A DNA stretch of 64,000 bases, taken from assembly GCF_000230975.2 (NCBI RefSeq), contig NC_021172.1, positions 1,674,001-1,738,000 on the forward strand, in the 5' to 3' direction. This document shows positions 1 through 64,000 of the stretch, piece after piece. The translations under genes were made by a program, and so were the position numbers. The notes beneath the pieces were generated by a model, which worked only from the letters and a program-made list of their open reading frames with translations, made no database searches and was not told where the DNA came from. Numbering within the stretch: the stretch's first letter is position 1; every line of letters starts with the position of its first letter. Source of the stretch: Hyphomicrobium denitrificans 1NES1 (lineage in GTDB: Bacteria > Pseudomonadota > Alphaproteobacteria > Rhizobiales > Hyphomicrobiaceae).

Positions 1-406
1 CCTTCATGAAATAGAGCTGGAACCAGAACGGCTTCTCGACCGCATCCGCGACGTCCTCAATCGAGCAGATCGAAAGCGTGCTGAGAGTATAGGGAATGCC
101 TGCCTTCTCGGCCGCACGGGCGGCGGCGATCTCGCCATTGCGATAGGCCATGCCCGTCAAACCGACCGGTGCAAGTGCCAGAGGGAGTGGTTTCACACTG
201 CCGAGCAGCGCTTGCGAGAGGTCGCGATCAGAGGCGCCTCTCAGAATACGCTGGCGGATTTTGATTTTGGAGAGATCGTCGCGATTGGCGTGCAACGTCT
301 CTTCGGAATAGGAGCCCGACTCGTAATAGTCCATGAACTCGCGCGGCACCTTACGGTGCGCGATGCGGCGCAAATCCTCGATGCACGCGACAGACTTCAG
401 CGTCAC
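1..406 (-). CDS. FMN-dependent alpha-hydroxy acid (L-lactate type) dehydrogenase, C-terminus cut by window edge
   Basis: The minus-strand frame from a GTG at 406 reads without stop to base 1 and gives the N-terminal third of an LldD/glycolate-oxidase type flavoenzyme. It shows REFMDYYESGSYSEETL near the start, then PLALAPVGLTGMAYRNGE, the FMN-binding beta-strand region, and PYTLSTLSICSIEDVA. These enzymes oxidise 2-hydroxy acids such as L-lactate to 2-keto acids and pass electrons to quinone, cytochrome or oxygen. The active-site Arg/His lie in the missing C-terminal part. The GTG start has no convincing ribosome site, and an in-frame TAA sits five codons upstream, so the start is well bounded. 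It follows the cyclophilin-like gene by 42 bases on the same strand and is probably in its operon. The exact substrate cannot be told. Confidence 0.85.
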   Translation of the reverse strand, partial: MTLKSVACIEDLRRIAHRKVPREFMDYYESGSYSEETLHANRDDLSKIKIRQRILRGASDRDLSQALLGSVKPLPLALAPVGLTGMAYRNGEIAAARAAEKAGIPYTLSTLSICSIEDVADAVEKPFWFQLYFMK

Positions 407-448
407 ACGATGCGTCCGTTATCGCCAGGGTTTCGACGGCACCTCGCC

Positions 449-826
449 TCAGCCATCTTCTTGAACGGAAATCGCGACGCCGGGGTGGACGGACTTGAGC
501 TGGCGGACATCGTCCAGAGCCTCGGCCCAGACGTTGCACGGTCCGGCAAGACGAATTTCACCGCGTGTCCGTGAAAGAGGCGTCGGTCCGAAGCCGATCG
601 CGATGGCATCGCCGTCCGGCCAGAACGCGATATCGCCGGGTTTAACCACGACGCGGGCATCCGGCTCCGCGGCGGATGACACAGGCGCATCGAAATACAC
701 TTCCTCGCCCCAGGTCCTGGCAGCGGCTTCAATGGGCAGTGCGGCCCAAATTCTCTCCGCGGTCGGCGTGTCCAGCAACCTCGCGCGAATTGCTACGCCT
801 CCGGCCCGGATTACGATCTTTCGCAT
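449..826 (-). CDS. Cyclophilin-like fold protein (TM1367-like)
   Basis: A 125-residue protein beginning MRKIVIRAGGVAIRARLLDT with the pattern of the small cyclophilin-like family: an N-terminal beta hairpin, then TAERIWAALPIEAAARTWG, then GEEVYFDAPV and a glycine-rich PGDIAFWPDGDAIAIGFGP segment. Members of this family have a beta-barrel like cyclophilin but no proven peptidyl-prolyl isomerase role. The ATG at 826 was preferred over one at 892 because it is preceded by GAGG-rich sequence and matches the family N-terminus. It lies just upstream of the alpha-hydroxy acid dehydrogenase on the same strand. The function is unknown; it could bind a small ligand. Confidence 0.7.
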   Translation of the reverse strand: MRKIVIRAGGVAIRARLLDTPTAERIWAALPIEAAARTWGEEVYFDAPVSSAAEPDARVVVKPGDIAFWPDGDAIAIGFGPTPLSRTRGEIRLAGPCNVWAEALDDVRQLKSVHPGVAISVQEDG

Positions 827-1080
827 ACGCCTCAACCCCTCAAGGCCTGCGCGACCGGGACGAGACGCGGCCGCAAGGGGCAAGTTTCTCATTGTGGGCC
901 GCAGTCTTCAAGGGTTTCAAGGGCGCCAGAGCCCAACAATTTCACGGAAAATGCCAAATTGCGCCCGCTCATCGTTCGTGCAAGGTCCGCCCGCCGTCTC
1001 GCGGTTGATCATCTGCAAACGTACGATGCATGAGATGCATGAAAGGGCGCTTTTCGCGCCTGGCGTTAGCGCTGCTCGCG

Positions 1081-2325
1081 TCAGGCTGGCGGGCGGCCGA
1101 AAATCATCACCGCATTGAGGCCGCCGAACGCGAAGGAGTTCGACATCGCGTAGGTGACCTTCTTGTCGCGGCCGACGTTCGGAATGTAGTCGAGATCGCA
1201 GCCTTCGCCCGGCTCATCAAGGCCGATCGTTGGAGGCACCCAGCCTTCCTGCATCGCCTTGATACAGGCAACGGCCTCAATGCCGCCACCAGCGCCGAGC
1301 GGGTGCCCGTGCATCGACTTGGTCGACGAGATCGGAAGCTTGTAGGCGTATTCCCCGAAGACGTTCTTGATTGCCTTCGTCTCGTTGATGTCGTTATCCA
1401 TCGTCGCCGTGCCGTGAGCATTCAGGTAATCGATCTGCTCCGGCTTAAGCCCCGCGTCGTCGAGCGCGTTCTGCATGGCGACGCTCGGGCCTTCGACGGT
1501 AGGCTTCACCATATCCTGACTGTCCGATGACATACCGTATCCGCAGAGCTCGGCCAGGATCGTTGCACCGCGGGCCTGCGCGTGCTCAAGGCTTTCGAGC
1601 ACGAGAATTCCCGCACCTTCCGCCAGTACCGTTCCGTTGCGCTTCTTCGCGAACGGGAAGCAGCCCTCTGGCGACAGCACGTGCAGCGCCTGCCAGGCCT
1701 TCATCGTCCCGTAGTTGATGACTGACTCGGACGCGCCGGCTATCGCGACGTCGACGACATTGTCCCGAATGTAGTCGCGGGCAATGCCGATGGCGTGAGT
1801 TGCCGTCGAACAGGCCGAGCAGGTCGCGAAGGTCGGACCCTTGACGCCGAACTCGATGCCGACGTGGGCCGCCGCAGACGACCCGATGATGCGCAGCAGC
1901 GTCAACGGATGGGTGGCGCGCTTGTTATGAATGAAAAGATCGCGATACGCGGTCTCGAACGTGACGAGGCCGCCAGCGCCCGAACCGATGATGCAGGCCG
2001 AGCGATAGGGATCGGCTTCCGGCAGTTCGAGACCAGACATGCGCACGGCTTCGTCGGCGGCAGTGGCGGCGAACCAGGAATAGCGGTCGGCGAGAGTAAT
2101 GATGCGGTCGCGCTTGAAGTGCTTCAGGCGCTGCTTCGGATCGAAGTCCTTGATCTGCGCGGCGATCAGTATCTTGAGATCGTCGAGCGGGAAGCCGTCA
2201 AGCGGACTGACGCCGGATTTTCCGGCTTTCAACCCAGCCCAGAACTCGTCGACCGTCGTGCCGATCGGCGTTACGACTCCGAGGCCCGTAACTACGACGC
2301 GCCGGCCCGGTTTACTCTTCGACAT
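1081..2325 (-). CDS. Beta-ketoacyl-ACP synthase, FabF/KAS II family
   Basis: A 414-residue condensing enzyme that elongates an acyl chain on an acyl carrier protein with malonyl-ACP. The catalytic triad is visible: Cys172 in CSACSTATHA, His304 in NAHGTAT and His341 in SMHGHPLGAGGG. The start RRVVVTGLGVVTPIG is typical. Length is normal for FabF. It sits 96 bases downstream of an unusual acyl carrier protein, so the pair is probably a dedicated system for a special fatty acid and not the housekeeping fabF, which usually lies beside acpP, fabG and fabD. NodE-like or lipid-modifying synthases are possible relatives. The pathway product is inference only. Confidence 0.9.
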   Translation of the reverse strand: MSKSKPGRRVVVTGLGVVTPIGTTVDEFWAGLKAGKSGVSPLDGFPLDDLKILIAAQIKDFDPKQRLKHFKRDRIITLADRYSWFAATAADEAVRMSGLELPEADPYRSACIIGSGAGGLVTFETAYRDLFIHNKRATHPLTLLRIIGSSAAAHVGIEFGVKGPTFATCSACSTATHAIGIARDYIRDNVVDVAIAGASESVINYGTMKAWQALHVLSPEGCFPFAKKRNGTVLAEGAGILVLESLEHAQARGATILAELCGYGMSSDSQDMVKPTVEGPSVAMQNALDDAGLKPEQIDYLNAHGTATMDNDINETKAIKNVFGEYAYKLPISSTKSMHGHPLGAGGGIEAVACIKAMQEGWVPPTIGLDEPGEGCDLDYIPNVGRDKKVTYAMSNSFAFGGLNAVMIFGRPPA

Positions 2326-2421
2326 TACTTCGCTCTTTCTTGTCTCACGACTCCGCGGACGCTCCGGCCATGACCGGCGTCCGCATGGTTCGCTTTCGTG
2401 GGAAGTTGGTCGCCGAAATCG

Positions 2422-2691
2422 TCAAGCTTTAGCGGCAGACGCCTGCTTTGCCGCAATCAACGATTTGACGCGATCAACGACGGAGCCGACGGTCTTGAAC
2501 GCCTCGACTTCTTCGTTGGCATTGTAGGGAATTTCGATACCGAAACCATCTTCGATGTCGAATACGATCATTGCAAGATCAAGAGACTCGATCTTGAGAT
2601 CGGTAAGCTGGGTGTCGAGCGAGATATCGTCGCGCGGCTCCTTCATATGCTTCTTAAGGATATCGATAACCTTCGTCGCGACTTCGTCCAT
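2422..2691 (-). CDS. Acyl carrier protein, specialised (ESL phosphopantetheine motif)
   Basis: An 89-residue acidic four-helix carrier protein. Ser36 in LTDLKIESLDLAMI is the expected 4'-phosphopantetheine site, but the usual Asp-Ser-Leu is Glu-Ser-Leu here. Helix II (LAMIVFDIEDGFGIEI) keeps the acidic partner-binding face. A strong ribosome site (GGGAGAGG) precedes the ATG at 2691. It is transcribed ahead of the KAS II-like gene at 1081-2325 and divergently from the acyl-CoA ligase at 3023. Its sequence differs from ordinary AcpP, so it probably serves a secondary lipid, as NodF or AcpXL do. The acyl product is unknown. Confidence 0.92.
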   Translation of the reverse strand: MDEVATKVIDILKKHMKEPRDDISLDTQLTDLKIESLDLAMIVFDIEDGFGIEIPYNANEEVEAFKTVGSVVDRVKSLIAAKQASAAKA

Positions 2692-3022
2692 TGGCCTCTC
2701 CCACCCCCGCAGACTTCTGCGATGGGCCAGTTTTGCTTGGCATCTACCTAAATCAAGACCACTACATCAGCAAGCGGGGGGGTCACTTATCCTTAAACGT
2801 CTGCCAAGTCCAGCAGCGGACGGTCGCGGGTCGAAATCGCCCTGCCGGAACGCATCGAACTCCCTGTTCAAAGGCCGATTTTCCGCCGGAGTCCGGGCCC
2901 GCGTCGGCTAGCCTTCGCGCGTCAAAAGTAGTTCAATCGGCCGCGACTCTTTCTGCCGGAAACGGCACCGGAAGAGCGAACACCTTCGACTTGGTCAAGC
3001 ACCTGAATCGGACCGGACGACC
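2692..3022. other. Divergent intergenic region between acp and acyl-CoA ligase
   Basis: These 331 bases separate two divergently transcribed genes and must hold both promoters. No RNA gene, repeat or convincing ORF was recognised, and no consensus -35/-10 pair stands out on either strand. Confidence 0.5.
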
Positions 3023-4735
3023 ATGACGCCCGAAGCAGCCCAGCCGCCCGCGTCCACTTCCCCATCCTGGATTGCCTCATATCCCCCCGAGATCGACTGG
3101 TATATGCCAATCCCGACCGGGCCGGTGCCGGAGCTTCTGGAACGGGCCGCGCGCCGTTTCCCGCGTAATACGGCCATCAGCTTTCTTGGGCGCGCAACAA
3201 CCTATGCCGATCTGGCCGCTGAGGTCGACCGGGTAACCGCGGGCCTGCAGCAGATAGGAATCGGCCGCGGCACGAAAGTCGGACTATTTCTTCCCAACAC
3301 CCCGACATTCATCGTTTATTATTACGCAATACTCAAAGCCGGCGGCACGGTTGTCAATTTCAACCCGCTATATACTCTCGAAGAGCTTACTTTTCAGGCA
3401 AACGATAGCGAAACCGAGGTGATGGTCACGCATGACCTAGCCGCTCTGTTCCCGAAGCTCGAAGAACTCATGGTGCGTGGCGTCGTCCGGCGCACCATCG
3501 TCGTGCCGTTCAGAAGCGTCCTGCCGCCGCTCAAGGGCCTGCTGTTTTCGATTTTCAAGCGTAGCGAGATCGCCGACGTCGCCGGTTCACGGGCGGCGGA
3601 CAAAGTCGTCAGCGGTGCCGAGCTTGCCGCCACGCGCGAAGCTCCCGTCCCCGTTCAGATCAATGCGGCGGACGACGTCGCCGTCCTCCAATATACTGGC
3701 GGCACGACCGGCACGCCGAAGGGCGCCATGCTGACGCACGCCAATCTCACGGCGAACACCGCGCAGATCACGGCCTGGGGCGTTAACCTGAAATCGGGTG
3801 AAGAAAGCGTCCTCGGAGTGCTGCCGTTGTTCCACGTCTTCGCGATGACGGTCGTGATGAACATGGCCATCGAGCTTGCCGCGAAAATCATTCTCATCCC
3901 GCGCTTCAAGCTCGTCGACGCCTTGAAGCTCATTGACCGGGAGAAGCCGACGGTCTTGCCCGCAGTGCCGACGATCTTCACGGCCATGCTGCATTATCCG
4001 AAGTTCAGATCCTACGACGTTTCCTCGCTGCGCTTTTGCATTTCCGGCGGCGCTCCGCTGCCGCTCGAAATCAAGCTCCAGTTCGAAGCGGTTTCGGGTT
4101 CAAAAGTGGTCGAAGGCTATGGCCTCTCCGAGGCTTCGCCCGTGCTGACGTGCAATCCGATCGACAAGGACCCTGTCCCGGGCTCCATCGGACCGCCGCT
4201 CCCCGGCACGATCATCTCGCTCCGCGACATCGACGATCCGACGAAAGAGGTGCCGCAAGGGGAGCGGGGCGAACTCTGCGCCAAGGGCCCGCAGATCATG
4301 AAAGGCTATTGGAAGAAGCCCGCCGAGACCGAAAAACAGTTCGTCGACGGATTTCTGCGGACCGGCGACGTCGCGATTATGGACCAGAACGGGTATTTCT
4401 CGATCGTCGACCGGATCAAGGACCTGATCATCTGCTCGGGCTACAATGTCTATCCGCGCCGCATCGAGGAAGCGATCTACGAGCACCCCGCGGTCGAGGA
4501 AGTGACCGTGATCGGCGTCTCGGATGCCTATCGCGGCGAAGCGCCGAAAGCCTTCATCAAATTGAAAGCCGGCATGACGGCCACCGCCTCCGACATCCTG
4601 AAGCATCTCGAACCCAAGATCTCGAAAATCGAGATGCCCGCCGCGATCGAGTTTCGCGACAGCCTGCCGAAAACGATGATCGGCAAGTTGTCGAAGAAGG
4701 AACTCGCCGCCGAAGAGCGAAGCAAGAGGGGTTAG
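3023..4735 (+). CDS. Long-chain fatty acid / dicarboxylate-CoA ligase (FadD/PimA-like)
   Basis: A 570-residue adenylate-forming enzyme of the ANL superfamily that makes acyl-CoA from a fatty or dicarboxylic acid, ATP and CoA. Motifs in order: the phosphate loop YTGGTTGTPKGA near residue 224, LPLFHVFAMT, the GYGLSEASPV motif near 370, LRTGDVAIMDQNGYFSIVDR with the hinge region following, and the C-terminal catalytic lysine in KTMIGKLSKKEL. Length is standard. Related genes in Bradyrhizobium and Rhodopseudomonas are often called PimA. It diverges from the ACP/KAS II pair, which supports a shared role in an acyl pathway. Substrate chain length cannot be read from the sequence. Confidence 0.9.
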   Translation: MTPEAAQPPASTSPSWIASYPPEIDWYMPIPTGPVPELLERAARRFPRNTAISFLGRATTYADLAAEVDRVTAGLQQIGIGRGTKVGLFLPNTPTFIVYYYAILKAGGTVVNFNPLYTLEELTFQANDSETEVMVTHDLAALFPKLEELMVRGVVRRTIVVPFRSVLPPLKGLLFSIFKRSEIADVAGSRAADKVVSGAELAATREAPVPVQINAADDVAVLQYTGGTTGTPKGAMLTHANLTANTAQITAWGVNLKSGEESVLGVLPLFHVFAMTVVMNMAIELAAKIILIPRFKLVDALKLIDREKPTVLPAVPTIFTAMLHYPKFRSYDVSSLRFCISGGAPLPLEIKLQFEAVSGSKVVEGYGLSEASPVLTCNPIDKDPVPGSIGPPLPGTIISLRDIDDPTKEVPQGERGELCAKGPQIMKGYWKKPAETEKQFVDGFLRTGDVAIMDQNGYFSIVDRIKDLIICSGYNVYPRRIEEAIYEHPAVEEVTVIGVSDAYRGEAPKAFIKLKAGMTATASDILKHLEPKISKIEMPAAIEFRDSLPKTMIGKLSKKELAAEERSKRG

Positions 4736-4781
4736 GTTTTAGGGATGGGGGATCGGGGATCAAATCCATCTCACCCTCGTC

Positions 4782-4801
4782 ATGGCCGCGAAGGCGGCCA
4801 T
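4782..4801. repeat. ATGGCCGC palindromic repeat
   Basis: An 8-base perfect inverted repeat ATGGCCGC with loop GAAG, lying in the convergent gap between the acyl-CoA ligase and cysS. The same motif with similar flanks (GTCATGGCCGC...GGCGGCCATCCA) recurs at 22573-22596, so it belongs to a dispersed intergenic family. Confidence 0.75.
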
Positions 4802-4938
4802 CCACGCCGGGTTCGGTTCACGAGAGCGGTATTCTCATCATCATCGCTCACCACGCCTACATCGCGATTTTGCAGCGCGTCGCCCGTGCTGCCGTTCACT
4901 CCGCCACATCACGCCAATCAAATACCCCCCACCCCTAA

Positions 4939-4961
4939 CCCCTCCCCGCAAGGGGGAGGGG
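4939..4961. repeat. CCCCTCCCC/GGGGAGGGG hairpin repeat
   Basis: A 9-base stem CCCCTCCCC with a GCAA-type loop and matching GGGGAGGGG arm, preceded by CACCCCTAA. This is the common alphaproteobacterial intergenic palindrome. It has no T tract, so it is called a repeat and not a terminator. Apart from this and the palindrome at 4782, the 301 bases between 4735 and 5037 hold nothing recognisable. Confidence 0.75.
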
Positions 4962-5036
4962 AACAGTTCGGGCGATTTCCGCAGCACCCGGTTTCCGCAA
5001 AGCCGGCTCTTCCCTAATTCCCTAATTCCCTCGTCT

Positions 5037-6476
5037 CTACCTGGCGACTTCCCACGTCGTTTCGATTTCGCCGGTTTCCTTGTTCTTGGAGTCTTTCAGC
5101 GAAATCCCCATTTTGGCGAGCTCGTCACGGATGCGATCCGACTCCGCGAAGTCCTTGCGCTTGCGAGCTTCGAGACGGGCTGAGATCAACGGCTCGACCT
5201 TGAAAGCCACCGACTGCGCCGTTTCGGCGGCGCGCTCGGTGGCTTTTCTGAGCGTAGCGCCATCGAAGCCGAGGAAGCCGAGCGCCGCGCCGAGCCGCTT
5301 TCCATCCTTCAGCGCGGCAAATCCGTGAAGCTCGGCAATAGCTTTCGGCGTGTTGAGATCGTCCTCAAGCGCCTCGATGAATGCTGGCGACAGGTCCGTT
5401 TGGCCGTTCGTGTCCAATGCGCTTTGCGAAAACCATCCGGAGAGGATCTTCTGGCTTTCCTCGAGTCCCTTCTTCGTCCAGTCGATCGGCTGGCGGTAGT
5501 GCGTTCGAAGCATATTGAAGCGCAGCACCTCGCCCGGCCACCCGTCCGTCAGCAGCTCATGGATCGTCACGAAGTTGCCGAGCGACTTCGACATCTTCTC
5601 GCCCTCGACCTGCAGGAAGCCGTTGTGCATCCAGACATTGGCCATCACGGGCGTGCCGTGGGCGCAGCGCGATTGCGCGATCTCGTTCTCGTGGTGCGGA
5701 AACGTCAGGTCGATGCCGCCGCCGTGAATGTCGAACTCCGGTCCGAGCAGCGCGCCCGCCATCGCCGAGCATTCGATGTGCCATCCGGGGCGGCCGGGCG
5801 CCGCAATCCCGCACGGGCTCGGCCATGCCGGTTCGCCCGGCTTCGACGGCTTCCAGAGCACGAAGTCCATCGGCCCTTTCTTGTAGGGCGCGACCTCGAC
5901 GCGGGCGCCCGCCTCCATCTCGTCGAGCGAGCGGTTCGAGAGGCGACCATAATCCGGCATCGAGGCGACGTCGAACAGCACGTGATCTTCCGCAACGTAG
6001 GCGTTGCCGCGCCGGACGAGCGTCTCGATCAGCGACACCATCGTCTCGCGGCTGTCGTCCCGGCGGATGTATTCGGTGGCGCGTGGCTCATACGTCGGCG
6101 GCAGGACGCCGAGCGCGGCGATGTCCTCGTGGAACTGCTTCTCCGTCGCCTCAGTCACCTTGCGGATCGCGTCGTTGAGCGGCAGGTCCGGGTAATCGCG
6201 CGCGGCACGGGCGTTGATCTTGTCGTCGACGTCGGTGATGTTGCGGACGTAGGTGACGTGTTCTTTACCGAAGACGTAGCGCAGCAGGCGGAACAGCACG
6301 TCGAAGACGATCACGGGCCGCGCGTTGCCGATGTGGGCATAGTCGTAGACCGTCGGGCCGCAGACATACATGCGCACGTTCTTGCGATCGATCGGCTCGA
6401 ATTCGGCCTTCTGACGGGTCAGCGTGTTGTAGAGCTTCAGAGCCAAGTCTCGACCTCGTCCGTCTTTTGATTTCAT
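5037..6476 (-). CDS. cysS: Cysteine--tRNA ligase
   Basis: A class I aminoacyl-tRNA synthetase of about 479 residues that charges tRNA-Cys. It shows the [16 protein letters not shown] segment holding the HIGH motif, the zinc-binding [10 protein letters not shown] region with the following [15 protein letters not shown], and the KMSKS loop in [13 protein letters not shown]. The C-terminal helical region ([14 protein letters not shown]) is typical. The ATG at 6476 gives [18 protein letters not shown]; an upstream in-frame ATG at 6521 would add 15 unsupported residues. It ends 301 bases from the convergent acyl-CoA ligase. Confidence 0.97.
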
Positions 6477-6747
6477 CTGCGTCAGACCGCGCCGGGCGGC
6501 CACGCCGGAAGTATGGCACACGGCGGGGGTGCGAGGATAACTTCTGCCCAGCGCCTTAGCGATTTGCCGTCTCTGCCGTCAAGGCTCTGAATGCATTTGG
6601 AAAAATGGTGCAGTCGCAATTGCTCCGCATTGACCGGGTAGCAAATCGCTGCTTAAGGCTTCCAAACGGCGCCGTGGCCCCCAATTATTCAGGGACCGGG
6701 CGCCTTCAGCTATGTGCAGATTCGATAAGCGGGTTCGAGAGGCTGGC

Positions 6748-7959
6748 GTGAGCCGAGCGGAATCAGTCGGAATTGTCGTTCGCCGTCTCGTGCTGACACT
6801 GGCGGCGGTGACCCTCGCGCTCATTTTTGTTCCGAGCGCCGCTTCGGCCCAAAGCTGGTGGCCCTTTGGCGGGGGCGACGACGAGCCGCCGCCTCGGCCG
6901 CCCGTACCGAGCGAGCCTGTCTATCGGCAACCGGACGCCGTTCCGGCACCGGCGCCGCAGGATGCGCCGCCGCCGATGGCCCCGGCTGCTCCCGGGGCGC
7001 CGCGTTCGCCCGGGAGTCCCTCGCCTGCTCCTGCTCCGTCAGCAGGCAACTGGTCGCAAAAAAATCCAATCTGCTACCAGCTCGAACAACGTCTGGTTCA
7101 GGAAGGTCAGAAGAGCGGCCAGTCGCGTGATGCATTGCCGGGCATCGAGGATGAAATCCGAGCGCTTGAACGCGCTGTCGACAGCGGCAAGGCGCAGCTC
7201 GATCGCGGCTGCTATGAGTACTTCCTGTTCACGAAGTCGCTTCGCAACACGCCCCAATGCAAAGACCTCTCGCGGCAGGTTGAAGCGTCGAAGCGTAAAC
7301 TCTCCGATCTCGATGCGCGCCGACAGGACATTCTCGGGTCGTCCGGGCATTCCTACCAGGACGACATCATCCGGGAACTCGCCCGCAACAACTGCGGCGC
7401 CAACTATGTCGACATGGCACGCCGGCGCAGCGACGGCATGTGGGAGGACGAGGAATCGAGCGGCGGCAGCACGTGGTCGCCGCGCGCAACCAACGGCGCC
7501 CAGACCTATCGGACGGTCTGCGTGCGTCTCTGCGACGGTTATTATTTTCCGATGAGCTTCTCGACGCTGCCGAGCCATTTCCCGCAGGATGCCGACGCCT
7601 GCTCGTCGAAGTGCGCGGCCCCGGCGGAGCTTTATTACTATCCCAACCCCGGCGGATCGATCGATCAGGCCGTCGCGCTCCGAACGCAGGAAGCTTACAA
7701 CAAACTCAAATTCGCTTTCCGCTACCGCAAGGAAGTCGTCAAAGGCTGCTCGTGCAAAACGGCTGAGTATGTACCGGCGGACGGTAGCGCACCGAAGAAG
7801 GCTGAGAACGTCCCAGCCCAGTCGTCACCGCCACCTCCGCAGCAGCAGCATGCGAGCGATCCCTCCGGACTCGACGCACGCTCGATGGCGGCTCAATCCC
7901 AACAGCCTCCGGCGGCGCCTGCTGACAACGGTGGATGGCAGACGGAATCGCAGCAGTAG
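6748..7959 (+). CDS. Secreted DUF2865 protein
   Basis: A protein of about 403 residues with an N-terminal signal peptide (RRLVLTLAAVTLALIFVP then ASAQ), a proline-rich linker from about residue 40 to 100, a coiled-coil-like middle, and the C-terminal DUF2865 domain. The domain is recognised by RTVCVRLCDGYYFPMSFST, CSSKCAAPAELYYYPNP and KGCSCK, with many cysteines likely forming disulfides in the periplasm. The family is restricted mainly to Hyphomicrobiales and has no known function. A GTG at 6748 with GAGAGG six bases upstream was chosen over ATG 6712, which lacks a ribosome site. It converges on gltX with only six bases between stops. Confidence 0.85.
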   Translation: MSRAESVGIVVRRLVLTLAAVTLALIFVPSAASAQSWWPFGGGDDEPPPRPPVPSEPVYRQPDAVPAPAPQDAPPPMAPAAPGAPRSPGSPSPAPAPSAGNWSQKNPICYQLEQRLVQEGQKSGQSRDALPGIEDEIRALERAVDSGKAQLDRGCYEYFLFTKSLRNTPQCKDLSRQVEASKRKLSDLDARRQDILGSSGHSYQDDIIRELARNNCGANYVDMARRRSDGMWEDEESSGGSTWSPRATNGAQTYRTVCVRLCDGYYFPMSFSTLPSHFPQDADACSSKCAAPAELYYYPNPGGSIDQAVALRTQEAYNKLKFAFRYRKEVVKGCSCKTAEYVPADGSAPKKAENVPAQSSPPPPQQQHASDPSGLDARSMAAQSQQPPAAPADNGGWQTESQQ

Positions 7960-7965
7960 CTGGTT

Positions 7966-9336
7966 CTACGCCCGCTTGCCCTCAAGGCGGGCAAGTGCGC
8001 GGTCCCGTCCGATAAGCGGCAATAGCGCTTTGAGTTCAGGTCCGGACTCGCGCCCCGTCAGCGCCATCCGCAGCGGATGGAACAGCGCGCGGCCTTTGGC
8101 ACCGGTCCGCGATTTGATGGCGGCGGTCCATTCCGACCACGTGCTCTCGCTCCAGGGCTCGGGCGGCAAGGTGTCGGCGGCCGCAACCGTCATCTTCGAA
8201 TCTTCGATGACCGGCTCGATATCGCTCGTGACCACGTCCCACCAAAATCGCGCGTCGCTCAATACCTCGAGATTTCCACGAACGGCGTTCCAGAATTTTT
8301 CCCCGCCCGTGATGCCGAACCCGCGCAGGCGTTCCGCGACGTCGGCATAATCGAGCATGTGCAGCAGCTTGCCGTTGAGCGCCTTAAGCTCGGCGACGTC
8401 GAAACGGCCCGGTGCCGTCGAAATCTTGGCGAAATCGAGCTTTTCGGCGAGCGCATCCCGCGACGTCAGCGGCTCAATGGCGTCGGAGGTGCCGACGAGA
8501 GCCGCGTGACTGAGAACTGCCATCGGTTCGAGCCCCAGGTCGCGGAAGCTCTGCACCGAAAGTGCGCCGAGGCGCTTCGACAACGCCTGACCGTCGGCAC
8601 CTATGAGGAGCGAGTGATGACCGAAGGCCGGCGGCGTAGCACCTGCCGCTTCGAACAGCGCCAGCTGCACGCCCGTATTCGTGACGTGATCCTCGCCGCG
8701 CACAATATGCGTGATGCCGAAGTCGATGTCGTCGATGACACTTGTGAACGTGTAGAGGAATGTTCCGTCCTCGCGGATCAGAACCGGATCGGAGAGCGAG
8801 CCGAGATCGACCGTCTGGTCGCCGCGGATCAAATCGTTCCAGGAAACAAGCGTCGGCTGCGGCGCGAGGTCCGTTCCCTCCGCCGTGTTCGGAAGACGAA
8901 AGCGCCAATGCGGTTTTCTGCCTTCCGCAATTTTTTCTGCGATCTCGCTATCGGAAAGTTTTAGCGCCGCCCGGTCGTAAATCGGCGGACGGTGCATCGC
9001 GAGCTGCCGCTTGCGCCGCCGGTCGAGCTCCTCCTCCGTCTCGAATGCCGGATAGAGGACGCCTTCGGCCTTGAGTGTCGCTGCCAGCGATTCATAGCGC
9101 GCCGTCCGGTCCTGCTGGCGTGCTTCCATGTCCCAAGTGAGCCCGAGCCATTCGAGATCGTCGCGGATGGCCTGCGCGAACTCGTCCGTCGAGCGCGCCG
9201 TGTCCGTATCGTCGAGACGGAGCAGAAAGTTGCCTCTGTTCTTCCTGGCATAGAGCCAATTGAGCGCCGCCGTCCGGATATTGCCGATGTGGAGGCGGCC
9301 TGTCGGGCTGGGGGCGAAGCGGACGCGCGGTTTCAT
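7966..9336 (-). CDS. gltX: Glutamate--tRNA ligase
   Basis: A class I synthetase of 456 residues that charges tRNA-Glu and, in alphaproteobacteria lacking GlnRS, may also mischarge tRNA-Gln for GatCAB. HIGH region: RFAPSPTGRLHIGNIRTA. The KMSKS loop is ALSKRLG near residue 255, a variant usual in this group. THIVRGEDHVTNT is also present. The divergence from KLSKRHG suggests this may be the second of two GltX copies, which many alphaproteobacteria carry; this cannot be tested here. Confidence 0.96.
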   Translation of the reverse strand: MKPRVRFAPSPTGRLHIGNIRTAALNWLYARKNRGNFLLRLDDTDTARSTDEFAQAIRDDLEWLGLTWDMEARQQDRTARYESLAATLKAEGVLYPAFETEEELDRRRKRQLAMHRPPIYDRAALKLSDSEIAEKIAEGRKPHWRFRLPNTAEGTDLAPQPTLVSWNDLIRGDQTVDLGSLSDPVLIREDGTFLYTFTSVIDDIDFGITHIVRGEDHVTNTGVQLALFEAAGATPPAFGHHSLLIGADGQALSKRLGALSVQSFRDLGLEPMAVLSHAALVGTSDAIEPLTSRDALAEKLDFAKISTAPGRFDVAELKALNGKLLHMLDYADVAERLRGFGITGGEKFWNAVRGNLEVLSDARFWWDVVTSDIEPVIEDSKMTVAAADTLPPEPWSESTWSEWTAAIKSRTGAKGRALFHPLRMALTGRESGPELKALLPLIGRDRALARLEGKRA

Positions 9337-9404
9337 TCGATTGTCTCAGGTTTTGAACGCGCTGCACCCTACTGACCGGTCGCCGGATGGCAAGGGCGGC
9401 CAAA

Positions 9405-11138
9405 TTATTTCGCGATTTTCCGGTTTTTCGAGAGCGCGGGACTTTCGACAGCTTCATTCGGGGCATCTGCTCCCGACTGCAGCTTTTCCGATGGAATATC
9501 CTCTCGGAACCGGTTCGTAATCGGATAACGCCGGTCGCGGCCAAAATTGCGGGAGGAAATCTTGACCCCGGGCGCCGCCTGCCGGCGCTTGTATTCGGCG
9601 AGATAAAGGAGCCGCTCGACCTTCTTGACCGTTTCGGGAGCATGCCCCCGCGCAATCACATCGGCAACGGGCATTTCCTTCTCGACCAGGCTGACGAGGA
9701 TGTCGTCGAGCTCGTCATAAGGCGGTAGCGAATCCTGATCCGTCTGGTTGGCACGCAACTCGGCGGTCGGTGCCTTCGTCAGGATGCGTTCCGGGATGAC
9801 CACGGCCTGCGGGCCGAGAGCACCTTCGGGCCGGTGCGCATTGCGCCAGCGCGCCAATACATAAACCTCGGTCTTGTAGAGGTCCTTGATCGGATTGAAG
9901 CCGCCGTTCATGTCTCCGTAGAGGGTCGCATAACCGACAGACATCTCGCTCTTGTTGCCGGTCGTGACGAGCATCGCTCCGAACTTGTTGGAGATCGCCA
10001 TCAGGATCGTACCGCGCACGCGGCTCTGCAAATTTTCCTCCGTGGTATCGGCGTTCGTGCCCGCGAAGAGATCCTTGAGGCCCCAAGCCAGTCCGGCAAC
10101 GGCCGGCTCGATCGAAACTTTGTCGTAACGGATGCCGAGGGCGTTCGCGCACTGAGCCGCGTCCTCCAGACTTTCGTCGGACGTGAATTTTGATGGCAGC
10201 ATGACCGCGTGCACGCGGTCAGGTCCCAACGCATCAACGGCGATCGCAGCTACGAGCGCGGAATCGATGCCTCCGGACAGGCCGAGCACGACGCCCGGAA
10301 AGCTATTCTTGTCGACGTAATCCCTGAGCCCCAGGACGCAGGCATGGTAGGCGGCCGCCGAGCCTTCGATGAGCTTCGCCACCTCCCCGGATTTGCACGT
10401 CCAGCCGGGCGGCGTGCGTTGCCATTCCGTCAATACGAGCGCTTCGCGCCAGGCCGGAAGTTGCACGGCGAGACTGCAGTCGCCATTTAAGACGAACGAG
10501 GCGCCGTCGAAGACAAGTTCGTCCTGACCGCCGACCTGATTCAAATACGCAAGCGGCAAACCGCTTTCCGTTACGCGCGCGACGGCGATATTCATGCGCG
10601 TATCGGGTTTGTGCCAGTCGAAGGGCGAGCCGTTCGGCGAGATGATAATCTCAGCACCCGTTTCGGCTAACGTCTCGACGACTTCCGAAGCCCAGATGTC
10701 CTCGCAGATCGGTACGCCGATGCGGACACCGCGCACGTTCAGCGGACCCGGCATCGGGCCTGCCGCGAATACGCGCTTTTCGTCGAATACGCCGTAGTTC
10801 GGAAGGTCGGCTTTCACAGTGACTGCTTCGATGCCGCCATGATCGAGCAGTGCCACGGCGTTGTAGACTTTGCCATTCACGCGCCAGATCGTTCCGATCA
10901 GAATGGCCGGACCGTCTGCACACCGCGCCGCGAGACGCTCAAGCTCGACGCGCGTCGCATCCTGAAACGCCAGCTTCAAAACGAGATCTTCGGGCGGATA
11001 ACCGTTCAGAAAAAGTTCGGGGAAGACGATAACGTCGGCGCCAAGCGTCTTCGCCTGGGCATGCGCTTCGGCGGCGCGCCGGGCGTTGCCAACCAGATCT
11101 CCAACAGTCGGGTTGAGTTGGGCAAGGGCGATGCGCAT
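9405..11138 (-). CDS. nadE: Glutamine-dependent NAD+ synthetase
   Basis: A 577-residue two-domain enzyme. The N-terminal carbon-nitrogen hydrolase domain releases ammonia from glutamine and shows the triad Glu41 (VFPELFLNGYPPEDL), Lys109 (VKADLPNYGVFDE) and Cys145 (GVPICEDIWAS). The C-terminal synthetase domain has the PP-loop LGLSGGIDSALVA and the TTGNKSEMSVGYATLYGD motif that binds deamido-NAD. It converts nicotinic acid adenine dinucleotide to NAD in the last biosynthetic step. Length matches the glutamine-dependent type. It stands alone, 97 bases from the stress protein gene upstream. Confidence 0.97.
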   Translation of the reverse strand: MRIALAQLNPTVGDLVGNARRAAEAHAQAKTLGADVIVFPELFLNGYPPEDLVLKLAFQDATRVELERLAARCADGPAILIGTIWRVNGKVYNAVALLDHGGIEAVTVKADLPNYGVFDEKRVFAAGPMPGPLNVRGVRIGVPICEDIWASEVVETLAETGAEIIISPNGSPFDWHKPDTRMNIAVARVTESGLPLAYLNQVGGQDELVFDGASFVLNGDCSLAVQLPAWREALVLTEWQRTPPGWTCKSGEVAKLIEGSAAAYHACVLGLRDYVDKNSFPGVVLGLSGGIDSALVAAIAVDALGPDRVHAVMLPSKFTSDESLEDAAQCANALGIRYDKVSIEPAVAGLAWGLKDLFAGTNADTTEENLQSRVRGTILMAISNKFGAMLVTTGNKSEMSVGYATLYGDMNGGFNPIKDLYKTEVYVLARWRNAHRPEGALGPQAVVIPERILTKAPTAELRANQTDQDSLPPYDELDDILVSLVEKEMPVADVIARGHAPETVKKVERLLYLAEYKRRQAAPGVKISSRNFGRDRRYPITNRFREDIPSEKLQSGADAPNEAVESPALSKNRKIAK

Positions 11139-11235
11139 GCGGCGGCTAAATCCTCAAGAACGGGCCGACGCGCCATTACTCGCCAAGCGCGCCGATGTCC
11201 GTCTTATGCCGCTTCAAGGCAATCGTTGTCACGCC

Positions 11236-11649
11236 TTAACGGGCGACAATGACCGTGCAATGGGCCCGGCCTGCAATGTCTGCGGCGACAGAGCCAAGAA
11301 CGAGCCGCGACAATCCATGCTTGTCTCCTGTTCCGGTGACGATGATGTCGTAGTCTTCCTGTTCGGCGTAGGCGACCACTCCGGCTGCTGCCTCACGGCT
11401 GCGCAAAAAGGCCGTGTCAACGTTTTTGGCGCCGGCGCCAGTGGCAGCATTTTCTGCCACATCGAGCACCTGCTGCACTTCCCTATCCTCTTTGATGTAC
11501 ATCGCTCCGCTGCGTGCGCCACCGATCATCACGTTCACGGAAGCAATCGTTAATTTCGAGCCGAGCCTATTCGCCAACTCGGCTGCGAACTGAACGGCCT
11601 TGTCGGAATGGGACGTGCCATCGACAGCACAGAGTATTTTATGAACCAT
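11236..11649 (-). CDS. Universal stress protein, UspA family
   Basis: A 137-residue single-domain Usp protein. It starts MVHKILCAVDGTSHSDKAVQ and ends with the ATP-binding signature GTGDKHGLSRLVLGSVA (G-2x-G-9x-GS) followed by the hydrophobic strand CTVIVAR. Such ATP-binding Usp proteins form dimers and help cells endure starvation or oxidative stress; the target is unknown. It sits upstream of nadE on the same strand with a 97-base gap, so co-transcription is possible. Confidence 0.92.
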   Translation of the reverse strand: MVHKILCAVDGTSHSDKAVQFAAELANRLGSKLTIASVNVMIGGARSGAMYIKEDREVQQVLDVAENAATGAGAKNVDTAFLRSREAAAGVVAYAEQEDYDIIVTGTGDKHGLSRLVLGSVAADIAGRAHCTVIVAR

Positions 11650-11825
11650 GATTTCCTCACTGGTATGGACCGCTGAGAACGTTATGGAGCGCTAAAACGT
11701 ACGCCATTGTCTTAAATCAATGGGCGACGCTTTATTTTACTTGGCGGAATGCAATTTTACTAGCTGGAAAAACGTTCCGCTCACAGAATATCGCACCGGG
11801 TGGGTGAAGAGGGGAGCAACGACCG

Positions 11826-11990
11826 TTAATCGCCGTCGTCGTCGTCGCAGGGTACGGGAAATTCAACGTCGGGGTCCCAGCATATCCCGGAGTCATGGAC
11901 CTGCTGATCAATCGTCGGCCGCAGGTCCGTTGCCGTGACGGCCGAGGCATGGACGATGCATGCGAACGCCAAGACGACACGATAGACCAT
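11826..11990 (-). CDS. Small secreted acidic peptide, unknown
   Basis: A 54-residue ORF starting MVYRVVLAFACIVHASA, a plausible signal peptide, followed by a short mature part with two cysteines and an acidic tail (GICWDPDVEFPVPCDDDDGD). The CW-DP-VEFPVPC pattern looks conserved-like, but no family is recognised. It follows aroG on the same strand after 90 bases. An in-frame ATG at 12014 would add eight residues. It could be a metal-binding exported peptide; that is speculation based on the Asp run and cysteine pair. Confidence 0.5.
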   Translation of the reverse strand: MVYRVVLAFACIVHASAVTATDLRPTIDQQVHDSGICWDPDVEFPVPCDDDDGD

Positions 11991-12079
11991 GCCGGACTCC
12001 CACGTCAGCGGCACGTATGCGCCGCACCGACGACAGACTGCGTGCCGGCCGAACTCTTATGCGGCCGGCAGCGTTCGTC

Positions 12080-13483
12080 TCAAGCGATCAGTGTCCTCGG
12101 CTCGATGCGCGCATCGGCCGCCCGTTCTTTTTTCAATTGCTCGGCAACGAGGAAAGCAAGCTCCAATGCCTGATCGGCATTGAGCCTCGGATCGCAATGC
12201 GTGTGATAGCGGTCGGACAAATCCTGCTCGGAAATCGCCGTCGCGCCACCCGTGCACTCCGTCACGTTCTGGCCGGTCATCTCGACGTGGATGCCACCGG
12301 CATGCGTGCCTTCGGCGCGATGGATCTCGAAGAACGACAGACTCTCCCTGAGGATACGATCGAAGGGACGGGTCTTGTAACCGTTGACAGCCGAGATCGT
12401 ATTGCCATGCATCGGGTCGCACGACCAGAGCACCGTACGACCTGCCTTCTTCACGGCGCGGATGAGCTTCGGCAAATGCGCCTCGACCTTGTCGAATCCG
12501 AAGCGGCAAATGAGCGTCAGACGGCCCGGCTCGTCCTTCGGATTGAGAATGTCGATCAGCCGCAACAGACCGTCGGGCTCAAGCGATGGACCGCATTTCA
12601 GCCCGATCGGGTTTTTGATGCCGCGGCAGTATTCGATATGCGCATGATCGGGCTGACGCGTTCTGTCGCCGACCCAGATCATGTGGCCGCTCGTTGCATA
12701 CCAATCACCGCTGGTCGAATCCTTCCGCGTCAGCGCCTGCTCGTAGCCGAGCAGCAACGCTTCGTGACTCGTGTAGAAATTCGTCGTCCGGAGCTGGGGC
12801 GTATTTTCCGAGGTGATGCCGCAAGCACGCATGAACTGCAGCGTTTCGGCGATCTGGTCGGCAAGCTCCTGATAGCGGTGGCCCTGGGGGCTGTCCTTCA
12901 CGAAGCCCATGTTCCACTGATGGACGCGCTCCAGGTCGGCATAACCGCCCGTCGCAAACGCGCGAATGAGATTGAGCGTCGCCGCCGACTGCCGGTAAGC
13001 CTCGAGCTGCCGGATCGGATCGGGAATACGCGCCGCTGCCGTGAACTCAGGGCCGTTGACGATGTCGCCACGATAGCTTGGAAGCTCGCTGCCGTTCTTT
13101 TTTTCGGTCGGCGACGAGCGCGGCTTGGCGAACTGCCCCGCGATGCGCCCGACCTTCGTTACCGGCTGCCCGCCGGCATAGGTCAGCACCACCGCCATCT
13201 GCAGGAAGACGCGGAAGAAATCGCGAATGTTGTCGGCCCGGTGCTCGGCGAAGCTCTCGGCGCAGTCGCCGCCTTGGAGGAGAAAACCGTTGCCCAACGC
13301 TATCGAGGCAAGCTGCTTTTTCAGATCGCGGGCCTCGCCGGCAAAAACGAGCGGCGGGAAGGTTGCGAGACGGGCTTCGACATCCTGCAGCGCTTTGGCG
13401 TCCGGATAATCGGGAACCTGCAGGATCGGCTTCGTGCGCCAGCTATCCGGCGACCATTTCTCTGATTGTGTGGCAGATGCCAT
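12080..13483 (-). CDS. aroG: 3-deoxy-7-phosphoheptulonate synthase, class II
   Basis: A 467-residue plant/actinobacterial-type (class II) DAHP synthase that joins phosphoenolpyruvate and erythrose 4-phosphate at the entry of the shikimate pathway. Motifs: [15 protein letters not shown] with the metal-binding Cys near residue 75, [24 protein letters not shown] and [12 protein letters not shown], and ECTGGATAI near the C-terminus. A good AGGAG ribosome site precedes the ATG. Most alphaproteobacteria use this class. No other aromatic pathway genes are adjacent. Confidence 0.96.
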
Positions 13484-13592
13484 CTTCTACTCCTGGCGAG
13501 CGGTCGGAGCCGTACCTTCCGGCCGGCCGCCCAATCCCGCTCCGCATCGCTTTGTTCCGGGCTTATACGCCAGCGACGCTTCGCCGGGCAAG

Positions 13593-14348
13593 CTAAAGCC
13601 CCGCCGCCATGCCACCGTCGACGAACAATTCCGCGCCGGTGCAATATAGGCTGTCGTCGGAGGCAAAAAAGACCGCTGCGCCAACGAGGTCTTCGGGCTG
13701 GCCGAGCCGCCCCAGCGGGGTCTTGTCGATCAATGCCTTCTTTATGGGCGGCAGCTTCAGGAGACGGTTCGTGATTGCCGTTTCGATGTAGCCTGGCGCG
13801 ATCGAGTTCACACGGATGTTGAAAGGCGAATATTCGACCGCCAGGCCCTTCGTCAGCGCCGTCACGGCGCCCTTCGTCGCCGTGTAGGCAGCCAACGGCC
13901 GCAGGCCGCGATGCGCCATGATCGACGAAATGTTGATGATCGACGGGTTTTGGCCTTTGCGCAGTAACGGCAGCGCATCCCGGCTGAGCCGCAGAATGCC
14001 GTCGACATTAACTTCGCGCAGTTTATCCCAATCCGCATCCGATAGCTGGCGCAGCTCGCTACGGACGAGAATGCCGGCGTTGTTCACCAGGATATCCGCC
14101 CGGGCATGCGCCACGCCGACGTTGCGGATAAGCGCCGTCAGATCCTGCCCCTTCGAGACATCGACGACCATAGCCGTCGCGGCGCCGCCCTTGTCTTTGA
14201 TGTCGCGAACGGTTTCCTCGGCACTCTCGCAGTTGATATCGGTGACCCAGACGTGCGCGCCTTCAGCGGCAAACCGCCTTGCGATAGCCCGGCCGATGCC
14301 GACGCCCGCGCCTGTGACGATCGCAATTTTTCCGCTGAGACGTGTCAT
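13593..14348 (-). CDS. Short-chain dehydrogenase/reductase
   Basis: A 251-residue classical SDR. The cofactor motif is TGAGVGIGRAIARRF near residue 12; NNAG is at about 90; the catalytic Ser is in IINISSIM, and Tyr and Lys are in AAYTATKGAV near 155-159. The Asp after beta2 (VTDINCES) favours NAD over NADP. The C-terminal GAELFVDGGMAAGL is typical of the 3-oxoacyl-ACP-reductase-like group. Substrate is unknown. It lies 55 bases downstream of glutathione reductase on the same strand. Confidence 0.9.
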   Translation of the reverse strand: MTRLSGKIAIVTGAGVGIGRAIARRFAAEGAHVWVTDINCESAEETVRDIKDKGGAATAMVVDVSKGQDLTALIRNVGVAHARADILVNNAGILVRSELRQLSDADWDKLREVNVDGILRLSRDALPLLRKGQNPSIINISSIMAHRGLRPLAAYTATKGAVTALTKGLAVEYSPFNIRVNSIAPGYIETAITNRLLKLPPIKKALIDKTPLGRLGQPEDLVGAAVFFASDDSLYCTGAELFVDGGMAAGL

Positions 14349-14403
14349 GACGCCCTCTTTGCTGTGCCTCGGGATGAACCCTTAAATTTCTGTCCGGCTC
14401 GGA

Positions 14404-15783
14404 TCAACCGGCAGCCTCGCCCGGGGCGACCCATTTTTCGCGTAACGTCACGAGTTCTTCCGCGGCGGATGGATGCAGCGCCATGGTTCGATCGAAGTCG
14501 GCTTTGGTTGCGCCCATGCGGACTGCGATTGCTGCCATTTGCGCGATCTCGGCCGCATCGGGACCTAGGAGATGTACGCCGACAACCCGGTCGCCTGCGG
14601 CTTCGACGATGAGTTTCATCAACATCCGCTCGTCCCTGCCCGCGATGATCGACTTCATCGGCCGGAAGCTGCCTTTATAGATGTCGACGGACTCATATTG
14701 CGTACGGGCCTCGTGCTCCGAAAATCCGACGGTTCCGATCTCAGGTGTCGCAAAGACGGCGGTTGGAATCGTCGTGTAGTCGACCGACCACGGCTTGTTG
14801 CCGAATACAGTGTCGGAGAAGGCATGCCCTTCGCGAATGGCGACCGGCGTCAGATTCACGCGATTTGTGACGTCGCCCACAGCGTAGATCGACGGCACCG
14901 TCGTTTGCGATCCGGCGTCGACGACAACGGCGCCTTCTCCATCGAGCTTCACGCCCGCGCCTTCGAGTCCCAATCCAACAGTATTGGGCGACCGGCCGAT
15001 GGCAAACATGATCGTATCGGCGTCTAAGACTTCGCCGCCAGTGATATGCCCGACAGGCCCGTTGCTTGCCTTCTCGATTTTCGTAAAAACCTTACCGGTA
15101 ATGATGCGAATGCCGCGCTTCGCCATCGCCGCCGCCAAGCCGTCGCGCCAATCCTCGTCGAAGCCGCGCAGGATCTTTTCGCCGCGATAGATCAGTGTCA
15201 CGTCGGCGCCGAGCCCGTTGAAGATCGACGCAAACTCAACAGCTATATAGCCGCCGCCCGCAATGACGATCCGGCGCGGCAGCTCCTTCAAATGGAAGGC
15301 TTCGTTGGATGTGATGACGTGCTCGATGCCAGGCAAATTCGGATCGATGTTTGGGCGGCCGCCTGTTGCGATCAGAATGTACTTTGCAGAGATTTTGCGC
15401 CCGGAAGCCAAGACGATTTCATTCGCGCCGCCGACCGCCGCACGTTCCGCAAAGATCTCGACGTTGAATTTTGCGAGCGTCGCGCGATAGGCCGCCTCGA
15501 GGCGGGCAATCTCCTTGTCCTTGGCTGCGATCAACGACGGCCAATCGAATTTCGGGGTTTCGAGCGACCAGCCGAACCCGGCAGCATCCTCGAATTCGTC
15601 GGCGAAGCGGCTCGCGTAGACGAGGATTTTCTTCGGCACGCAACCGCGAATAACGCATGTGCCACCGACGCGATATTCTTCAGCGATAGCAACACGGGCG
15701 CCGTGGCTTGCCGCAATCCGTGCCGCCCTGACGCCGCCGGAACCTGCGCCGATGACAAAAAGATCGTATTCGAATTCCTGCAT
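14404..15783 (-). CDS. gor: Glutathione-disulfide reductase
   Basis: A 459-residue FAD-dependent pyridine nucleotide-disulfide oxidoreductase that reduces oxidised glutathione with NADPH. It shows the FAD motif GAGSGGVRAARIA, the redox pair Cys43 and Cys48 in GGTCVIRGCVPKK, the second nucleotide motif GGGYIAVEFA, the FAD-binding AVGDVTNRVNLTPVA, and the C-terminal His-Pro dyad in LHPSAAEE. It is 17 bases downstream of the DUF2059 gene, which overlaps rpiA, so rpiA, DUF2059 and gor probably form one operon. Confidence 0.95.
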   Translation of the reverse strand: MQEFEYDLFVIGAGSGGVRAARIAASHGARVAIAEEYRVGGTCVIRGCVPKKILVYASRFADEFEDAAGFGWSLETPKFDWPSLIAAKDKEIARLEAAYRATLAKFNVEIFAERAAVGGANEIVLASGRKISAKYILIATGGRPNIDPNLPGIEHVITSNEAFHLKELPRRIVIAGGGYIAVEFASIFNGLGADVTLIYRGEKILRGFDEDWRDGLAAAMAKRGIRIITGKVFTKIEKASNGPVGHITGGEVLDADTIMFAIGRSPNTVGLGLEGAGVKLDGEGAVVVDAGSQTTVPSIYAVGDVTNRVNLTPVAIREGHAFSDTVFGNKPWSVDYTTIPTAVFATPEIGTVGFSEHEARTQYESVDIYKGSFRPMKSIIAGRDERMLMKLIVEAAGDRVVGVHLLGPDAAEIAQMAAIAVRMGATKADFDRTMALHPSAAEELVTLREKWVAPGEAAG

Positions 15784-15800
15784 GAACCTAGAAACGGCTT

Positions 15801-16322
15801 CTACTGCGGCTGCTGCGGCGGCGATTGCTCGGGCGGGGCCGATTGCTCCGGAGGCGGTGCGGCCGCTTTCATCTCGTCGGCAATCTTCTCGCTATATTTC
15901 ATACCGATGGCCGCGCCTTTCTGCATCAGCTCCGGCGTCTTCGCGATAAACTTGGCACCGGCGCCCGAGCGATAGAAATCGGCAACGGTTTTCATTTCCT
16001 CGGCCGTGAAGGTCTGCGCGTAGAGGACGGCGAAGTCCGAGATCATCTGATCCTTATATTCGAGCAGTTTCTTCATGCCGGAATCGAACTGCGTAGAAAG
16101 CTTCTTGCCCATTTCCGAATTTTCGGCCCCGGCGCCCTTGGCGAAGCCGCGCGACATGGCTTCGACCATGCCGTCCATCTGTTTGGTGACGCCTGTGACC
16201 TCCAGGAGATCACGCGCCGCGGCAACACGCGCGGGGTCGACCGGCGGCTGGGTATCTTCAGCAAAGGCGGGGGCAGCGAAACCGATCGCAATGCAAATCG
16301 CAACAATGATCGAACGCATCAT
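15801..16322 (-). CDS. Exported DUF2059 protein
   Basis: A 173-residue protein with a signal peptide ([21 protein letters not shown]) and a DUF2059 domain in the middle (DSGMKKLLEYKDQMISDFAVLYAQTFTAEEMKTVADFYRS is the diagnostic stretch, around residues 80-120). The tail is rich in proline and glutamine. Its role is unknown; family members are periplasmic. Its start codon overlaps the rpiA stop by one base (TGATG), so translation is coupled to rpiA. Confidence 0.88.
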   Translation of the reverse strand: MMRSIIVAICIAIGFAAPAFAEDTQPPVDPARVAAARDLLEVTGVTKQMDGMVEAMSRGFAKGAGAENSEMGKKLSTQFDSGMKKLLEYKDQMISDFAVLYAQTFTAEEMKTVADFYRSGAGAKFIAKTPELMQKGAAIGMKYSEKIADEMKAAAPPPEQSAPPEQSPPQQPQ

Positions 16323-17044
16323 CAGCTCTCCTCGTCAAAATCAGAATCGACCGCCGACAGCACCTCGACGCCCATCGGACCGGCAATGATTCCGACGTCG
16401 GCAATGCCGAGGAATAATCCGCTTTCCACGACGCCCGGAACGAGCTTCAGAGCGTCGTCCAGTGCTTCGGGATCGTCAATCGTACCAAACGAGCAATCAA
16501 AAATATGGTTGCCATTATCTGTCAGATACGGCGTACCGTCCGCGCCTGCCCGCAATTTGATCTCGCCGTCGCAACCGGAATCGGCAGCCATCTGAAAGAT
16601 CAGGCGCTGGGTTGCGGCCAGGCCGAACGGCACGACTTCGAGCGGGAGCGGAAAGCGGCCCAAAACGTCGACGCGCTTCGAGCTATCGGCGATGATGACG
16701 ACGCGATTGGACGCGACTGCGACGATCTTCTCGCGCAGCAGGGCACCCCCGCCGCCTTTGATGAGCCGTAGCTCCTCGTCGATCTCGTCGGCGCCATCGA
16801 CCGTCAGATCGAGCGCCGGATGCTGATCGAGGGTGCCGAGCGGAATTCCGAGCGCCGCCGCCTGAGCACGCGTCGCTTCCGATGTCGGAACGCAAACGAC
16901 CTTCAGCCCGGACTTTACTTTTGCTCCGAGCAGATCGACGAACTTGGCTGCGGTAGAACCCGTGCCAAGTCCAAGCTTCATGCCGTCTTCAACGAAGCTC
17001 AAGGCCTGTTCCGCCGCCTGACGCTTCCAATCGTCGCTGCTCAT
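16322..17044 (-). CDS. rpiA: Ribose-5-phosphate isomerase A
   Basis: A 240-residue RpiA that interconverts ribose 5-phosphate and ribulose 5-phosphate. Diagnostic stretches are [25 protein letters not shown] with the catalytic Asp, and [16 protein letters not shown] with the catalytic Glu/Lys region. In a methylotroph it supplies pentose phosphates. Its stop overlaps the following DUF2059 start. Confidence 0.96.
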
Positions 17045-17219
17045 GCCTGCCCCAACGCGTTATACCGCTCTCATGACTTGCTAACCCGACTTCATTTCGC
17101 GCGACCTCTGTAGGCTGCCGGTGAGGCCCTTTCAAGCGGCGTGCTGCCAACCCGGTTTCGCAATGCCCCGTGATGTCGAACATGACGCCCAATCGGTATC
17201 GGTCGTCTAAGGAGAGTTC

Positions 17220-17903
17220 ATGAAGGACTGGACCGTTGTTTTCGATCTCGACGGAACACTTGTGGATACGGCGCCGGACCTTGCCGAGGCGACGAACTAC
17301 GTGCTGCAGACGCTCGGCCTCGACCGGGTGAACGAACTGGAGATCCGGCCCTTCGTCGGCCATGGGGCTCTTGCGATGATCGACGGCGCGGTCAAGGCGC
17401 ATGGACGGACGTTGTCCGAGCGCGAGCTTTACGATCTCTTCGAAGTCTTCATTGCATATTACACGGCGCATATCGCAGACCGGAGCGTTCCCTACCCGAA
17501 TGTCGTTGCCACGCTCGAAGCCTTGCGGCGCAACGGCGCGACGCTCGCGGTGTGCACGAACAAGATCGAAATACAGGCGCGGCGCGTCCTCGAAGAGCTC
17601 AAGCTCGACGGCTATTTCTCCGCACTCACGGGGCGCGACAGTCTCGGAAGCTATAAGCCTGATCCGCGTCATCTGACCGGCACAATCGCGCGCGCGGGGG
17701 GACGCCCGGCAACATCCATCATGGTCGGCGACAGCGAAACGGATATCCGAACGGCGAAAGCAGCCCGGATACCGATCATCGCCGTCAGCTTCGGTTACAG
17801 CGTCGATCCCGTTGCCTCGTATGGGCCGGATGCGATCATCGACGATTATCTCGACCTCGGTGCCGCGATCCGCAAGTTTGCCGGCACGCCTGTCAATACG
17901 TGA
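17220..17903 (+). CDS. gph: Phosphoglycolate phosphatase (HAD superfamily)
   Basis: A 227-residue HAD phosphatase with motif I FDLDGTLVDTAPDL (nucleophile Asp9, general acid Asp11), motif II in VCTNK near residue 118, and motif III/IV in KPDPRH and MVGDSETDIRTA. The helical cap after motif I fits phosphoglycolate phosphatase, which clears 2-phosphoglycolate. A strong AAGGAGA ribosome site precedes the ATG. Its last 11 bases overlap the 3' end of the convergent DsrE-like gene. Other HAD substrates are possible. Confidence 0.88.
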   Translation: MKDWTVVFDLDGTLVDTAPDLAEATNYVLQTLGLDRVNELEIRPFVGHGALAMIDGAVKAHGRTLSERELYDLFEVFIAYYTAHIADRSVPYPNVVATLEALRRNGATLAVCTNKIEIQARRVLEELKLDGYFSALTGRDSLGSYKPDPRHLTGTIARAGGRPATSIMVGDSETDIRTAKAARIPIIAVSFGYSVDPVASYGPDAIIDDYLDLGAAIRKFAGTPVNT

Positions 17904-18270
17904 GCACCTTGCTTTCGCCCGACATGATTTCCTCGATGAAGTGCGCCGCGCCGACGACACCGCTGCACTCGGGAATCAGGTCCTCTTTGTGCATGCCAAC
18001 GAGATCGAGGTCCGGTGAGCAGCAAAAGAATTTCACACCCGCCGCATGTGCTTCCTTGATGAAATCGTGGACCGAGCGTGTTTCACCGTGCTTCAGGTGA
18101 ATATTCTCCGCGACGCCGACCTTCAGAAGCTTCGTCGATGTGCCGGTGCAGATGACCTCGACATGGTAGGACATCGCCGCGGCGACCGTCGCCTGGACGA
18201 TCGGCGCTCCGACCTCCTCGCTATTGCGAGGGTCGGTGTTGGACAGAATGAATATCAGCTTCTGGGTCAC
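17893..18270 (-). CDS. DsrE/DsrF-like family protein
   Basis: A 125-residue protein beginning QKLIFILSNTDPRNSEEVG with the alternating strands and helices of the DsrE fold (GAPIVQATVAAAMSYHVEV and FFCCSPDLDLVGM). The cysteines in VKFFCCSPDL lie where sulfur-carrier DsrE proteins hold a reactive cysteine, and the C-terminal GVVGAAHFIEEIMSGE is typical of peroxiredoxin-like DsrE relatives. It may carry persulfide or take part in sulfur relay, but none of the dsr or tus partner genes is nearby. It converges on gph with an 11-base overlap. Confidence 0.8.
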   Translation of the reverse strand: MTQKLIFILSNTDPRNSEEVGAPIVQATVAAAMSYHVEVICTGTSTKLLKVGVAENIHLKHGETRSVHDFIKEAHAAGVKFFCCSPDLDLVGMHKEDLIPECSGVVGAAHFIEEIMSGESKVLTY

Positions 18271-18344
18271 AGCGATCGCCTCGGTCTACGAGTCTGCGCG
18301 AAGGACAGTGCCCTCATTGAACGGAGACCGCAACAGCCGAAGCG

Positions 18345-20624
18345 TCAGAAATGGCGGCTGACATAGCGGCGATAGACAAGAATGCTCGCCGGCAAAAAGA
18401 CCAAATCGGCGATAAGGGACGCAAGCAGCGTCACACCGCAGACGAAACCGAAGAGCCTGAGCGACGGGAGATCCGAGAAAACCGTCACGCCAAGGCCGAA
18501 TGCCAGCACAATTGTCGTCAGGATGATTGCCGGCCCGACGAGGACGCGCGCGTTGCGGATGGCGAGTTCGGGCGGCACGCCCGGCCTCTCTTCGAGCCGC
18601 AGCCGGTTCAGGAAGTGTATGAGCGCGTCGACGCCGAGACCGAAGACGACGAGCAGCGCCACGACAGACGCAAATTCCAGTCCACCGTTCAGATACCAGA
18701 GCAAGGCGCCCGATGCGACAACCGGAAACAGTCCGGGCAGCAGGCTGATGAACCCGACGAAGAACGAGCGGAACGCCAACGCCAAAAGCGCGCCGGCAAC
18801 CAGCACGCAGAGCGGGATGCTTTCATCAAGCTGCGAGATCATCCGGTAGCTGTTCCGGGCCGCGAGAGCTGGAAGGCCCGTCACTGAAATTTCGTATTGC
18901 GGATATTCCTTGCGGATCGGATCGAGCGCATGATCGACCTTCTCCACAAGAGGCAAAATCTGGCTCGCATCGACGTCGGGAAGCCGTCCCGTCACAAGAA
19001 CGGCGTCCTGCTCTTTCGCGATGAAGCGGCGCACCAGATGCTCAGGCAGAAGATTGACGTATTTCTTGATGGTCTCGACGTTATCGTCGCCGTTCTCGCG
19101 CAACCAGCGCCGGAGGCTTTCCAGCGACCAGACGTTGCCCAAACCCGCCGCCTTCTCCAGCGCGATATGCGTTTCCTCGATGACCTTCAGCGTCGCCGGA
19201 TCGTAGAGGCTCGCGCCGTTTTTCCATTGGATCATCACATGAAACGGATTGGCGCCGGTTAGCTTCGAATCGATGCGGCCCGTCGCGGCCAGCGCCTGCT
19301 CCCGGTCCGGGACCTGGTCGGCAAGCCGGTATCGCGGTTCGAGCTTCAGATGCAGAAATGCGAAGAAACCGAAAAGCGTGAATCCGAGCAGCGTATAGAG
19401 AACGGCATGCTCGACGACGCGATCGACGACCACGCCGACGAAGTTGCCAAGAGCGTCCATCATACGGTCGGCTGGCGTGTGCTCGCGTGCCAGCGTTTTC
19501 TCGTTGCGGATTAGCATGAGCGCCAGCAGCGGCAGCACGACGATCACGGCGATGAACGAAATGCCGACCGCCATGGCGCCCGCCTCACCGAACGTCCGGA
19601 TAAGGCCCGACTCGGAAAACAGCAGCGCCATGAACGACAGGAGCGCAGCACCGTGCGCGAGCACGCACGCGGGCCCCACGATGTTGATCGCAAATTTCAC
19701 GGCGTCGAGCTTGCTGTCTCCCTCGCGCAACCGGATGCGAATGGCTGAGACCATCTGCATGCTGTCGGCGAAGCCCATCACCATGATGAGCGGCGTCATG
19801 ACGTTCAGGAACAGATTGAGCTTGAATCCGAGCCAGCCCAGCAGGCCGAGCGACCACACAACCGCGATCACGGGCGGCAGGGCCGCAACGAGCATCAGCG
19901 AGACGCGCCGGAAGAAGATCGCTGCAATGGTCGCGCCGAACAGAAGACCAAGACCATTGTAGACGATCTGGTCGCGCTCGACCGAATTGCGGATTTCGAG
20001 CTGCATGACCGGCGCGCCGGCGAGCTTGACCGACAGGCCCGCCGGATTGAGGTCTTCCTTGGCGACGTTCTCGATGTCGCCGATAACCGTCTTCGCCGAT
20101 TTCTCCGCGACGACACCACGGTCGAGCGCGAGCACGATCAAGGCGAGCTGGCCGTCGTTGGAAAGGAATTTACCCTTGACGATATCGTTGTTTTTGAGCG
20201 CGGAGATGATTGCGTCGAAGGCAGCGGCATCCTTCGGGAGTTCGTCGGGCACGACAGGCGGTGCGTAGCCCGTCGCATCCGGCTTGCCGCGGGCCGAGAG
20301 CATCGAGACGATGCCGTCGACGCCGTCCGCCAGTTGCAAGTCAGCAGCAGCGTTGGCGAAGGCGGCGAGCCCTTCGCGCGTCAAAAGCTTCTTGCCCTCG
20401 ACGACGACCAGGACGTCGTACTCGCTCGACGGAAACCGCCGATCGATTTCTTCGTAAGTCTTGAACTCGGGCGTATTGGTCCGGAACAGCTCGGACAAGC
20501 TGTCGTCGACCTTCAACCGCATCAAACCAAATGCAGCAATGCAGGTAATGATCAGAACAATCAGGGCAGCGAACCACGGCGCACGGAGCCCAATCAGGCC
20601 CAGTTTGTTCAAACCCAGCGACAT
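18345..20624 (-). CDS. RND/MMPL superfamily exporter (HAE3-type)
   Basis: A membrane protein of about 759 residues with an N-terminal transmembrane helix, a large periplasmic loop (from about residue 40 to 240), a cluster of five or six helices, a second large loop and a C-terminal helix cluster, the duplicated layout of RND pumps. MVMGFADSMQMVSAIRIR and FGLGVDALIHFLNRLR are the paired conserved segments of the MMPL/HAE3 group, related to the hopanoid exporter HpnN. The frame is open upstream to 20954, but the ATG at 20624 (MSLGLNKLGLIGLRAPWFAA) gives the expected N-terminus. Substrates of such exporters are often lipids; none can be named here. Confidence 0.85.
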   Translation of the reverse strand: MSLGLNKLGLIGLRAPWFAALIVLIITCIAAFGLMRLKVDDSLSELFRTNTPEFKTYEEIDRRFPSSEYDVLVVVEGKKLLTREGLAAFANAAADLQLADGVDGIVSMLSARGKPDATGYAPPVVPDELPKDAAAFDAIISALKNNDIVKGKFLSNDGQLALIVLALDRGVVAEKSAKTVIGDIENVAKEDLNPAGLSVKLAGAPVMQLEIRNSVERDQIVYNGLGLLFGATIAAIFFRRVSLMLVAALPPVIAVVWSLGLLGWLGFKLNLFLNVMTPLIMVMGFADSMQMVSAIRIRLREGDSKLDAVKFAINIVGPACVLAHGAALLSFMALLFSESGLIRTFGEAGAMAVGISFIAVIVVLPLLALMLIRNEKTLAREHTPADRMMDALGNFVGVVVDRVVEHAVLYTLLGFTLFGFFAFLHLKLEPRYRLADQVPDREQALAATGRIDSKLTGANPFHVMIQWKNGASLYDPATLKVIEETHIALEKAAGLGNVWSLESLRRWLRENGDDNVETIKKYVNLLPEHLVRRFIAKEQDAVLVTGRLPDVDASQILPLVEKVDHALDPIRKEYPQYEISVTGLPALAARNSYRMISQLDESIPLCVLVAGALLALAFRSFFVGFISLLPGLFPVVASGALLWYLNGGLEFASVVALLVVFGLGVDALIHFLNRLRLEERPGVPPELAIRNARVLVGPAIILTTIVLAFGLGVTVFSDLPSLRLFGFVCGVTLLASLIADLVFLPASILVYRRYVSRHF

Positions 20625-20957
20625 TGGAAATGGTTGTGGCGGCTTCTGGAGCTGCAACCCGTCCTCCCGAGCGACCCCCGATCCAAGAAGTCGCGGGTCT
20701 GCGCCTTCCATTGTCGCACATGTTTTCGGCAGACATCGCATTTTGCAAGGGGCGAGCGCAAGGGTGCGTGGCGCTCGGGCAACGGTCAAACAACAGCTTT
20801 TGCTCGGCAGGGAACTCAGCGACTCTGGTCGGAGGTGCAGCGCTCCAAGCGCCCGTCTCCTTGGCCATCTGGCGTGCACCCCGAACGACGGCCCCGTTTC
20901 ACCGCGCCGCGCTTGACAGGTTCCCACAGCGCCTCGCATAAGGGCCGTCTTCAACCA
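20625..20957. other. Region between RND exporter and tRNA-Val
   Basis: No gene was recognised here. The exporter frame stays open across it, but the implied extra residues are low in complexity and not like a signal or membrane segment, so it is read as leader and promoter sequence. Confidence 0.5.
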
Positions 20958-21032
20958 GGGCGGTTAGCTCAGCGGTAGAGCACACGCTTCACACGCGTGG
21001 GGTCACAGGTTCAATCCCTGTACCGCCCACCA
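20958..21032 (+). tRNA. tRNA-Val (anticodon CAC)
   Basis: A full cloverleaf of 75 bases including the encoded CCA. Acceptor arms GGGCGGT/ACCGCCC pair; the D stem GCTC/GAGC, the anticodon stem CACGC/GCGTG with loop TTCACAC, and the T stem ACAGG/CCTGT with TTCAATC loop are all present. The anticodon CAC reads GTG codons. Confidence 0.97.
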
Positions 21033-21147
21033 TTCTCCAACAGTCGCTCACAAAAAACTGCGTTCGCTGACGCGATTTGTATCCGGCAGCTCCGAATTTG
21101 GCCATGAAGCCGCGCCACCAGTGAAGTTGGGGACGAGGGAGAACGAA

Positions 21148-21696
21148 ATGTCACTGAAAGGTATAACCGTCGCGCTGCTCGCGCTCGCGGCCGTCGTCAT
21201 CACGGCACCTCAAGGCAAGGCCGCATCGGCACCGGAAATCGATGCTGGCGTCGATGCGACGCTCGACACGTTTTTCTATCAGGTTCGGGGGGCTCGGGAG
21301 CTGGCGCACAAGGCAGTCGGCATTCTCGTCTTTCCGTCCGTCGTCAAAGCCGGATTCGGATTCGGCGGCGAATACGGCGAAGGTGCCCTCCGCATTCATG
21401 GCCGGACAGCCGGCTATTACAACAACGTCTCGGCATCGTTCGGTTTTCAGCTTGGCGTACAATCGCGCTCGGTCGTCATCATGTTCATGACCCCGCAGGC
21501 GCTTGACCAATTCCGCCGGACGTCCGGATGGAAAGTCGGCGTCGACGGTTCGGTGGCAATCATTACCGTTGGCGTCGGTGGATCCGTCGACTCCAACAAG
21601 ATCACGAGTCCCGTCGTCGGCTTCATCCTCGATCCCCAAGGGCTGATGTATAACCTGACGCTCGAAGGCTCGAAAATATCGCGTATATCGCGCTGA
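21148..21696 (+). CDS. Exported SYLF (Ysc84) domain lipid-binding protein
   Basis: A protein of about 182 residues with a signal peptide (LKGITVALLALAAVVITAP) and a SYLF domain: AVGILVFPSVVKAGFGFGGEYGEGAL, then FGFQLGVQSRSVVIMFMT, and WKVGVDGSVAIITVGVGGS. Eukaryotic SYLF domains bind phosphoinositides; bacterial ones are exported and of unknown function, often linked with envelope or cell aggregation. The ATG at 21148 has a GGGAG site upstream; ATG 21121 would lengthen it by nine residues. Confidence 0.85.
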   Translation: MSLKGITVALLALAAVVITAPQGKAASAPEIDAGVDATLDTFFYQVRGARELAHKAVGILVFPSVVKAGFGFGGEYGEGALRIHGRTAGYYNNVSASFGFQLGVQSRSVVIMFMTPQALDQFRRTSGWKVGVDGSVAIITVGVGGSVDSNKITSPVVGFILDPQGLMYNLTLEGSKISRISR

Positions 21697-21803
21697 CCTA
21701 TCTCGCGCAGCCGCGATGTAACGGGCCCGTCGGCGATGACGTATGGAAGGTGAAGGTGTCCGAACTCGATTTGGGCACCTCGATTCCATAATGGAGCGCT
21801 TTC

Positions 21804-22547
21804 ATGGCGTCACCGTCGTCAAAGCAGACAGGCCCGCGCGCGCCTTGGCAGCGCCGACTGTTCATTGCCGCGGCGTCAACCCTTGCGGCGGTCGGCGTCT
21901 TTGCCGCTTCCTATTCCTCGGCCGAGGAAGGCCGACCGATCCCTCCTCCGGCGCTCGATGAACCGCTCAAGAGCGACGTGGAAACCGCCGTATTCGCGGG
22001 CGGCTGCTTTTGGGGGGTTCAAGGCGTCTTTCAGCACGTCGCTGGCGTGAAGGAGGCCATCTCCGGGTATGCGGGCGGCAGACAAGAGGATGCGCACTAT
22101 CAGATCGTCGGCACGGGACGGACTGGACATGCAGAATCGGTTCGCGTCACCTTCGATCCGAGGAAGGTGAGCTACGGGCGCCTGTTGCAGATCTACTTTT
22201 CAGTTGCGCACGACCCGACCGAACTCAACCGGCAAGGGCCGGACCGCGGCACGCAATACCGCTCGACAATTTTTCCGGCGTCGGATGAACAGGCCAAGGT
22301 CGCCAAAGCTTACATCGCGCAGCTTGATGCCGCGCATGTATTCTCAAAGCCGATCGCAACCACCGTCGAGCCCGGCCGCAGCTTCTATCCCGCCGAGAGC
22401 TATCATCAGAATTTCCTGACGCTGAATCCGACTTATCCTTACATCGTCATCAACGACATGCCGAAGATCGAGACCTTGAAGCGGCTTTATCCCGAAGCCT
22501 ACCGTGTTGATCCAGTGCTCGTCGCCGTTGCGAAGCCGACGAACTGA
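21804..22547 (+). CDS. msrA: Peptide-methionine (S)-S-oxide reductase, exported
   Basis: A 247-residue MsrA that repairs methionine-S-sulfoxide. The catalytic Cys68 is in VFAGGCFWGVQG; SGYAGG and the GTQYRSTIF and AESYHQNF motifs follow. About 60 residues precede the domain, including a hydrophobic stretch after QRRLFIAAASTLAAVGVFAA that resembles a Tat signal, so the enzyme is probably periplasmic or membrane anchored. The C-terminus lacks an MsrB domain and no msrB is nearby. It is 107 bases from the SYLF gene on the same strand. Confidence 0.93.
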   Translation: MASPSSKQTGPRAPWQRRLFIAAASTLAAVGVFAASYSSAEEGRPIPPPALDEPLKSDVETAVFAGGCFWGVQGVFQHVAGVKEAISGYAGGRQEDAHYQIVGTGRTGHAESVRVTFDPRKVSYGRLLQIYFSVAHDPTELNRQGPDRGTQYRSTIFPASDEQAKVAKAYIAQLDAAHVFSKPIATTVEPGRSFYPAESYHQNFLTLNPTYPYIVINDMPKIETLKRLYPEAYRVDPVLVAVAKPTN

Positions 22548-22572
22548 GGGATGCCGTCTCTCCCTTCACGTC

Positions 22573-22596
22573 ATGGCCGCCCTCCGAGGCGGCCAT
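22573..22596. repeat. ATGGCCGCC palindromic repeat
   Basis: A 9-base perfect inverted repeat ATGGCCGCC with loop CTCCGA, in the convergent gap between msrA and the PLP decarboxylase. It is the second copy of the element at 4782-4801, sharing the flanks GTC before and CCA after. Confidence 0.75.
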
Positions 22597-22634
22597 CCAG
22601 GAGCAAGCGCTATCGTTGGAACAAGTAGCTCTGG

Positions 22635-22657
22635 ATGGCCGGGTCAAGCCCGGCCAT
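22635..22657. repeat. ATGGCCGGG/CCCGGCCAT hairpin repeat
   Basis: A 9-base perfect stem ATGGCCGGG with loop TCAAG. The GGATGGCCGGGTCAAGCCC core is the widespread alphaproteobacterial intergenic palindrome. It lies 39 bases after the ATGGCCGCC hairpin, so the pair forms a two-stem composite at the end of two convergent genes. Confidence 0.75.
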
Positions 22658-22680
22658 GGAGTAAGGGATGTCGCAAGCGT

Positions 22681-23859
22681 TCAGGCGTTGCGTGCGACGG
22701 GCGCAAGTTCTTCCGCATAGATCGAATACATCGGCTCGTCCTGCAGGATGACGTCGGCGTATTGGCCGTAGCCGTTGAAGCGCGTCGCCAAAGCCCGGCC
22801 GTAAGCGCCGATATTGCCAATCTCGATGTAATCGCCTTCGCGAACCGAGCGCGGCAGCATGAACGGTCCCTTCATGCGATCGATCGAATCGCAGGTCGGA
22901 CCCCAGAACTCGAACGGCTCAAGCGGCTCGTTCGGATCAAGCCCCTCGCGGATCAGGCGCACCGGAAAAACGAAGCCCATGTGCGCGCTATCGAACAGCG
23001 CACCATAGCCACCGTCGTTGATGAAAAGCTGGTTGCCGGATTTCCTGAGATCGACCTTGACGATCAGGCTTTCGGCCTCTGCGACGAGGGCCCGCCCCGG
23101 CTCACAGATCAGGCGGCAATGCTCGGTCACCGGCATCTTGGCCATCGATGCCTTGATGACGTCAATGAAGTCGGAAAGCCGCGCCGGCACACTATCGGTG
23201 TAACGCGACGGGAATCCGCCTCCGATGTCGATCGCATCGACAACGACGCCAGCTTTGACGATGAGCTTCTTGGCTTCCTCAAATGCCATGCCGTAGGCGT
23301 CAGGCGTCGTCGTCTGTGAGCCGACGTGGAACGTGATGCCAAGTTCATCGGCGACCTGCCGCGTCTTGACGAGCAGACGCTGCGCTTTCTGGCCGGTAAC
23401 GCCGAACTTATGTTCGAGCGGCACACGGCTGTTCTTCGCCGGCACGGAGATGCGAACGAACAGTTCGAGATCCTTGGCGCCTTCCGTCTCCTCGACGATC
23501 TTCTGCAGTTCCTCTTCGGTGTCGAGGGCAAAGCACTTGATGTCATAATCGAAGTAGGCGCGGCGAATGGCGTAACGCGATTTGACCGGGTGCATGAAGT
23601 GCAAGCGCACGCCGGGAATGGTCGCGGCATCTTCAAGCTCGGCTACGGAAGCGACGTCGAACTGCGTAATCCCGGCGCCATAGAGCGCACCGAGCAGAAA
23701 CACAGAGCTGTTCGCCTTGTAAGCATAAGCGACTTCGCCGGGAAAATTCTTGATGAACCAGCGCGCTGCGCGACCAGCCGCGTGTGGGCGTGCAGCGAAG
23801 ACCGGACCTTCCGGCTTCATTTCCGTCACCATCTCAAGCGCGGTTGCGAATTTCTCCAT
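22681..23859 (-). CDS. Type III PLP-dependent decarboxylase (ornithine/lysine decarboxylase)
   Basis: A protein of about 392 residues of the alanine-racemase-fold decarboxylase family that makes putrescine (or cadaverine) from ornithine (or lysine). The PLP lysine is Lys48 in VAYAYKANSS. GGGFPSRY binds the phosphate, CEPGRALVAEAESLI follows, and the active-site cysteine is in FWGPTCDSIDRM near residue 325. The ATG at 23859 was chosen because a perfect AGGAGG lies at 23870-23875; the open frame extends to 23949. Specificity between ornithine and lysine cannot be settled by eye. No other polyamine gene is adjacent. Confidence 0.92.
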   Translation of the reverse strand: MEKFATALEMVTEMKPEGPVFAARPHAAGRAARWFIKNFPGEVAYAYKANSSVFLLGALYGAGITQFDVASVAELEDAATIPGVRLHFMHPVKSRYAIRRAYFDYDIKCFALDTEEELQKIVEETEGAKDLELFVRISVPAKNSRVPLEHKFGVTGQKAQRLLVKTRQVADELGITFHVGSQTTTPDAYGMAFEEAKKLIVKAGVVVDAIDIGGGFPSRYTDSVPARLSDFIDVIKASMAKMPVTEHCRLICEPGRALVAEAESLIVKVDLRKSGNQLFINDGGYGALFDSAHMGFVFPVRLIREGLDPNEPLEPFEFWGPTCDSIDRMKGPFMLPRSVREGDYIEIGNIGAYGRALATRFNGYGQYADVILQDEPMYSIYAEELAPVARNA

Positions 23860-24085
23860 CGCGAAAGAACCTCCTGAAGAAGGACCATCCGTGTTGGTCT
23901 GCGGCGGCCGAGCGGTGCCCACTTTCCTTGCGGCGATAAAGGCCTGCATTTAGGTGCCGTCGCCACACATGTAAAGGTCTTTGCGCCGGACACGTTCTGT
24001 TGCCGTCGAATTGGCTTTCTTTATGCGATCACGGTTGGCGACCCTATTGTCATACCCATGTCGCAGTTCTGCTGCCGGCGAGCGG

Positions 24086-26503
24086 CTAGCCCGGCCCGAG
24101 AACCAGAACGGCGCGACCGTCTCTTAACGGCTTGTCGGTCGGAACATCGGGACGAAGCGGCTCGATGCGCTCACCTCGGTCTCGCCGCCGCTTCAACGCA
24201 CCGGAGCGTGCGAAACGCGCTCGTTCCGCCTTTTCAGGACTCACTCGCAATTCCCATTCCGTCACGAGCGTGTCCTCGATGAAGTTCTCCCAATTGCCGA
24301 GCGCGGTGAAACGCTGGTGCTCGAAATCGTGCTCGATCCCGATTGGCGGCGTCGCGCTGGTCGAGCATCGTGCCAGAAGCGTCTCGCTGCCCTCCGATTT
24401 ATAGCGTAGCTGAAACGGTGCTTCCGCTGGTGGAATGCTGACAGGCTTTGCCGCAGATAGCAGGTTGTCCGGCTCGAAATCGTTTGGAAAAAGGACGGTC
24501 GCGACACCGGCCGCATCGACGCTGATGACCGTCAGATAACAATCGTTATCAGCCTCGACCTTGACGGTCACAAGATCACCCGGAACGGGGCGCGGCTTGT
24601 CCAGCCACATGCTGAGCCCGATATCGGATTTAGTGTCGTGCAAGAACCCGCCGGCCTTCGCGACAGCAGCCGACGGCTCGTCGATGCCCTTCAGAAGTGA
24701 GAACAGCCGCTCCAACTCGGAACGCGACAAGACGCCATGCAAGAGACGCCGCGCGAGCGGGGCAGCGGCGCCCCTGGCGTCCGTCAATTCGTTCAGGAAA
24801 GCGTCGCGTTTCATGTCCGTTTGAGCGAGCGCCGTCTCAAAATCGGCGCCCTCGCGATAACGTCCGGCAAGCCCCGTCACGAGTTCCTCTCCACGGATGC
24901 GCGCCTCGGGGCCGATGCCGACACTTTTCACCGCAAGGTGATACCGGTCACGGCTGCCGATCAATAAGAGCGTGTTTTCGCTGTCGGTGCCGAAAAGGCG
25001 AAGGGCCCTTGCGCGGCTTGGGCTTGGCGGCGCCGTGGCGTCCGCCGCAGTTTTGAAATCGTCCTTGGCTTCGACCAAGCCATCGCTATGGCAGGCGAAG
25101 CATCTGACGCCCGCTTTCGTCGTCGGTTCGACCGCATCGGCTTCGACGCCTGCATACGGTTTTTCGATGCCGGGAAGAACGCGGTCGATACGGTTCCCTG
25201 CGGCGTCATAGACCGCGAATGCAAAAAAGCCGTTGGGCAGCACGTAAAGCGCGCGGATTTCGTCTGGCTTGAAGGGCGTCTGACCGAACAGCGCCGATTT
25301 CGGACCTTGCGGATGCTCGAAGATATCCTGATCACCCGCGCTTGTTGCAAAATCGTAGACAAGCCAAAGTCCGCCGCGCGCGCCGGGATGGCGTTCGATC
25401 AGACGATTGCCGCGGGTCACGGCGCTCGTCTTGACGGCGATGCGGCGCGCCGCCGCCGTCTTGATGCTCTGCTCTATATCGACGCCATTCAGCCTGGCGA
25501 GGTCTGCAAGCTTCTCAGGAATACCGAGCAGTTCGTAATAGAGTGGCGCCTCCCCGGCAGCTGCCGCCAGCCAGTCGCCGTTGACGATCACAACTTTTGT
25601 CTTGGCAATTCTCAGAACATCGGCGGTCACATGGTGCACGAGTGTCGGCGGATAGGCGCGCTCGATCTGCGCCCATCGGCCGGCGTCCCAGCCGAAGTCC
25701 GCCATACGGAAAGAAAAAACCGTGCCCTCGGCGTTGAGCGGCGTCAGCTTTACGGGCTCAGCCGCTGAGGACAGCGAATTCATCAGCTTGTTCAGCGCCT
25801 CGGTGTAGGCCGACATTTCGGCCGGCGTCGCACAGGAGTTGTAGAGGTTTGCAAGTGAAATGAAGCGCACGTCTCCGCCCTGGTCGCGCTCCAGGCGCTG
25901 CGCGTCGCGCATCATCTTGTCCATGTCTTCGGGCCGGACCGGTTCCCGCGGGGAACATCTTTGCGCCGAGGACGGCAAATCCTTGATCCAGCCGCGAATG
26001 CTCTCGATATCCTCGGGCTGCGGCTCGGCGGTCACCGGACCGCCGGTAAAGACGTCGAGCGGAGCGTGCCGGGTTTCCAGCACATCATAAAGGCGTGATG
26101 CATCGGGCAGGCCGGGCTTCACCAGCACTGGATCGCGCGCGAGTTCATCGATTGCGAGAATGTTTGCCAACCCGCCGGAGGCCAGCGGCCGTTCGAGGCG
26201 TCCCGATTGATGGCAGCGGGCACAGTACGTTTCGAGCATATCATAGGCCTTGGCGGCGCGCGGCTCATCCGGACGCAGCGGTACGCCCGTGGCCTGCTTG
26301 CCGGTTGGCCGTTGACCGGCGACGCTCGGGTTGGGAGGAAGTGCGGGATCGGCGGCGAAAGCCGCGCCAGTACCAGCATACGCAAGCGCCGCCAGCCCGA
26401 GCGCCCCAATAAGCGCGTGCTTCAGAAATTTTACAATCGCGCGCTGCAATGTACCCCCAGACCCTCGTCTCCCATCCGCAGTCCCCGCCGTCCCTACGGC
26501 CAT
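24086..26503 (-). CDS. Exported DUF4384 protein with two CXXCH haem motifs
   Basis: An 805-residue protein. A signal sequence lies around residues 27-50 (ALIGALGLAALAYAGTGAAFA). Two covalent haem-c motifs are present: CARCH at residues 94-98 and CFACH near residue 467. A DUF4384 domain follows at about residues 620-720 (GLSMWLDKPRPVPGDLVTVK, then DNDCYLTVISVDAAGVATVLFPN). The C-terminus is basic. The architecture suggests a periplasmic dihaem protein with a beta-sandwich domain otherwise seen in serine/threonine kinase-linked and caspase-like proteins. Electron partners are unknown. The start is uncertain because the first 25 residues are poorly characteristic. It diverges from the ABC exporter. 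Confidence 0.75.
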   Translation of the reverse strand: MAVGTAGTADGRRGSGGTLQRAIVKFLKHALIGALGLAALAYAGTGAAFAADPALPPNPSVAGQRPTGKQATGVPLRPDEPRAAKAYDMLETYCARCHQSGRLERPLASGGLANILAIDELARDPVLVKPGLPDASRLYDVLETRHAPLDVFTGGPVTAEPQPEDIESIRGWIKDLPSSAQRCSPREPVRPEDMDKMMRDAQRLERDQGGDVRFISLANLYNSCATPAEMSAYTEALNKLMNSLSSAAEPVKLTPLNAEGTVFSFRMADFGWDAGRWAQIERAYPPTLVHHVTADVLRIAKTKVVIVNGDWLAAAAGEAPLYYELLGIPEKLADLARLNGVDIEQSIKTAAARRIAVKTSAVTRGNRLIERHPGARGGLWLVYDFATSAGDQDIFEHPQGPKSALFGQTPFKPDEIRALYVLPNGFFAFAVYDAAGNRIDRVLPGIEKPYAGVEADAVEPTTKAGVRCFACHSDGLVEAKDDFKTAADATAPPSPSRARALRLFGTDSENTLLLIGSRDRYHLAVKSVGIGPEARIRGEELVTGLAGRYREGADFETALAQTDMKRDAFLNELTDARGAAAPLARRLLHGVLSRSELERLFSLLKGIDEPSAAVAKAGGFLHDTKSDIGLSMWLDKPRPVPGDLVTVKVEADNDCYLTVISVDAAGVATVLFPNDFEPDNLLSAAKPVSIPPAEAPFQLRYKSEGSETLLARCSTSATPPIGIEHDFEHQRFTALGNWENFIEDTLVTEWELRVSPEKAERARFARSGALKRRRDRGERIEPLRPDVPTDKPLRDGRAVLVLGPG

Positions 26504-26570
26504 CGCGCGGCACCATAGTGGCGCGCCGCCCTTGCCGCCAATGACCCAAAATCGGGTGGATCAAATAGCC

Positions 26571-26600
26571 TTGGGATGCCTGGGAGGGGGATGCCTGGGA
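26571..26600. repeat. Perfect 15-bp tandem duplication
   Basis: GGGATGCCTGGGAGG occurs twice in direct tandem at 26571-26585 and 26586-26600. It lies in the divergent promoter region between the DUF4384 gene and the ABC exporter, about 100 bases upstream of the exporter start. Confidence 0.9.
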
Positions 26601-26698
26601 GGCGCCGCGACGAAACGCGTCGCATCCACACTTGAACCTAGGCTGGAACCAGAAGTTAGCCACCTAGGTTTGGGCTACGCGTGGATGGAAACGGCTGC

Positions 26699-28462
26699 AT
26701 GGGTGACCTTTCGGAATTCGCAAATCACCCCTATCGCTTTATCCGCCGGATCGTCGGTCGCTATTTTGGGAGCCACGTCGCGATTGCGTTGGCCGTGATT
26801 GGCGCCGTGACGTGCTCGGTCTCGACCCAATATGGCATCAAACGGCTCGTCGACGCGTTGTCCGATCCCTCTCGGCATGCGGACGTATGGACGGCTTTCG
26901 CGCTCCTCATCGGCCTCCTGGCCGCAGATAACATGTTCTGGCGCCTCGCCGCCTGGTTATGCCATTCGACCTACGTCGGAGTCTCGGGCAGCGTGCGGCG
27001 CAAGCTATTTCGCCATCTGACCGGACATGCCCCGAGCTTCTTCAACAATCAGCCTCCCGGAGCCTTGACGAGCCGCATTTCAGCGACGGCAAATGCACTC
27101 TACACAACGGAGACCATGGTCACCTTCAATGCGATGCCACCGCTCATCGCGACCTTCGTAGCGATCGTTTATCTGGCGACGGTCAGCCTAACGATGGCGC
27201 TGAGTATTACCGCGGTCGTTGCGGTCGTCGTGCTCATTATCTTCTTTTGGGCCGCCGTCGGTACGCCGCTGCATCATGCCTATGCGCACGAGGCCGCCGG
27301 AGTCGACGGCGACATGATCGACGTCGTTTCCAATATTTCAGTCGTCAAAGCGTTCGGGCGGCTTCGAAGCGAGCATCGGCGTCTGGCAGCCGTCATCGGC
27401 CGTGAGATGCGCGCGCGGACGCGCAGCCTCTATTTCCTCGAGAAGCTGCGCATTTTCCATGCGGTGACGACCGCCATCCTGATGGGCGGTGTGCTCGCCT
27501 GGGCCATCTCGCTTTGGCAAGCGGGCCAAGCGACTGCCGGCGACGTGGTCCTTGTCTGCACGCTCGCTCTATCGATCCTCAGCGCAACACGCGACCTTGC
27601 CGTGGCGCTTGTCGACGTCACGCAACATCTCGCGCGTTTTTCCGAGGCGCTCAAAACGCTGCTTGTGCCACATGAACTCATCGCTCCCGCAGTCGCAACG
27701 GGTCCACACGCATCGCGTGGGGTCATCGAATTCCGCGACGTCAGCTTCGCCTATCCGGACGGCAGGCAGGTCTTCTCGTCTCTCAATTTCAGGATCGATG
27801 CCGGGCAGCGCGTCGGAATCGTCGGCCCGTCCGGAGCCGGCAAGACGACGATATTCGCCCTGTTGCAGCGGTTCTACGACAAGCAGTCCGGCGCCATTCT
27901 GATTGACGGGCAAGAGAGCGCTGCAATGACCGATGCCGTGCTCTGCAATGCGATCGCAGTCGTCCCGCAGGATGTCAGCCTGTTCCACCGCACGCTACGC
28001 GACAACATCCGTTACGGGCGACCCAGCGCCAGCGACGAGGAAGTCTTGGAAGCCGCCGAGATGGCGCGGTGCTTTTCCTTCATCAAGCAACTCCCCAGCG
28101 GTTTGGACACGGTTGTCGGTAACCGCGGCGCGAAGCTTTCCGGTGGGCAGAGACAGCGCATTGCCATCGCCCGCGCATTCCTGAAGGACGCGCCGATCCT
28201 CCTCCTCGACGAAGCGACATCGGCTCTCGACACGCAATCGGAGGAGCTGATCCGCGAAGCGCTGTCGACGTTGATGCGGGGCCGGACGGTGCTCGCGATT
28301 GCCCACCGCCTATCGACGCTTAGGAGTTTCGACCGCATCATGGTCGTACAGAACGGTGAAGTCGTCCAGGATGGGCGGCCGGATACGCTGCTTCAGAAGG
28401 GCGGCGCCTATAAATCGCTTGTCGACCTGGAATTCAGCAGATTGCACAGCATTGCAGCGTGA
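26699..28462 (+). CDS. ABC exporter, fused permease and ATPase
   Basis: A half-transporter of about 587 residues. Six membrane helices fill the first 310 residues. The ATPase domain has Walker A GPSGAGKTT near residue 378, the Q-loop VVPQDVSLFHRTL, the signature LSGGQRQRIAIARAF near 480, Walker B ILLLDEATSALD near 500 and the switch His in AIAHRLSTL. Members of this group (MsbA/ATM1-like) export lipids, peptides or glutathione conjugates. The ATG at 26699 follows a GGATGGAA sequence; a GTG at 26681 is an alternative. The substrate cannot be told from sequence. Confidence 0.9.
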   Translation: MGDLSEFANHPYRFIRRIVGRYFGSHVAIALAVIGAVTCSVSTQYGIKRLVDALSDPSRHADVWTAFALLIGLLAADNMFWRLAAWLCHSTYVGVSGSVRRKLFRHLTGHAPSFFNNQPPGALTSRISATANALYTTETMVTFNAMPPLIATFVAIVYLATVSLTMALSITAVVAVVVLIIFFWAAVGTPLHHAYAHEAAGVDGDMIDVVSNISVVKAFGRLRSEHRRLAAVIGREMRARTRSLYFLEKLRIFHAVTTAILMGGVLAWAISLWQAGQATAGDVVLVCTLALSILSATRDLAVALVDVTQHLARFSEALKTLLVPHELIAPAVATGPHASRGVIEFRDVSFAYPDGRQVFSSLNFRIDAGQRVGIVGPSGAGKTTIFALLQRFYDKQSGAILIDGQESAAMTDAVLCNAIAVVPQDVSLFHRTLRDNIRYGRPSASDEEVLEAAEMARCFSFIKQLPSGLDTVVGNRGAKLSGGQRQRIAIARAFLKDAPILLLDEATSALDTQSEELIREALSTLMRGRTVLAIAHRLSTLRSFDRIMVVQNGEVVQDGRPDTLLQKGGAYKSLVDLEFSRLHSIAA

Positions 28463-28608
28463 GCGCGTTCAGCGCACCGCATTAAGAGAAATGAAGATTC
28501 CGTTAAATTTACAATTCGTGCATTAGCGATAGAGAGACATCCCCTTCGACGGCGCTATAAAACTCGGTTACAAGAACCTTACTTGGTTAGAACTAAAACA
28601 GACTGATA

Positions 28609-28773
28609 ATGGATCTCGAAGCCGCCCATGTCCGGAATTCGCGCGCCGACAAACTAGCGCGCCTGAGCATGGCGCTATGCTTCCTCATCTCGAGCGGGAT
28701 TTTGCTCGGCACGCTTGCGCTGGCAACACCCGATCAGTCGCCCGCGCGCTTCGAGACTTCAGCATCCAGGTAG
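28609..28773 (+). CDS. Small single-span membrane protein, unknown
   Basis: A 54-residue ORF beginning MDLEAAHVRNSRADKLARL, then one hydrophobic helix (LCFLISSGILLGTLALA) and a short tail ending PARFETSASR. It has no strong ribosome site and no recognisable family, but its layout (charged N-terminus, one span) is that of a small membrane protein, and a terminator follows at 28823. The rest of the 407 bases between the ABC exporter and the threonine ammonia-lyase holds nothing else recognisable. Confidence 0.4.
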   Translation: MDLEAAHVRNSRADKLARLSMALCFLISSGILLGTLALATPDQSPARFETSASR

Positions 28774-28822
28774 GTTTGTTCGCAGAATTTTCACGGCCCG
28801 ATCCCCTCGACCGATCCAACTG

Positions 28823-28853
28823 GCCTTACGCTCGATCAGCGTAAGGCTTTTTT
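28823..28853 (+). terminator. Rho-independent terminator
   Basis: A perfect 10-base stem GCCTTACGCT/AGCGTAAGGC with loop CGATC followed by TTTTTT. It ends plus-strand transcription from the ABC exporter and small ORF before the convergent threonine ammonia-lyase. Confidence 0.9.
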
Positions 28854-28869
28854 CTTTGGGGCGTCGGTG

Positions 28870-30105
28870 TCACAAGGCGCCCGATCCGGAACCCTTGACG
28901 AGCACGGCGTATCCGCCCGCTTTGAGACCCGAAACGACCTGCTCCAGGTGGGCCCTGTCGCGCGTCTCGATGACGAGATTGAGCTCGGTGCCCTTGGCAG
29001 GAACGTCGGTGAATATCCGCTGATGATAGACTTCGAGGATATTCGCGCCTGCGCCGCCGATGAGGCCCGACACGCGCGCGAGCTGGCCGGGCCTGTCCGG
29101 TAGATCGATTGAGAGTCGTGAAAGGCGCCCTTCGCGAGCCATCTCGCGGGTCAGAACGCTGGCAAGCAGGCGCGTATCAATGTTGCCACCGCAGAGCACC
29201 AGGCCGATCTTGCGATCCTTATAAAGCCGCTTGGCAGCGAGCAGCGCCGCAAGCCCGGCGGCGCCCGCACCTTCGACGACCGTTTTTTCGATATTGATGA
29301 GCAGCGCGACCGCGCGCTCGATGTCGGCTTCCGACACAAGCAAAATGTCGTCGACGAGCGCCTCGATGATGGATTTCGTCCGGTCGCCGGGCGTCGTCAC
29401 CGCAATGCCTTCTGCGAGCGTGTCGCCGCCCACGGGCAGAGAAGACTTCTTCACGGCGTTGAGCATCGACGGATAGAGCTGCGCCTCGACGCCGATGACC
29501 TTGATCTTCGGATTGATCGCTTTTGCAGCAACCGCCATTCCCGAAATCAATCCGCCGCCGCCGATCGGAACGATCAAGGTATCGAGATCGGGCGTGGCGT
29601 TGAGCATCTCCAGTGCCACCGTGCCCTGCCCCGCGATGACGGCTGGATCATTGAAGGGATGCACGAAGGTCAATCCGTGCTCGGCCCCGTAGCGGACGGC
29701 AAAATGGGAGGCATCTTCGAGAGTATGGCCTTCGAGAAGGACTGCAGCACCGTGGCTGCGCGTATTCTCGACTTTGATCGTCGGCGTCCAGGCGGGCATG
29801 ACGATGGTCGCCGGAATGCCGAGACGGTGCGCGTGGTAGGCGACGCCCTGAGCGTGGTTCCCCGCCGACATGGCGATGACACCCGAGGCACGCTCCGCGT
29901 CCGTAAGGGAGAGAAGCTTGTTGAGCGCGCCGCGCTCCTTATAGGACGCGGTGAACTGCAAGTTCTCGAACTTCAGCCAGATTTCGGCATCGAGGAGCTT
30001 GCTGAGCGTCCGACTCTGCTCGAACCGCGTTTCGATGACGGCGCCCCTGATGGCGGCGGCAGCACGGACGACGTCGCCATAGGTGACGGACAAGAGCTTG
30101 GACAT
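28870..30105 (-). CDS. ilvA: Threonine ammonia-lyase with C-terminal ACT domain
   Basis: A 411-residue PLP enzyme that deaminates threonine to 2-oxobutyrate. PLP is bound by Lys56 in TASYKERGA; SAGNHAQGVAYHA and the phosphate loop PIGGGGLISGMA follow. A single ACT domain (about residues 330-400, RLSIDLPDRPGQLARVSGLI) matches the shorter, TdcB-like or alphaproteobacterial IlvA form, not the E. coli IlvA with paired ACT domains. A biosynthetic role feeding isoleucine is likely. It converges on the terminator at 28823. Confidence 0.92.
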   Translation of the reverse strand: MSKLLSVTYGDVVRAAAAIRGAVIETRFEQSRTLSKLLDAEIWLKFENLQFTASYKERGALNKLLSLTDAERASGVIAMSAGNHAQGVAYHAHRLGIPATIVMPAWTPTIKVENTRSHGAAVLLEGHTLEDASHFAVRYGAEHGLTFVHPFNDPAVIAGQGTVALEMLNATPDLDTLIVPIGGGGLISGMAVAAKAINPKIKVIGVEAQLYPSMLNAVKKSSLPVGGDTLAEGIAVTTPGDRTKSIIEALVDDILLVSEADIERAVALLINIEKTVVEGAGAAGLAALLAAKRLYKDRKIGLVLCGGNIDTRLLASVLTREMAREGRLSRLSIDLPDRPGQLARVSGLIGGAGANILEVYHQRIFTDVPAKGTELNLVIETRDRAHLEQVVSGLKAGGYAVLVKGSGSGAL

Positions 30106-30324
30106 AAGAGTGTCTTTAATTTCGCCGCTTTTGCGGGCGCTTGTGATTGGGATCGATCAGCCTCATAGCATAGCCCGGTTCCGATTCTCCGCGGCATCTA
30201 TGCTGCGCCAGCGCTAATCTAAACGTTCCCTAACGATGCCATTCAGACTTAACTCAGGTGCGTTATGCAGATCGTGCCAGCCGGTTCATCTCGCACCGCG
30301 TCCGCTATCGGTGGAGCTTTCCGA

Positions 30325-30969
30325 ATGTATCGCCTGCCATTGATACCTGCACTCGCGGTGGTGCTTCTGATGGGCATTGCACCGGCGGCTGCGACGGCAG
30401 CCGATAGTTCCGCCGACAGCAAGTATACCTACAAGCCGTATGGTCAGCAGAACCCCGCCGGCAGCGACGCCGCGAACTCCCCCGCCAACAATCCGGGATC
30501 GGCCGCCGCCGGGCCGGGTGATACACGCCCTGGCGATGCCGACGGACGCGAACCCGATCGCACCTATCGCGATGATGCGCGGCGGGCTCCCGGACCTAAT
30601 CAAGCCTCCGAGCCCGATGAAGGTAATGTCAATGAGCGAGCCGACCGGCCGGCGCCTCCGCCCGCAGCCGAACAAGCTCCGCCAAGCGGGTTCGCCGAAG
30701 GACGCCGGATCAAGGCGACCGCAAGCGCTCCCGACCGGAGTGTTCCCTACAGCGTGCGCGAGCAGGATGCGCGCCGCGCTGCCATCGAAGCCTGGCGCAG
30801 TAAGGCCGCGGAGCGTTTCGGACCGGAGTTCTCACGTTGGCGCACGGCCGAGCGCAAGCAAATCGATTGCGTGCGGGATCGCGGCGACGATGCCGTCTGC
30901 ACCGTCAGCGGCGTGCCGGCCCGCGGCGAGGCGCGTTTCGACCGCCCCTATAGCGACGATCGATATTAG
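30325..30969 (+). CDS. Exported proline/aspartate-rich hypothetical protein
   Basis: A protein of about 214 residues with a signal peptide (MYRLPLIPALAVVLLMGIAP then AAATAA), a long disordered middle rich in Ala, Pro, Asp and Gly, and a compact C-terminal part (ARRAAIEAWRSKAAERFGPEFSRWRTAERK followed by a Cys pair). The C-terminal segment AIEAWRSKAAERFG-x-F-x-W is seen in small rhizobial secreted proteins, but no named domain is recognised. The ATG at 30325 follows GGTGGAG and starts the signal peptide; an ATG at 30265 adds 20 residues. Function unknown. Confidence 0.7.
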   Translation: MYRLPLIPALAVVLLMGIAPAAATAADSSADSKYTYKPYGQQNPAGSDAANSPANNPGSAAAGPGDTRPGDADGREPDRTYRDDARRAPGPNQASEPDEGNVNERADRPAPPPAAEQAPPSGFAEGRRIKATASAPDRSVPYSVREQDARRAAIEAWRSKAAERFGPEFSRWRTAERKQIDCVRDRGDDAVCTVSGVPARGEARFDRPYSDDRY

Positions 30970-31100
30970 TGATGTCGCCTCCGGCCCTCGCACGCCCCTG
31001 CTTGAAGCACGTCGTTTCGCCGCTGCCCTCCTAACCTACGAACCGCTGTATAAGCCGATTTCACACAGGCCCGGATTGATGGCGCAGGGGAAGCAGCAAC

Positions 31101-31982
31101 ATGGCGAAGGTGGCGTGGCTCGGATTAGGCGTCATGGGTTATCCGATGGCGGGCCATCTGAAGACCCGCGGCGGCCACGATGTCGTGGTCTATAATCGCT
31201 CGCCTGAGAAGGCCGAGAGATGGCGTCGGCAGTTCGGCGGTGAAACGGCATCAACGCCCGCCGAGGCCGCGCGTGACTGCGATGTCGTTTTCGCCTGCGT
31301 CGGCAACGACGACGACGTACGCGGCGTCACGACAGGACCCGACGGCGCGTTCCAATCCATGCAGCAGGGCGCAATCTTCGTCGACCACACGACGGCATCG
31401 GCGCACCTCGCGCGCGAGCTTGCGGAGGCGGCGCAAGCGCGTGGACTGTATTTTCTCGATTGCCCCGTTTCCGGCGGTCAGTCCGGCGCGGAGGCTGGCG
31501 CTCTGACTGTCATGGCCGGCGGCGACGAAGCCGCTTATGCCCGCGCCGAACCTTTAATCGCAGCGTTCGCGCGCAGTGTCCGGCGCATGGGACCCTCGGG
31601 CTCTGGTCAGCTCGCGAAGATGGCGAACCAGATCGCCGCCGCGGGCGTCGTCCAGGGACTGGCCGAGGCGATCCATTTCGCCGAATGCGCGGGTCTCGAT
31701 ATCGAAGCGCTGATCGCAACGATCTCCAAAGGAGCTGCCCAGTCGTGGCAAATGGAAAATCGCTGGAAAACGATGCATGCGCGGGAATTCGACTTTGGGT
31801 TCGCGGTCGACTGGATGCGCAAGGATCTCGGAATTTGTCTTGATGAAGCCGTGTCCAACGGTGCCGAGCTACCGGCGACACGCCTCATCGATGGCTTTTA
31901 TGGCGACGTTCAAGCCCTCGGCGGCGGCCGCTGGGACACGTCGAGCCTCATCGCTCGTCTTGGGCTTAAGCCCAAGACTTAG
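31101..31982 (+). CDS. 3-hydroxyisobutyrate dehydrogenase family oxidoreductase
   Basis: A 293-residue beta-hydroxyacid dehydrogenase. The Rossmann motif is WLGLGVMGYPMAGHL at residues 5-19, the substrate-binding signature DCPVSGGQSGAEAGALTVM near 125, and the catalytic lysine is in GQLAKMANQ near 175. Relatives act on 3-hydroxyisobutyrate, tartronate semialdehyde, or reduce glyoxylate/succinic semialdehyde; which one applies here is not settled. A good AGGGGAAG site precedes the ATG. An 18-base perfect palindrome (31959-31976) lies within its 3' end. Confidence 0.88.
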   Translation: MAKVAWLGLGVMGYPMAGHLKTRGGHDVVVYNRSPEKAERWRRQFGGETASTPAEAARDCDVVFACVGNDDDVRGVTTGPDGAFQSMQQGAIFVDHTTASAHLARELAEAAQARGLYFLDCPVSGGQSGAEAGALTVMAGGDEAAYARAEPLIAAFARSVRRMGPSGSGQLAKMANQIAAAGVVQGLAEAIHFAECAGLDIEALIATISKGAAQSWQMENRWKTMHAREFDFGFAVDWMRKDLGICLDEAVSNGAELPATRLIDGFYGDVQALGGGRWDTSSLIARLGLKPKT

Positions 31983-31994
31983 TCGGACCGCGGC

Positions 31995-32495
31995 TTAAGC
32001 TTCAACCCGCTCCTGCTTTTCGGCGCCCTCGGGAAGTACGAACTGTAACGGCAGGGCGGTTGTGTACTTGATCTGTTCCATGGCGAACGCCGACGAGACC
32101 TTCGCAATGTCGATGCGCGAAATCAGCTTCTTGTAGAAGGCATCGTAAGCGGCGATGTCGGGAACGGCGACGCGCAGGAGATAGTCGATATCGCCCGACA
32201 TGCGATAGAATTCCACGACCTCGGGAAATTCGGCGACGGCACTATGAAACTTCTCGAGCCATGACAGCGAGTGCTTGTCCGTCTTGATGGAGACAAAGAC
32301 GGTCACGCCCGCGTTGACCTGCTGGGCGTCGAGAATGGCGACGCGCCGCTGGATGACGCCGGCCTCTTCGAGTTTCTGCACGCGACGCCAGCAGGGCGTA
32401 GTCGACAACCCGACCTCCTTGCCGATGTCGGCAACGGGGCGCGTGCAGTCCTGCTGCAAGATACGCAGGATTTTCACGTCCATCTCATCCAACAT
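31995..32495 (-). CDS. Lrp/AsnC family transcriptional regulator
   Basis: A 166-residue regulator with an N-terminal winged HTH (LDEMDVKILRILQQDCTRP and VGLSTTPCWRRVQKLEEAGV) and a C-terminal RAM ligand-binding domain ending DIAKVSSAFAMEQIKYTTALP. The family senses amino acids and forms octamers. GGAGA lies upstream of the ATG. Its promoter region at 32543-32582 contains an inverted repeat suited to autoregulation. It may control the adjacent amino acid or hydroxyacid genes; that is inference. Confidence 0.92.
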   Translation of the reverse strand: MLDEMDVKILRILQQDCTRPVADIGKEVGLSTTPCWRRVQKLEEAGVIQRRVAILDAQQVNAGVTVFVSIKTDKHSLSWLEKFHSAVAEFPEVVEFYRMSGDIDYLLRVAVPDIAAYDAFYKKLISRIDIAKVSSAFAMEQIKYTTALPLQFVLPEGAEKQERVEA

Positions 32496-32542
32496 GAAAT
32501 AGGTCTCCGAAACATGATTTTTACATAATTCGCGATCCTGAG

Positions 32543-32582
32543 ATTAATATTTTCTACCAAAGGCATGTCAATAAAAATATTA
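32543..32582 (-). promoter_or_regulatory. Promoter with flanking inverted repeat for the Lrp-type regulator
   Basis: On the minus strand TTGACA (32566-32571) is followed about 17 bases later by an AT-rich -10 (TATTAAT, 32543-32549). A perfect 9-base inverted repeat, TAATATTTT (32545-32553) and AAAATATTA (32574-32582), brackets this promoter. The layout fits an autoregulatory operator for the gene starting at 32495. Confidence 0.6.
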
Positions 32583-32606
32583 GCATTATTTTCTATGTTA
32601 TAGAAT

Positions 32607-33218
32607 CTATGCTGAAGCGCTCGGCCGCGCGGAAACCTCCTGGTACCAGCGCATGATGTGCGCATGGCCCTCGGGCGCGGCCAGCTTGGCCGGCTTCATG
32701 AAATCAATTGCGACGAGCGCCGTTATGTCGGCGATTGAAAAGCTCGCGCCCGCGACGAAGTCGCTTTCCGCAAGTCGGCGATCGAGCCTAGTTAGCTCGC
32801 TCTCGACCTTCTCTTTGTTCGCCTCGCCCCAAGGCGTCACCTGCGGCACTTCGAGGTGCGCCATCTTCGGATGCAGATGCCGAAAGACGCTCGCGACGGC
32901 ATTGAAAAGGCCGAGTTCGACGCGCCTGTTCCACATTTCGACCTCGGCCTTGCCGATGGCACCCGTTCCGAACAATGGCGGCTCCGGGTGGATCTCCTCG
33001 AAGTAGCGGCAGATGGCGACGGATTCCGAAATTGCGGTGCCATCGTCCAAAACAAGCACCGGAACACGCTGCCAGGGGTTGAGAGCCGAGAAGTCGTCCT
33101 GCCGAAGATCGCCGCTCATCAGATCGCGTTCCTCTCGCGGAACATCGATGCCCTTTTCGGCGAGGAAGATAGCGACCCGTCGAGGGTTCGGCGCGCGTTT
33201 CGTTTCGATAATACGCAT
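32607..33218 (-). CDS. Glutathione S-transferase family protein
   Basis: A 203-residue GST. The N-terminal thioredoxin-like domain starts RIIETKRAPNPRRVAIFLAE and contains PVLVLDDGTAISESVAICRY, the glutathione gamma-glutamyl binding segment. The C-terminal helical domain has FSIADITALVAIDF, the N-capping box. A GAGGTGA ribosome site precedes the ATG. It ends upstream of the Lrp promoter on the same strand. The substrate is unknown; glutathione-linked formaldehyde or haloalkane metabolism is possible in methylotrophs, but this is not a dichloromethane dehalogenase by length. Confidence 0.9.
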   Translation of the reverse strand: MRIIETKRAPNPRRVAIFLAEKGIDVPREERDLMSGDLRQDDFSALNPWQRVPVLVLDDGTAISESVAICRYFEEIHPEPPLFGTGAIGKAEVEMWNRRVELGLFNAVASVFRHLHPKMAHLEVPQVTPWGEANKEKVESELTRLDRRLAESDFVAGASFSIADITALVAIDFMKPAKLAAPEGHAHIMRWYQEVSARPSASA

Positions 33219-33224
33219 GATCGC

Positions 33225-33776
33225 TCACCTCGGTTGTGCGTCGCTATTTTCTTCGCGCCATTGGCGCGGCATCTGGAATTCCGACTTCCATATACCGCGG
33301 TGTGAAGCTTTCGCGTCAGCTTCCTCACGCCAATAGCTGCCATACGCGACGGCCATGCCGGCCGCCACCATCCCCGCATTCAAGTTGCGATCGCCGGCGC
33401 GGCAAGCGGCGAGCAATCGGCCATATTTATCCCGCTCGCTGACCGAACAGGTGACGTCGTCCCGACCTATCATGCTTTGGAGCGCATCCCGGGCGGCATC
33501 TCCGCATCGCCACGCAGCACCGTTCCTTTGGCAGGTCTGGCGTCCCTCGGGTGCATCGATACCCTTAAGACGCACTTCGTTACGGCCGACCCAGAGGCTG
33601 TCGCCGTCGATTGGCCTTCCCCACCCACTGACTTCAGCAGGGAATGGATCGCTGCTTCCGGAGCGCATTCCATAAGGCCAATGCCCCCTGCCAAAGAAGG
33701 CCGTAGCCGCAGCCAGAGCCAGCAATGCCGCCAATCGCACAACTTCACGTCGCCGCCGCCGCGACCAGCGTCGCAT
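33225..33776 (-). CDS. Thermonuclease (SNase) family protein with N-terminal membrane anchor
   Basis: A protein of about 183 residues. A very basic start (MRRWSRRRRREVVR) leads into a hydrophobic segment (LAALLALAAATAFF), a signal anchor, followed by an OB-fold staphylococcal-nuclease-like domain: PIDGDSLWVGRNEVRLKGIDAPE with the catalytic Arg and Asp region, DKYGRLLAAC, and LNAGMVAAGMAVAY. Family members cut DNA or RNA or are inactive. The ATG at 33776 was chosen because the frame upstream to 33821 adds unusual residues. Its stop lies seven bases from the GST start, so the two may be co-transcribed. Confidence 0.85.
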   Translation of the reverse strand: MRRWSRRRRREVVRLAALLALAAATAFFGRGHWPYGMRSGSSDPFPAEVSGWGRPIDGDSLWVGRNEVRLKGIDAPEGRQTCQRNGAAWRCGDAARDALQSMIGRDDVTCSVSERDKYGRLLAACRAGDRNLNAGMVAAGMAVAYGSYWREEADAKASHRGIWKSEFQMPRQWREENSDAQPR

Positions 33777-33896
33777 TCTTTTAATCCTTAGGTAGATTAG
33801 GGACGGTCTTAAGCCTTGCATTAACGAATTGACGCCACTTTACGGAAGTCGCGCGCGTTGGGTTGCTGCGACACGTCGATAGGGTGTGCACGCAGT

Positions 33897-35522
33897 ATGG
33901 ATGATACCGCCGACAGCGTCGAAACGGCTCGTGCACGGCCGCGTCCGCTACGCCGCAACAGGCTCGACGACGAGCTGCGATTGTTCCGTGACCGGCTGAC
34001 TCACGGCACGACGCACAAGCCCGAGTTCGAATACGAGCTCTTGACGATGTTCGCGCGCAACGAAACGAGCGCGCCGTTCGCGATGCCGGCCCTGTGCTTC
34101 ATCTTCTACATCGCCTCGATGTTCTGGGCGTCGTTCATGGAAGCGACGATGTGGATTGCGATCGTGTCGATCTCGCGCGTCTACATGCTCGACCAATGCC
34201 GGCGTTTGCTCTCCATTCCGCGCGCCGACGTCAACGTCGGCCAATGGCGTCGCCACTTCATCCGTATCGAGACCATCAACGGATTGGCGCTCGCGGCATT
34301 CGCGCTGATCGGCATTTCGATGGCGCCGCCCGCGCATTCCGTGCCCGCGACGTTTTCTTCGCACGTCTTCATCTTTGCGACGCTCATGGTTGTCCTAGCG
34401 ATCCGCATGACGTTTTCATCGACGTTGCCGCATGTGTTTCTTGCCGGAACCGTGCCGATGACACTGGCCGTTACCGGACGGCTTTTCATGCTCGGCGATC
34501 CATTTTATTTTGCGCTGGCCTCAATGGCAGTCGGTATCCATGTCTTTTTCGTCTACCTCGCGCAGGGCCTCCATTCGACGGCACTCGCAATGGTCGAATA
34601 CCGCGCGGAAAAGGACAGCCTGATTTCAGAACTTGAAGAGGCAAGCGCCATATCGGATGAGGCGCGGCGACGGGCGGAGGCCGCAAACAAGGCAAAATCT
34701 CGCTTTCTCGCGACGATGAGCCATGAGCTTCGAACGCCGCTCAATGCCATCATGGGCTTTTCCGAGGTCATGGAGAAAGAAATTCTTGGCCCGATCGGCA
34801 GCGACGTCTATCGCGAATATGCGCGCAACATCTATGTGAGCGGCAATCATCTTCTTTGCATCATCAACGAGATCCTCGATCTGTCGCGGATCGAGGCGGG
34901 CCGTTACGATCTGCACGAAGAAACGATACGTCTGACGGACATCGCCGAAGATTGCGAACGTCTGATAAAGATCAAGGCCGACGCAAAAACTCTGCAGATC
35001 GTCGAGGACTTCGCCCCTGATCTGCCGCACGTCTGGGCCGATCCCCGTGCCATGCGCCAGATCTGCCTCAATCTGCTTTCGAATGCGCTGAAGTTCACGC
35101 CGCGGGGCGGACGCATCACGCTGACCGTCGGTCACACGTCCGACGGCGGACAATTCATAACGATCGCGGATACGGGACCTGGCATTCCGAACGAAGAAAT
35201 TCCACGCGTCCTGCAAGCATTCGGTCAAGGCTCCCTCGCCCACGAAACGGCTGAGGGCGGCACCGGCCTCGGGCTGCCGATTGTACAAAATCTCATTACC
35301 CTGCACGGTGGGACGTTTGATCTCCAGTCGGAGTTGCGCAAAGGCACGGAAGTGACGGTGACCCTGCCGCGTCAGCGCGTGCTTCAGATCATCACCCCGC
35401 TGCAGCCGCTCGGCCAGGAGCGTCATCGCGATCCCGCGCCGCGGCCGGCCCGTCAGCCGCGCATGCGCCCCGCCTCACCCTACGGGACGGCGGCGCCGTA
35501 CCGCGTCAGCGGAGGAGCGTGA
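33897..35522 (+). CDS. Membrane sensor histidine kinase (PleC/DivJ-like)
   Basis: A protein of about 541 residues. An N-terminal charged part leads to about five membrane helices (residues 60-230), a short coiled coil (ISDEARRRAEAANKAKSRF), the HisKA phosphoacceptor MSHELRTPLNAIMGFSEV with His near residue 277, and a HATPase domain with NLLSNALKF, ADTGPGIPNEE and GGTGLGLPIV. The EVMEKEILGPIG-x(n)-YARNIYVSGNHLLCIINEILDLSR stretch is typical of the PleC/DivJ group that phosphorylates DivK in alphaproteobacteria. No receiver domain or partner regulator gene is adjacent. The start is uncertain between ATG 33897 and ATG 33858. Confidence 0.88.
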   Translation: MDDTADSVETARARPRPLRRNRLDDELRLFRDRLTHGTTHKPEFEYELLTMFARNETSAPFAMPALCFIFYIASMFWASFMEATMWIAIVSISRVYMLDQCRRLLSIPRADVNVGQWRRHFIRIETINGLALAAFALIGISMAPPAHSVPATFSSHVFIFATLMVVLAIRMTFSSTLPHVFLAGTVPMTLAVTGRLFMLGDPFYFALASMAVGIHVFFVYLAQGLHSTALAMVEYRAEKDSLISELEEASAISDEARRRAEAANKAKSRFLATMSHELRTPLNAIMGFSEVMEKEILGPIGSDVYREYARNIYVSGNHLLCIINEILDLSRIEAGRYDLHEETIRLTDIAEDCERLIKIKADAKTLQIVEDFAPDLPHVWADPRAMRQICLNLLSNALKFTPRGGRITLTVGHTSDGGQFITIADTGPGIPNEEIPRVLQAFGQGSLAHETAEGGTGLGLPIVQNLITLHGGTFDLQSELRKGTEVTVTLPRQRVLQIITPLQPLGQERHRDPAPRPARQPRMRPASPYGTAAPYRVSGGA

Positions 35523-35529
35523 AACCTTA

Positions 35530-36219
35530 ATGTTCGCACTTCTCGTATCAGCAATCGTTGCCCTCGGCGGAGCGCTGCTCTTTCTGCTTGCCACCGGCTC
35601 CAGTTTCGAAGCGATGCAAGGCCCCCCGATCGCAATAACTGTGATCGGTGCGCTCATCCTGCTTTATCTGCTGTCCCATCACAGCAATGAACGCCGTTCC
35701 CGGCGCTTACCGGCGATTGTTGCGCTCGGTGTTGTTGCGGTCGTCGGCGCCATCACGACACGTGTGGACCCTACTCCATTTATCAAGAATTTTTTCGCAT
35801 CCGTTCAGACCGACGGCGCAATGGATGTGTCATCCGGCGCAGCTTCCGCTCCCGCTTCGGTTCGAATTCGCAAGATGGCGGATGGCTTCATCGCCAACGC
35901 CGAGGTCAACGGCCAGTTGTTTCAAATGCTGGTCGATAGCGGCGCCGCGACCGTCGTGCTCCGACAGTCCGATGCCGAGAAAGCCGGTATCGATGTCACT
36001 CATATGACATTCGACACGCCGCTGAAGACGGCGAACGGCACGAGCTATCTGGCTCCGATTCGGCTCAAGTCCGTCCGCGTCGGCCAACTGACCATCGACG
36101 ATGTCGAAGCCCTTGTGGCGAAACCGGGAACCCTTAACGAAAGCTTGCTCGGTATGAGTTTCTTAAGGCGTCTCACGTCTTATCAGGTAGCCGGAGATTT
36201 CATCACGCTTCGGCAATAG
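35530..36219 (+). CDS. Membrane-bound retropepsin-like aspartic protease (TIGR02281 type), copy 1
   Basis: A 229-residue protein with two N-terminal membrane segments (LLVSAIVALGGALLFLLA and AITVIGALILLYLL) and a periplasmic aspartyl protease-like domain from about residue 120. The active-site triplet is Asp-Ser-Gly in FQMLVDSGAATVVL (DSG where many relatives have DTG), followed by the second beta-loop YLAPIRLKSVRVGQL and LLGMSFLRRLTSYQV. It begins eight bases after the kinase stop and is followed by a paralogue, so kinase and proteases probably share an mRNA. Such proteins are widespread in Hyphomicrobiales, with unknown targets. Confidence 0.85.
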   Translation: MFALLVSAIVALGGALLFLLATGSSFEAMQGPPIAITVIGALILLYLLSHHSNERRSRRLPAIVALGVVAVVGAITTRVDPTPFIKNFFASVQTDGAMDVSSGAASAPASVRIRKMADGFIANAEVNGQLFQMLVDSGAATVVLRQSDAEKAGIDVTHMTFDTPLKTANGTSYLAPIRLKSVRVGQLTIDDVEALVAKPGTLNESLLGMSFLRRLTSYQVAGDFITLRQ

Positions 36220-36259
36220 GCGTCGCCACGCTTCCTGTCATGAGGACCAGAGCTTCGGC

Positions 36260-36835
36260 ATGTCTTCGGCAACCACCAGTCTTTTTGCCTCCATTGCGCT
36301 GGCTACCGCAGGTGCGGCAGGCTTCGCCTATACGCTGACGCACCCCGGCGTCGTCGCCGGCTTTGCGAGCCGCTTGTTCGACGACACGGGCAGCCTTCGA
36401 AGCGCTTCGCAAGCCGACAATGCGGCTCTCGTTCCGGACAGGCCGGAAACCCCGACCAGCGGGGCCGGCACCGTTTCGTTACCTGCCGGAGCCTATGGGC
36501 ATTTCGAGACGGAAGCCGAAATCAACGGGCGTACGATCGACGTCATGGTCGATACCGGGGCGTCCCTCGTGGCGCTCACCTATGACGATGCCCAGCGCCT
36601 CGGAATCTACGTCAAGCCGAGCGATTTCACGCATATCGCACAAACGGCCAACGGAACCGCCCGCGTGGCACCGGTGACGATTTCGCGTATCAGCATTGGC
36701 GACATCACCGTCCGCAACGTTCCGGCCGTCGTCTCCGAAAGGGGAAAATCCGAGCGCACGCTCCTTGGAATGTCATTTTTAGGGCGTCTTTCCCGCGTCG
36801 AAATGCGCGGCGGAACCCTGGTGCTGCAAGAGTAG
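36260..36835 (+). CDS. Retropepsin-like aspartic protease (TIGR02281 type), copy 2
   Basis: A 191-residue paralogue of the preceding gene. One N-terminal hydrophobic segment (LFASIALATAGAAGFAYTL), then the protease domain with the canonical DTG in IDVMVDTGASLVALT, the second loop VAPVTISRISIGDITVRNVPAVV, and LLGMSFLGRLSRVEMRGG. It lacks the second membrane helix of copy 1. The active site triplet differs between the copies (DSG and DTG). They share an order and spacing that suggests a gene duplication. Confidence 0.87.
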   Translation: MSSATTSLFASIALATAGAAGFAYTLTHPGVVAGFASRLFDDTGSLRSASQADNAALVPDRPETPTSGAGTVSLPAGAYGHFETEAEINGRTIDVMVDTGASLVALTYDDAQRLGIYVKPSDFTHIAQTANGTARVAPVTISRISIGDITVRNVPAVVSERGKSERTLLGMSFLGRLSRVEMRGGTLVLQE

Positions 36836-36944
36836 TTCCTCTAAGTCTCTCACCCCGACGCTGATAGACATGTTCACCATTGCGCACGTTCCGCGTGATC
36901 GGTTTCGATCGTCGCGACGAAACGCTGTTAAAGGGAAAGATTGC

Positions 36945-38450
36945 ATGCTGCCGAAGCCTCGTGCCGACCTGAAACCCAACACCGCCGATTTCGAAAGACT
37001 GCCGCTTGTCAAACCGACCGGCTTCCGGGAATACGACGCACGCTGGCTGTTCCCGGACGAGATCAACCTGATGGGCCTGAATGCCGTCGGCCTCGGCATG
37101 GCGACGCTTTTCACGCGACGCAGCGTTCCAAGACGGATCGTTGTCGGGCACGATTATCGCTGGTACTCGGGCGCGGTGAAGCAAGCCCTGATGACCGGGT
37201 TGCTGGCAGGCGGCTGCGAAGTCCACGACATCGGCCTCGCATTGTCGCCGATGGCCTACTTTGCGCAGTTCGAACTCGACGTCGAAGGCGTCGCGATGGT
37301 CACGGCCAGTCACAACGACAACGGCTGGACCGGCATCAAGATGGGTCTGTCGCGGCCGTTGACATTCGGCCCCGAGGATATGTCGGAGCTGAAATCGATC
37401 GTCCTCAACGGCGATTATGAAACGCGAACCGGCGGGCGTTACATCTTCGTACCCGACATGGCCGAGCGCTACGTGAAATCGTTGACCGACCGGCCGAAGC
37501 TAAAGCGCCACCTCAAGGTCGTGGCTGCTTGCGGCAACGGAACGGCCGGCGCCTTCGCACCGCAAGTCCTGGCTGCCGCCGGATGCGACGTGGTTCCGCT
37601 GAATACCGACCTCGACCATTCCTTCCCGAACCACAATCCAAATCCCGAAGACATGAAGATGCTGCACGCGGTAGCAGCCAAGGTTCGCGAAACAGGCGCC
37701 GATGTCGGACTTGCCTTCGACGGCGATGGCGACCGTTGCGGCGTCGTCGCCAATGACGGGCACGAGATCTTTGCCGACAAGGTCGGCGTCATGCTCGCGC
37801 GCGATATTTCTTCGCTTCACCGCAACGCGAAGTTCGTCGTCGACGTGAAATCGACGGGCCTCTTCACGACCGATCCCGTCCTTGTCGCAAACGGCGCGAC
37901 GACGACGTACTGGAAGACCGGGCACAGCTACATCAAGCGCTTCAATTTCGAGAACAAATCGCTCGTCGGGTTTGAGAAATCCGGACACTTCTTCTTCAAT
38001 ACGCCACTCGGTCGGGGCTACGACGACGGCCTCGTCGCGGCCCTCGCAGTCTGCGATATGCTCGACCGAAATCCCGGGAAATCGATTGCCGAGCTTCGGG
38101 ATGCCTTGCCGAAAACCTGGAGCTCGCCAACCATGTCGCCGCATTGCGACGACGAGAAGAAGTACGACGTCGTCGAGCGCATCACCGAGCATTACAAGCG
38201 TCAGAAGGAGACCGGCGGCCATATTGCGGGCCAGGCCATTCGCGATCTGATCACCGTCAACGGCGTGCGCGTGATGCTGGAAGACGGCACGTGGGGCCTC
38301 GTTCGCGCTTCATCGAACAAACCGGAACTCGTCGTCGTAGTCGAAAGCCCGACGTCCGAAGCCAATATGAAGGCGATCTTCAAGGACATCGATCAGCAGC
38401 TGGCGCGCTTCCCGGAAGTCGGCGAATACAATCAAAAGATCGCTGTTTAA
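36945..38450 (+). CDS. Phosphomannomutase/phosphoglucomutase
   Basis: A protein of about 501 residues of the alpha-D-phosphohexomutase superfamily. The phosphoserine is in MVTASHNDNGWTGIK near residue 122, the metal-binding loop is DGDGDRCGVV near residue 258, and the sugar-binding loop is VGFEKSGHFFF near 350. It supplies mannose 1-phosphate or glucose 1-phosphate for surface polysaccharide or lipopolysaccharide. An AAGGGAAAG site supports the ATG at 36945; the open frame reaches 36870. The residue after ASHN is Asp where most relatives have Pro. No other polysaccharide gene is adjacent. Confidence 0.9.
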   Translation: MLPKPRADLKPNTADFERLPLVKPTGFREYDARWLFPDEINLMGLNAVGLGMATLFTRRSVPRRIVVGHDYRWYSGAVKQALMTGLLAGGCEVHDIGLALSPMAYFAQFELDVEGVAMVTASHNDNGWTGIKMGLSRPLTFGPEDMSELKSIVLNGDYETRTGGRYIFVPDMAERYVKSLTDRPKLKRHLKVVAACGNGTAGAFAPQVLAAAGCDVVPLNTDLDHSFPNHNPNPEDMKMLHAVAAKVRETGADVGLAFDGDGDRCGVVANDGHEIFADKVGVMLARDISSLHRNAKFVVDVKSTGLFTTDPVLVANGATTTYWKTGHSYIKRFNFENKSLVGFEKSGHFFFNTPLGRGYDDGLVAALAVCDMLDRNPGKSIAELRDALPKTWSSPTMSPHCDDEKKYDVVERITEHYKRQKETGGHIAGQAIRDLITVNGVRVMLEDGTWGLVRASSNKPELVVVVESPTSEANMKAIFKDIDQQLARFPEVGEYNQKIAV

Positions 38451-38454
38451 GTTA

Positions 38455-38493
38455 GCGCTGGCGACTCGCGTTCCGCGAGCCGGCCGCCAGCGC
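38455..38493. terminator. Long hairpin filling the convergent gap, terminator-like without T tract
   Basis: Outer stem GCGCTGGCG/CGCCAGCGC and inner stem CTCGCG/CGCGAG with a TTC loop and an asymmetric bulge. It spans almost all of the 44 bases between the stops of the phosphomannomutase and the TauE gene. No T run follows on either strand, so it may block or stabilise both convergent transcripts and not terminate by the classical route. Confidence 0.5.
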
Positions 38494-38494
38494 A

Positions 38495-39325
38495 TTAGAT
38501 CAGCGTCATGAGAAAGCGGAGCGCGACGCACGCGAGGAAGGCAGCGAATGCCAACTCGAGTGCACGTTTCGGAATGCTGTGTGCCATCCTGACGCCGTAC
38601 GGCGCCGCGAACACACCCAGCGGCGCAATCAGAAGCGCGCCGGCGTTGACGTAGCCGAGCGATAGTGGCGGCAGGCCCGGCTCGCCCCAGCCGGAGAGCA
38701 CATAACCGACGAGGCCGGGGATCGCGATGATCGGTCCAAGCCCCGTTGCCGTCGCGACCGCCTGCAGTATTGGCCTGCCGTAAAGCGTCAGCAGCGGAAC
38801 GGTGAAGCTTGCGCCGCCTATGCCCATCAATGTCGAGATCGTTCCGATGCCGAAGGCTGCGCCCTCGAGGAGGGGCGGGCGCGGCAGGTCGTCCGCGATC
38901 CGCCAGTCGTCGCGGCCGAGCGCCATCTTGATCGCGAGCGCGGTTCCAAAAACGACCCACACCCAGCGCAAGGCAACGCTGCTGGCGTGATCCGCAATCA
39001 GAATGCCGACGGTCACGCCGATGAATATCCAGGGCCCCATGCGCCGGACGATTTGCATATCGACCGTTCCTCGCGCCCGAAACGCTGCGAAGGATCTCAA
39101 GACCGTTGGCGCAATGACGCCAAGCGTCGTCCCGAGCGTAACGTGCATGCGCACATTTTCCGGAACGCCGACGACACCGAAGACTTCATAAAGAACCGGC
39201 ACGAGAACGCCGCCGCCACCGATGCCAAGCAATCCGGAGAGAAAACCTCCAAGAAGACCCGCCGCCGCGAGCAACAATAACAGGCCCGCCAGATTGTCTC
39301 CCGATACGGCGGCCAGCATCGACAA
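38495..39325 (-). CDS. TauE/SafE family membrane exporter
   Basis: A 276-residue integral membrane protein with about eight helices. The two internal repeat signatures are visible: GGFLSGLLGIGGGGVLVPVL near the start and GTISTLMGIGGASFTVPLL in the second half. The family exports sulfite, sulfoacetate or related anions, or moves sulfur compounds. cysJI for sulfite reduction lie 1.5 kb away, so a link to sulfite is possible but unproved. It follows dusA by three bases, so the two are co-transcribed. Confidence 0.88.
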   Translation of the reverse strand: MSMLAAVSGDNLAGLLLLLAAAGLLGGFLSGLLGIGGGGVLVPVLYEVFGVVGVPENVRMHVTLGTTLGVIAPTVLRSFAAFRARGTVDMQIVRRMGPWIFIGVTVGILIADHASSVALRWVWVVFGTALAIKMALGRDDWRIADDLPRPPLLEGAAFGIGTISTLMGIGGASFTVPLLTLYGRPILQAVATATGLGPIIAIPGLVGYVLSGWGEPGLPPLSLGYVNAGALLIAPLGVFAAPYGVRMAHSIPKRALELAFAAFLACVALRFLMTLI

Positions 39326-39328
39326 ATC

Positions 39329-40339
39329 CTACGCTGCCCGCGACCGGTCGCCCGGATAACCTGCCCCATGCTCCACAAGCGCAATCGCGGCGCGCAGCAC
39401 ATCGGCGGTCGCGGAGGCAAGCGTTGCTCCTTCGCTCAAATGGCGGCGGAACGCTTTGCCGCGCGGCTGCCCGTGGTAGAGGCCCAGCACGTGGCGCGTG
39501 ACGTTCGAAAGGCGGCCGCCGCGGCTCAAGTGCTGTTCGACGTAAGGCACGATCGCATTGAGAGCAGCGGCCCGCGTCGGGCTTTCAGCTTCTACCCCAA
39601 AAATCACGCGATCGACGTCAGCGAGGATCGCGGGATTCTGGTAGGCGGCGCGGCCGAGCATGACACCATCGACATGATCGAGATGGGCGCGAGCATCATC
39701 GATCGTTTCGATGCCGCCGTTGAGGACGATCTCGAGTCCCGGATGCGCGGCCTTCAGGCGATACACGCGCGCGTAGTCGAGAGGTGGAACCTCGCGGTTC
39801 TCTTTCGGCGACAGCCCCTTGAGCCACGCCTTGCGCGCATGGACGATAAATCTCGTGCATCCAGCGCCAGCGACGACCTCGATGAACCGGCGAAGGTCTT
39901 CTTCCTCGTCCTGCTCGTCGATTCCGATGCGACATTTGACGGTGACGGGGACGGAATGGTGCGCACGCATCGCTGCGACACAAGCCGCGACGAGTTCAGG
40001 CTCGCTCATCAGGCACGCGCCGAAACGGCCTTCTTGTACGCGATCCGACGGACAGCCGACGTTCAGATTGATTTCGTTGTACCCAAGATCGACACCGATG
40101 CGTGCGGCTTCGGCGAGCTTCGCCGGCTCCGAGCCACCGAGCTGCAATGCGATAGGATGCTCGACATCGGAAAATCCGAGAAGACGTGCGCGGTTACCGT
40201 GGATAACGGCGTCAGCCGTTACCATTTCGGTGTAGAGCAGCGCATGTTTCGTGAGATGACGGTGAAAGACGCGGCAATGCCGGTCCGTCCAATCCATCAT
40301 CGGCGCAATGCAGAACCTATGTGCCTGGGTCGTCGTCAC
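39329..40339 (-). CDS. dusA: tRNA-dihydrouridine(20/20a) synthase
   Basis: A 336-residue FMN enzyme that reduces uridines in the tRNA D-loop. It shows the FMN-binding start FCIAPMMDWTDRHCRVF, QLGGSEPAKLAEAARI, the catalytic Cys96 in NLNVGCPSDRVQEGRFGACLM, and VKCRIGIDEQDEEEDL. These match DusA more than DusB or DusC. Length is usual. Confidence 0.95.
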   Translation of the reverse strand: MTTTQAHRFCIAPMMDWTDRHCRVFHRHLTKHALLYTEMVTADAVIHGNRARLLGFSDVEHPIALQLGGSEPAKLAEAARIGVDLGYNEINLNVGCPSDRVQEGRFGACLMSEPELVAACVAAMRAHHSVPVTVKCRIGIDEQDEEEDLRRFIEVVAGAGCTRFIVHARKAWLKGLSPKENREVPPLDYARVYRLKAAHPGLEIVLNGGIETIDDARAHLDHVDGVMLGRAAYQNPAILADVDRVIFGVEAESPTRAAALNAIVPYVEQHLSRGGRLSNVTRHVLGLYHGQPRGKAFRRHLSEGATLASATADVLRAAIALVEHGAGYPGDRSRAA

Positions 40340-40798
40340 TCAAGCCGTCCTTCAATGGCTTGTCCCTGGCTACCGGAGAGGAAGGGCACGGCGCAAGCAC
40401 CATTATGTCTTCTGGGCTCTTCCGTTGCAGATCGCAGAGTCGCGCGACAGCCATCGGTGAACGGCGCGTAGGAGAATTCTCCATCACGGTCCTCGTCTCC
40501 CACGCTTACGCGCTTTCTGCAATCCCACGCAAAAGCAAAGGCATAAATCGGATAAGCTCGTTCGATGTGCGCCGTTATGCGCGCCGGCCGGCGCGGTGAA
40601 CATCAACCGTTGCAAACCTCGAAGACGATCCCTAGCGCAGCCTCGCCGGCAAGCTGCGCCCTGCGGGCGGTTATGCCAAGGACACGACGCCGTTCAGTTA
40701 ACCCCTGTGGGCCGACGCCTTGCGCCGGCGCGTCGATGCAAAGACTGCCGGGAACGATCCCCAACGGCGCTGGAGCAACGTGGGCACAACCCGTCGGC
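40340..40798. other. Gene-free stretch between dusA and cysI
   Basis: No gene, RNA or terminator was recognised in 459 bases. Plus-strand frames are open in part but do not look protein-like. A 14-base perfect palindrome GCGCCGGCCGGCGC lies at 40581-40594. Both flanking genes run on the minus strand, so this is the cysI 3' region and the dusA promoter region. Confidence 0.5.
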
Positions 40799-42511
40799 TC
40801 ACGCCAGCTTGACGTCGGCGTGGAACTGATTGCTGACGAGCGTCGGCTTCACGTAACCGGCACGGATCGTGAAATCTCCGAAGTGCTCACCCTTCTGGCG
40901 ATCCTTCGCGTAATGCAGCAGGATCGGCTCAAGGAGAGCCAGCGCCCGCTTCTCGTCCACGTCCTGCGCATAAAGCTTGTTCATGCGCGCGCCGTCAAAA
41001 GCTGCACCGAGATACAAATTGTAGAGTCCCGGCGATCTGCCTACGAATCCGATTTCGCCGAGATAGGGACGTCCGCAACCGTTCGGGCAGCCCGTCATGC
41101 GCACGACGATTTCCTCGTCCGTAAGGCCCGCCTTGTCGAGAATGCCCTCGATCTTCGTCAAGAGGTGCGGCATGTACCGCTCGCTTTCGGCAAGTGCCAG
41201 CGCGCACGTCGGCAACGCGACGCACGCAATGCTGTTCCGCCGCGCGCCTGAGAGCGATTTCGGCGCCACGCCGTGCTCGGCCAAAATCTTTTCGATTTTG
41301 CTCTTCGAGCGCGCACTGATGTTCGCGAGGATCAGGTTCTGGTTCGCCGTCATCACGAAATCGCAGATATCGAGATCCGCGATCGCGCGAATGGCGCTTT
41401 TCAGACGATGTCCGGGCACGTCCTTGATGCGGCCGCTTTCGATATAAAGCGTCAGGTGCCACTTCTTGTCGTCGCCCTGAAGCCAGCCGATGTGGTCGCC
41501 GTTGCGCGTGAACGTATAGGGACGTGGCGGCGCAAGATCGAAGCCGAGTCGTTTGTTGATCTCGGCCTTGAAATTCTCAAGCCCATGATCCTCGATCGTA
41601 TATTTGAGGCGCGCGCGAGCCCGATTCGAGCGGTTGCCCCAGTCGCGCTGGATCGTGAGGATCGCTTCCGCAACTTCAATCGTCTTGTCGTTGCTGCAAT
41701 AACCGAGCACGTCGCCGAGGCGCGGAAACGTCTCCGGAACGCCGTGCGTCATGCCCATGCCGCCGCCAGCGGTGACGTTCCAGCCAACGATCTCACCGTT
41801 CTCGACGATAGCGATGAACCCGCAATCGTGTGCGAAAACATCGACGTCGTTATCGGGCGGCACCGCGAAGACGAACTTGAATTTGCGCGGCAAATACGTC
41901 TGGCCGTAAATCGTCTCCTTCTCGGGATTTGTATATTCCTTGCCAGGAATGGGATCGCCATTGAGCCAGATTTCGCTGTAGGCGCCCGTCTTCGGAAGGA
42001 AGTAGAGGCTGGTGCGCTTGGCCAGCTCGTAGGCCTCGCGATGCGCCTTCGAGAGATAGGGATTTGCGACCGACATGACACCGCGTGTCACGTCCCCGCA
42101 GGCCGCGATGGTATCGAGGCCTGCAGCGTGAATCGCCTGCATCGTGCGCTTGAGATTCGACTTGATGATGCCGTGGAACTGGAACGTTGCCCGCGTTGTG
42201 ACGCGTAGCGACTTGTTCCCGTAGTTGACCGCGATGTCGTCGAGCTGCCGCCATTGCGACGAGGTTACGAAGCCGCCGGGAATGCGCAGCCGCACCATGA
42301 AGATGAAGGCTTTGTCGAGCTTCTTCTTGGCCCGCTCGCCGCGAACATCACGGTCATCCTGCATGTAGGTGCCGTGAAACTTGAGAAGCTGGAAATCATC
42401 TTCTCCGACGGCGCCCGATTCAACGTGCACCAACCCTTCGCCGATCGTGCCGCGAAGAAAATGGCTGTTCTCTTTGATGTGTTCGGTTTTTGATGGCTTG
42501 CCGTCTGTCAT
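40799..42511 (-). CDS. cysI: Sulfite reductase hemoprotein beta-component
   Basis: A protein of about 570 residues, with siroheme and a 4Fe-4S cluster, that reduces sulfite to sulfide in assimilation. Substrate-binding arginines lie in RVTTRATFQFHGI, and the siroheme cysteines in CVALPTCALALAE and RMTGCPNGCGRPYLGE, the four cluster ligands. A GAGGA site precedes the ATG at 42511; the open frame runs to 42544. It follows the flavoprotein gene cysJ by 64 bases and forms cysJI with it. Confidence 0.95.
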   Translation of the reverse strand: MTDGKPSKTEHIKENSHFLRGTIGEGLVHVESGAVGEDDFQLLKFHGTYMQDDRDVRGERAKKKLDKAFIFMVRLRIPGGFVTSSQWRQLDDIAVNYGNKSLRVTTRATFQFHGIIKSNLKRTMQAIHAAGLDTIAACGDVTRGVMSVANPYLSKAHREAYELAKRTSLYFLPKTGAYSEIWLNGDPIPGKEYTNPEKETIYGQTYLPRKFKFVFAVPPDNDVDVFAHDCGFIAIVENGEIVGWNVTAGGGMGMTHGVPETFPRLGDVLGYCSNDKTIEVAEAILTIQRDWGNRSNRARARLKYTIEDHGLENFKAEINKRLGFDLAPPRPYTFTRNGDHIGWLQGDDKKWHLTLYIESGRIKDVPGHRLKSAIRAIADLDICDFVMTANQNLILANISARSKSKIEKILAEHGVAPKSLSGARRNSIACVALPTCALALAESERYMPHLLTKIEGILDKAGLTDEEIVVRMTGCPNGCGRPYLGEIGFVGRSPGLYNLYLGAAFDGARMNKLYAQDVDEKRALALLEPILLHYAKDRQKGEHFGDFTIRAGYVKPTLVSNQFHADVKLA

Positions 42512-42575
42512 TGTGATCCTCGCGGAGCAATATTCGCCGCGCACAGTCCTTCGGTATGCAGTCTGAATTCAGGTC

Positions 42576-44363
42576 TCAGTAAACGTCGCGCTGATAGCGC
42601 CCGGCTTTCGCCAGCTCTTTGAGCTTGGCACGGCCGGCTTCTTCATCACCTTTCGCGGCTTCGGCAAGGATCTTGACGAGCGTCTGATCGACGTCCTTCG
42701 CCATCCCTTTCTCATCACCGCAGACATAGAGATGCGCGCCGTCATCGAGCCAACCGGCGATGTCCACCCGGCGTTCCCACAGGCGATGCTGAACGTAGAT
42801 CTTCTCCGGCTGGTCGCGCGAGAACGCAACGTCAATCCGCGAGAGGTCGCCGGACGCGAGATAGTCCTGCCATTCGAGCTGATAGAGAAAATCATTCGTG
42901 AAGTTGCGTTCTCCGAAGAACAGCCAGCTCTTGCCTTTCGCGCCGGTCGCAACGCGCTCCTCGACGAAAGCGCGATAGGGGGCCACACCGGTTCCCGCAC
43001 CTATCATGATGATCGGCGTGTGCCCGTCGGCCGGCAGACGATAGTGCCGGTTCGGCTTGACGTAGATCTTCGCCTTCGATCCGACCTTGCGCCGCTCGCC
43101 GAGATAGGTCGACGAGACGCCCTTGCGGACCTTACCGTGAGATTCCCAGCGCACCGCACCCACGAGAAGATGTGCCTCGCCCGGATGCGCCTTAAGGCTT
43201 GAGGCGACCGAATAAAGCCTTCCCGGCAGCGGCCTGAGCAGACCGGTAAGCTGCTCCGCCGTCAGCTTTTCGGGATAGGTCTCGAAAAGATCGACGAGTT
43301 GCCGATCGGCTGCGAACTTCGAATAAGCCTCGCCTTCGAGCAGCGCCTTGACGTCGCCGCGCCCGGTAAGCTTGGCGTAGTTTTCAACTGCCGAGCGCGA
43401 AAGCGTCGTCACGTCGTAGGATTTCTGAAGCTTCAGCAATAGCGCCGCATCCGACGCAAGACCGACCGCTTTCAAGAGCTCGTCGACGAGAACGGGATCG
43501 TTTTCCGGAACGAGGCCGATGGCGTCGCCTGGCTGATAGGCGAACGTCGGATCGTCGAAGGCAAACTCCGCATGCCACGTTTCGCGCGTCGATCCCGTGC
43601 CGTTCAGATTGATGAGGGTTGCGATCTCCGCTTCGAGCGGACTTTCAGCCGTATAGCGCGGCTCGTCGTCATCGGTCCCCGGAAGAGCAGCACTGCCAAA
43701 ATCGACATGAACGACGGTGCCACCGGCCGGAGCGTCCGCAGGCGCGAATTTCACGAGGGATTTTTCGGTCCAGTCCGCAGCCTGCTTCGCGTAATCGAGG
43801 TCGAGGTCGACGCGGTCGGCAACGCGAACGCCGCCCAATTCTTCAAGGCGCGCATCGATCGCTTTGCCGATAGCGCAGAACTGCGCGTAGGCCGTGTCGC
43901 CGAGCGCCAGCACCGCAAACCGGACACCATCGATGCGCGGCGCCGCATCGCTCATCAGCGCCTGATAGAAGTCGACGGCGCGGCTTGGAGGATCGCCTTC
44001 GCCCCAGGTCGCTGCGTAGACGACGATATTTTTCGACTTGGGAAGCAACGAGAGGTCGGCGTCCGCCATATCGAAGACCTTGGCGTCGAGGCCGTGCTTC
44101 TGCGCCGCCTTCTTCGCCTTGCCCGCAAGAGCTTCGGTATTGCCGCTTTCGCTCGCATAAAGAATGGTCAGGGGCGCACGCGGCTTGGCAGCGGGAATCG
44201 CAGCCTGAGCCGGCCCGCCGCCCTGCGCTGCTTCAAAACCCGCGAAAAATCCGGCGAGCCACGCGCGTTGCTGAGGGGTTGTCTTAGCAACCACTTTATT
44301 CAGCATGTCGATGTCTTCCGGCAGAAAAGGAGCATTGCGCGGAAGCAGTGGAATGGCGGTCAC
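42576..44363 (-). CDS. cysJ: Sulfite reductase flavoprotein alpha-component
   Basis: A 595-residue diflavin reductase that passes electrons from NADPH through FAD and FMN to CysI. Domains: an N-terminal flavodoxin part with LYASESGNTEALAGKAKKA and VYAATWGEGDPP, the FAD part with RLYSVASSLKAHPGE and GVSSTYLG, and the NADPH part with MIGAGTGVAPYRAFVEER and SWLFFGERN. The C-terminus ends YQRDVY, with the aromatic tail residue that stacks on FAD. A GTG start at 44363 follows GAGGAGA. It is upstream of cysI on the same strand. Confidence 0.95.
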   Translation of the reverse strand: MTAIPLLPRNAPFLPEDIDMLNKVVAKTTPQQRAWLAGFFAGFEAAQGGGPAQAAIPAAKPRAPLTILYASESGNTEALAGKAKKAAQKHGLDAKVFDMADADLSLLPKSKNIVVYAATWGEGDPPSRAVDFYQALMSDAAPRIDGVRFAVLALGDTAYAQFCAIGKAIDARLEELGGVRVADRVDLDLDYAKQAADWTEKSLVKFAPADAPAGGTVVHVDFGSAALPGTDDDEPRYTAESPLEAEIATLINLNGTGSTRETWHAEFAFDDPTFAYQPGDAIGLVPENDPVLVDELLKAVGLASDAALLLKLQKSYDVTTLSRSAVENYAKLTGRGDVKALLEGEAYSKFAADRQLVDLFETYPEKLTAEQLTGLLRPLPGRLYSVASSLKAHPGEAHLLVGAVRWESHGKVRKGVSSTYLGERRKVGSKAKIYVKPNRHYRLPADGHTPIIMIGAGTGVAPYRAFVEERVATGAKGKSWLFFGERNFTNDFLYQLEWQDYLASGDLSRIDVAFSRDQPEKIYVQHRLWERRVDIAGWLDDGAHLYVCGDEKGMAKDVDQTLVKILAEAAKGDEEAGRAKLKELAKAGRYQRDVY

Positions 44364-45038
44364 CGAAGATTCTCCTCGTCAGGCTCAGCCGATGCCAGGG
44401 CGGCGGCGCCGTAGCGCGCCTTCGGGCAATCGGAAAAGACCCACAGCCAGCAAGACTTTCCGGGGCTTACCGGCTGGATTTCAAAACGATCCGTTGGCAG
44501 TGGGGATCGCGATAATGACCCAGAGCTGATTAACGCTGGGTCTCCCGCGCACCCATTTAAGCGTATTCTACGTGTCTTTGGAAGATTTTTCTACACCTGT
44601 GCGGCATTCCACCCCAAAGATAAGAATAATATTCTAACATACCAACCGTATTTCTTATGATGTATGCGCATGATTTGGGTTCCATTTGAGTTCGACCTCC
44701 CCACTCAGCCGGAACCCGCTTTAACAGCCGGAGGAGCACCGGACGCGCAATCTTCTTCCCCTCTCGTTAGCGCTGCCGGTGGGCAAGGACCGCAGCAACA
44801 AACAACAGAATCCCGCTCTCATTGCATTGCGAAAATACTCACACGCAGACGTGATACGCATTGATTTGAAAAGTTCTATCCGAACGTGATCTTTGGAAAG
44901 CGGACCCGGAGCGGCCCTTGACTTTGGTCAGCCGATCCGCAGATTGGGCGCGCACAACAAAAGTGCCTGCACCAATCGGGTGGGCCCTCGGCGGGGCTTG
45001 CAGGAGTGGAAGCAGTTTACCGCTTTGGAGGAAACACT
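44364..45038. other. Divergent regulatory region between cysJ and pqqA
   Basis: These 675 bases separate two divergently transcribed genes. They are AT-rich around 44560-44670 compared with the surroundings. No gene was recognised; an inverted repeat at 44621 is listed separately. The promoters of cysJI and of the pqq operon must be here but no unambiguous consensus was found. Confidence 0.5.
44621..44637. promoter_or_regulatory. AT-rich inverted repeat, possible operator for cysJI
   Basis: TAAGAAT-AAT-ATTCTAA: 7-base arms matching at six of seven positions with a 3-base spacer, in an otherwise AT-rich window 258 bases upstream of the cysJ start. The size and symmetry resemble binding sites of Rrf2/IscR- or Fur-type dimers. 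The regulator is unknown. Confidence 0.4.
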
Positions 45039-45128
45039 ATGAAAGTTTGGACGAAACCCGCTGTGCGCGAGCAGGAAGTTGGCCTCGAAGTCACGAGCTA
45101 CCTGCCGGCCGAGATCGACCTTATCTAA
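45039..45128 (+). CDS. pqqA: PQQ precursor peptide PqqA
   Basis: A 29-residue peptide that is the substrate for pyrroloquinoline quinone. Glu17 and Tyr21 in EVTSYLPAE are the residues joined by PqqE, in the invariant E-x3-Y spacing. The leader MKVWTKPAVREQEVGL precedes them. A GGAGG ribosome site lies nine bases upstream. It is followed by two hairpins before pqqB, which fits the high pqqA expression seen in other methylotrophs. Confidence 0.97.
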   Translation: MKVWTKPAVREQEVGLEVTSYLPAEIDLI

Positions 45129-45144
45129 CGGTCGATTTCTTCGG

Positions 45145-45200
45145 TCTCACAAGATTGGTGAGATAACGGCGCGGCGGTCGGTGTGGCTCATCGGCCGCCG
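45145..45200 (+). promoter_or_regulatory. Two hairpins in the pqqA-pqqB leader
   Basis: The first stem is TCTCAC (45145-45150) with GTGAGA (45158-45163). The second is CGGCGGTCG (45172-45180) with CGGCCGCCG (45192-45200), nine pairs including one G-U. Neither is followed by a T run. They are placed to attenuate transcription into pqqB or to protect the pqqA message. Confidence 0.55.
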
Positions 45201-45271
45201 TAGTCTTATCCTCTCAAGTATGGATGCGCCGCCGCTTCGGCGAGACGGCAGGCGCCGTGACATCGGTATCT

Positions 45272-46204
45272 ATGATCATAAAAGTGCTCGGGTCCGCCGC
45301 TGGGGGTGGATTCCCGCAGTGGAACTGCAATGGCGCGCAATCGGCCAAGGTTCGAGCTGGCGCGACAGGATACAAAGCTAGACTGCAATCGTCCCTTGCC
45401 GTCTCTAGTGACGGTGAGAATTGGGCGTTGCTGAACGCCTCTCCCGATATTCGTCAACAGATCAACGAGACGCCCGAGCTGCATCCCGTAAAATCGGGCC
45501 TGAAGCGCAACTCCCCAATCAAGGCCGTCGTCGTAACCAACGCGGATGTCGATCATATCATCGGCTTGATCGGGCTTCGCGAGGGCCAGTCATTTTCGAT
45601 CTACGGCTCCGACCTCGTGCTTGCGACGCTCAAGGCGAATTCGGTTTTCAATGTCTGCAATCCCGAGATCGTCCCACGCATCGAGCTACCGTTCGACAAA
45701 CCGACCGAGCTTCAAGGCGCTGGCGTCGATCTTGGCCTGACGGTCGAAGCCTTCCCGGTCTCCGGCAAGGTTGCGCTGTTTCTCGAAAAGGGTGGCGCTG
45801 AATCCAATTTCGGAAGCCGCGACGGCGATACTATCGGCCTCAAGGTGACCGACACGAAAACCGGCAAGGCATTCTTCTACATTCCAGGCTGCGCCGAAGT
45901 CGATGCGCCCCTCGCCGACCGCATCCGTAATGCCGATCTCGTCTTCTTCGACGGCACGCTCTACGTCGACGACGAGATGATCGCTCAAGGTTTGTTGAAC
46001 AAGACCGGCAAACGCATGGGCCATATTTCCGTCTCCGGGCAGGACGGGTCGGTCGCCGCTTTCAGCCATCTCAACGTCCGGCGCAGAATTTATGTTCATA
46101 TCAACAATTCAAACCCGATCCTGGATGAAAACTCGGAAGCTCGAAAGGCTGTCGAGGCAGCCGGGTGGGAGGTCGGTTTCGACGGAATGGAGGTCCGCGT
46201 ATGA
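45272..46204 (+). CDS. pqqB: Pyrroloquinoline quinone biosynthesis protein B
   Basis: A protein of about 310 residues of the metallo-beta-lactamase fold. It starts MIIKVLGSAAGGGFPQWNCN, a PqqB hallmark, and contains VTNADVDHIIGLIGLREG, the modified metal-binding motif. It oxidises the tyrosine-derived part of the PqqA intermediate, and earlier was thought to export PQQ. The ATG at 45272 was chosen over an ATG at 45224 by homology of the N-terminus. Its stop overlaps the pqqC start by four bases (ATGA). Confidence 0.97.
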   Translation: MIIKVLGSAAGGGFPQWNCNGAQSAKVRAGATGYKARLQSSLAVSSDGENWALLNASPDIRQQINETPELHPVKSGLKRNSPIKAVVVTNADVDHIIGLIGLREGQSFSIYGSDLVLATLKANSVFNVCNPEIVPRIELPFDKPTELQGAGVDLGLTVEAFPVSGKVALFLEKGGAESNFGSRDGDTIGLKVTDTKTGKAFFYIPGCAEVDAPLADRIRNADLVFFDGTLYVDDEMIAQGLLNKTGKRMGHISVSGQDGSVAAFSHLNVRRRIYVHINNSNPILDENSEARKAVEAAGWEVGFDGMEVRV

Positions 46205-46977
46205 ACCCAGTCAGCCTTGAAAAGAAAACGGCAGAGCGTCGCGACGGCGAGCCGCCGATGCCGATCGCCGAATTCGAAGCAGCGGTCCGCGCCGTCGGAC
46301 CGGAGCGATACCATGATCTGCATCCCTTCCATCACATGCTTCACGGCGGCAAACTGAACAAAGGCCAGGTGCAGGCCTGGGCGCTCAATCGCTTCTGCTA
46401 TCAATCAGCCGTTCCGCGCAAGGACGCGGCGCTCGTCAGCCGGGCTTATGATAGAGAACTCCGCCGCGAGTGGACGCATCGCATTCTCGACCATGACGGT
46501 TTTCTTCCCGGCGAGGAGGGCGGCATCGAACGTTGGCTCGTCTTGACGGATGGCCTCGGTCTCGATCGCGATTACGTCATCTCGCGGCGCGGCGCGCTTC
46601 CGGCGACGATCTTCGCCGTCGAGGCCTATGTCACGTTCGTGCGCGAGCAGCCTCTGACGATCGCCGTCGCGTCGTCGCTCACCGAACTTTTTGCGCCAAA
46701 GATTCACAAAGAGCGCATCGCGGGCATGCTCGAGAACTATAGTTTCATCGACGACAAGGTGATGGCCTATTTCAAGCGCCGCTTGATGCAAGCCCCGCGC
46801 GACGCTGATTTTGCTCTGAACTACATCCTGAAGAACGCCCGCACGCGCGAAGAGCAGCAGGCCTGCATCGATGCGGTACGTTTCAAATGCAATGTTCTCT
46901 GGGCGCAGCTCGACGCGCTTTATCATGCTTACGTCGACGGACACATTCCGCCGGGAGCCTTCCGGCCGGAGAGTTAA
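46201..46977 (+). CDS. pqqC: Pyrroloquinoline-quinone synthase
   Basis: A protein of about 258 residues that catalyses the final eight-electron ring closure and oxidation to PQQ. It is an all-helical, haem-oxygenase-fold enzyme; YHDLHPFHHMLHGGKLNKGQ and WALNRFCYQSAVPRKDAALVS are diagnostic, with histidines around His55 and later. The ATG at 46201 overlaps the pqqB stop, so translation is coupled. Confidence 0.97.
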   Translation: MNPVSLEKKTAERRDGEPPMPIAEFEAAVRAVGPERYHDLHPFHHMLHGGKLNKGQVQAWALNRFCYQSAVPRKDAALVSRAYDRELRREWTHRILDHDGFLPGEEGGIERWLVLTDGLGLDRDYVISRRGALPATIFAVEAYVTFVREQPLTIAVASSLTELFAPKIHKERIAGMLENYSFIDDKVMAYFKRRLMQAPRDADFALNYILKNARTREEQQACIDAVRFKCNVLWAQLDALYHAYVDGHIPPGAFRPES

Positions 46978-46990
46978 TCGAGGCTTGCCA

Positions 46991-47293
46991 ATGAACGCAG
47001 AAGCACCGCGCACGAGAGTAATGGTTGTTCCGGATTCCAAGCCGGGACTGCCGCCGCACATCAAGCTTCGTCACGATGCTGGGCGCGGCCGATGGCACGT
47101 GCTTGCTCCCGAGCGCGTGTTCGAGCCGGACCCGATCGCTATCGAGATTTTGAAGCGCTGTGATGGCGCGACGACGGTTCAGGAAATCGCCATCGAACTC
47201 GCAAAAGACTACAACGCACCACTGCAAGAGATCCTCGCCGACACCATATCTATGCTGCAGGAGCTCTCAGATAAGGGCGTCGTCAAAGCCTAG
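46991..47293 (+). CDS. pqqD: PQQ biosynthesis chaperone PqqD
   Basis: A 100-residue peptide chaperone that holds PqqA for the radical SAM enzyme PqqE. LRHDAGRGRWHVLAPERVF and EILKRCDGATTVQEIAIELA are the RiPP-recognition element (RRE) signature. A CCAATG start with a 14-base gap from pqqC. The frame is open further upstream only as a shadow of pqqC. Confidence 0.96.
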   Translation: MNAEAPRTRVMVVPDSKPGLPPHIKLRHDAGRGRWHVLAPERVFEPDPIAIEILKRCDGATTVQEIAIELAKDYNAPLQEILADTISMLQELSDKGVVKA

Positions 47294-47322
47294 AGAAGCT
47301 GGGATGAAACGGAGCTGATGTC

Positions 47323-48483
47323 ATGAACGAAATCGCACCGTTGGAGCAATTCTCCGCGGCCCCCGTAGTCGAAGCTTGCGCACGCGCGCCGGTCGGCTTG
47401 CTCGCCGAGCTGACGCATCGTTGCCCGCTCCAGTGTCCCTACTGCTCGAACCCCTTGGAACTTGACCGCGTCAATACCGAGTTGACGACGGCCGAATGGC
47501 AGGACGTCATGCGTCAGGCCGCAGAGCTTGGCATTCTGCAGATTCATCTATCGGGTGGCGAACCGACCGTCCGCAAAGATCTCGAAGACATCGTAGAGGT
47601 CGCGGCTAAGGCCGGTCTTTATACCAACCTCATCACGGCAGGCGTAACGCTGACACGCGACCGCCTGAAGAAGCTGAAAGACCTCGGCCTCGACCATGTC
47701 CAGCTTTCGATCCAGGACGTCGACGCCGCGAACGCGGAAAAAATTTCCGCTTACAAGGGCGGCTTCGAAAAAAAGCGCGAAGTCGGCAAGTGGGTTCGCG
47801 AGCTTGGCATGCCGCTCACCATCAACGCGCCGATTCACCGTCACAACATCGAAAACCTGCCGAACATCATCAACTTCGCGGTCGAGATGGGCGCGGGCCG
47901 CCTCGAGGTGGCAAACATTCAATATTACGCCTGGGCCTTGAAGAACCGCGCGAGCCTGATGCCGACGCGCGCGCAGGTCCTGAAGAGCGCCGAAATCGTC
48001 GAGGAGGCCAAGGAGCGCCTGAAGGGCGTTATGGTTTTCGACTTCGTCGTGCCGGACTACTATGCAAAAACTCCGAAGCCCTGCATGGGCGGATGGGGCC
48101 GCGGCGTCATGAACGTCACACCGCACGGCAAAGTGCTTCCCTGCCACGCCTCCGAAACGATTCCCGGCCTCGTATTCGACAACGTCAAGGACAGGCGCCT
48201 CGCCGATATCTGGCTCAATGGGCAGGCATTCCAGAAATATCGTGGTACGAGCTGGATGAAGGAACCGTGCCGAAGCTGCCCGCGCGCCGAAATCGACTTT
48301 GGCGGCTGCCGCTGCCAGGCCATGGCCTTCACCGGAGACGCCGCCAATACCGACCCGGCATGCAAATTCTCCCCATATCATGCCGCTTTTGTGGCTGTCG
48401 CCGAGCAGGAGAGCGCGGAAGCAACGCCACCGACTTTCGTCTATCGGCGTATGGGCCCAGCAAAATCGACGCCGGAGAAATAG
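47323..48483 (+). CDS. pqqE: PqqA peptide cyclase, radical SAM
   Basis: A 386-residue radical SAM enzyme that forms the Glu-Tyr carbon-carbon bond in PqqA. The cluster motif is C34-x3-C38-x2-C41 ([13 protein letters not shown]). C-terminal SPASM cysteines for auxiliary clusters appear in [20 protein letters not shown] with CHASETIP, and in [16 protein letters not shown]. Length is standard and it closes the pqq operon, 30 bases after pqqD. No pqqF or pqqG protease gene is seen nearby. Confidence 0.97.
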
Positions 48484-48638
48484 CGAGCAGTTTCGGTCGT
48501 TCACGACAATTAACCGCTCGCGGTGCGTCACTCTGTTCGCCTGGCGTTCAGAAAAAAAATGCCATTCTCCGCGCACTAAGTTATGAGTTGCGGCGTTTAA
48601 GTAACGTTGCTCAAGGCGAAACGGGAAGGAACCTCAAG

Positions 48639-48995
48639 ATGCGCAAGTGGATTTTGGCGGCTGCCATGATCACCGTGGTGCCGGTCGCAGCTATGGCTGC
48701 AGATGCGGACGCAGGTAAGACGGTTTTTAACAAGTGCAAAGCCTGCCATCAGGTGGACAAGAACGCCGTCGGTCCGCACCTCGGCGGGGTCGTCGGACGC
48801 AAGGCTGCGTCGGTTGAAGGTTACAACTATTCGGACGCCCTGAAGAAGTCGGGCATCACCTGGGACGAAGCCGCTCTCGATAAGTGGCTGCAGGGTCCTG
48901 CCAAGGACGTTCCGGGCACGAAGATGATCTTCGCCGGCATCAAGGACGACGGTGATCGCGCCAACCTGATCGAGTATCTCAAGACGCTGAAGTAA
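48639..48995 (+). CDS. Class I cytochrome c, periplasmic
   Basis: A 118-residue protein with a 20-residue signal peptide (MRKWILAAAMITVVPVAAMA), the haem motif CKACH at 33-37 and axial methionine Met96 in PGTKMIFAGI. It resembles the small cytochromes c2/c550 that carry electrons from methanol dehydrogenase cytochrome cL to oxidase in methylotrophs. Its place right after the pqq operon supports this. A GGAAGGA site precedes the ATG. It is followed by a clear terminator. The exact partner is inferred. Confidence 0.9.
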   Translation: MRKWILAAAMITVVPVAAMAADADAGKTVFNKCKACHQVDKNAVGPHLGGVVGRKAASVEGYNYSDALKKSGITWDEAALDKWLQGPAKDVPGTKMIFAGIKDDGDRANLIEYLKTLK

Positions 48996-49017
48996 GCGTC
49001 GGCGCTGATCTACACAA

Positions 49018-49050
49018 GCGCCGCGGAGAGGTTTCTCCGCGGCGCTTTAT
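49018..49050 (+). terminator. Terminator after the cytochrome c gene
   Basis: A perfect 12-base stem GCGCCGCGGAGA/TCTCCGCGGCGC with loop GGTT followed by TTTATTAT. It separates the plus-strand pqq-cytochrome block from the convergent folK gene. Confidence 0.85.
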
Positions 49051-49133
49051 TATGTCTTGTCGCGCATGAGGAGCTTGTCGAGCCGTAGAGCATCCCACCT
49101 CAGCTGTCGGCCATGACAGGGGAGCGAGCCAAG

Positions 49134-49661
49134 TTACTCCGCAAGCGGCTGTACGTCGCTCGCGTCGAGCTTCGAGAGCATCTGGTCGATCGACACACCG
49201 CCAATCGTCAAATTCGGCGCAACGTCCTTGAGCGGCACGAGGACGAACGCTCGCTCAGCGATGCGCGGGTGAGGCACGACGAGATCTGGCTCATCGATTT
49301 TCCGATCGCGAAACGTCAGGATATCGATGTCGATGTTGCGCGGGCCCCACCGCCGCGTGCGAACGCGCGCCATACCGTTTTCAACAGCCTGGCAGCGGGC
49401 CAGCAGCTCTCGTACCGGCACATCGGTTTTGACAGCAATGCAGACGTTGACGAACCAATCCTGGTCCGTCACGCCCCATGGCGCCGTTCGATAGAATCGC
49501 GAGTGCGCGACAAGCCTGACCGCGCCGTCGGCCGTCAGCCGTTCGATCGCTTCCTCGATATTGCGGACCCTATCGCCGATGTTCGAGCCGAGTCCCAGCG
49601 TTGCATCGAATGCGGAACTGCACTGACGTTCGGCCGTCGGAATGGAGCCGGCTCGCGACAT
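49134..49661 (-). CDS. folK: 2-amino-4-hydroxy-6-hydroxymethyldihydropteridine diphosphokinase
   Basis: A 175-residue pyrophosphokinase. It shows LGLGSNIGDRVRNIEEAI, the RFYRTAPWGVTDQDWFVN pterin-binding loop, RRWGPRNIDIDILTF with the catalytic aspartates, and VPHPRIAERAFVLVPL. It makes the pyrophosphorylated pterin used by folate and, here, by H4MPT synthesis. It follows the dehydratase gene by 12 bases on the same strand. Its place at the edge of the H4MPT cluster suggests it supplies that pathway, perhaps in addition to folate. Confidence 0.94.
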   Translation of the reverse strand: MSRAGSIPTAERQCSSAFDATLGLGSNIGDRVRNIEEAIERLTADGAVRLVAHSRFYRTAPWGVTDQDWFVNVCIAVKTDVPVRELLARCQAVENGMARVRTRRWGPRNIDIDILTFRDRKIDEPDLVVPHPRIAERAFVLVPLKDVAPNLTIGGVSIDQMLSKLDASDVQPLAE

Positions 49662-49673
49662 GACGCCGACGAC

Positions 49674-50051
49674 TCAATCGTACTTTATATATGCGAACCG
49701 CTGATCGCCGTGCGGCGTGCCTTCTAGCCCCTTGCCCTCCTTGCCCGGTTGCCAATGCACCACGTCCTCGATCTTCTTCGCTAGTTCGAGGTCTTTCGCC
49801 GTGATCCCTTTCGCCGTATGCGTCATCAGACGCACCTCGACCCAGGCATAGGAGGCCGTGATGTCGGGATGATGCCACGCGGCTTCGGCAAGATGTCCGA
49901 CGGTGTTGATAACCATCAGCGTTCCCTTCCAGCTTGCCGTCTTGTAGGTGCGCCTAATCCAGCCGTCCTCAAGCTTCCATGCCGGTAGATTGGCCTGCAG
50001 CCAAGCCTTAACATCGGCTTCGGACATGGGCTTTTCACGTTCTGCACTCAT
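49674..50051 (-). CDS. Pterin-4a-carbinolamine dehydratase-like protein
   Basis: A protein of about 125 residues (start ATG at 50051; an upstream ATG at 50069 adds six). It carries EAAWHHPDITASYAWVEVRL and the tail LMTHTAKGITAKDLELAKKI, the PCD/DCoH fold with the paired-histidine active site. Classical PCD dehydrates 4a-hydroxytetrahydrobiopterin. Methylotrophs keep a PCD-like gene in their H4MPT clusters, where it was linked with H4MPT synthesis. The precise reaction in this pathway is unproved. It is in one operon with folK. Confidence 0.88.
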   Translation of the reverse strand: MSAEREKPMSEADVKAWLQANLPAWKLEDGWIRRTYKTASWKGTLMVINTVGHLAEAAWHHPDITASYAWVEVRLMTHTAKGITAKDLELAKKIEDVVHWQPGKEGKGLEGTPHGDQRFAYIKYD

Positions 50052-50166
50052 CTTGCCCTTATCCTTCATTTGTTAGACAACTCGGCTCGGAGCCTAGCGC
50101 TCCTTCCCCCGCCAACGCAAACGCGACGCGGCAGCTTGGACACCCCCAGGAAAGGAATTCCGCTTC

Positions 50167-51135
50167 GTGAGTCTTTCACCCGCGCCTTCGGCAACGATCC
50201 GCGTCAGGGCGCCGGCTCGGCTGCACCTCGGCTTTCTCGACCTGAACGGTGCCATCGGCCGACGTTTCGGCAGCATTGGGCTCGCGGTGGATCAACCCGA
50301 GACCGAGCTGACGTTAACGCACGCAACACGTCACGAAGCGGGCGGATTCGAAAGTGCGCGAGCACTTGCACTGGTGAAAAAATTCGCGGGAACAACGCCG
50401 GGCGGCGGCTATGCCGTCGATGTCCGGCAAGCCATTCCTGCGCACGCCGGGCTGGGTTCGGGAACACAACTCGCACTTGCAATCGGCGCCGCAATCGCCC
50501 GAATGGAAGGCCGCACGCTTTCGCCGAGCGATCTCGCCGCCCTCGGCGAACGCGGCGCGAGATCCGGTATCGGCCTCTCGGCGTTCGCCTCAGGCGGCTT
50601 CATTGTCGACGGCGGCAAAGGCGCCGACGACCGGCCTCCGCCCCTGACAGTCCGCTGCGATTTTCCGGATGACTGGCGGATCATGCTGATCCTCGAGGAG
50701 AGCGGCGCCGGCGTCTCGGGCGAAGCTGAGGCGACGGCCTTTGCGAACCTGCCGGAGTTTCCGCGAAGCTCAGCGGCGCACATCTGCCACCTCGTATTGA
50801 TGAAGCTTATTCCCGGATTGAAAGAAACCGACCTCGACGCGTTTGGCTCGGCACTTACTGAAATTCAGCAGATCGTAGGCGGCTATTTTGCCAGCAAACA
50901 AGGGGGCAGCGTCTGGACGAGTCCCGCCGTCGGACGCCTCGCGCATCGCATGCGCGACCTGGGAGCGCAGGGCATCGGACAGAGTTCCTGGGGGCCGACG
51001 GGTTTCGCTTTCGTGGACACCCCGGATGCAGCACAACGCCTCTATGATTCTTTAGTCGAAGAGGCTAAAGGCGACGGTCTCAGCATTCTCGTTGCGCGAG
51101 GCCGCAATACCGGCGCCAGCGTCGAAGCCATTTAA
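50167..51135 (+). CDS. Beta-ribofuranosylaminobenzene 5'-phosphate synthase
   Basis: A 322-residue GHMP-fold protein that joins p-aminobenzoate (or hydroxybenzoate) to phosphoribosyl pyrophosphate with loss of CO2, the first committed step of methanopterin synthesis. It shows RVRAPARLHLGFLDLNGAIG, the GHMP loop AIPAHAGLGSGTQLALAIGAA, and GGSVWTSPAVGRL. The GTG at 50167 follows AGGAAAGGA. It diverges from the PCD/folK pair and leads the mtdB-mch operon. It corresponds to MptG/orf4 of methylotrophs. Confidence 0.93.
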   Translation: MSLSPAPSATIRVRAPARLHLGFLDLNGAIGRRFGSIGLAVDQPETELTLTHATRHEAGGFESARALALVKKFAGTTPGGGYAVDVRQAIPAHAGLGSGTQLALAIGAAIARMEGRTLSPSDLAALGERGARSGIGLSAFASGGFIVDGGKGADDRPPPLTVRCDFPDDWRIMLILEESGAGVSGEAEATAFANLPEFPRSSAAHICHLVLMKLIPGLKETDLDAFGSALTEIQQIVGGYFASKQGGSVWTSPAVGRLAHRMRDLGAQGIGQSSWGPTGFAFVDTPDAAQRLYDSLVEEAKGDGLSILVARGRNTGASVEAI

Positions 51136-51162
51136 AGCCAAAAAACGGAGCTTGATAAGTCC

Positions 51163-52065
51163 ATGAGCGAGGCAACCCCAATTCTGCACATGCTCGCGCC
51201 GCAGAAGCACATGAGCCCCTTCGACGTGAACATGGCCGCCGATGCCGGCTACAAGGTTATCGTGCCCTACATCAACGTCGAGCTGAACGAGGTCGCCGGA
51301 CTTATCCAGGACGCTATCTTCTCGCGTCCCCCGAACTACGGCGTACGTACGGGTTTCTTCATGGGCGGCAAGGACGCGATCCTCGCGCTCGACATGCTGG
51401 ACGCCGCGAAGAAGGCGATGGTCCCGCCATTCGAGTGCTCGGTCTTCGCAGACCCGGCGGGCTCCTTTACCACGGCTGCCGCGATGGTCGCCTGCGTCGA
51501 AAAGATTCTCAAAGAAAAGTTCGGACGCTCCTGGAAAGGCGTGAAGGTTGCGGTCTTCGGCGCAACCGGCGTCGTCGGATTTGCATCTTCGATCATCGCA
51601 GCCCTTGAGGGCGCCGACGTCCAGCTCGTCGCCCACCGCGGCGTCGAACGCGTCATCAAGAATGCCAAGATTTCGAAGGAGCGCTTCGGCGTTGATCTCG
51701 AAGCCGTCGCCGGCGAGACGCCGGAGCAGAAGCAAGACATCATCGCCAACGCGGAAGTGATCTTCGCAGCGGCCGCAGCCGGCGTGCAGGTCGTCTCGGC
51801 CGAGCACAAGAAGCTCGCCAAGAACCTGAAGGTCATCGCCGACGTCAACGCCGTGCCGCCTCCGGGAGTCGAAGGCATGGAGCTGTTCATGAACGGCGAA
51901 CCGATTCCAGGCTGCGATGCGCTCGGCGTCGGCCCGCTTGCAATCGGTGACATCAAGTACAAGTGCGAGTCCGGTCTCTTCAAGCAGATGATCGATTCCG
52001 ACAAGCCGCTGTCGCTCGACTTCCGCCACGCTTATGCGCTGGCGAAGCAGCTCGTCGGCATCTAA
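51163..52065 (+). CDS. mtdB: NAD(P)-dependent methylene-tetrahydromethanopterin dehydrogenase
   Basis: A 300-residue enzyme that oxidises methylene-H4MPT to methenyl-H4MPT. It shows LHMLAPQKHMSPFDVNMAAD at the start, the Rossmann loop VAVFGATGVVGFASSII, and ADVNAVPPPGVEG. These features match MtdB and not MtdA. It follows the RFAP synthase by 27 bases and is followed by an ATP-grasp gene within four bases. It is a central step of formaldehyde oxidation in methylotrophs. Confidence 0.95.
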   Translation: MSEATPILHMLAPQKHMSPFDVNMAADAGYKVIVPYINVELNEVAGLIQDAIFSRPPNYGVRTGFFMGGKDAILALDMLDAAKKAMVPPFECSVFADPAGSFTTAAAMVACVEKILKEKFGRSWKGVKVAVFGATGVVGFASSIIAALEGADVQLVAHRGVERVIKNAKISKERFGVDLEAVAGETPEQKQDIIANAEVIFAAAAAGVQVVSAEHKKLAKNLKVIADVNAVPPPGVEGMELFMNGEPIPGCDALGVGPLAIGDIKYKCESGLFKQMIDSDKPLSLDFRHAYALAKQLVGI

Positions 52066-52069
52066 GAAT

Positions 52070-53200
52070 GTGGCTGGCGAAGCGGTCCTGATCGCTGCGT
52101 TCTCCGGGCGGGCTCTCGCGCAGTCCGCCCGTCGCGCGGGCTATGAGCCGCTCGTCGCCGACGCCTTCGGCGATCTCGATACGCAAGAAGCCGCTGCTGC
52201 CATCCGCATCATTGACGGCGCCATGGCGACGGGGTTTCGGACAAAGCCGCTCATCGCTGCGCTCGATGCTCTGGCATCTTCTTCCAGCACACCGCCCATC
52301 GGGCTCGTTCTCGGATCGGGCTTCGAGGACAAGCCGCGCCTTATCGCGGCACTCGGCCGTCGCTATCGGCTGCTTGGCAACGATGCCGCGACATTCAAAG
52401 CTTGCAAGGACCCATCAGGCTTCTTCGCTAAACTCGACGAACTCGGCATTGCGCATCCCATGACGCAATCTTTCCCTCCCGCAAATCCCGATGGCTGGCT
52501 GACAAAGCGCACCGGCGGCAGCGGCGGCCGCCACATCCGCATCTGCGACGCAGCAGTAACCGAACGACGCCGCCGCTATTTTCAGAAGCAGCTTTCGGGC
52601 GACCGGCTGTCTGTCGGCGGCGTCTTCGGCTCGGAACGAGCGCATCTCGCGTTGACGCGCCAGTGGATTACGCCCTCGCCCGAGCAGCCCTTCCGTTTCG
52701 GCGGCGCGGTATCGATGCCTGACGTTGCTCCCGAGCTTCGCCGCAAACTGGAGAGCGCGGCGCTCAGCGTTGCATCGGCTTTCGGTATCGTCGGCATGGC
52801 GTCCTTCGATTTCGTCGTGTCCGACAGAACTCCGCACCTGCTCGAAGTCAATCCCCGCCCCGGCGCATCGCTCGACGTCCTCGACGATGATGTAGGATTA
52901 CTGTTCCGTGCCCATCTCGCGGCATGCCTCGGCAAAGCTCAATCGACCGATCGGCCCGAGCCGTCCCAAACGGCCTGCGCCATGGCCATCCTGCACGCCG
53001 ACCGCGGGTCATTGATACTTGGGACGACACCCTGGCCCTCATGGAGCGCCGATCGCGGCCCGGCCGGCACGCTTATCCCAAAAGGCGCCCCGCTCGCCAG
53101 CGTCTTCGCGGAGGCCGCGACGGCGGATGCGGCAGAAGCCCTCGCCCGGGCGCGCTTGGCTGAACTCGAAGACCTGATATACGAACACACGCAATCCTGA
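52070..53200 (+). CDS. ATP-grasp carboligase-like protein of the H4MPT cluster (orf5-like)
   Basis: A protein of about 376 residues of the ATP-grasp superfamily that joins a carboxylate to an amine at the cost of ATP. It shows an N-terminal Rossmann-like domain, GFEDKPRLIAALGRRY, the ATP-binding TKRTGGSGGRHIRI, and MASFDFVVSDRTPHLLEVNPRPGAS, the metal-binding Glu-x-Asn pair of the family. Its GTG at 52070 lies four bases after the mtdB stop; an out-of-frame ATG at 52068 is not used. Orf5 homologues always travel with mtdB/mch in methylotrophs, and a glutamate-ligase role in H4MPT or methylofuran synthesis is likely but unproved. Confidence 0.85.
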   Translation: MAGEAVLIAAFSGRALAQSARRAGYEPLVADAFGDLDTQEAAAAIRIIDGAMATGFRTKPLIAALDALASSSSTPPIGLVLGSGFEDKPRLIAALGRRYRLLGNDAATFKACKDPSGFFAKLDELGIAHPMTQSFPPANPDGWLTKRTGGSGGRHIRICDAAVTERRRRYFQKQLSGDRLSVGGVFGSERAHLALTRQWITPSPEQPFRFGGAVSMPDVAPELRRKLESAALSVASAFGIVGMASFDFVVSDRTPHLLEVNPRPGASLDVLDDDVGLLFRAHLAACLGKAQSTDRPEPSQTACAMAILHADRGSLILGTTPWPSWSADRGPAGTLIPKGAPLASVFAEAATADAAEALARARLAELEDLIYEHTQS

Positions 53201-53223
53201 CGCCCACCGGAGTTTTTTCCCCG

Positions 53224-54189
53224 ATGCACAGTGCCAAACAACCGAGCGTTTCCGCACGCGCCGCCAAGCTCGTCGACGCGATGGTCGCAGACGCCGATGC
53301 GCTCCGCATCGCAGTTTCCACTGGCAGCCACGGCGAACGCATCATCGATTTGGGCGCTAACGTCGTCGGCGGGCTGGAAGCCGGACGGCGTCTCGGCGAA
53401 ATCTGCATGGGCGGCCTCGGCACAGTCGCCTTTACGCAATCCTCGGGCCTGGCGAATTGGCCGCTCGGCGTCGTCGTCAGCTCCAATCACCCGGTGATCG
53501 CGTGCCTCGCGAGCCAGTACGCCGGTTGGACCATCTCGGACGAGGCGTCGGGCTTCTTCGCACTCGGCTCCGGCCCGGCGCGCGCCCTGTCGCGGGTCGA
53601 AGATCTGTTCAAGGAACTCGGCTATGTCGACCACTCGCCCGAGACCGCTCTCGTCATCGAAGGCGATAAAGCGCCGCCGCCCGCCGTCATCGAAAAGATC
53701 TCGACCGGCTGCGGCATCAATGCGAGCAAATTGACTGTGCTCTATGCGACGACATGGAGTCTCGCGGGGACCGTGCAGATCGCGGCGCGCGTCCTCGAAG
53801 TTGCGATCCACAAAGCGCACGCCTTGCACTTCCCCCTTGAGAATATCTTGGATGGCACAGGCACAACCCCCATCGCACCGCCCTATCCCGATTTCGTCAA
53901 GGCGATGGGCCGCACGAACGACGCCATCATCTACGGCGGTCGCATTCACCTCTTCGTCAAGGGACCAGATAGCGACGCCAAGCGATTGGCGGAAGGACTG
54001 CCTTCAAACACCGTTTCGGCTTACGGCAAGCCGTTCGCCGAGATTTTCGCCGACGTCAACGGCGACTTCTATAAAATCGACCCAATGCTGTTCTCGCCGG
54101 CTCAAGTCATCGTGTCGAACGTCGAGACCGGCACCTCCTTCCATGCGGGCAAGCTGGCGCCGGAGATCGTCGATGCGAGCTTCCGTTGA
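53224..54189 (+). CDS. mch: Methenyltetrahydromethanopterin cyclohydrolase
   Basis: A 321-residue enzyme that hydrolyses methenyl-H4MPT to formyl-H4MPT. It shows GSHGERIIDLGANVVGGLEAG, VVVSSNHPVIACLASQYAGW, SGFFALGSGPARAL and YGGRIHLFVKG, all diagnostic for Mch. The start is preceded by CGGAG. Its last 17 bases overlap the next ATP-grasp gene (orf7-like). Confidence 0.96.
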   Translation: MHSAKQPSVSARAAKLVDAMVADADALRIAVSTGSHGERIIDLGANVVGGLEAGRRLGEICMGGLGTVAFTQSSGLANWPLGVVVSSNHPVIACLASQYAGWTISDEASGFFALGSGPARALSRVEDLFKELGYVDHSPETALVIEGDKAPPPAVIEKISTGCGINASKLTVLYATTWSLAGTVQIAARVLEVAIHKAHALHFPLENILDGTGTTPIAPPYPDFVKAMGRTNDAIIYGGRIHLFVKGPDSDAKRLAEGLPSNTVSAYGKPFAEIFADVNGDFYKIDPMLFSPAQVIVSNVETGTSFHAGKLAPEIVDASFR

Positions 54190-55156
54190 GGCGCCTGCCA
54201 AGCCCATTTCAACTCAGGGTGCAGGTCTTCATCTTGCGCTTCTGATCGAGGAAGGGCGCGGCGAGTGGCACGCGCGGCGCATCGTCAGATCGCTCGAAGC
54301 GATGGGTGCGCGCGTCACGGTTTCATCTCTTCCTCATTGTGCGTTCGATACGTCGCTCGCTTCGGGCATCGACATTCCGGGCTTCGACGGCGCCTTGCCT
54401 GACGGTGTCTTCGTCCGCTCGATTTCCGCCGGCACGCTTGAGCAGATCACGTTCCGCTTAGGGCTTCTACACGCGTTACGCGAAAGCGGCGTCCGCGTCT
54501 GGAACGACGCCCGTGCCATCGAACGTTGCGTCGACAAATCGCAAACGACTTTTCTGCTGCACAAGAACGGCGTCGCGACGCCGCGGACGCGCGTCTGCGA
54601 AACGCTTCCCCACGCACTCGAATACACCGAGGGTCTCAGTCGTCCGCTGGTCATGAAGCCGCTGTTCGGCAGCCAGGGGAAAGGCATCGGCATGATCTCG
54701 TCGCAGAGCGAGCTGCCGGAGCCCGAGGTCGTCGATCAGATGTATTACATGCAGGATTACATCGCGCCGAAGGACGGCATCTTCGAGGACTGGCGCGTGC
54801 TCGCAACACGCCATCGCGTCGTTGCGGCCATGACTCGTCGCGGCACGAGCTGGGTGACCAACATTCATCAGGGCGGCAAGGCCCGCGCGCATCTTCCCGA
54901 CGATGAGATGGTCGCCGCCTCGATGGCTGCGATGCGCGCCGTCGATGCCGATTACGCCGGTATCGATCTGATCCGTACGCCTGCCGGCGAATTGCAGGTG
55001 CTGGAAGTGAACTCGAACCCCGCCTGGCGCGGACTGCAAAGCGTCGCCGACGTCAATATCGCCTGGACGATCGCCGAAGATTTTCTGAGGACCGTCATCG
55101 CCCACCGCGCGGTGTTAGGACTCGGTGCGCCAGTCGCCCTCGCTGCCGTGTCATGA
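54173..55156 (+). CDS. RimK-like ATP-grasp ligase of the H4MPT cluster (orf7-like)
   Basis: A protein of about 327 residues. It shows the ATP-grasp core PLVMKPLFGSQGKGIGMIS, YYMQDYIAPKDGIFEDWRVL, NIHQGGKARAHLPDDEM, and IDLIRTPAGELQVLEVNSNP with the metal-binding residues. Such enzymes add glutamate or other amino acids to a carboxyl group. Archaeal relatives (MptN-like) add glutamate to tetrahydrosarcinapterin, so a role in adding a glutamyl tail to the methylotroph cofactor or methylofuran is plausible. Its ATG at 54173 lies 17 bases inside mch, so the two are translationally coupled. Confidence 0.87.
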   Translation: MRASVEAPAKPISTQGAGLHLALLIEEGRGEWHARRIVRSLEAMGARVTVSSLPHCAFDTSLASGIDIPGFDGALPDGVFVRSISAGTLEQITFRLGLLHALRESGVRVWNDARAIERCVDKSQTTFLLHKNGVATPRTRVCETLPHALEYTEGLSRPLVMKPLFGSQGKGIGMISSQSELPEPEVVDQMYYMQDYIAPKDGIFEDWRVLATRHRVVAAMTRRGTSWVTNIHQGGKARAHLPDDEMVAASMAAMRAVDADYAGIDLIRTPAGELQVLEVNSNPAWRGLQSVADVNIAWTIAEDFLRTVIAHRAVLGLGAPVALAAVS

Positions 55157-56016
55157 CGGCACCGCTCGCGCCGGACAAAATATCCGCCGCATTTCTTGCA
55201 GCATGCCGTGCCGAGCTCGACGCGCTGAAACCCGGCAATGTGCATCGCCATTCGGCGGGGCACGGGATGCAAGTCGCACATTTCGAGCGCGCTGCAGAAG
55301 CCGCCGCCGGGCCCATTGCCGATCCATCTCTCAGCGTCGGAAAGCGCATCCTGCGTGCAACAGAAGCGAGCGTCGCTGTAACCGGTCTCAATACGAACCT
55401 CGGTATCGTGCTTCTCTGTGCTCCGATCGCCAAAGCCGCGGGCGAAAAAACATCCTTCGACATCGGACTGCGCCGCCGCCTCGACATGATCCTCGCCGCT
55501 CTCGATGAAGAGGATGCTGCCGACACTTTTGCGGCGATCCGCATTGCCAATCCTGCCGGCCTCGGCAAAGTCGAAAAAGGAGACATTCTAGACAAGCCGG
55601 AGCGCATGACATTAATCGCGGCCATGCACCTCGCCGCGGAGCGTGACCGCATAGCCAATGCCTACGTAACCGCCTATTCCGATATCTTCGATTTTGCGCT
55701 GCCCGTGTTCCAGGATGCGCGCATGGTTACGAACGATTCCAATCTCGCCGTCACGACGCTGCATATGTCGCTGCTGGCGGAATTTCTCGACACTCATATC
55801 GTCCGCAAGTACGGCGAGGCCACCGCTATAGAGGTGCGGCAAGAAGCGCGCGCTTTGAAAGCGCAATGGTCTCCTGTTGCATCTGCGAAATCGATCCCAT
55901 CTTTGATCGAATTCGACGCAAAAATGAAATCTAAAGGCCTCAATCCTGGCACGACCGCCGATTTCGTCGTCGCCACCCTCTTCGTCGCAGGGCTAATCGG
56001 CCGGAAACATACGTGA
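55153..56016 (+). CDS. CitG/MdcB-family triphosphoribosyl-dephospho-CoA synthase homologue (orf9-like)
   Basis: A 287-residue protein related to CitG, which joins ATP to dephospho-CoA by releasing adenine. Its core reads AELDALKPGNVHRHSAGHGM, then SVAVTGLNTNLGIVLLCAPIA, and DRIANAYVTAYSDIFDFALPV. No citrate lyase genes are near, and the gene is coupled (ATGA overlap) to orf7-like and upstream of fae. In methylotrophs this family is required for the H4MPT pathway; a triphosphoribosyl or phosphoribosyl transfer in cofactor synthesis is likely, but the substrate is unproved. Confidence 0.87.
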   Translation: MTAPLAPDKISAAFLAACRAELDALKPGNVHRHSAGHGMQVAHFERAAEAAAGPIADPSLSVGKRILRATEASVAVTGLNTNLGIVLLCAPIAKAAGEKTSFDIGLRRRLDMILAALDEEDAADTFAAIRIANPAGLGKVEKGDILDKPERMTLIAAMHLAAERDRIANAYVTAYSDIFDFALPVFQDARMVTNDSNLAVTTLHMSLLAEFLDTHIVRKYGEATAIEVRQEARALKAQWSPVASAKSIPSLIEFDAKMKSKGLNPGTTADFVVATLFVAGLIGRKHT

Positions 56017-56247
56017 ACGTCCCAAACCTCCTACTAAAGGACTTGTCTCAGCCGATAACCTGAGGCTAATACAGGCCGTGTCCGTAGAGGATCGCGGACC
56101 TATCCATTACGGCTGGCGCTGGTACTCATGACACCTGGGCACCGACGTTCTTGGATATTCATCGCCCGAGCAGTTCAGCGAAGTCCCGGCTTCTGACGGG
56201 GGAGAGTTGGTGCTCGTATCGTTTCATTCGTGGGAGGAACCCCCCTT

Positions 56248-56760
56248 ATGGCCAAAATCAACAAAGTCATGGTCGGCGAGTCGCTCGTCGGCGACGGCAA
56301 CGAAGTCGCTCACATCGACCTCATCATCGGGCCTCGCGGCTCGGCAGCCGAAACGGCTTTCTGCAACGCGCTGACCAACAACAAGGACGGCTTCACGACA
56401 CTTCTCGCCGTTATCGCGCCGAACCTCCCCTGCAAGCCGAACACGATCCTTTACAACAAGGTCACCATCAAGGACGCCCGCCAGGCCGTTCAGATGTTCG
56501 GACCGGCTCAGTACGGCGTCGCAAAGGCCGTTCAGGACTCGGTTGCTGAAGGCGTGATCCCGGCTGCCGAAGCTGACGACATCTATGTCTGCGTTGGCGT
56601 GTTCATCCACTGGGAAGCCGCCGACGACGCGAAGATCCAGGACTACAACTACCGCGCCGTGAAGGAATCGATTGCACGCGCAGTGGCCGGCAAGCCGACC
56701 GCCGCCGAAGCGACTGCACAGCGCAACTCGGTCCAGCATCCGTTCGGTGCGAAGACTTGA
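56248..56760 (+). CDS. fae: Formaldehyde-activating enzyme
   Basis: A 170-residue protein that condenses formaldehyde with tetrahydromethanopterin to methylene-H4MPT. It shows [22 protein letters not shown] with the catalytic His22, [31 protein letters not shown], and [17 protein letters not shown]. The ATG at 56248 follows a GGGAGG site; the frame is open 18 bases further upstream. In other methylotrophs it is among the most abundant proteins. It sits 231 bases downstream of orf9-like, a gap large enough for its own promoter. Confidence 0.97.
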
Positions 56761-56944
56761 AGCGGAAACCGTCCTCAGCAGGTCGATAACAATAATAACT
56801 CTGCCCCTCCCATGAAGGGGGGTCTGCTGCAGCGATTGGGTAGACTGCTCTCAGGCCGTTACAGCGGTTAAGATAAGAGCCGGAGCCGCACCTACCGCGG
56901 TTCCAGGTTCGCTGGAGCGGCTGCCGCCAACATCCGTTGGACAA

Positions 56945-57652
56945 TTACCGGCCGGCGATCTGTTTCAGATCGCCGGCCGAAATTTTTTGCGCATGGAGTA
57001 TGGAGGCGACCAACGCCCCGGCTGCACCCGCTTTCTTGACACGATCGAGGTCGGCCCGGTCCCGAATGCCGCCCGCGGCATAGACCCGCCGCGATCCCGC
57101 CCGCGCCGCAATCGTTTCAAGAAGGGCGATGTTGGGTCCGCTCTCACTGGCAATGCGGTCAAGCGTCATCACGATCACACGCCCCGGCCAGAGCGCAGCG
57201 TCCGCCAGTAGCGCATCCGGCCCCATGAATTCGCCGCCGCGAAAATCGAGTGACAATACCGTGCGCGCGGGCGCCTCCACTGAAATTTCGTGCCAAACGC
57301 GCACGCTCTCGAGGCTTTCCGAGCCCACGACGAGCGTCGCGACGGGGGCCGCCAGAACGGCGCGTGCAGCACTGCGCGAACCGGAGCCCGCGTCGATCCA
57401 GAGTTCGCTGTGCGGAAGCGCCTGACTGAGGATCGACACGAGGTGCGTATTGCGACCGCGTCCTTCGATACCGTCGAGATCCGCGATATAGACCTTGCGG
57501 AAGGGATAAAGCGCCCTCAGACCTCGCGCCACGTCAACGGGCTCAGAAGATGCAGCCAAGGGAGTGTCTATGGGCTGGTAAGCTGCGCGCTTTCCCTGGA
57601 TTGCGCGCACGACCTTGCCGCGCGCCACGTCGATCACTGGAATGATGTCCAC
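56945..57652 (-). CDS. HisA-like TIM-barrel protein of the C1 cluster
   Basis: A 235-residue protein related to phosphoribosyl-isomerase HisA. Asp8 in IPVIDVARGKVVRA and the Asp in VLSLDFRGGEFMG match the two catalytic aspartates of HisA, and YAAGGIRDRADLDRVKKAGA is the phosphate-binding end. It is shorter and more diverged than true HisA and lies between fae and the orf17-like gene, not in a his operon. HisA-related proteins of this sort occur in methanogens and methylotrophs, so a role in H4MPT or methylofuran synthesis, acting on a ribosyl-phosphate compound, is likely. The reaction is unknown. Confidence 0.85.
   Translation of the reverse strand: MDIIPVIDVARGKVVRAIQGKRAAYQPIDTPLAASSEPVDVARGLRALYPFRKVYIADLDGIEGRGRNTHLVSILSQALPHSELWIDAGSGSRSAARAVLAAPVATLVVGSESLESVRVWHEISVEAPARTVLSLDFRGGEFMGPDALLADAALWPGRVIVMTLDRIASESGPNIALLETIAARAGSRRVYAAGGIRDRADLDRVKKAGAAGALVASILHAQKISAGDLKQIAGR
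56949..56988 (+). terminator. Terminator for fae embedded in the 3' end of the HisA-like gene
   Basis: A perfect 14-base stem CGGCCGGCGATCTG/CAGATCGCCGGCCG with loop TTT, then AAATTTTTT on the plus strand. The hairpin lies inside the last codons of the convergent HisA-like gene. On the minus strand no T run follows, so it acts for fae only. Confidence 0.85.
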
Positions 57653-57711
57653 AGCTTGCCTCCTCGCCGATTGAGTGTATCACGGGGCCGAATGGCGAGG
57701 TGAAGACCGAT

Positions 57712-58722
57712 ATGACAATTGTCGCCGGTTACGATGTCGGTGGCGCGCACTTGAAGGTTGCGCGGATTGAGAACGGGCGGCTCGCCGCAGTGCGTCAGAT
57801 CGCATGTCCGCTATGGCACGGCCTCGATCAACTCGATGCCGCGTTGGCTTCCGCCGCGCCGATTGTCGGCGGCGCCGCAATCCATGCGATCACGATGACC
57901 GCCGAGCTGACCGAGATTTTCGCGAGTCGCGAAGAGGGCGTCGTCGCGCTGCTCGAAAGATTGCGCCAGCGGATCGCCGGCGATCTCAGAATATTCGTCG
58001 GCCTCAAAGGCTTCACGGACGTGCAAGCGGCGCGTGGCGATCCCTTGTCGGTCGCTTCGGCAAACTTTCTTGCGACCGCGCGTCTCGTCGCAGAACGGCA
58101 GCCCCGCGCAGTGCTGATCGATTTCGGCTCGACGACGACCGACATCGTTGCATGCGACCGGCCACAGGGTTTAAGCGACGCCGAACGCCTGCAAACGGGC
58201 GAGCTTGTCTATACCGGGCTGACGCGGACGGCCGTTCCATCTGTCGCTACGCGTGCGCCGCTTGCAGGGCAGTGGCAGGGTTTGGCGCGCGACACCTTCG
58301 CGACAATGGGGGATGTCCGGCGCATTCTCGGCGAACTCCCGGAGGATGTCGATTTCCACGCGACGGCCGATGGGCGGGGCAAGTCCCTATCCGAAAGTCT
58401 TGCACGCTTCGCGCGCGGCTTCGGGCGCGATGCCGATATGCGCCATCTGACGACATGGCAGGCCTCTGCCGCCTATGTCGCGGAACGCCAAATGCGGTCG
58501 ATCCATGACGGCGTGCTGCAGGTCCTATCACGGCCCGGCATCGTGGCCGAGGCCGTTGTCGTCGCCGGCATCGGCGCATCGACCGCAGAGCGAATTGCGT
58601 CACGGATGAATTTGCGCGCGTCCGATTTCGGAACTCTCATCGACGCGCCGGATGAACATCGATTATGGGCGACGCGCTGCGCGCCTGCTGTCTCCGTCGC
58701 GCTGCTGCAAGCGAAGCGATAG
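57712..58722 (+). CDS. Hydantoinase/oxoprolinase-like H4MPT-linked C1 transfer protein (orf17/MfnF-like)
   Basis: A protein of about 336 residues of the actin-like ATPase (ASKHA) fold family TIGR03123. It shows VAGYDVGGAHLKVARIENG, the first phosphate loop, LIDFGSTTTDIVACD, the second, and VVVAGIGASTAERIA, the adenosine loop. The family is found only in organisms with H4MPT or methylofuran. Archaeal homologues are, as I recall, assigned as MfnF, coupling the furan and tyramine parts of methanofuran. The ATG at 57712 follows GAGGTG; a GTG at 57700 is an alternative. It diverges from the HisA-like gene by 59 bases. Confidence 0.87.
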   Translation: MTIVAGYDVGGAHLKVARIENGRLAAVRQIACPLWHGLDQLDAALASAAPIVGGAAIHAITMTAELTEIFASREEGVVALLERLRQRIAGDLRIFVGLKGFTDVQAARGDPLSVASANFLATARLVAERQPRAVLIDFGSTTTDIVACDRPQGLSDAERLQTGELVYTGLTRTAVPSVATRAPLAGQWQGLARDTFATMGDVRRILGELPEDVDFHATADGRGKSLSESLARFARGFGRDADMRHLTTWQASAAYVAERQMRSIHDGVLQVLSRPGIVAEAVVVAGIGASTAERIASRMNLRASDFGTLIDAPDEHRLWATRCAPAVSVALLQAKR

Positions 58723-58779
58723 CCTGGAACGAATTCGGCCGCAGCATTGACCCCGCGGCCGGCAGAATTCGTCAGGCTA
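58720..58779. terminator. Long imperfect hairpin filling the convergent gap
   Basis: TAGCCTG (58720-58726) pairs with CAGGCTA (58773-58779), ACGAATTC with GAATTCGT, and GCCGC with GCGGC, broken by small bulges. It starts on the orf17-like stop codon and ends seven bases before the convergent gene stop. No T run follows. It may act as a two-way transcription barrier. Confidence 0.55.
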
Positions 58780-58785
58780 TGTCGA

Positions 58786-59067
58786 TTAGCCCCGCTCGCG
58801 TTCCAGCCGCACGATGTCAAACGTGCCGGCTTCGAGCTTCAGATCATACTGATGGCCGTTCTCGCGGCGTGCATCTTCGATCTTCCAGTAGCCGTGATCC
58901 CATTTGATGTAACGCCAGGAAACAAATCCCATGCGATGCAGGCGGTCGGTGACGACAGCCGGATCGTCCCGCACCTCGTCATGGCCCGCGAGAACCGGCG
59001 CCGACATCGCGAACGCCACGGCGGCGACAGCGAATGCCCGGCGCGCAAAGCGAGAGACTTCAATCAT
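58786..59067 (-). CDS. Small exported PepSY-like protein
   Basis: A 93-residue protein with a signal peptide (ARRAFAVAAVAFAMSAPVLA) and a short domain: VVTDRLHRMGFVSWRYIKWDHGYWKIEDARRENGHQYDLKL is the PepSY-like strand-helix pattern around residues 38-78. PepSY-like domains in exported proteins often inhibit peptidases or bind metals or tetrapyrroles; function here is unknown. It follows the methyltransferase gene by 126 bases on the same strand. Confidence 0.75.
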   Translation of the reverse strand: MIEVSRFARRAFAVAAVAFAMSAPVLAGHDEVRDDPAVVTDRLHRMGFVSWRYIKWDHGYWKIEDARRENGHQYDLKLEAGTFDIVRLERERG

Positions 59068-59193
59068 CGAACTCTACCTTCTTTTGGAAAAGCTAGTCGG
59101 GATGGCATACCGACAACCGCTGCAGTGCAGCATGGTTCCATTGTCATGACGGCAAGTGAAGCGTGAAACAATGGCCCATCGGTACACTTGCAA

Positions 59194-60378
59194 TCATTCG
59201 ACACCCTTAAGTTGCGACGCCAGATGATGCGTCTCAAAGCCCATGGCTCGTTTCAATTCCCGATATTGCCGCTTCGCGCGGTCGGAATTGACGTTCGCTG
59301 ATTTTGTCGCCGCGATAAGAATATTTTTTGCTGTATGCTCGGTCGACACGAATTCGATGACCTTAACCTTATATCCCGACGCTTCGAGCAAAAGCGCGCG
59401 TGCTGCATCTGTAACGAGATCAGCCTGACGCTGCTTGAACAGCGGATATTTGATGACCCCGGCAAAACCCTCGCTCGTATCCTTGATCTGCGGCGCCAGC
59501 TCGTGCTGACAGCAGGGAGCCGCAAGAATCATTTGCGCATCGGCCGCGATGCCGAGCGCCATGGCGTCATCAGTCGCCGTATCGCAGGCATGAAGCGCAA
59601 TGACGATGTCGGTGTGCGTCGTGCGCCTCTGCTGTGCCTCGGCGGCCTCGAAAGCAAGACCTGAGAAATGCAACGCGCGTGCAAGCTCGTTGCAAAGTTT
59701 CACGAGATCGCCACGCACCTCGATTCCGGTCATGACGCACGTTCGCCCGAGCGTTGTCGTCAGATGATCATAAAGTGCAAACGTCAGATAGCCCTTGCCA
59801 GATCCGATATCGAGGATGGACAGCGGCTCGTCTGCGTCGCTCTGATCTATATCTTTCAACAGTCCGTCGAAGATTTCGATGAAGCGACAAATCTGGCGAT
59901 ACTTGCCCTGCATTGTCGGCTTGATACGTCCCTCTGCATCGGAAACCTGCAGCGCTTTGAGATAGGGACGGTCCGGCGGGACGAGATACGATTTGACGCG
60001 ATCATGCGCAGCGGGCTCGGACGCCTTCAATGTCGGCTTGATGGACGTCAGCTGCGGCTCACGCTTCTTGCTGTAGGTCAGCGTCACGTCGCGGTCCGTC
60101 GAGAACAGCGTCGCGCTGAGATAGGTATCGCCGATCCTCAACTTGATATGATTGATGCCGTCGTTGATCGAAAACGTCTTGGTATCGTCCTTGCGTGCAA
60201 GGCGGGTGACGAGCTTCAAATGCGGAACGCCCTTCAAAGCGACGAGTGTCGCGACGGCCTTGCTCGGTTCGCCCTCGCCCCGAAATTTTCCGAGCGTCAG
60301 CTTGATGAAGGTTTTGGCATCGAGCGCCGCTGCGAGCGCCGCTATGAAGGCGGCTTTCTTGTCATCCTTGCGTGTCAT
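59194..60378 (-). CDS. Class I SAM-dependent methyltransferase, Methyltransf_32-like
   Basis: A 394-residue protein. An N-terminal domain of about 170 residues (IKLTLGKFRGEGEPSKAVA, then DTYLSATLFSTDRDVTLTYS) is followed by a Rossmann methyltransferase: SILDIGSGKGYLTFALYDHL is motif I near residue 190, and VIALHACDTATDDAMALGI with ILAAPCCQHELAP follows, typical of the METTL25/Methyltransf_32 type. Its start overlaps the DUF447 stop by four bases (ATGA), so it is translated with the methylofuran gene set. Homologues exist outside C1 organisms, so an RNA or small-molecule target cannot be decided. Confidence 0.82.
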   Translation of the reverse strand: MTRKDDKKAAFIAALAAALDAKTFIKLTLGKFRGEGEPSKAVATLVALKGVPHLKLVTRLARKDDTKTFSINDGINHIKLRIGDTYLSATLFSTDRDVTLTYSKKREPQLTSIKPTLKASEPAAHDRVKSYLVPPDRPYLKALQVSDAEGRIKPTMQGKYRQICRFIEIFDGLLKDIDQSDADEPLSILDIGSGKGYLTFALYDHLTTTLGRTCVMTGIEVRGDLVKLCNELARALHFSGLAFEAAEAQQRRTTHTDIVIALHACDTATDDAMALGIAADAQMILAAPCCQHELAPQIKDTSEGFAGVIKYPLFKQRQADLVTDAARALLLEASGYKVKVIEFVSTEHTAKNILIAATKSANVNSDRAKRQYRELKRAMGFETHHLASQLKGVE

Positions 60379-60962
60379 GGGGCGTCAGCAGACTTATCGA
60401 AACGAGCCTGCCGCCAGGCGTTGATTTTTTCCATCAGCCATCCCCAGGCTTCTTCCTCGCGCGAGCCGGCGGTCTTCGAAATTGCGATTTCGAGATACTT
60501 CAATTCGCTTTCGATTTTTTCAGGCGGCAGCATGTTGAGCCGCGTCGTCAGCACCGCCAACTCGAGCACCGCTGCCTGCGCGCGATTGAACCCCTCCCAA
60601 GGCTTGTGCGTCTGCCGGTGTACGATGGTGCACGCAAAGCGCGGCCGCTGCTCGTCTTCGAAGAACCGCTCGACCTTCATCTCCCAGTGCGAAACGCAAT
60701 CGGCAAGGCGATGACCTTTGACCTTCTTCGTCGCTTCGAGCGGCCAAAGCTTGCGCCCCGTGACGCCGCCCGCAAAAACACGCACGTCGTCGGTATGGCT
60801 CGCCACGGCGAATGGATGAACTCTCAAATTCTCGAGAGTCCGTGACGGCTTGAACGGCGCAATGATCCAGTGCGACCCGTCCTCGATCAGCCCGAGCGGC
60901 GCAATGTAGGGTTCGTCCGAAGCACTCACGGTGGTGACGATGGTCTCGACGATGCGCGGCAT
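60375..60962 (-). CDS. DUF447 family protein of the H4MPT/methylofuran cluster
   Basis: A 195-residue protein with a flavin-reductase-like split barrel: IVETIVTTVSASDEPYIAPLGL and KPSRTLENLRVHPFAVASHTDD are diagnostic, and CTIVHRQTHKPWEGFNRAQ lies in the second half. It occurs only in methanogens and H4MPT-containing bacteria and is predicted to serve cofactor synthesis. A bound flavin is possible because of the fold. Its start overlaps the kinase stop by one base, and its stop overlaps the methyltransferase start by four. Confidence 0.85.
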   Translation of the reverse strand: MPRIVETIVTTVSASDEPYIAPLGLIEDGSHWIIAPFKPSRTLENLRVHPFAVASHTDDVRVFAGGVTGRKLWPLEATKKVKGHRLADCVSHWEMKVERFFEDEQRPRFACTIVHRQTHKPWEGFNRAQAAVLELAVLTTRLNMLPPEKIESELKYLEIAISKTAGSREEEAWGWLMEKINAWRQARFDKSADAP

Positions 60963-61579
60963 CAGCGCTCTCCTTCGCCTTCGAGGACGGCTCGGAGCCG
61001 AGCGTCACCCGAAGGACCGAAAATGGACCATGAAAGCCCGCCCCGCGCAACGATAGACGGCAGGATTGGATCAACGACCCCGCGACGGGCCAAGTCATCG
61101 AGATCGGCACCAGCCTCAATATCTACGGATTTGAGAAGCACGAGGCGCGCATCGAGAAGCTCCGCGAGCCGCGCCGCGAGGCTATCCGACGTCGCCGACC
61201 AGCTGGCAGGAACAGCGGTGTCACCCGAGATCATACGTAATGGTGCCCAGACCGGCACCTTACGGTTTCTTAGCGCATTCGAAATTTCGGCGAGCGATTG
61301 CGCGACTGTGAAACGTTCGCCCTGCTGCGCGACGACCAATTCGGCCATTTGGTGCATCGCAAGCATTGCCAGCCGATGCGCGACGGCGTCGCTGAATCTC
61401 ATCCTGGGTTGCAATGCCCGAATGCTGTCGGCGAAGGGGCCTCCGCCCGGTACGACGACGACAGGGATGCACGCGGTTGCGATCAGCGACAGGGCCAACG
61501 GCAGGCGGCCAGTTTCAGCGAGGCTGCCGCCAACCTTCACGACGAGCGGGAAAACACCCCTCGCCACACTCTCAGCCAC
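60962..61579 (-). CDS. Amino acid kinase-fold protein, MfnE-like
   Basis: A 205-residue protein of the aspartokinase/acetylglutamate kinase fold. It shows PLVVKVGGSLAETGRL, the ATP/phosphate loop, VVVVPGGGPFADSIRALQ, and LLKSVDIEAGADLDDLAR. The archaeal MfnE phosphorylates aminomethyl-furanmethyl phosphate to the diphosphate in methanofuran synthesis, and this protein is of the same type. Its gene overlaps both folB-like (eight bases) and DUF447 (one base). It is shorter than ordinary amino acid kinases, as MfnE is. Confidence 0.83.
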   Translation of the reverse strand: MAESVARGVFPLVVKVGGSLAETGRLPLALSLIATACIPVVVVPGGGPFADSIRALQPRMRFSDAVAHRLAMLAMHQMAELVVAQQGERFTVAQSLAEISNALRNRKVPVWAPLRMISGDTAVPASWSATSDSLAARLAELLDARLVLLKSVDIEAGADLDDLARRGVVDPILPSIVARGGLSWSIFGPSGDARLRAVLEGEGER

Positions 61580-62033
61580 GGCCGAACTCGCGCGCCGCTT
61601 CCCGTGTCGCAGGACGAATAATCTCGACGCCGCGCAGAGGACCGCGTTCCAGCTTTTCGAGCATCACGCGCACGGCGACGATGCGCTTGTCCGAAAGGAC
61701 GTTCGCGGCGATGCGTTCGGCAAACGTCTCGACGAGATTGATATGGCCGCCGCGTGCCAGCTCCACGATGAAGTCGATGATGTCGGCGTAGGACGGAACA
61801 TCCGCCATATCGTCGTCGACAGTGAAAACATCCCGTGCGAGCCGCGCTTCGACCGTGAAACGCACGCGTTGGGTAACGCCCTGCTCCTCTGCATAGACGC
61901 CAACATTGCAATCGACAACGAAGTCACGCACGAAAATGCTGTCGCCGATCTGGCGGGATTTGAGAGTCGCTCTCCTGAGCTTCGCGGATTTGTCGTCGTG
62001 CGCGGGCTTCGTCGTTTTTTTCTTATTGTTCAT
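61572..62033 (-). CDS. Dihydroneopterin aldolase-like protein (FolB fold)
   Basis: A protein of about 153 residues. A lysine-rich tail of about 30 residues at the N-terminus (MNNKKKTTKPAHDDKSAK) precedes a FolB domain: IFVRDFVVDCNVGVYAEEQG, RVRFTVEARLARDVF, DIIDFIVELARGGHINLVETFAERIA and VMLEKLERG. FolB cuts glycolaldehyde from dihydroneopterin to give 6-hydroxymethyldihydropterin, a step shared by folate and H4MPT. Its position between mfnB-like and mfnE-like, overlapping both, suggests a pterin supply tied to the C1 cofactors. It starts at ATG 62033; the open frame runs further upstream only as a shadow of mfnB. Confidence 0.85.
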   Translation of the reverse strand: MNNKKKTTKPAHDDKSAKLRRATLKSRQIGDSIFVRDFVVDCNVGVYAEEQGVTQRVRFTVEARLARDVFTVDDDMADVPSYADIIDFIVELARGGHINLVETFAERIAANVLSDKRIVAVRVMLEKLERGPLRGVEIIRPATREAAREFGRG

Positions 62034-62767
62034 GCCACGGACTTCTCCGGTGCAGGCTCGATGTTCTGTGCGCGGCCGATTTCGAGCCGAATGGCGGCGA
62101 CGCGTGTCGGGTCGAGCTTGCTCGACCGACCCGTCTCGCAAAGCGCACCGCGGAAGCCCAGCACGTCCGGACCGAGGCTCGCAAGGCCCGCGATGTCTTC
62201 CATTCTGAGCGACCCGGCAAGACCGCACATCAGATTGGAATTCCGTGCCGACGACACGAACTTTGAAAGCCCTCCGGCAGGCAGCATCGTGGTCAAGCGA
62301 CCGCCCGACTTGTCCGCCGTATCAAGCATCACGCCGGCAAAACCGTGCGCCGCGAGATATGGAATAAGCTCGTAATCCGGGGCCTGATCCGCCATCAGCA
62401 CCGCAACGAGACGCACCTTCTGATGCTTCACCCGCCCCAGCGCAGCGATCGCGGGACGCGCATCACCGTCGCCGAAAAATCCGATCTTGACGATATCGAC
62501 TCCTGTCCGCGCCATCGCGGATGCAGCCTCGACCAGCGCGCCGGACTCCGGAGGCAAGTCCCCGACCGTCGCGCTCACCAACAGTCGGCCAGCCACGCGC
62601 GCGGCGACCTCGCGGACAACCGCGTGCGGCAGCGCCCCCAGCGCACCGGCCGACGGATCTTTGCAATCGATCACATCGGCGCCGCCTGCGAGTGCCAAAC
62701 TCGCCTCATCGGCGCTCGTCACGCTCGCCAGAAAGGCGGGACGCCGCCGTGTCAAACCGTCGATCAT
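62030..62767 (-). CDS. mfnB: (5-formylfuran-3-yl)methyl phosphate synthase, MfnB-like
   Basis: A protein of about 245 residues of the DUF556 TIM-barrel family. It builds the furan ring of methanofuran from two glyceraldehyde 3-phosphate. Diagnostic segments are FLASVTSADEASLALAGGADVID, CKDPSAGALGALPHAVV with the catalytic lysine region, VDIVKIGFFGDGDARP, and LVAVLMADQAPDYELIPYLA with GVMLDTADKSGG. The presence of mfnB supports methylofuran production by the host. The ATG at 62767 was chosen because the sequence before it is not conserved. It overlaps folB-like by four bases. Confidence 0.88.
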   Translation of the reverse strand: MIDGLTRRRPAFLASVTSADEASLALAGGADVIDCKDPSAGALGALPHAVVREVAARVAGRLLVSATVGDLPPESGALVEAASAMARTGVDIVKIGFFGDGDARPAIAALGRVKHQKVRLVAVLMADQAPDYELIPYLAAHGFAGVMLDTADKSGGRLTTMLPAGGLSKFVSSARNSNLMCGLAGSLRMEDIAGLASLGPDVLGFRGALCETGRSSKLDPTRVAAIRLEIGRAQNIEPAPEKSVA

Positions 62768-62805
62768 TCCATCGTCCGAGATAAATAAGCCGCGGATCCG
62801 CGGGA

Positions 62806-63546
62806 TCAGGTGGCGAAGATGCGGATTTGCTCTTGGAGCACCGCAGCCCGGTCGTGGCGCTGAGCTTCTGTCAGGTTCACGACCGCATCCTGGGCAACAC
62901 TCGCCTGTCCCGGCGCCAGGCGCAAGATGCGGGTCCCGAGTTGTATTGCCTCGGACCGGTCGTGCGTCACGAAAATCACGGTTGTCGGCTGCCGGTGCCA
63001 CAGCTCCATCAACAATTCCCTGAGGCTTGCCGCCGTAGGATCATCAAGCGAAACAAAGGGCTCGTCCATCAACAAGATCTGAGGTTCGAGGATGAACCCC
63101 CGTGCCAGCGCCGCACGCCGCTGCATGCCGAGCGACAACATCTCGGGGTAAGCGTTCTGCGCCTGACCCAGCCCGACGCGCTCCAGCATCGCCGGGATTT
63201 GCGCGTGACGAGGATCTCCGTTCGGGAGAGCGAGGGCGATATTTTCGTAAAGCGTGCGCCAGGGCAGAAGCCGGGGCGTCTGGAAAATGAACGTTACGCC
63301 GTCTTTCGCGGGGCCGAGATCAATCGATCCTTCGTAATCCTTGTCGAGCCCGGCGATGATGTTGAGCAACGTCGACTTTCCGCAGCCCGACGGACCGGTG
63401 ATAACCAGAAACGAGCGCGGCGCCACCTCGAATTCGATATCCTGAAGCACGAGCTGTGCTTCGCGGTCTCCAACCGCCGGAAAGATCTTGCGCTTGACCG
63501 CGACGCGGATCGTCCCGTTTGTGTTTCGTCCGTTCAGCGGCGCCAT
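62806..63546 (-). CDS. ABC transporter ATP-binding protein, taurine/nitrate type
   Basis: A 246-residue ATPase of the SsuB/TauB/NrtD type. Walker A is GPSGCGKSTLLNIIAGL near residue 52, the Q-loop is FIFQTPRLLPWRTLYENIAL, the signature is LSLGMQRRAALARGF (Leu replaces the usual second Gly of LSGGM), Walker B is ILLMDEPFVSLD, and the switch His is in FVTHDRSEAI. It precedes the mfnB operon by 38 bases on the same strand and overlaps the permease gene by 13 bases. The substrate is unknown; taurine, sulfonates or a C1-cofactor precursor are candidates. Confidence 0.9.
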   Translation of the reverse strand: MAPLNGRNTNGTIRVAVKRKIFPAVGDREAQLVLQDIEFEVAPRSFLVITGPSGCGKSTLLNIIAGLDKDYEGSIDLGPAKDGVTFIFQTPRLLPWRTLYENIALALPNGDPRHAQIPAMLERVGLGQAQNAYPEMLSLGMQRRAALARGFILEPQILLMDEPFVSLDDPTAASLRELLMELWHRQPTTVIFVTHDRSEAIQLGTRILRLAPGQASVAQDAVVNLTEAQRHDRAAVLQEQIRIFAT

Positions 63547-64000
63547 GCACTCACCCGGGCTTGCAGCGGCTGCAGCACCGCGAATTCGATGACTTGCACG
63601 ATCAGGATGAAGGCCAGCGCATAGGCCAGTATCGTGCCGACGTCAAATTCCTGGAACGCGATCGCGAGACGATAGCCGACACCGTTCGAGCGGCCGAAAG
63701 CTTCGACGACGAGCACGATCTTCCAGACGAGCGATAGGCCCGACCGGGCTGCAGCGGCAAAGAACGGTGCGAGCTGTGGTAGTGTCACGTGCCGAAGCGT
63801 CTTCCAGTTCCCGAACTTGTACATGATCGCCATCTCGGCAAGATCTTTCGAGAGGCTGCGCGCGCCCTCGCGCATGTTGACGGCGACGTTTGGGATCTTG
63901 TTCAGCGCCACGGCGATGATCGCGGCGGTATCCGTCAGCCCGAACCAGATGTAGCAGAGCGTGATGGTGACGAGCGCCGGCAGGTTCAGGAACAACGTCA
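63534..64000 (-). CDS. ABC transporter permease, C-terminal part, cut by window edge
   Basis: About 155 residues of an inner-membrane permease run to the window end; the start lies outside. It shows the EAA loop MREGARSLSKDLAEMAIMYKF-type segment with NWKTLRHVTLPQLAPFF, followed by transmembrane segments (GLSLVWKIVLVVEAFG and ILAYALAFILIVQVIEFAVL). It is of the SsuC/TauC group and overlaps the ATPase gene by 13 bases. The binding protein is presumably further upstream. Confidence 0.88.
   Translation of the reverse strand, partial: TLFLNLPALVTITLCYIWFGLTDTAAIIAVALNKIPNVAVNMREGARSLSKDLAEMAIMYKFGNWKTLRHVTLPQLAPFFAAAARSGLSLVWKIVLVVEAFGRSNGVGYRLAIAFQEFDVGTILAYALAFILIVQVIEFAVLQPLQARVSAWRR

Follow-up and report, generated by a model that had tools for sequence, protein, structure and literature searches.

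The window analysed here is a 64,000-nucleotide stretch of DNA that ends in an island for C1 oxidation and for the biosynthesis of H4MPT and methylofuran, from a Hyphomicrobium-like methylotroph and belonging to the known "archaeal-like" type of cluster. Gene calls were based on ORFs and on Pfam and NCBIfam profile matches, and positions are those of the window:

49134..49661, minus strand: folK (HPPK); TIGR01498, 140 bits (cut-off 54); HPPK, 137 bits
49674..50069, minus: pterin-4a-carbinolamine dehydratase-like (pcd); PF01329, 93.5 bits
50167..51135, plus: RFAP synthase (mptG/orf4); TIGR00144, 184.7 bits (cut-off 113.5)
51163..52065, plus: mtdB; PF09176 (Mpt_N)
52034..53200 (start may be 52070), plus: ATP-grasp_3 ligase, candidate MyfA/OrfY by inference; PF02655
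53224..54189, plus: mch; TIGR03120, 390 bits
54173..55156, plus: RimK/MptN-like ATP-grasp ligase, MyfB/Orf5; NCBIfam MptN, 175 bits, under its cut-off
55153..56016, plus: CitG-like Orf7; PF01874, 228 bits
56230..56760, plus: fae; TIGR03126, 246 bits
56945..57652, minus: HisA-like Orf17; PF00977; TIGR00734, 105.7 bits, under its cut-off
57700..58722, plus: MfnF-like Orf9; TIGR03123, 285.7 bits (cut-off 244.1)
58747..59166, plus: ORF with no Pfam or NCBIfam family match, rejected as probably not a gene
59194..60378, minus: class I SAM methyltransferase (Methyltransf_32); PF13679; 4 bp overlap with DUF447
60375..60962, minus: DUF447, probably Orf20; PF04289 and PF20766, both over cut-off
60962..61579, minus: MfnE-like kinase (AA_kinase), Orf21; NCBIfam MfnE, 71 bits, under its cut-off
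61572..62033, minus: FolB-like; PF02152, 71.5 bits
62030..62767, minus: MfnB (4-HFC-P synthase), Orf22; PF04476, 233 bits
62806..63546, minus: ABC transporter ATPase (Ssu/Tau-like)
63534..64000, minus, running beyond the window end: ABC transporter permease

These matches confirmed that the island of pterin, C1 and methylofuran genes described in the initial annotation is real. The window holds mch, mtdB, fae and RFAP synthase as well as homologues of MfnB, MfnE and MfnF, the latter two scoring under archaeal equivalog cut-offs. For MyfB (54173), the FolB-like gene (62033) and probably MfnB (62767), the true starts differ from the longest-ORF starts. A single "orf17/MfnF-like" gene had been annotated; an MfnF-like gene indeed exists and corresponds to Orf9, but Orf17 is a different, HisA-like gene (PMC8141765). 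The gene grouping is not a product of chance, because in ∼20 kb stretches around mch from 10 other mch genomes Orf7 and MyfB recurred in 10/10, and RFAP synthase and mtdB in 9/10. A MyfA-candidate-like gene was present in seven of the same stretches and a FolB-like gene in two.

The "archaeal-like" H4MPT/MYFR clusters of Methylorubrum extorquens, M. flagellatus and Methylosinus contain the same genes as the window (PMC8141765, PMC3615186), and the order mch-orf5-orf7-fae-orf17 is shared with M. trichosporium (PMC3615186). Compared with these clusters, the window brings together in a single stretch RFAP synthase, mtdB, the MyfA candidate, mfnF and the mfnB/mfnE block. In 10/10 of the other mch genomes DUF447 is flanked by Orf19; the window lacks Orf19, and the block is bordered by the methyltransferase and the ABC transporter instead. 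The pathway is not complete within the island: a profile search of the organism's own genome placed a formyltransferase gene ∼258 kb away (FTR_C, 202 bits, at C1:1464582), and Orf19 (DHPS-like), AfpA/DmrB and MptE-like genes were not found in the ∼400 kb searched of the 3.8 Mb genome.

Two further claims, that the ATP-grasp ligases make a glutamyl tail and that the MfnB/E/F homologues and the HisA-like gene serve methylofuran synthesis, were supported and are already published for homologues (PMC8141765). MyfA, MyfB and Orf17 are required for methylofuran (Hemmann 2021, PMC8141765); glutamate ligation by MyfA/MyfB was demonstrated for the M. extorquens and M. flagellatus homologues, and the role of Orf17 follows from the deletion of a homologue. 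By analogy, the ligases of the window would build the same tail. The broader proposal that the remaining genes supply the missing steps of methylofuran and dephospho-H4MPT assembly held for the CitG-like gene and DUF447, which co-occurrence and linkage place in the pterin branch, but not for the methyltransferase and the ABC transporter. For the methyltransferase, tblastn at E ≤ 1e-3 gave no match in any of the 10 other mch genomes, whether in their mch stretches or in the 1.5 kb flanks of DUF447, and among the best 120 of 7687 matches to it the named organisms were Hyphomicrobium or unspecified Proteobacteria. Pterin C-methylation, moreover, is not a reaction that class I SAM chemistry suits well. 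The ABC transporter, for which no evidence of belonging to the system was obtained, likewise had no match in the 10 mch stretches or DUF447 flanks, a weak test given that most stretches stop short of mfnB, its neighbour in the window.

What is new here is the tie of the CitG-like gene and DUF447 to the pterin branch, much of the remaining inference being already in print. Among 219 Pseudomonadota genomes, mch was found in 11, and all 11 carried an Orf7-type CitG and DUF447, with a CitG copy within ∼8 kb of mch in each. DUF447 was confined to these genomes (0/208 of the mch-negative ones), so that wide occurrence without H4MPT, the refuting condition set in the initial annotation, was not seen for it in this sample. 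The CitG Pfam family did occur in 11/208 mch-negative genomes, but those copies form a separate clade. Furthermore, four archaeal controls with RFAP synthase (M. jannaschii, H. volcanii, S. acidocaldarius and M. acetivorans) all possessed CitG and DUF447, although a profile search for FTR, which covered the own genome and the controls, gave no match in H. volcanii and S. acidocaldarius. In the controls, the two genes therefore track RFAP synthase and not formyltransferase.

The same association was seen in larger archaeal surveys, in which the phylum names are our own interpretation. In 230 Thermoproteota, a genome was scored for RFAP synthase at E ≤ 1e-20 (89 of the 159 with any match; 75 exceed the curated cut-off) and for DUF447 if the match exceeded that family's cut-off (78 of 84). 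RFAP synthase and CitG occurred together in 82 genomes, RFAP synthase alone in 7, CitG alone in 22 and neither in 119; the corresponding numbers for RFAP synthase and DUF447 were 75, 14, 3 and 138, and Fisher tests on such co-occurrence ignore shared ancestry. Thus, CitG was lacking from 7/89 genomes with RFAP synthase, and 22/104 CitG-bearing genomes had no strong RFAP synthase; 21 of these 22 also lacked DUF447, and one, G440, had mch and Fwd-like genes ≤8 kb from CitG. DUF447 lay ≤600 bp from RFAP synthase in 29 of its 78 genomes and from CitG in 17. Of 196 Halobacteriota (a count of 191 there takes any match, with 181 over cut-off), 2 had CitG but no RFAP synthase and 6 had RFAP synthase but no CitG. 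In 66 of 76 archaeal loci (80 minus 4 with <700 bp downstream), DUF447 was the gene immediately following CitG, and in 7 more the ORF calls overlapped; DUF447 also adjoined CitG in 15/15 high-GC Halobacteriota picked from the 196 on genome size and RFAP synthase score; no DUF447 was found near CitG in five low-GC Thermoproteota stretches. At locus L168, CitG, DUF447, dihydromethanopterin reductase (TIGR02700) and a DHPS-like gene (TIGR00284) were consecutive, as were DUF447, RFAP synthase, a DmrB-like and a DHPS-like gene at L235. Two reports point elsewhere. One describes haloarchaea as folate users and considers HVO_2628 unlikely to be an RFAP synthase (PMC8305020); since the CitG-DUF447 pair seems to be kept in probable haloarchaea, this counts against the pterin-branch reading. 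The other ties DUF58/DUF447 proteins to cannulae in Pyrodictiaceae (PMC13140500). On balance, we consider it very probable that Orf7 and DUF447 are members of the H4MPT branch and not of methylofuran synthesis.

Orf7 shares with CitG/MdcB (PF01874) the fold and 13 family-wide positions in the alignment, including K26, G28, N80, D213, P265, G266 and D270. It differs by five near-fixed switches (N29, P91, K219, A225 and N264, where other CitGs have L, L, R, L and S), and its scores for the CitG (TIGR03125) and MdcB (TIGR03132) equivalogs, 36.0 and 44.6 bits, fall far under the cut-offs of 272.3 and 282.35. N29 and a PG[T/S/A]-AD motif are features of the archaeal CitG subfamily linked to RFAP synthase, the motif form being present in 128 of 140 archaeal rows, while 12 gave no pattern match. 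In a tree that was a quick build, with many rows of odd composition and the archaeal rows thinned from 140 to 68, Orf7 nested in the archaeal CitG clade, apart from the citrate-lyase/malonate-decarboxylase CitGs (support of the separating branch 100) and next to a Hadesarchaea CitG (support 90 only, long stem of 2.32). The only fold match at E ≤ 0.001 was PDB 3h9p, a putative triphosphoribosyl-dephospho-CoA synthase of Archaeoglobus fulgidus whose function is unproven (chain B; TM 0.63 by query and 0.80 by target; 22% identity in the fold alignment). Protein P0121, 100% identical to 230 query residues of 3h9p, carries GNVD and NPGT-AD motifs. For Orf7 as a putative ATP-dependent alpha-ribosyltransferase of H4MPT synthesis, we see about even chances.

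The predicted fold of DUF447 is of the FMN split-barrel type and matched the family members 3b5m, 2nr4 (MM1853) and 2iml (query TM 0.72-0.82) and 2ptf (MTH_863; 0.56). Of these, 2nr4, 2iml and 2ptf are described as FMN-bound; the four structures come from a planctomycete and archaea, and their titles give no function. Since DUF447 lies beside a known dihydromethanopterin reductase, it should perform a different reduction. A role as FMN-dependent reductase of the pterin branch is put forward tentatively, at somewhat less than even chances.

A shared island, in which DUF447 abuts mfnE, could also suggest that Orf7 and DUF447 help to make methylofuran, as the neighbouring MfnB, MfnE, MfnF and Orf17 do. 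That pathway still has gaps for a transaminase, for a tyrosine ligase and for a branching enzyme (PMC8141765). A methylofuran role is improbable in view of H. volcanii and S. acidocaldarius, which carry both genes without an FTR match, and of the archaeal neighbours, which are RFAP synthase, dihydromethanopterin reductase and a DHPS-like gene. Even less probable is that Orf7 is a true triphosphoribosyl-dephospho-CoA synthase for citrate lyase or malonate decarboxylase, as the common family and the conserved core residues might imply. Besides the low scores, separate clade and switched residues of Orf7, the eight CitGs tested from the other clade all score over the cut-off for CitG or for MdcB; CitF or malonate decarboxylase alpha was found in 6/10 scanned neighbours of such CitGs, and genomes G028, G143 and G151 hold a second, other-type copy elsewhere.

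Equally remote is passive linkage, that is, joint inheritance after transfer from archaea without a common pathway. The position of Orf7 beside the Hadesarchaea CitG and the 38% identity between the Hadesarchaea and window RFAP synthases would fit it, but DUF447-CitG and DUF447-RFAP synthase adjacency is repeated in distant archaea. More serious, though still unlikely, is that both proteins act in the pterin branch in other jobs: CitG on a pterin or aryl-riboside ahead of the alpha-ribose step, for example, and DUF447 as a second dihydropterin reductase or as flavin donor to DmrA/AfpA. Both genes occur in Sulfolobus and haloarchaea, whose finished carrier may lack alpha-ribose, and the FMN-protein fold of DUF447 and its place next to dihydromethanopterin reductase would suit such roles. 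Against them, the final reduction is already supplied by DmrA and DmrX/AfpA (PMC6193120), and no alternative alpha-ribosylation candidate appeared among the annotated genes near the loci, where a minority of neighbours is annotated.

Taken as a whole, the explanation of the H4MPT/methylofuran island in which Orf7 and DUF447 carry out the pterin-branch steps set out below stands, in our estimate, at an even balance; co-occurrence, linkage, kinship and predicted fold are observed, whereas the two reactions, the order in which they run and the donor are inferred. RFAP synthase would make 4-(ribofuranosyl)aminobenzene 5'-phosphate, to which a DHPS-like enzyme would join the pterin. DUF447 with FMN would reduce the benzylic riboside to the 1-deoxyribitol, and Orf7 would next apply CitG chemistry to a ribitol hydroxyl, with ribose taken from ATP and adenine released. 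The product would be an alpha-linked ribose carrying a 5-(tri)phosphate, which bacteria would hydrolyse to yield dephospho-H4MPT. Against ATP as donor, White's work is said to identify PRPP as the source of the second ribose. The carriers of H. volcanii and Sulfolobus may lack alpha-ribose, which speaks against alpha-ribosylation by Orf7.

A more far-reaching and doubtful reading is that citrate-lyase prosthetic-group chemistry was recruited for methanopterin, with ribose passing from ATP to the aryl-ribitol. In archaea, the alpha-ribose 5-triphosphate would then be the activated group, and a CitX-like step would use it to form the phosphodiester with 2-hydroxyglutarate, releasing PPi. In methylotrophic bacteria the triphosphate would simply be hydrolysed, which would explain dephospho-H4MPT, and haloarchaea, described as folate users, would still make an RFAP-derived C1 carrier.

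Methanopterin is the one-carbon carrier of methanogens, anaerobic methane oxidisers and most methylotrophs. For its synthesis, a 2011 survey of Methanothermobacter genes counted three proteins as known and put those still unknown at an estimated seven (PMC3087415), and no published source for a CitG role was found in the literature searched, which omits most subscription journals. If named steps could be assigned to the CitG-like and DUF447 families, two of these gaps would become directly testable with small proteins, and both families have solved archaeal structures (3h9p; 2nr4, 2iml and 2ptf). The assignment could also correct the name 'triphosphoribosyl-dephospho-CoA synthase' borne by such proteins of archaea and methylotrophs.

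ORF and family searches confirmed that the genes listed in the initial annotation are present in the 15-kb island. The plus-strand genes are RFAP synthase, mtdB, a candidate for MyfA, mch, MyfB, Orf7, fae and MfnF. On the minus strand mfnB, the folB-like gene, mfnE, DUF447 and a methyltransferase gene abut or overlap, so that they look, from their arrangement, like one transcript. Positions of some of these genes and of their surroundings are:

55153-56016, plus strand: CitG-like gene, Orf7
60375-60962, minus strand: DUF447 gene, probably Orf20
59194-60378, minus strand: class I SAM methyltransferase gene, overlapping DUF447 by 4 bp
45224-48483: pqqB, pqqC, pqqD and pqqE, directly upstream of the island, followed by a cytochrome c-like frame (read by eye)
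40799-44363, minus strand: sulfite/nitrite reductase haemoprotein-type gene adjoining a flavodoxin/FAD reductase-type gene
L064 (stretch beyond the window end) 1535-8281: the rest of an ABC transporter permease of sulfonate/taurine type, with an ORF of solute-binding-like character (no NCBIfam match); further on, a beta-propeller protein of the PQQ-dependent catabolism-associated kind, together with an alcohol ABC permease of PedC type

Among the best 120 matches listed, most of the named close relatives of the CitG-like protein belonged to Hyphomicrobium. Gene names were mapped via the available text of two papers, which gives the gene orders mch-orf5-orf7-fae-fae-orf17 and orf19-orf20-afpA-orf21-orf22 (PMC3615186) and equates Orf22 with MfnB, Orf21 with MfnE, Orf9 with MfnF, Orf5 with MyfB and OrfY with MyfA, Orf17 being HisA-like (PMC8141765). 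Since DUF447 is placed beside Orf19, we infer that the window gene is Orf20. The DHPS-like Orf19 (DUF6513 in the two examples scanned) adjoins DUF447 in 10/10 other mch genomes, in the flanking place that the methyltransferase gene holds here; it does not do so in the window's genome, roughly 400 kb of which yielded no hit for it. As a whole, the island is an unremarkable example of an already known type of cluster.

Phylogenetic profiles were determined in 219 evenly drawn Pseudomonadota genomes. Eleven of these carried mch, and DUF447 was found in the same 11 and in none of the others. RFAP synthase was found in the 11 mch genomes and in three more, one of them below the cut-off; G015 and G174 (loci L083 and L084), two of the Pseudomonadota with no match to mch, CitG or DUF447, encode RFAP-synthase-family proteins over the TIGR00144 cut-off. 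The CitG family (PF01874) was present in 22 genomes. All 11 mch genomes had a copy near mch, 8.1 kb off in G167 and nearer in the rest, and a further 15 copies were split between the remaining 11 genomes and G028, G143 and G151, where they were second copies. In the control archaea M. jannaschii, H. volcanii, S. acidocaldarius and M. acetivorans, RFAP synthase and DUF447 were matched in all four, as was CitG, which also matched in E. coli; mch was found in three of the four, and formyltransferase only in M. jannaschii and M. acetivorans. In these controls CitG and DUF447 thus track RFAP synthase, not formyltransferase. Among 196 Halobacteriota, 191 had RFAP synthase and 187 CitG (3 had neither, 2 had CitG without RFAP synthase and 6 had RFAP synthase without CitG). 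For 230 Thermoproteota, RFAP synthase and CitG occurred together in 82, the former only in 7, the latter only in 22 and neither in 119; the corresponding numbers for RFAP synthase and DUF447 were 75, 14, 3 and 138. Since the extreme Fisher p values ignore shared ancestry, gene order was weighed as well.

Named genomes were scanned with aligned Orf7-type proteins from archaea and bacteria, and 80 archaeal loci were kept; as the best 80 of 504 confirmed, they form a biased set rich in Archaeoglobi and Methanosarcinia. An RFAP synthase match was present in 30 of the 32 genomes of named archaeal CitG loci (28 over the cut-off). Of these best 80 loci, 76 had room after CitG, and in 66 of them a same-strand DUF447 began between -60 and +400 bp relative to where CitG ends; in seven more the DUF447 ORF call starts further upstream, and L115, L164 and L166 had no DUF447 next to CitG. 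A DmrB-type flavoprotein query matched in 21/80 of these best loci (E <= 1e-4), just past DUF447 wherever coordinates were compared. The Hadesarchaea locus L168 shows the order CitG, DUF447, dihydromethanopterin reductase (TIGR02700) and a DHPS-like gene (TIGR00284), the last two matching above the cut-offs of their models; RFAP synthase follows after some 1.2 kb on the opposite strand. In Thermoproteota, no more than 600 bp separated DUF447 from RFAP synthase in 29 genomes and from CitG in 17, together 46 of 78. On a single strand, locus L235 lines up DUF447, RFAP synthase, a Flavoprotein/Fer4 protein and then a DHPS-like frame; L236 has RFAP synthase and DUF447 next to an MptE-like gene and to another DHPS-like frame.

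To assess the kinship of Orf7, 94 proteins were placed in a quickly built maximum-likelihood tree, rooted on the branch splitting off the other bacterial CitGs. The 11 Orf7s formed one group within the archaeal CitGs, beside Hadesarchaea (support 90), and the 15 other bacterial copies fell on the opposite side of the branch (SH-aLRT 100). The citrate-lyase or malonate-decarboxylase character of this other clade was checked on part of it: 8/8 scanned copies were over a CitG or MdcB cut-off, and the 10 neighbours scanned comprised one CitF, five malonate decarboxylase alpha subunits, two acyl transferases and two transporter-type proteins. Thirteen positions were conserved across all three CitG groups, and five switched between Orf7 type and others (N29/L, P91/L, K219/R, A225/L and N264/S), each at least 87% conserved within its group. 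This shared core with changed specificity positions fits CitG chemistry on a different acceptor. The AlphaFold model of Orf7 (pLDDT 92.5) had 3h9p, a putative triphosphoribosyl-dephospho-CoA synthase of Archaeoglobus fulgidus, as its only fold match at E <= 0.001.

CitG consumes ATP, releases adenine and places an alpha-linked 5-triphosphoribosyl group on a ribose hydroxyl of dephospho-CoA; CitX then converts the triphosphate to a phosphodiester, releasing PPi. H4MPT carries an alpha-ribofuranose on its ribitol; the archaeal form also has a phosphodiester that links the ribofuranose 5-phosphate to 2-hydroxyglutarate. Given this chemistry and structure, Orf7 fits ribosyl transfer in H4MPT synthesis, a step that it would catalyse with ATP as the putative donor. 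Older extract work reportedly named PRPP as the ribose donor. The bacterial dephospho form is described as having neither the phosphate nor the hydroxyglutarate (PMC8141765).

The DUF447 model (pLDDT 96.4) matched the Rhodopirellula structure 3b5m and three structures with bound FMN, 2nr4, 2iml and 2ptf. H4MPT synthesis involves two reductions: one opens the riboside to give ribitol, the other turns dihydro- into tetrahydromethanopterin. According to the available text of PMC6193120, the latter is performed by DmrA or DmrX/AfpA/DmrB, and a Hyphomicrobium nitrativorans DmrA homologue reduces a dihydromethanopterin analogue. Because DUF447 stands beside dihydromethanopterin reductase in archaeal loci, it is proposed to catalyse the riboside-opening step instead, a tentative assignment to which we give somewhat less than even weight.

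Several observations speak against these assignments. The 22 CitG-bearing Thermoproteota without strong RFAP synthase lacked DUF447 in 21 cases, and CitGs from such genomes (L200, L201, L207, L208, L212 and L227) were intermixed in the tree with copies from RFAP-synthase genomes. Loci L231-L234 (G581, G593, G498 and G440) are Thermoproteota examples of an Orf7-type CitG without strong RFAP synthase or DUF447; in G440, mch and Fwd-like genes lie near CitG. These genomes possibly have a divergent RFAP synthase or are incomplete. No DUF447 was found near CitG in five low-GC Thermoproteota stretches, each genome having DUF447 elsewhere; in four low-GC Thermoproteota (L270-L273) a weakly DmrB-similar frame is placed some 1 kb away from CitG, and DUF447 is missing from the vicinity. 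CitG and DUF447 were adjacent in 15/15 chosen high-GC Halobacteriota (L255-L269; GC of the stretches 0.62-0.70), each with an RFAP synthase match, and these are probably haloarchaea. Haloarchaea have been argued to use folate, HVO_2628 being considered probably not an RFAP synthase (PMC8305020, available text). Either this view needs revision, or CitG, DUF447 and RFAP-synthase-type genes reach wider than H4MPT. For DUF58/DUF447 proteins of one archaeal family, a role in cannulae has been offered (PMC13140500, available text).

The initial annotation had proposed that the island supplies the missing steps of methylofuran and dephospho-H4MPT assembly, including a glutamyl tail made by ATP-grasp ligases. 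A good part of this is already published: for homologous genes, the central idea is in print through the mutant and in vitro data of Hemmann 2021 (PMC8141765). As far as the available text goes, methylofuran was undetectable in M. extorquens orf5 and orf17 deletions and in an M. flagellatus orfY mutant, the mutants in orfY and orf5 accumulated short intermediates, in vitro polyglutamate was formed by Orf5, and the orf17 mutant still had detectable methenyl-dH4MPT. The same text leaves open what Orf17 does and which enzymes act as transaminase, tyrosine ligase and branching enzyme, and no discussion of Orf7 or DUF447 was found in it. The useful new point is Orf7 and DUF447 as a conserved pterin-branch pair with specific, testable proposed reactions.
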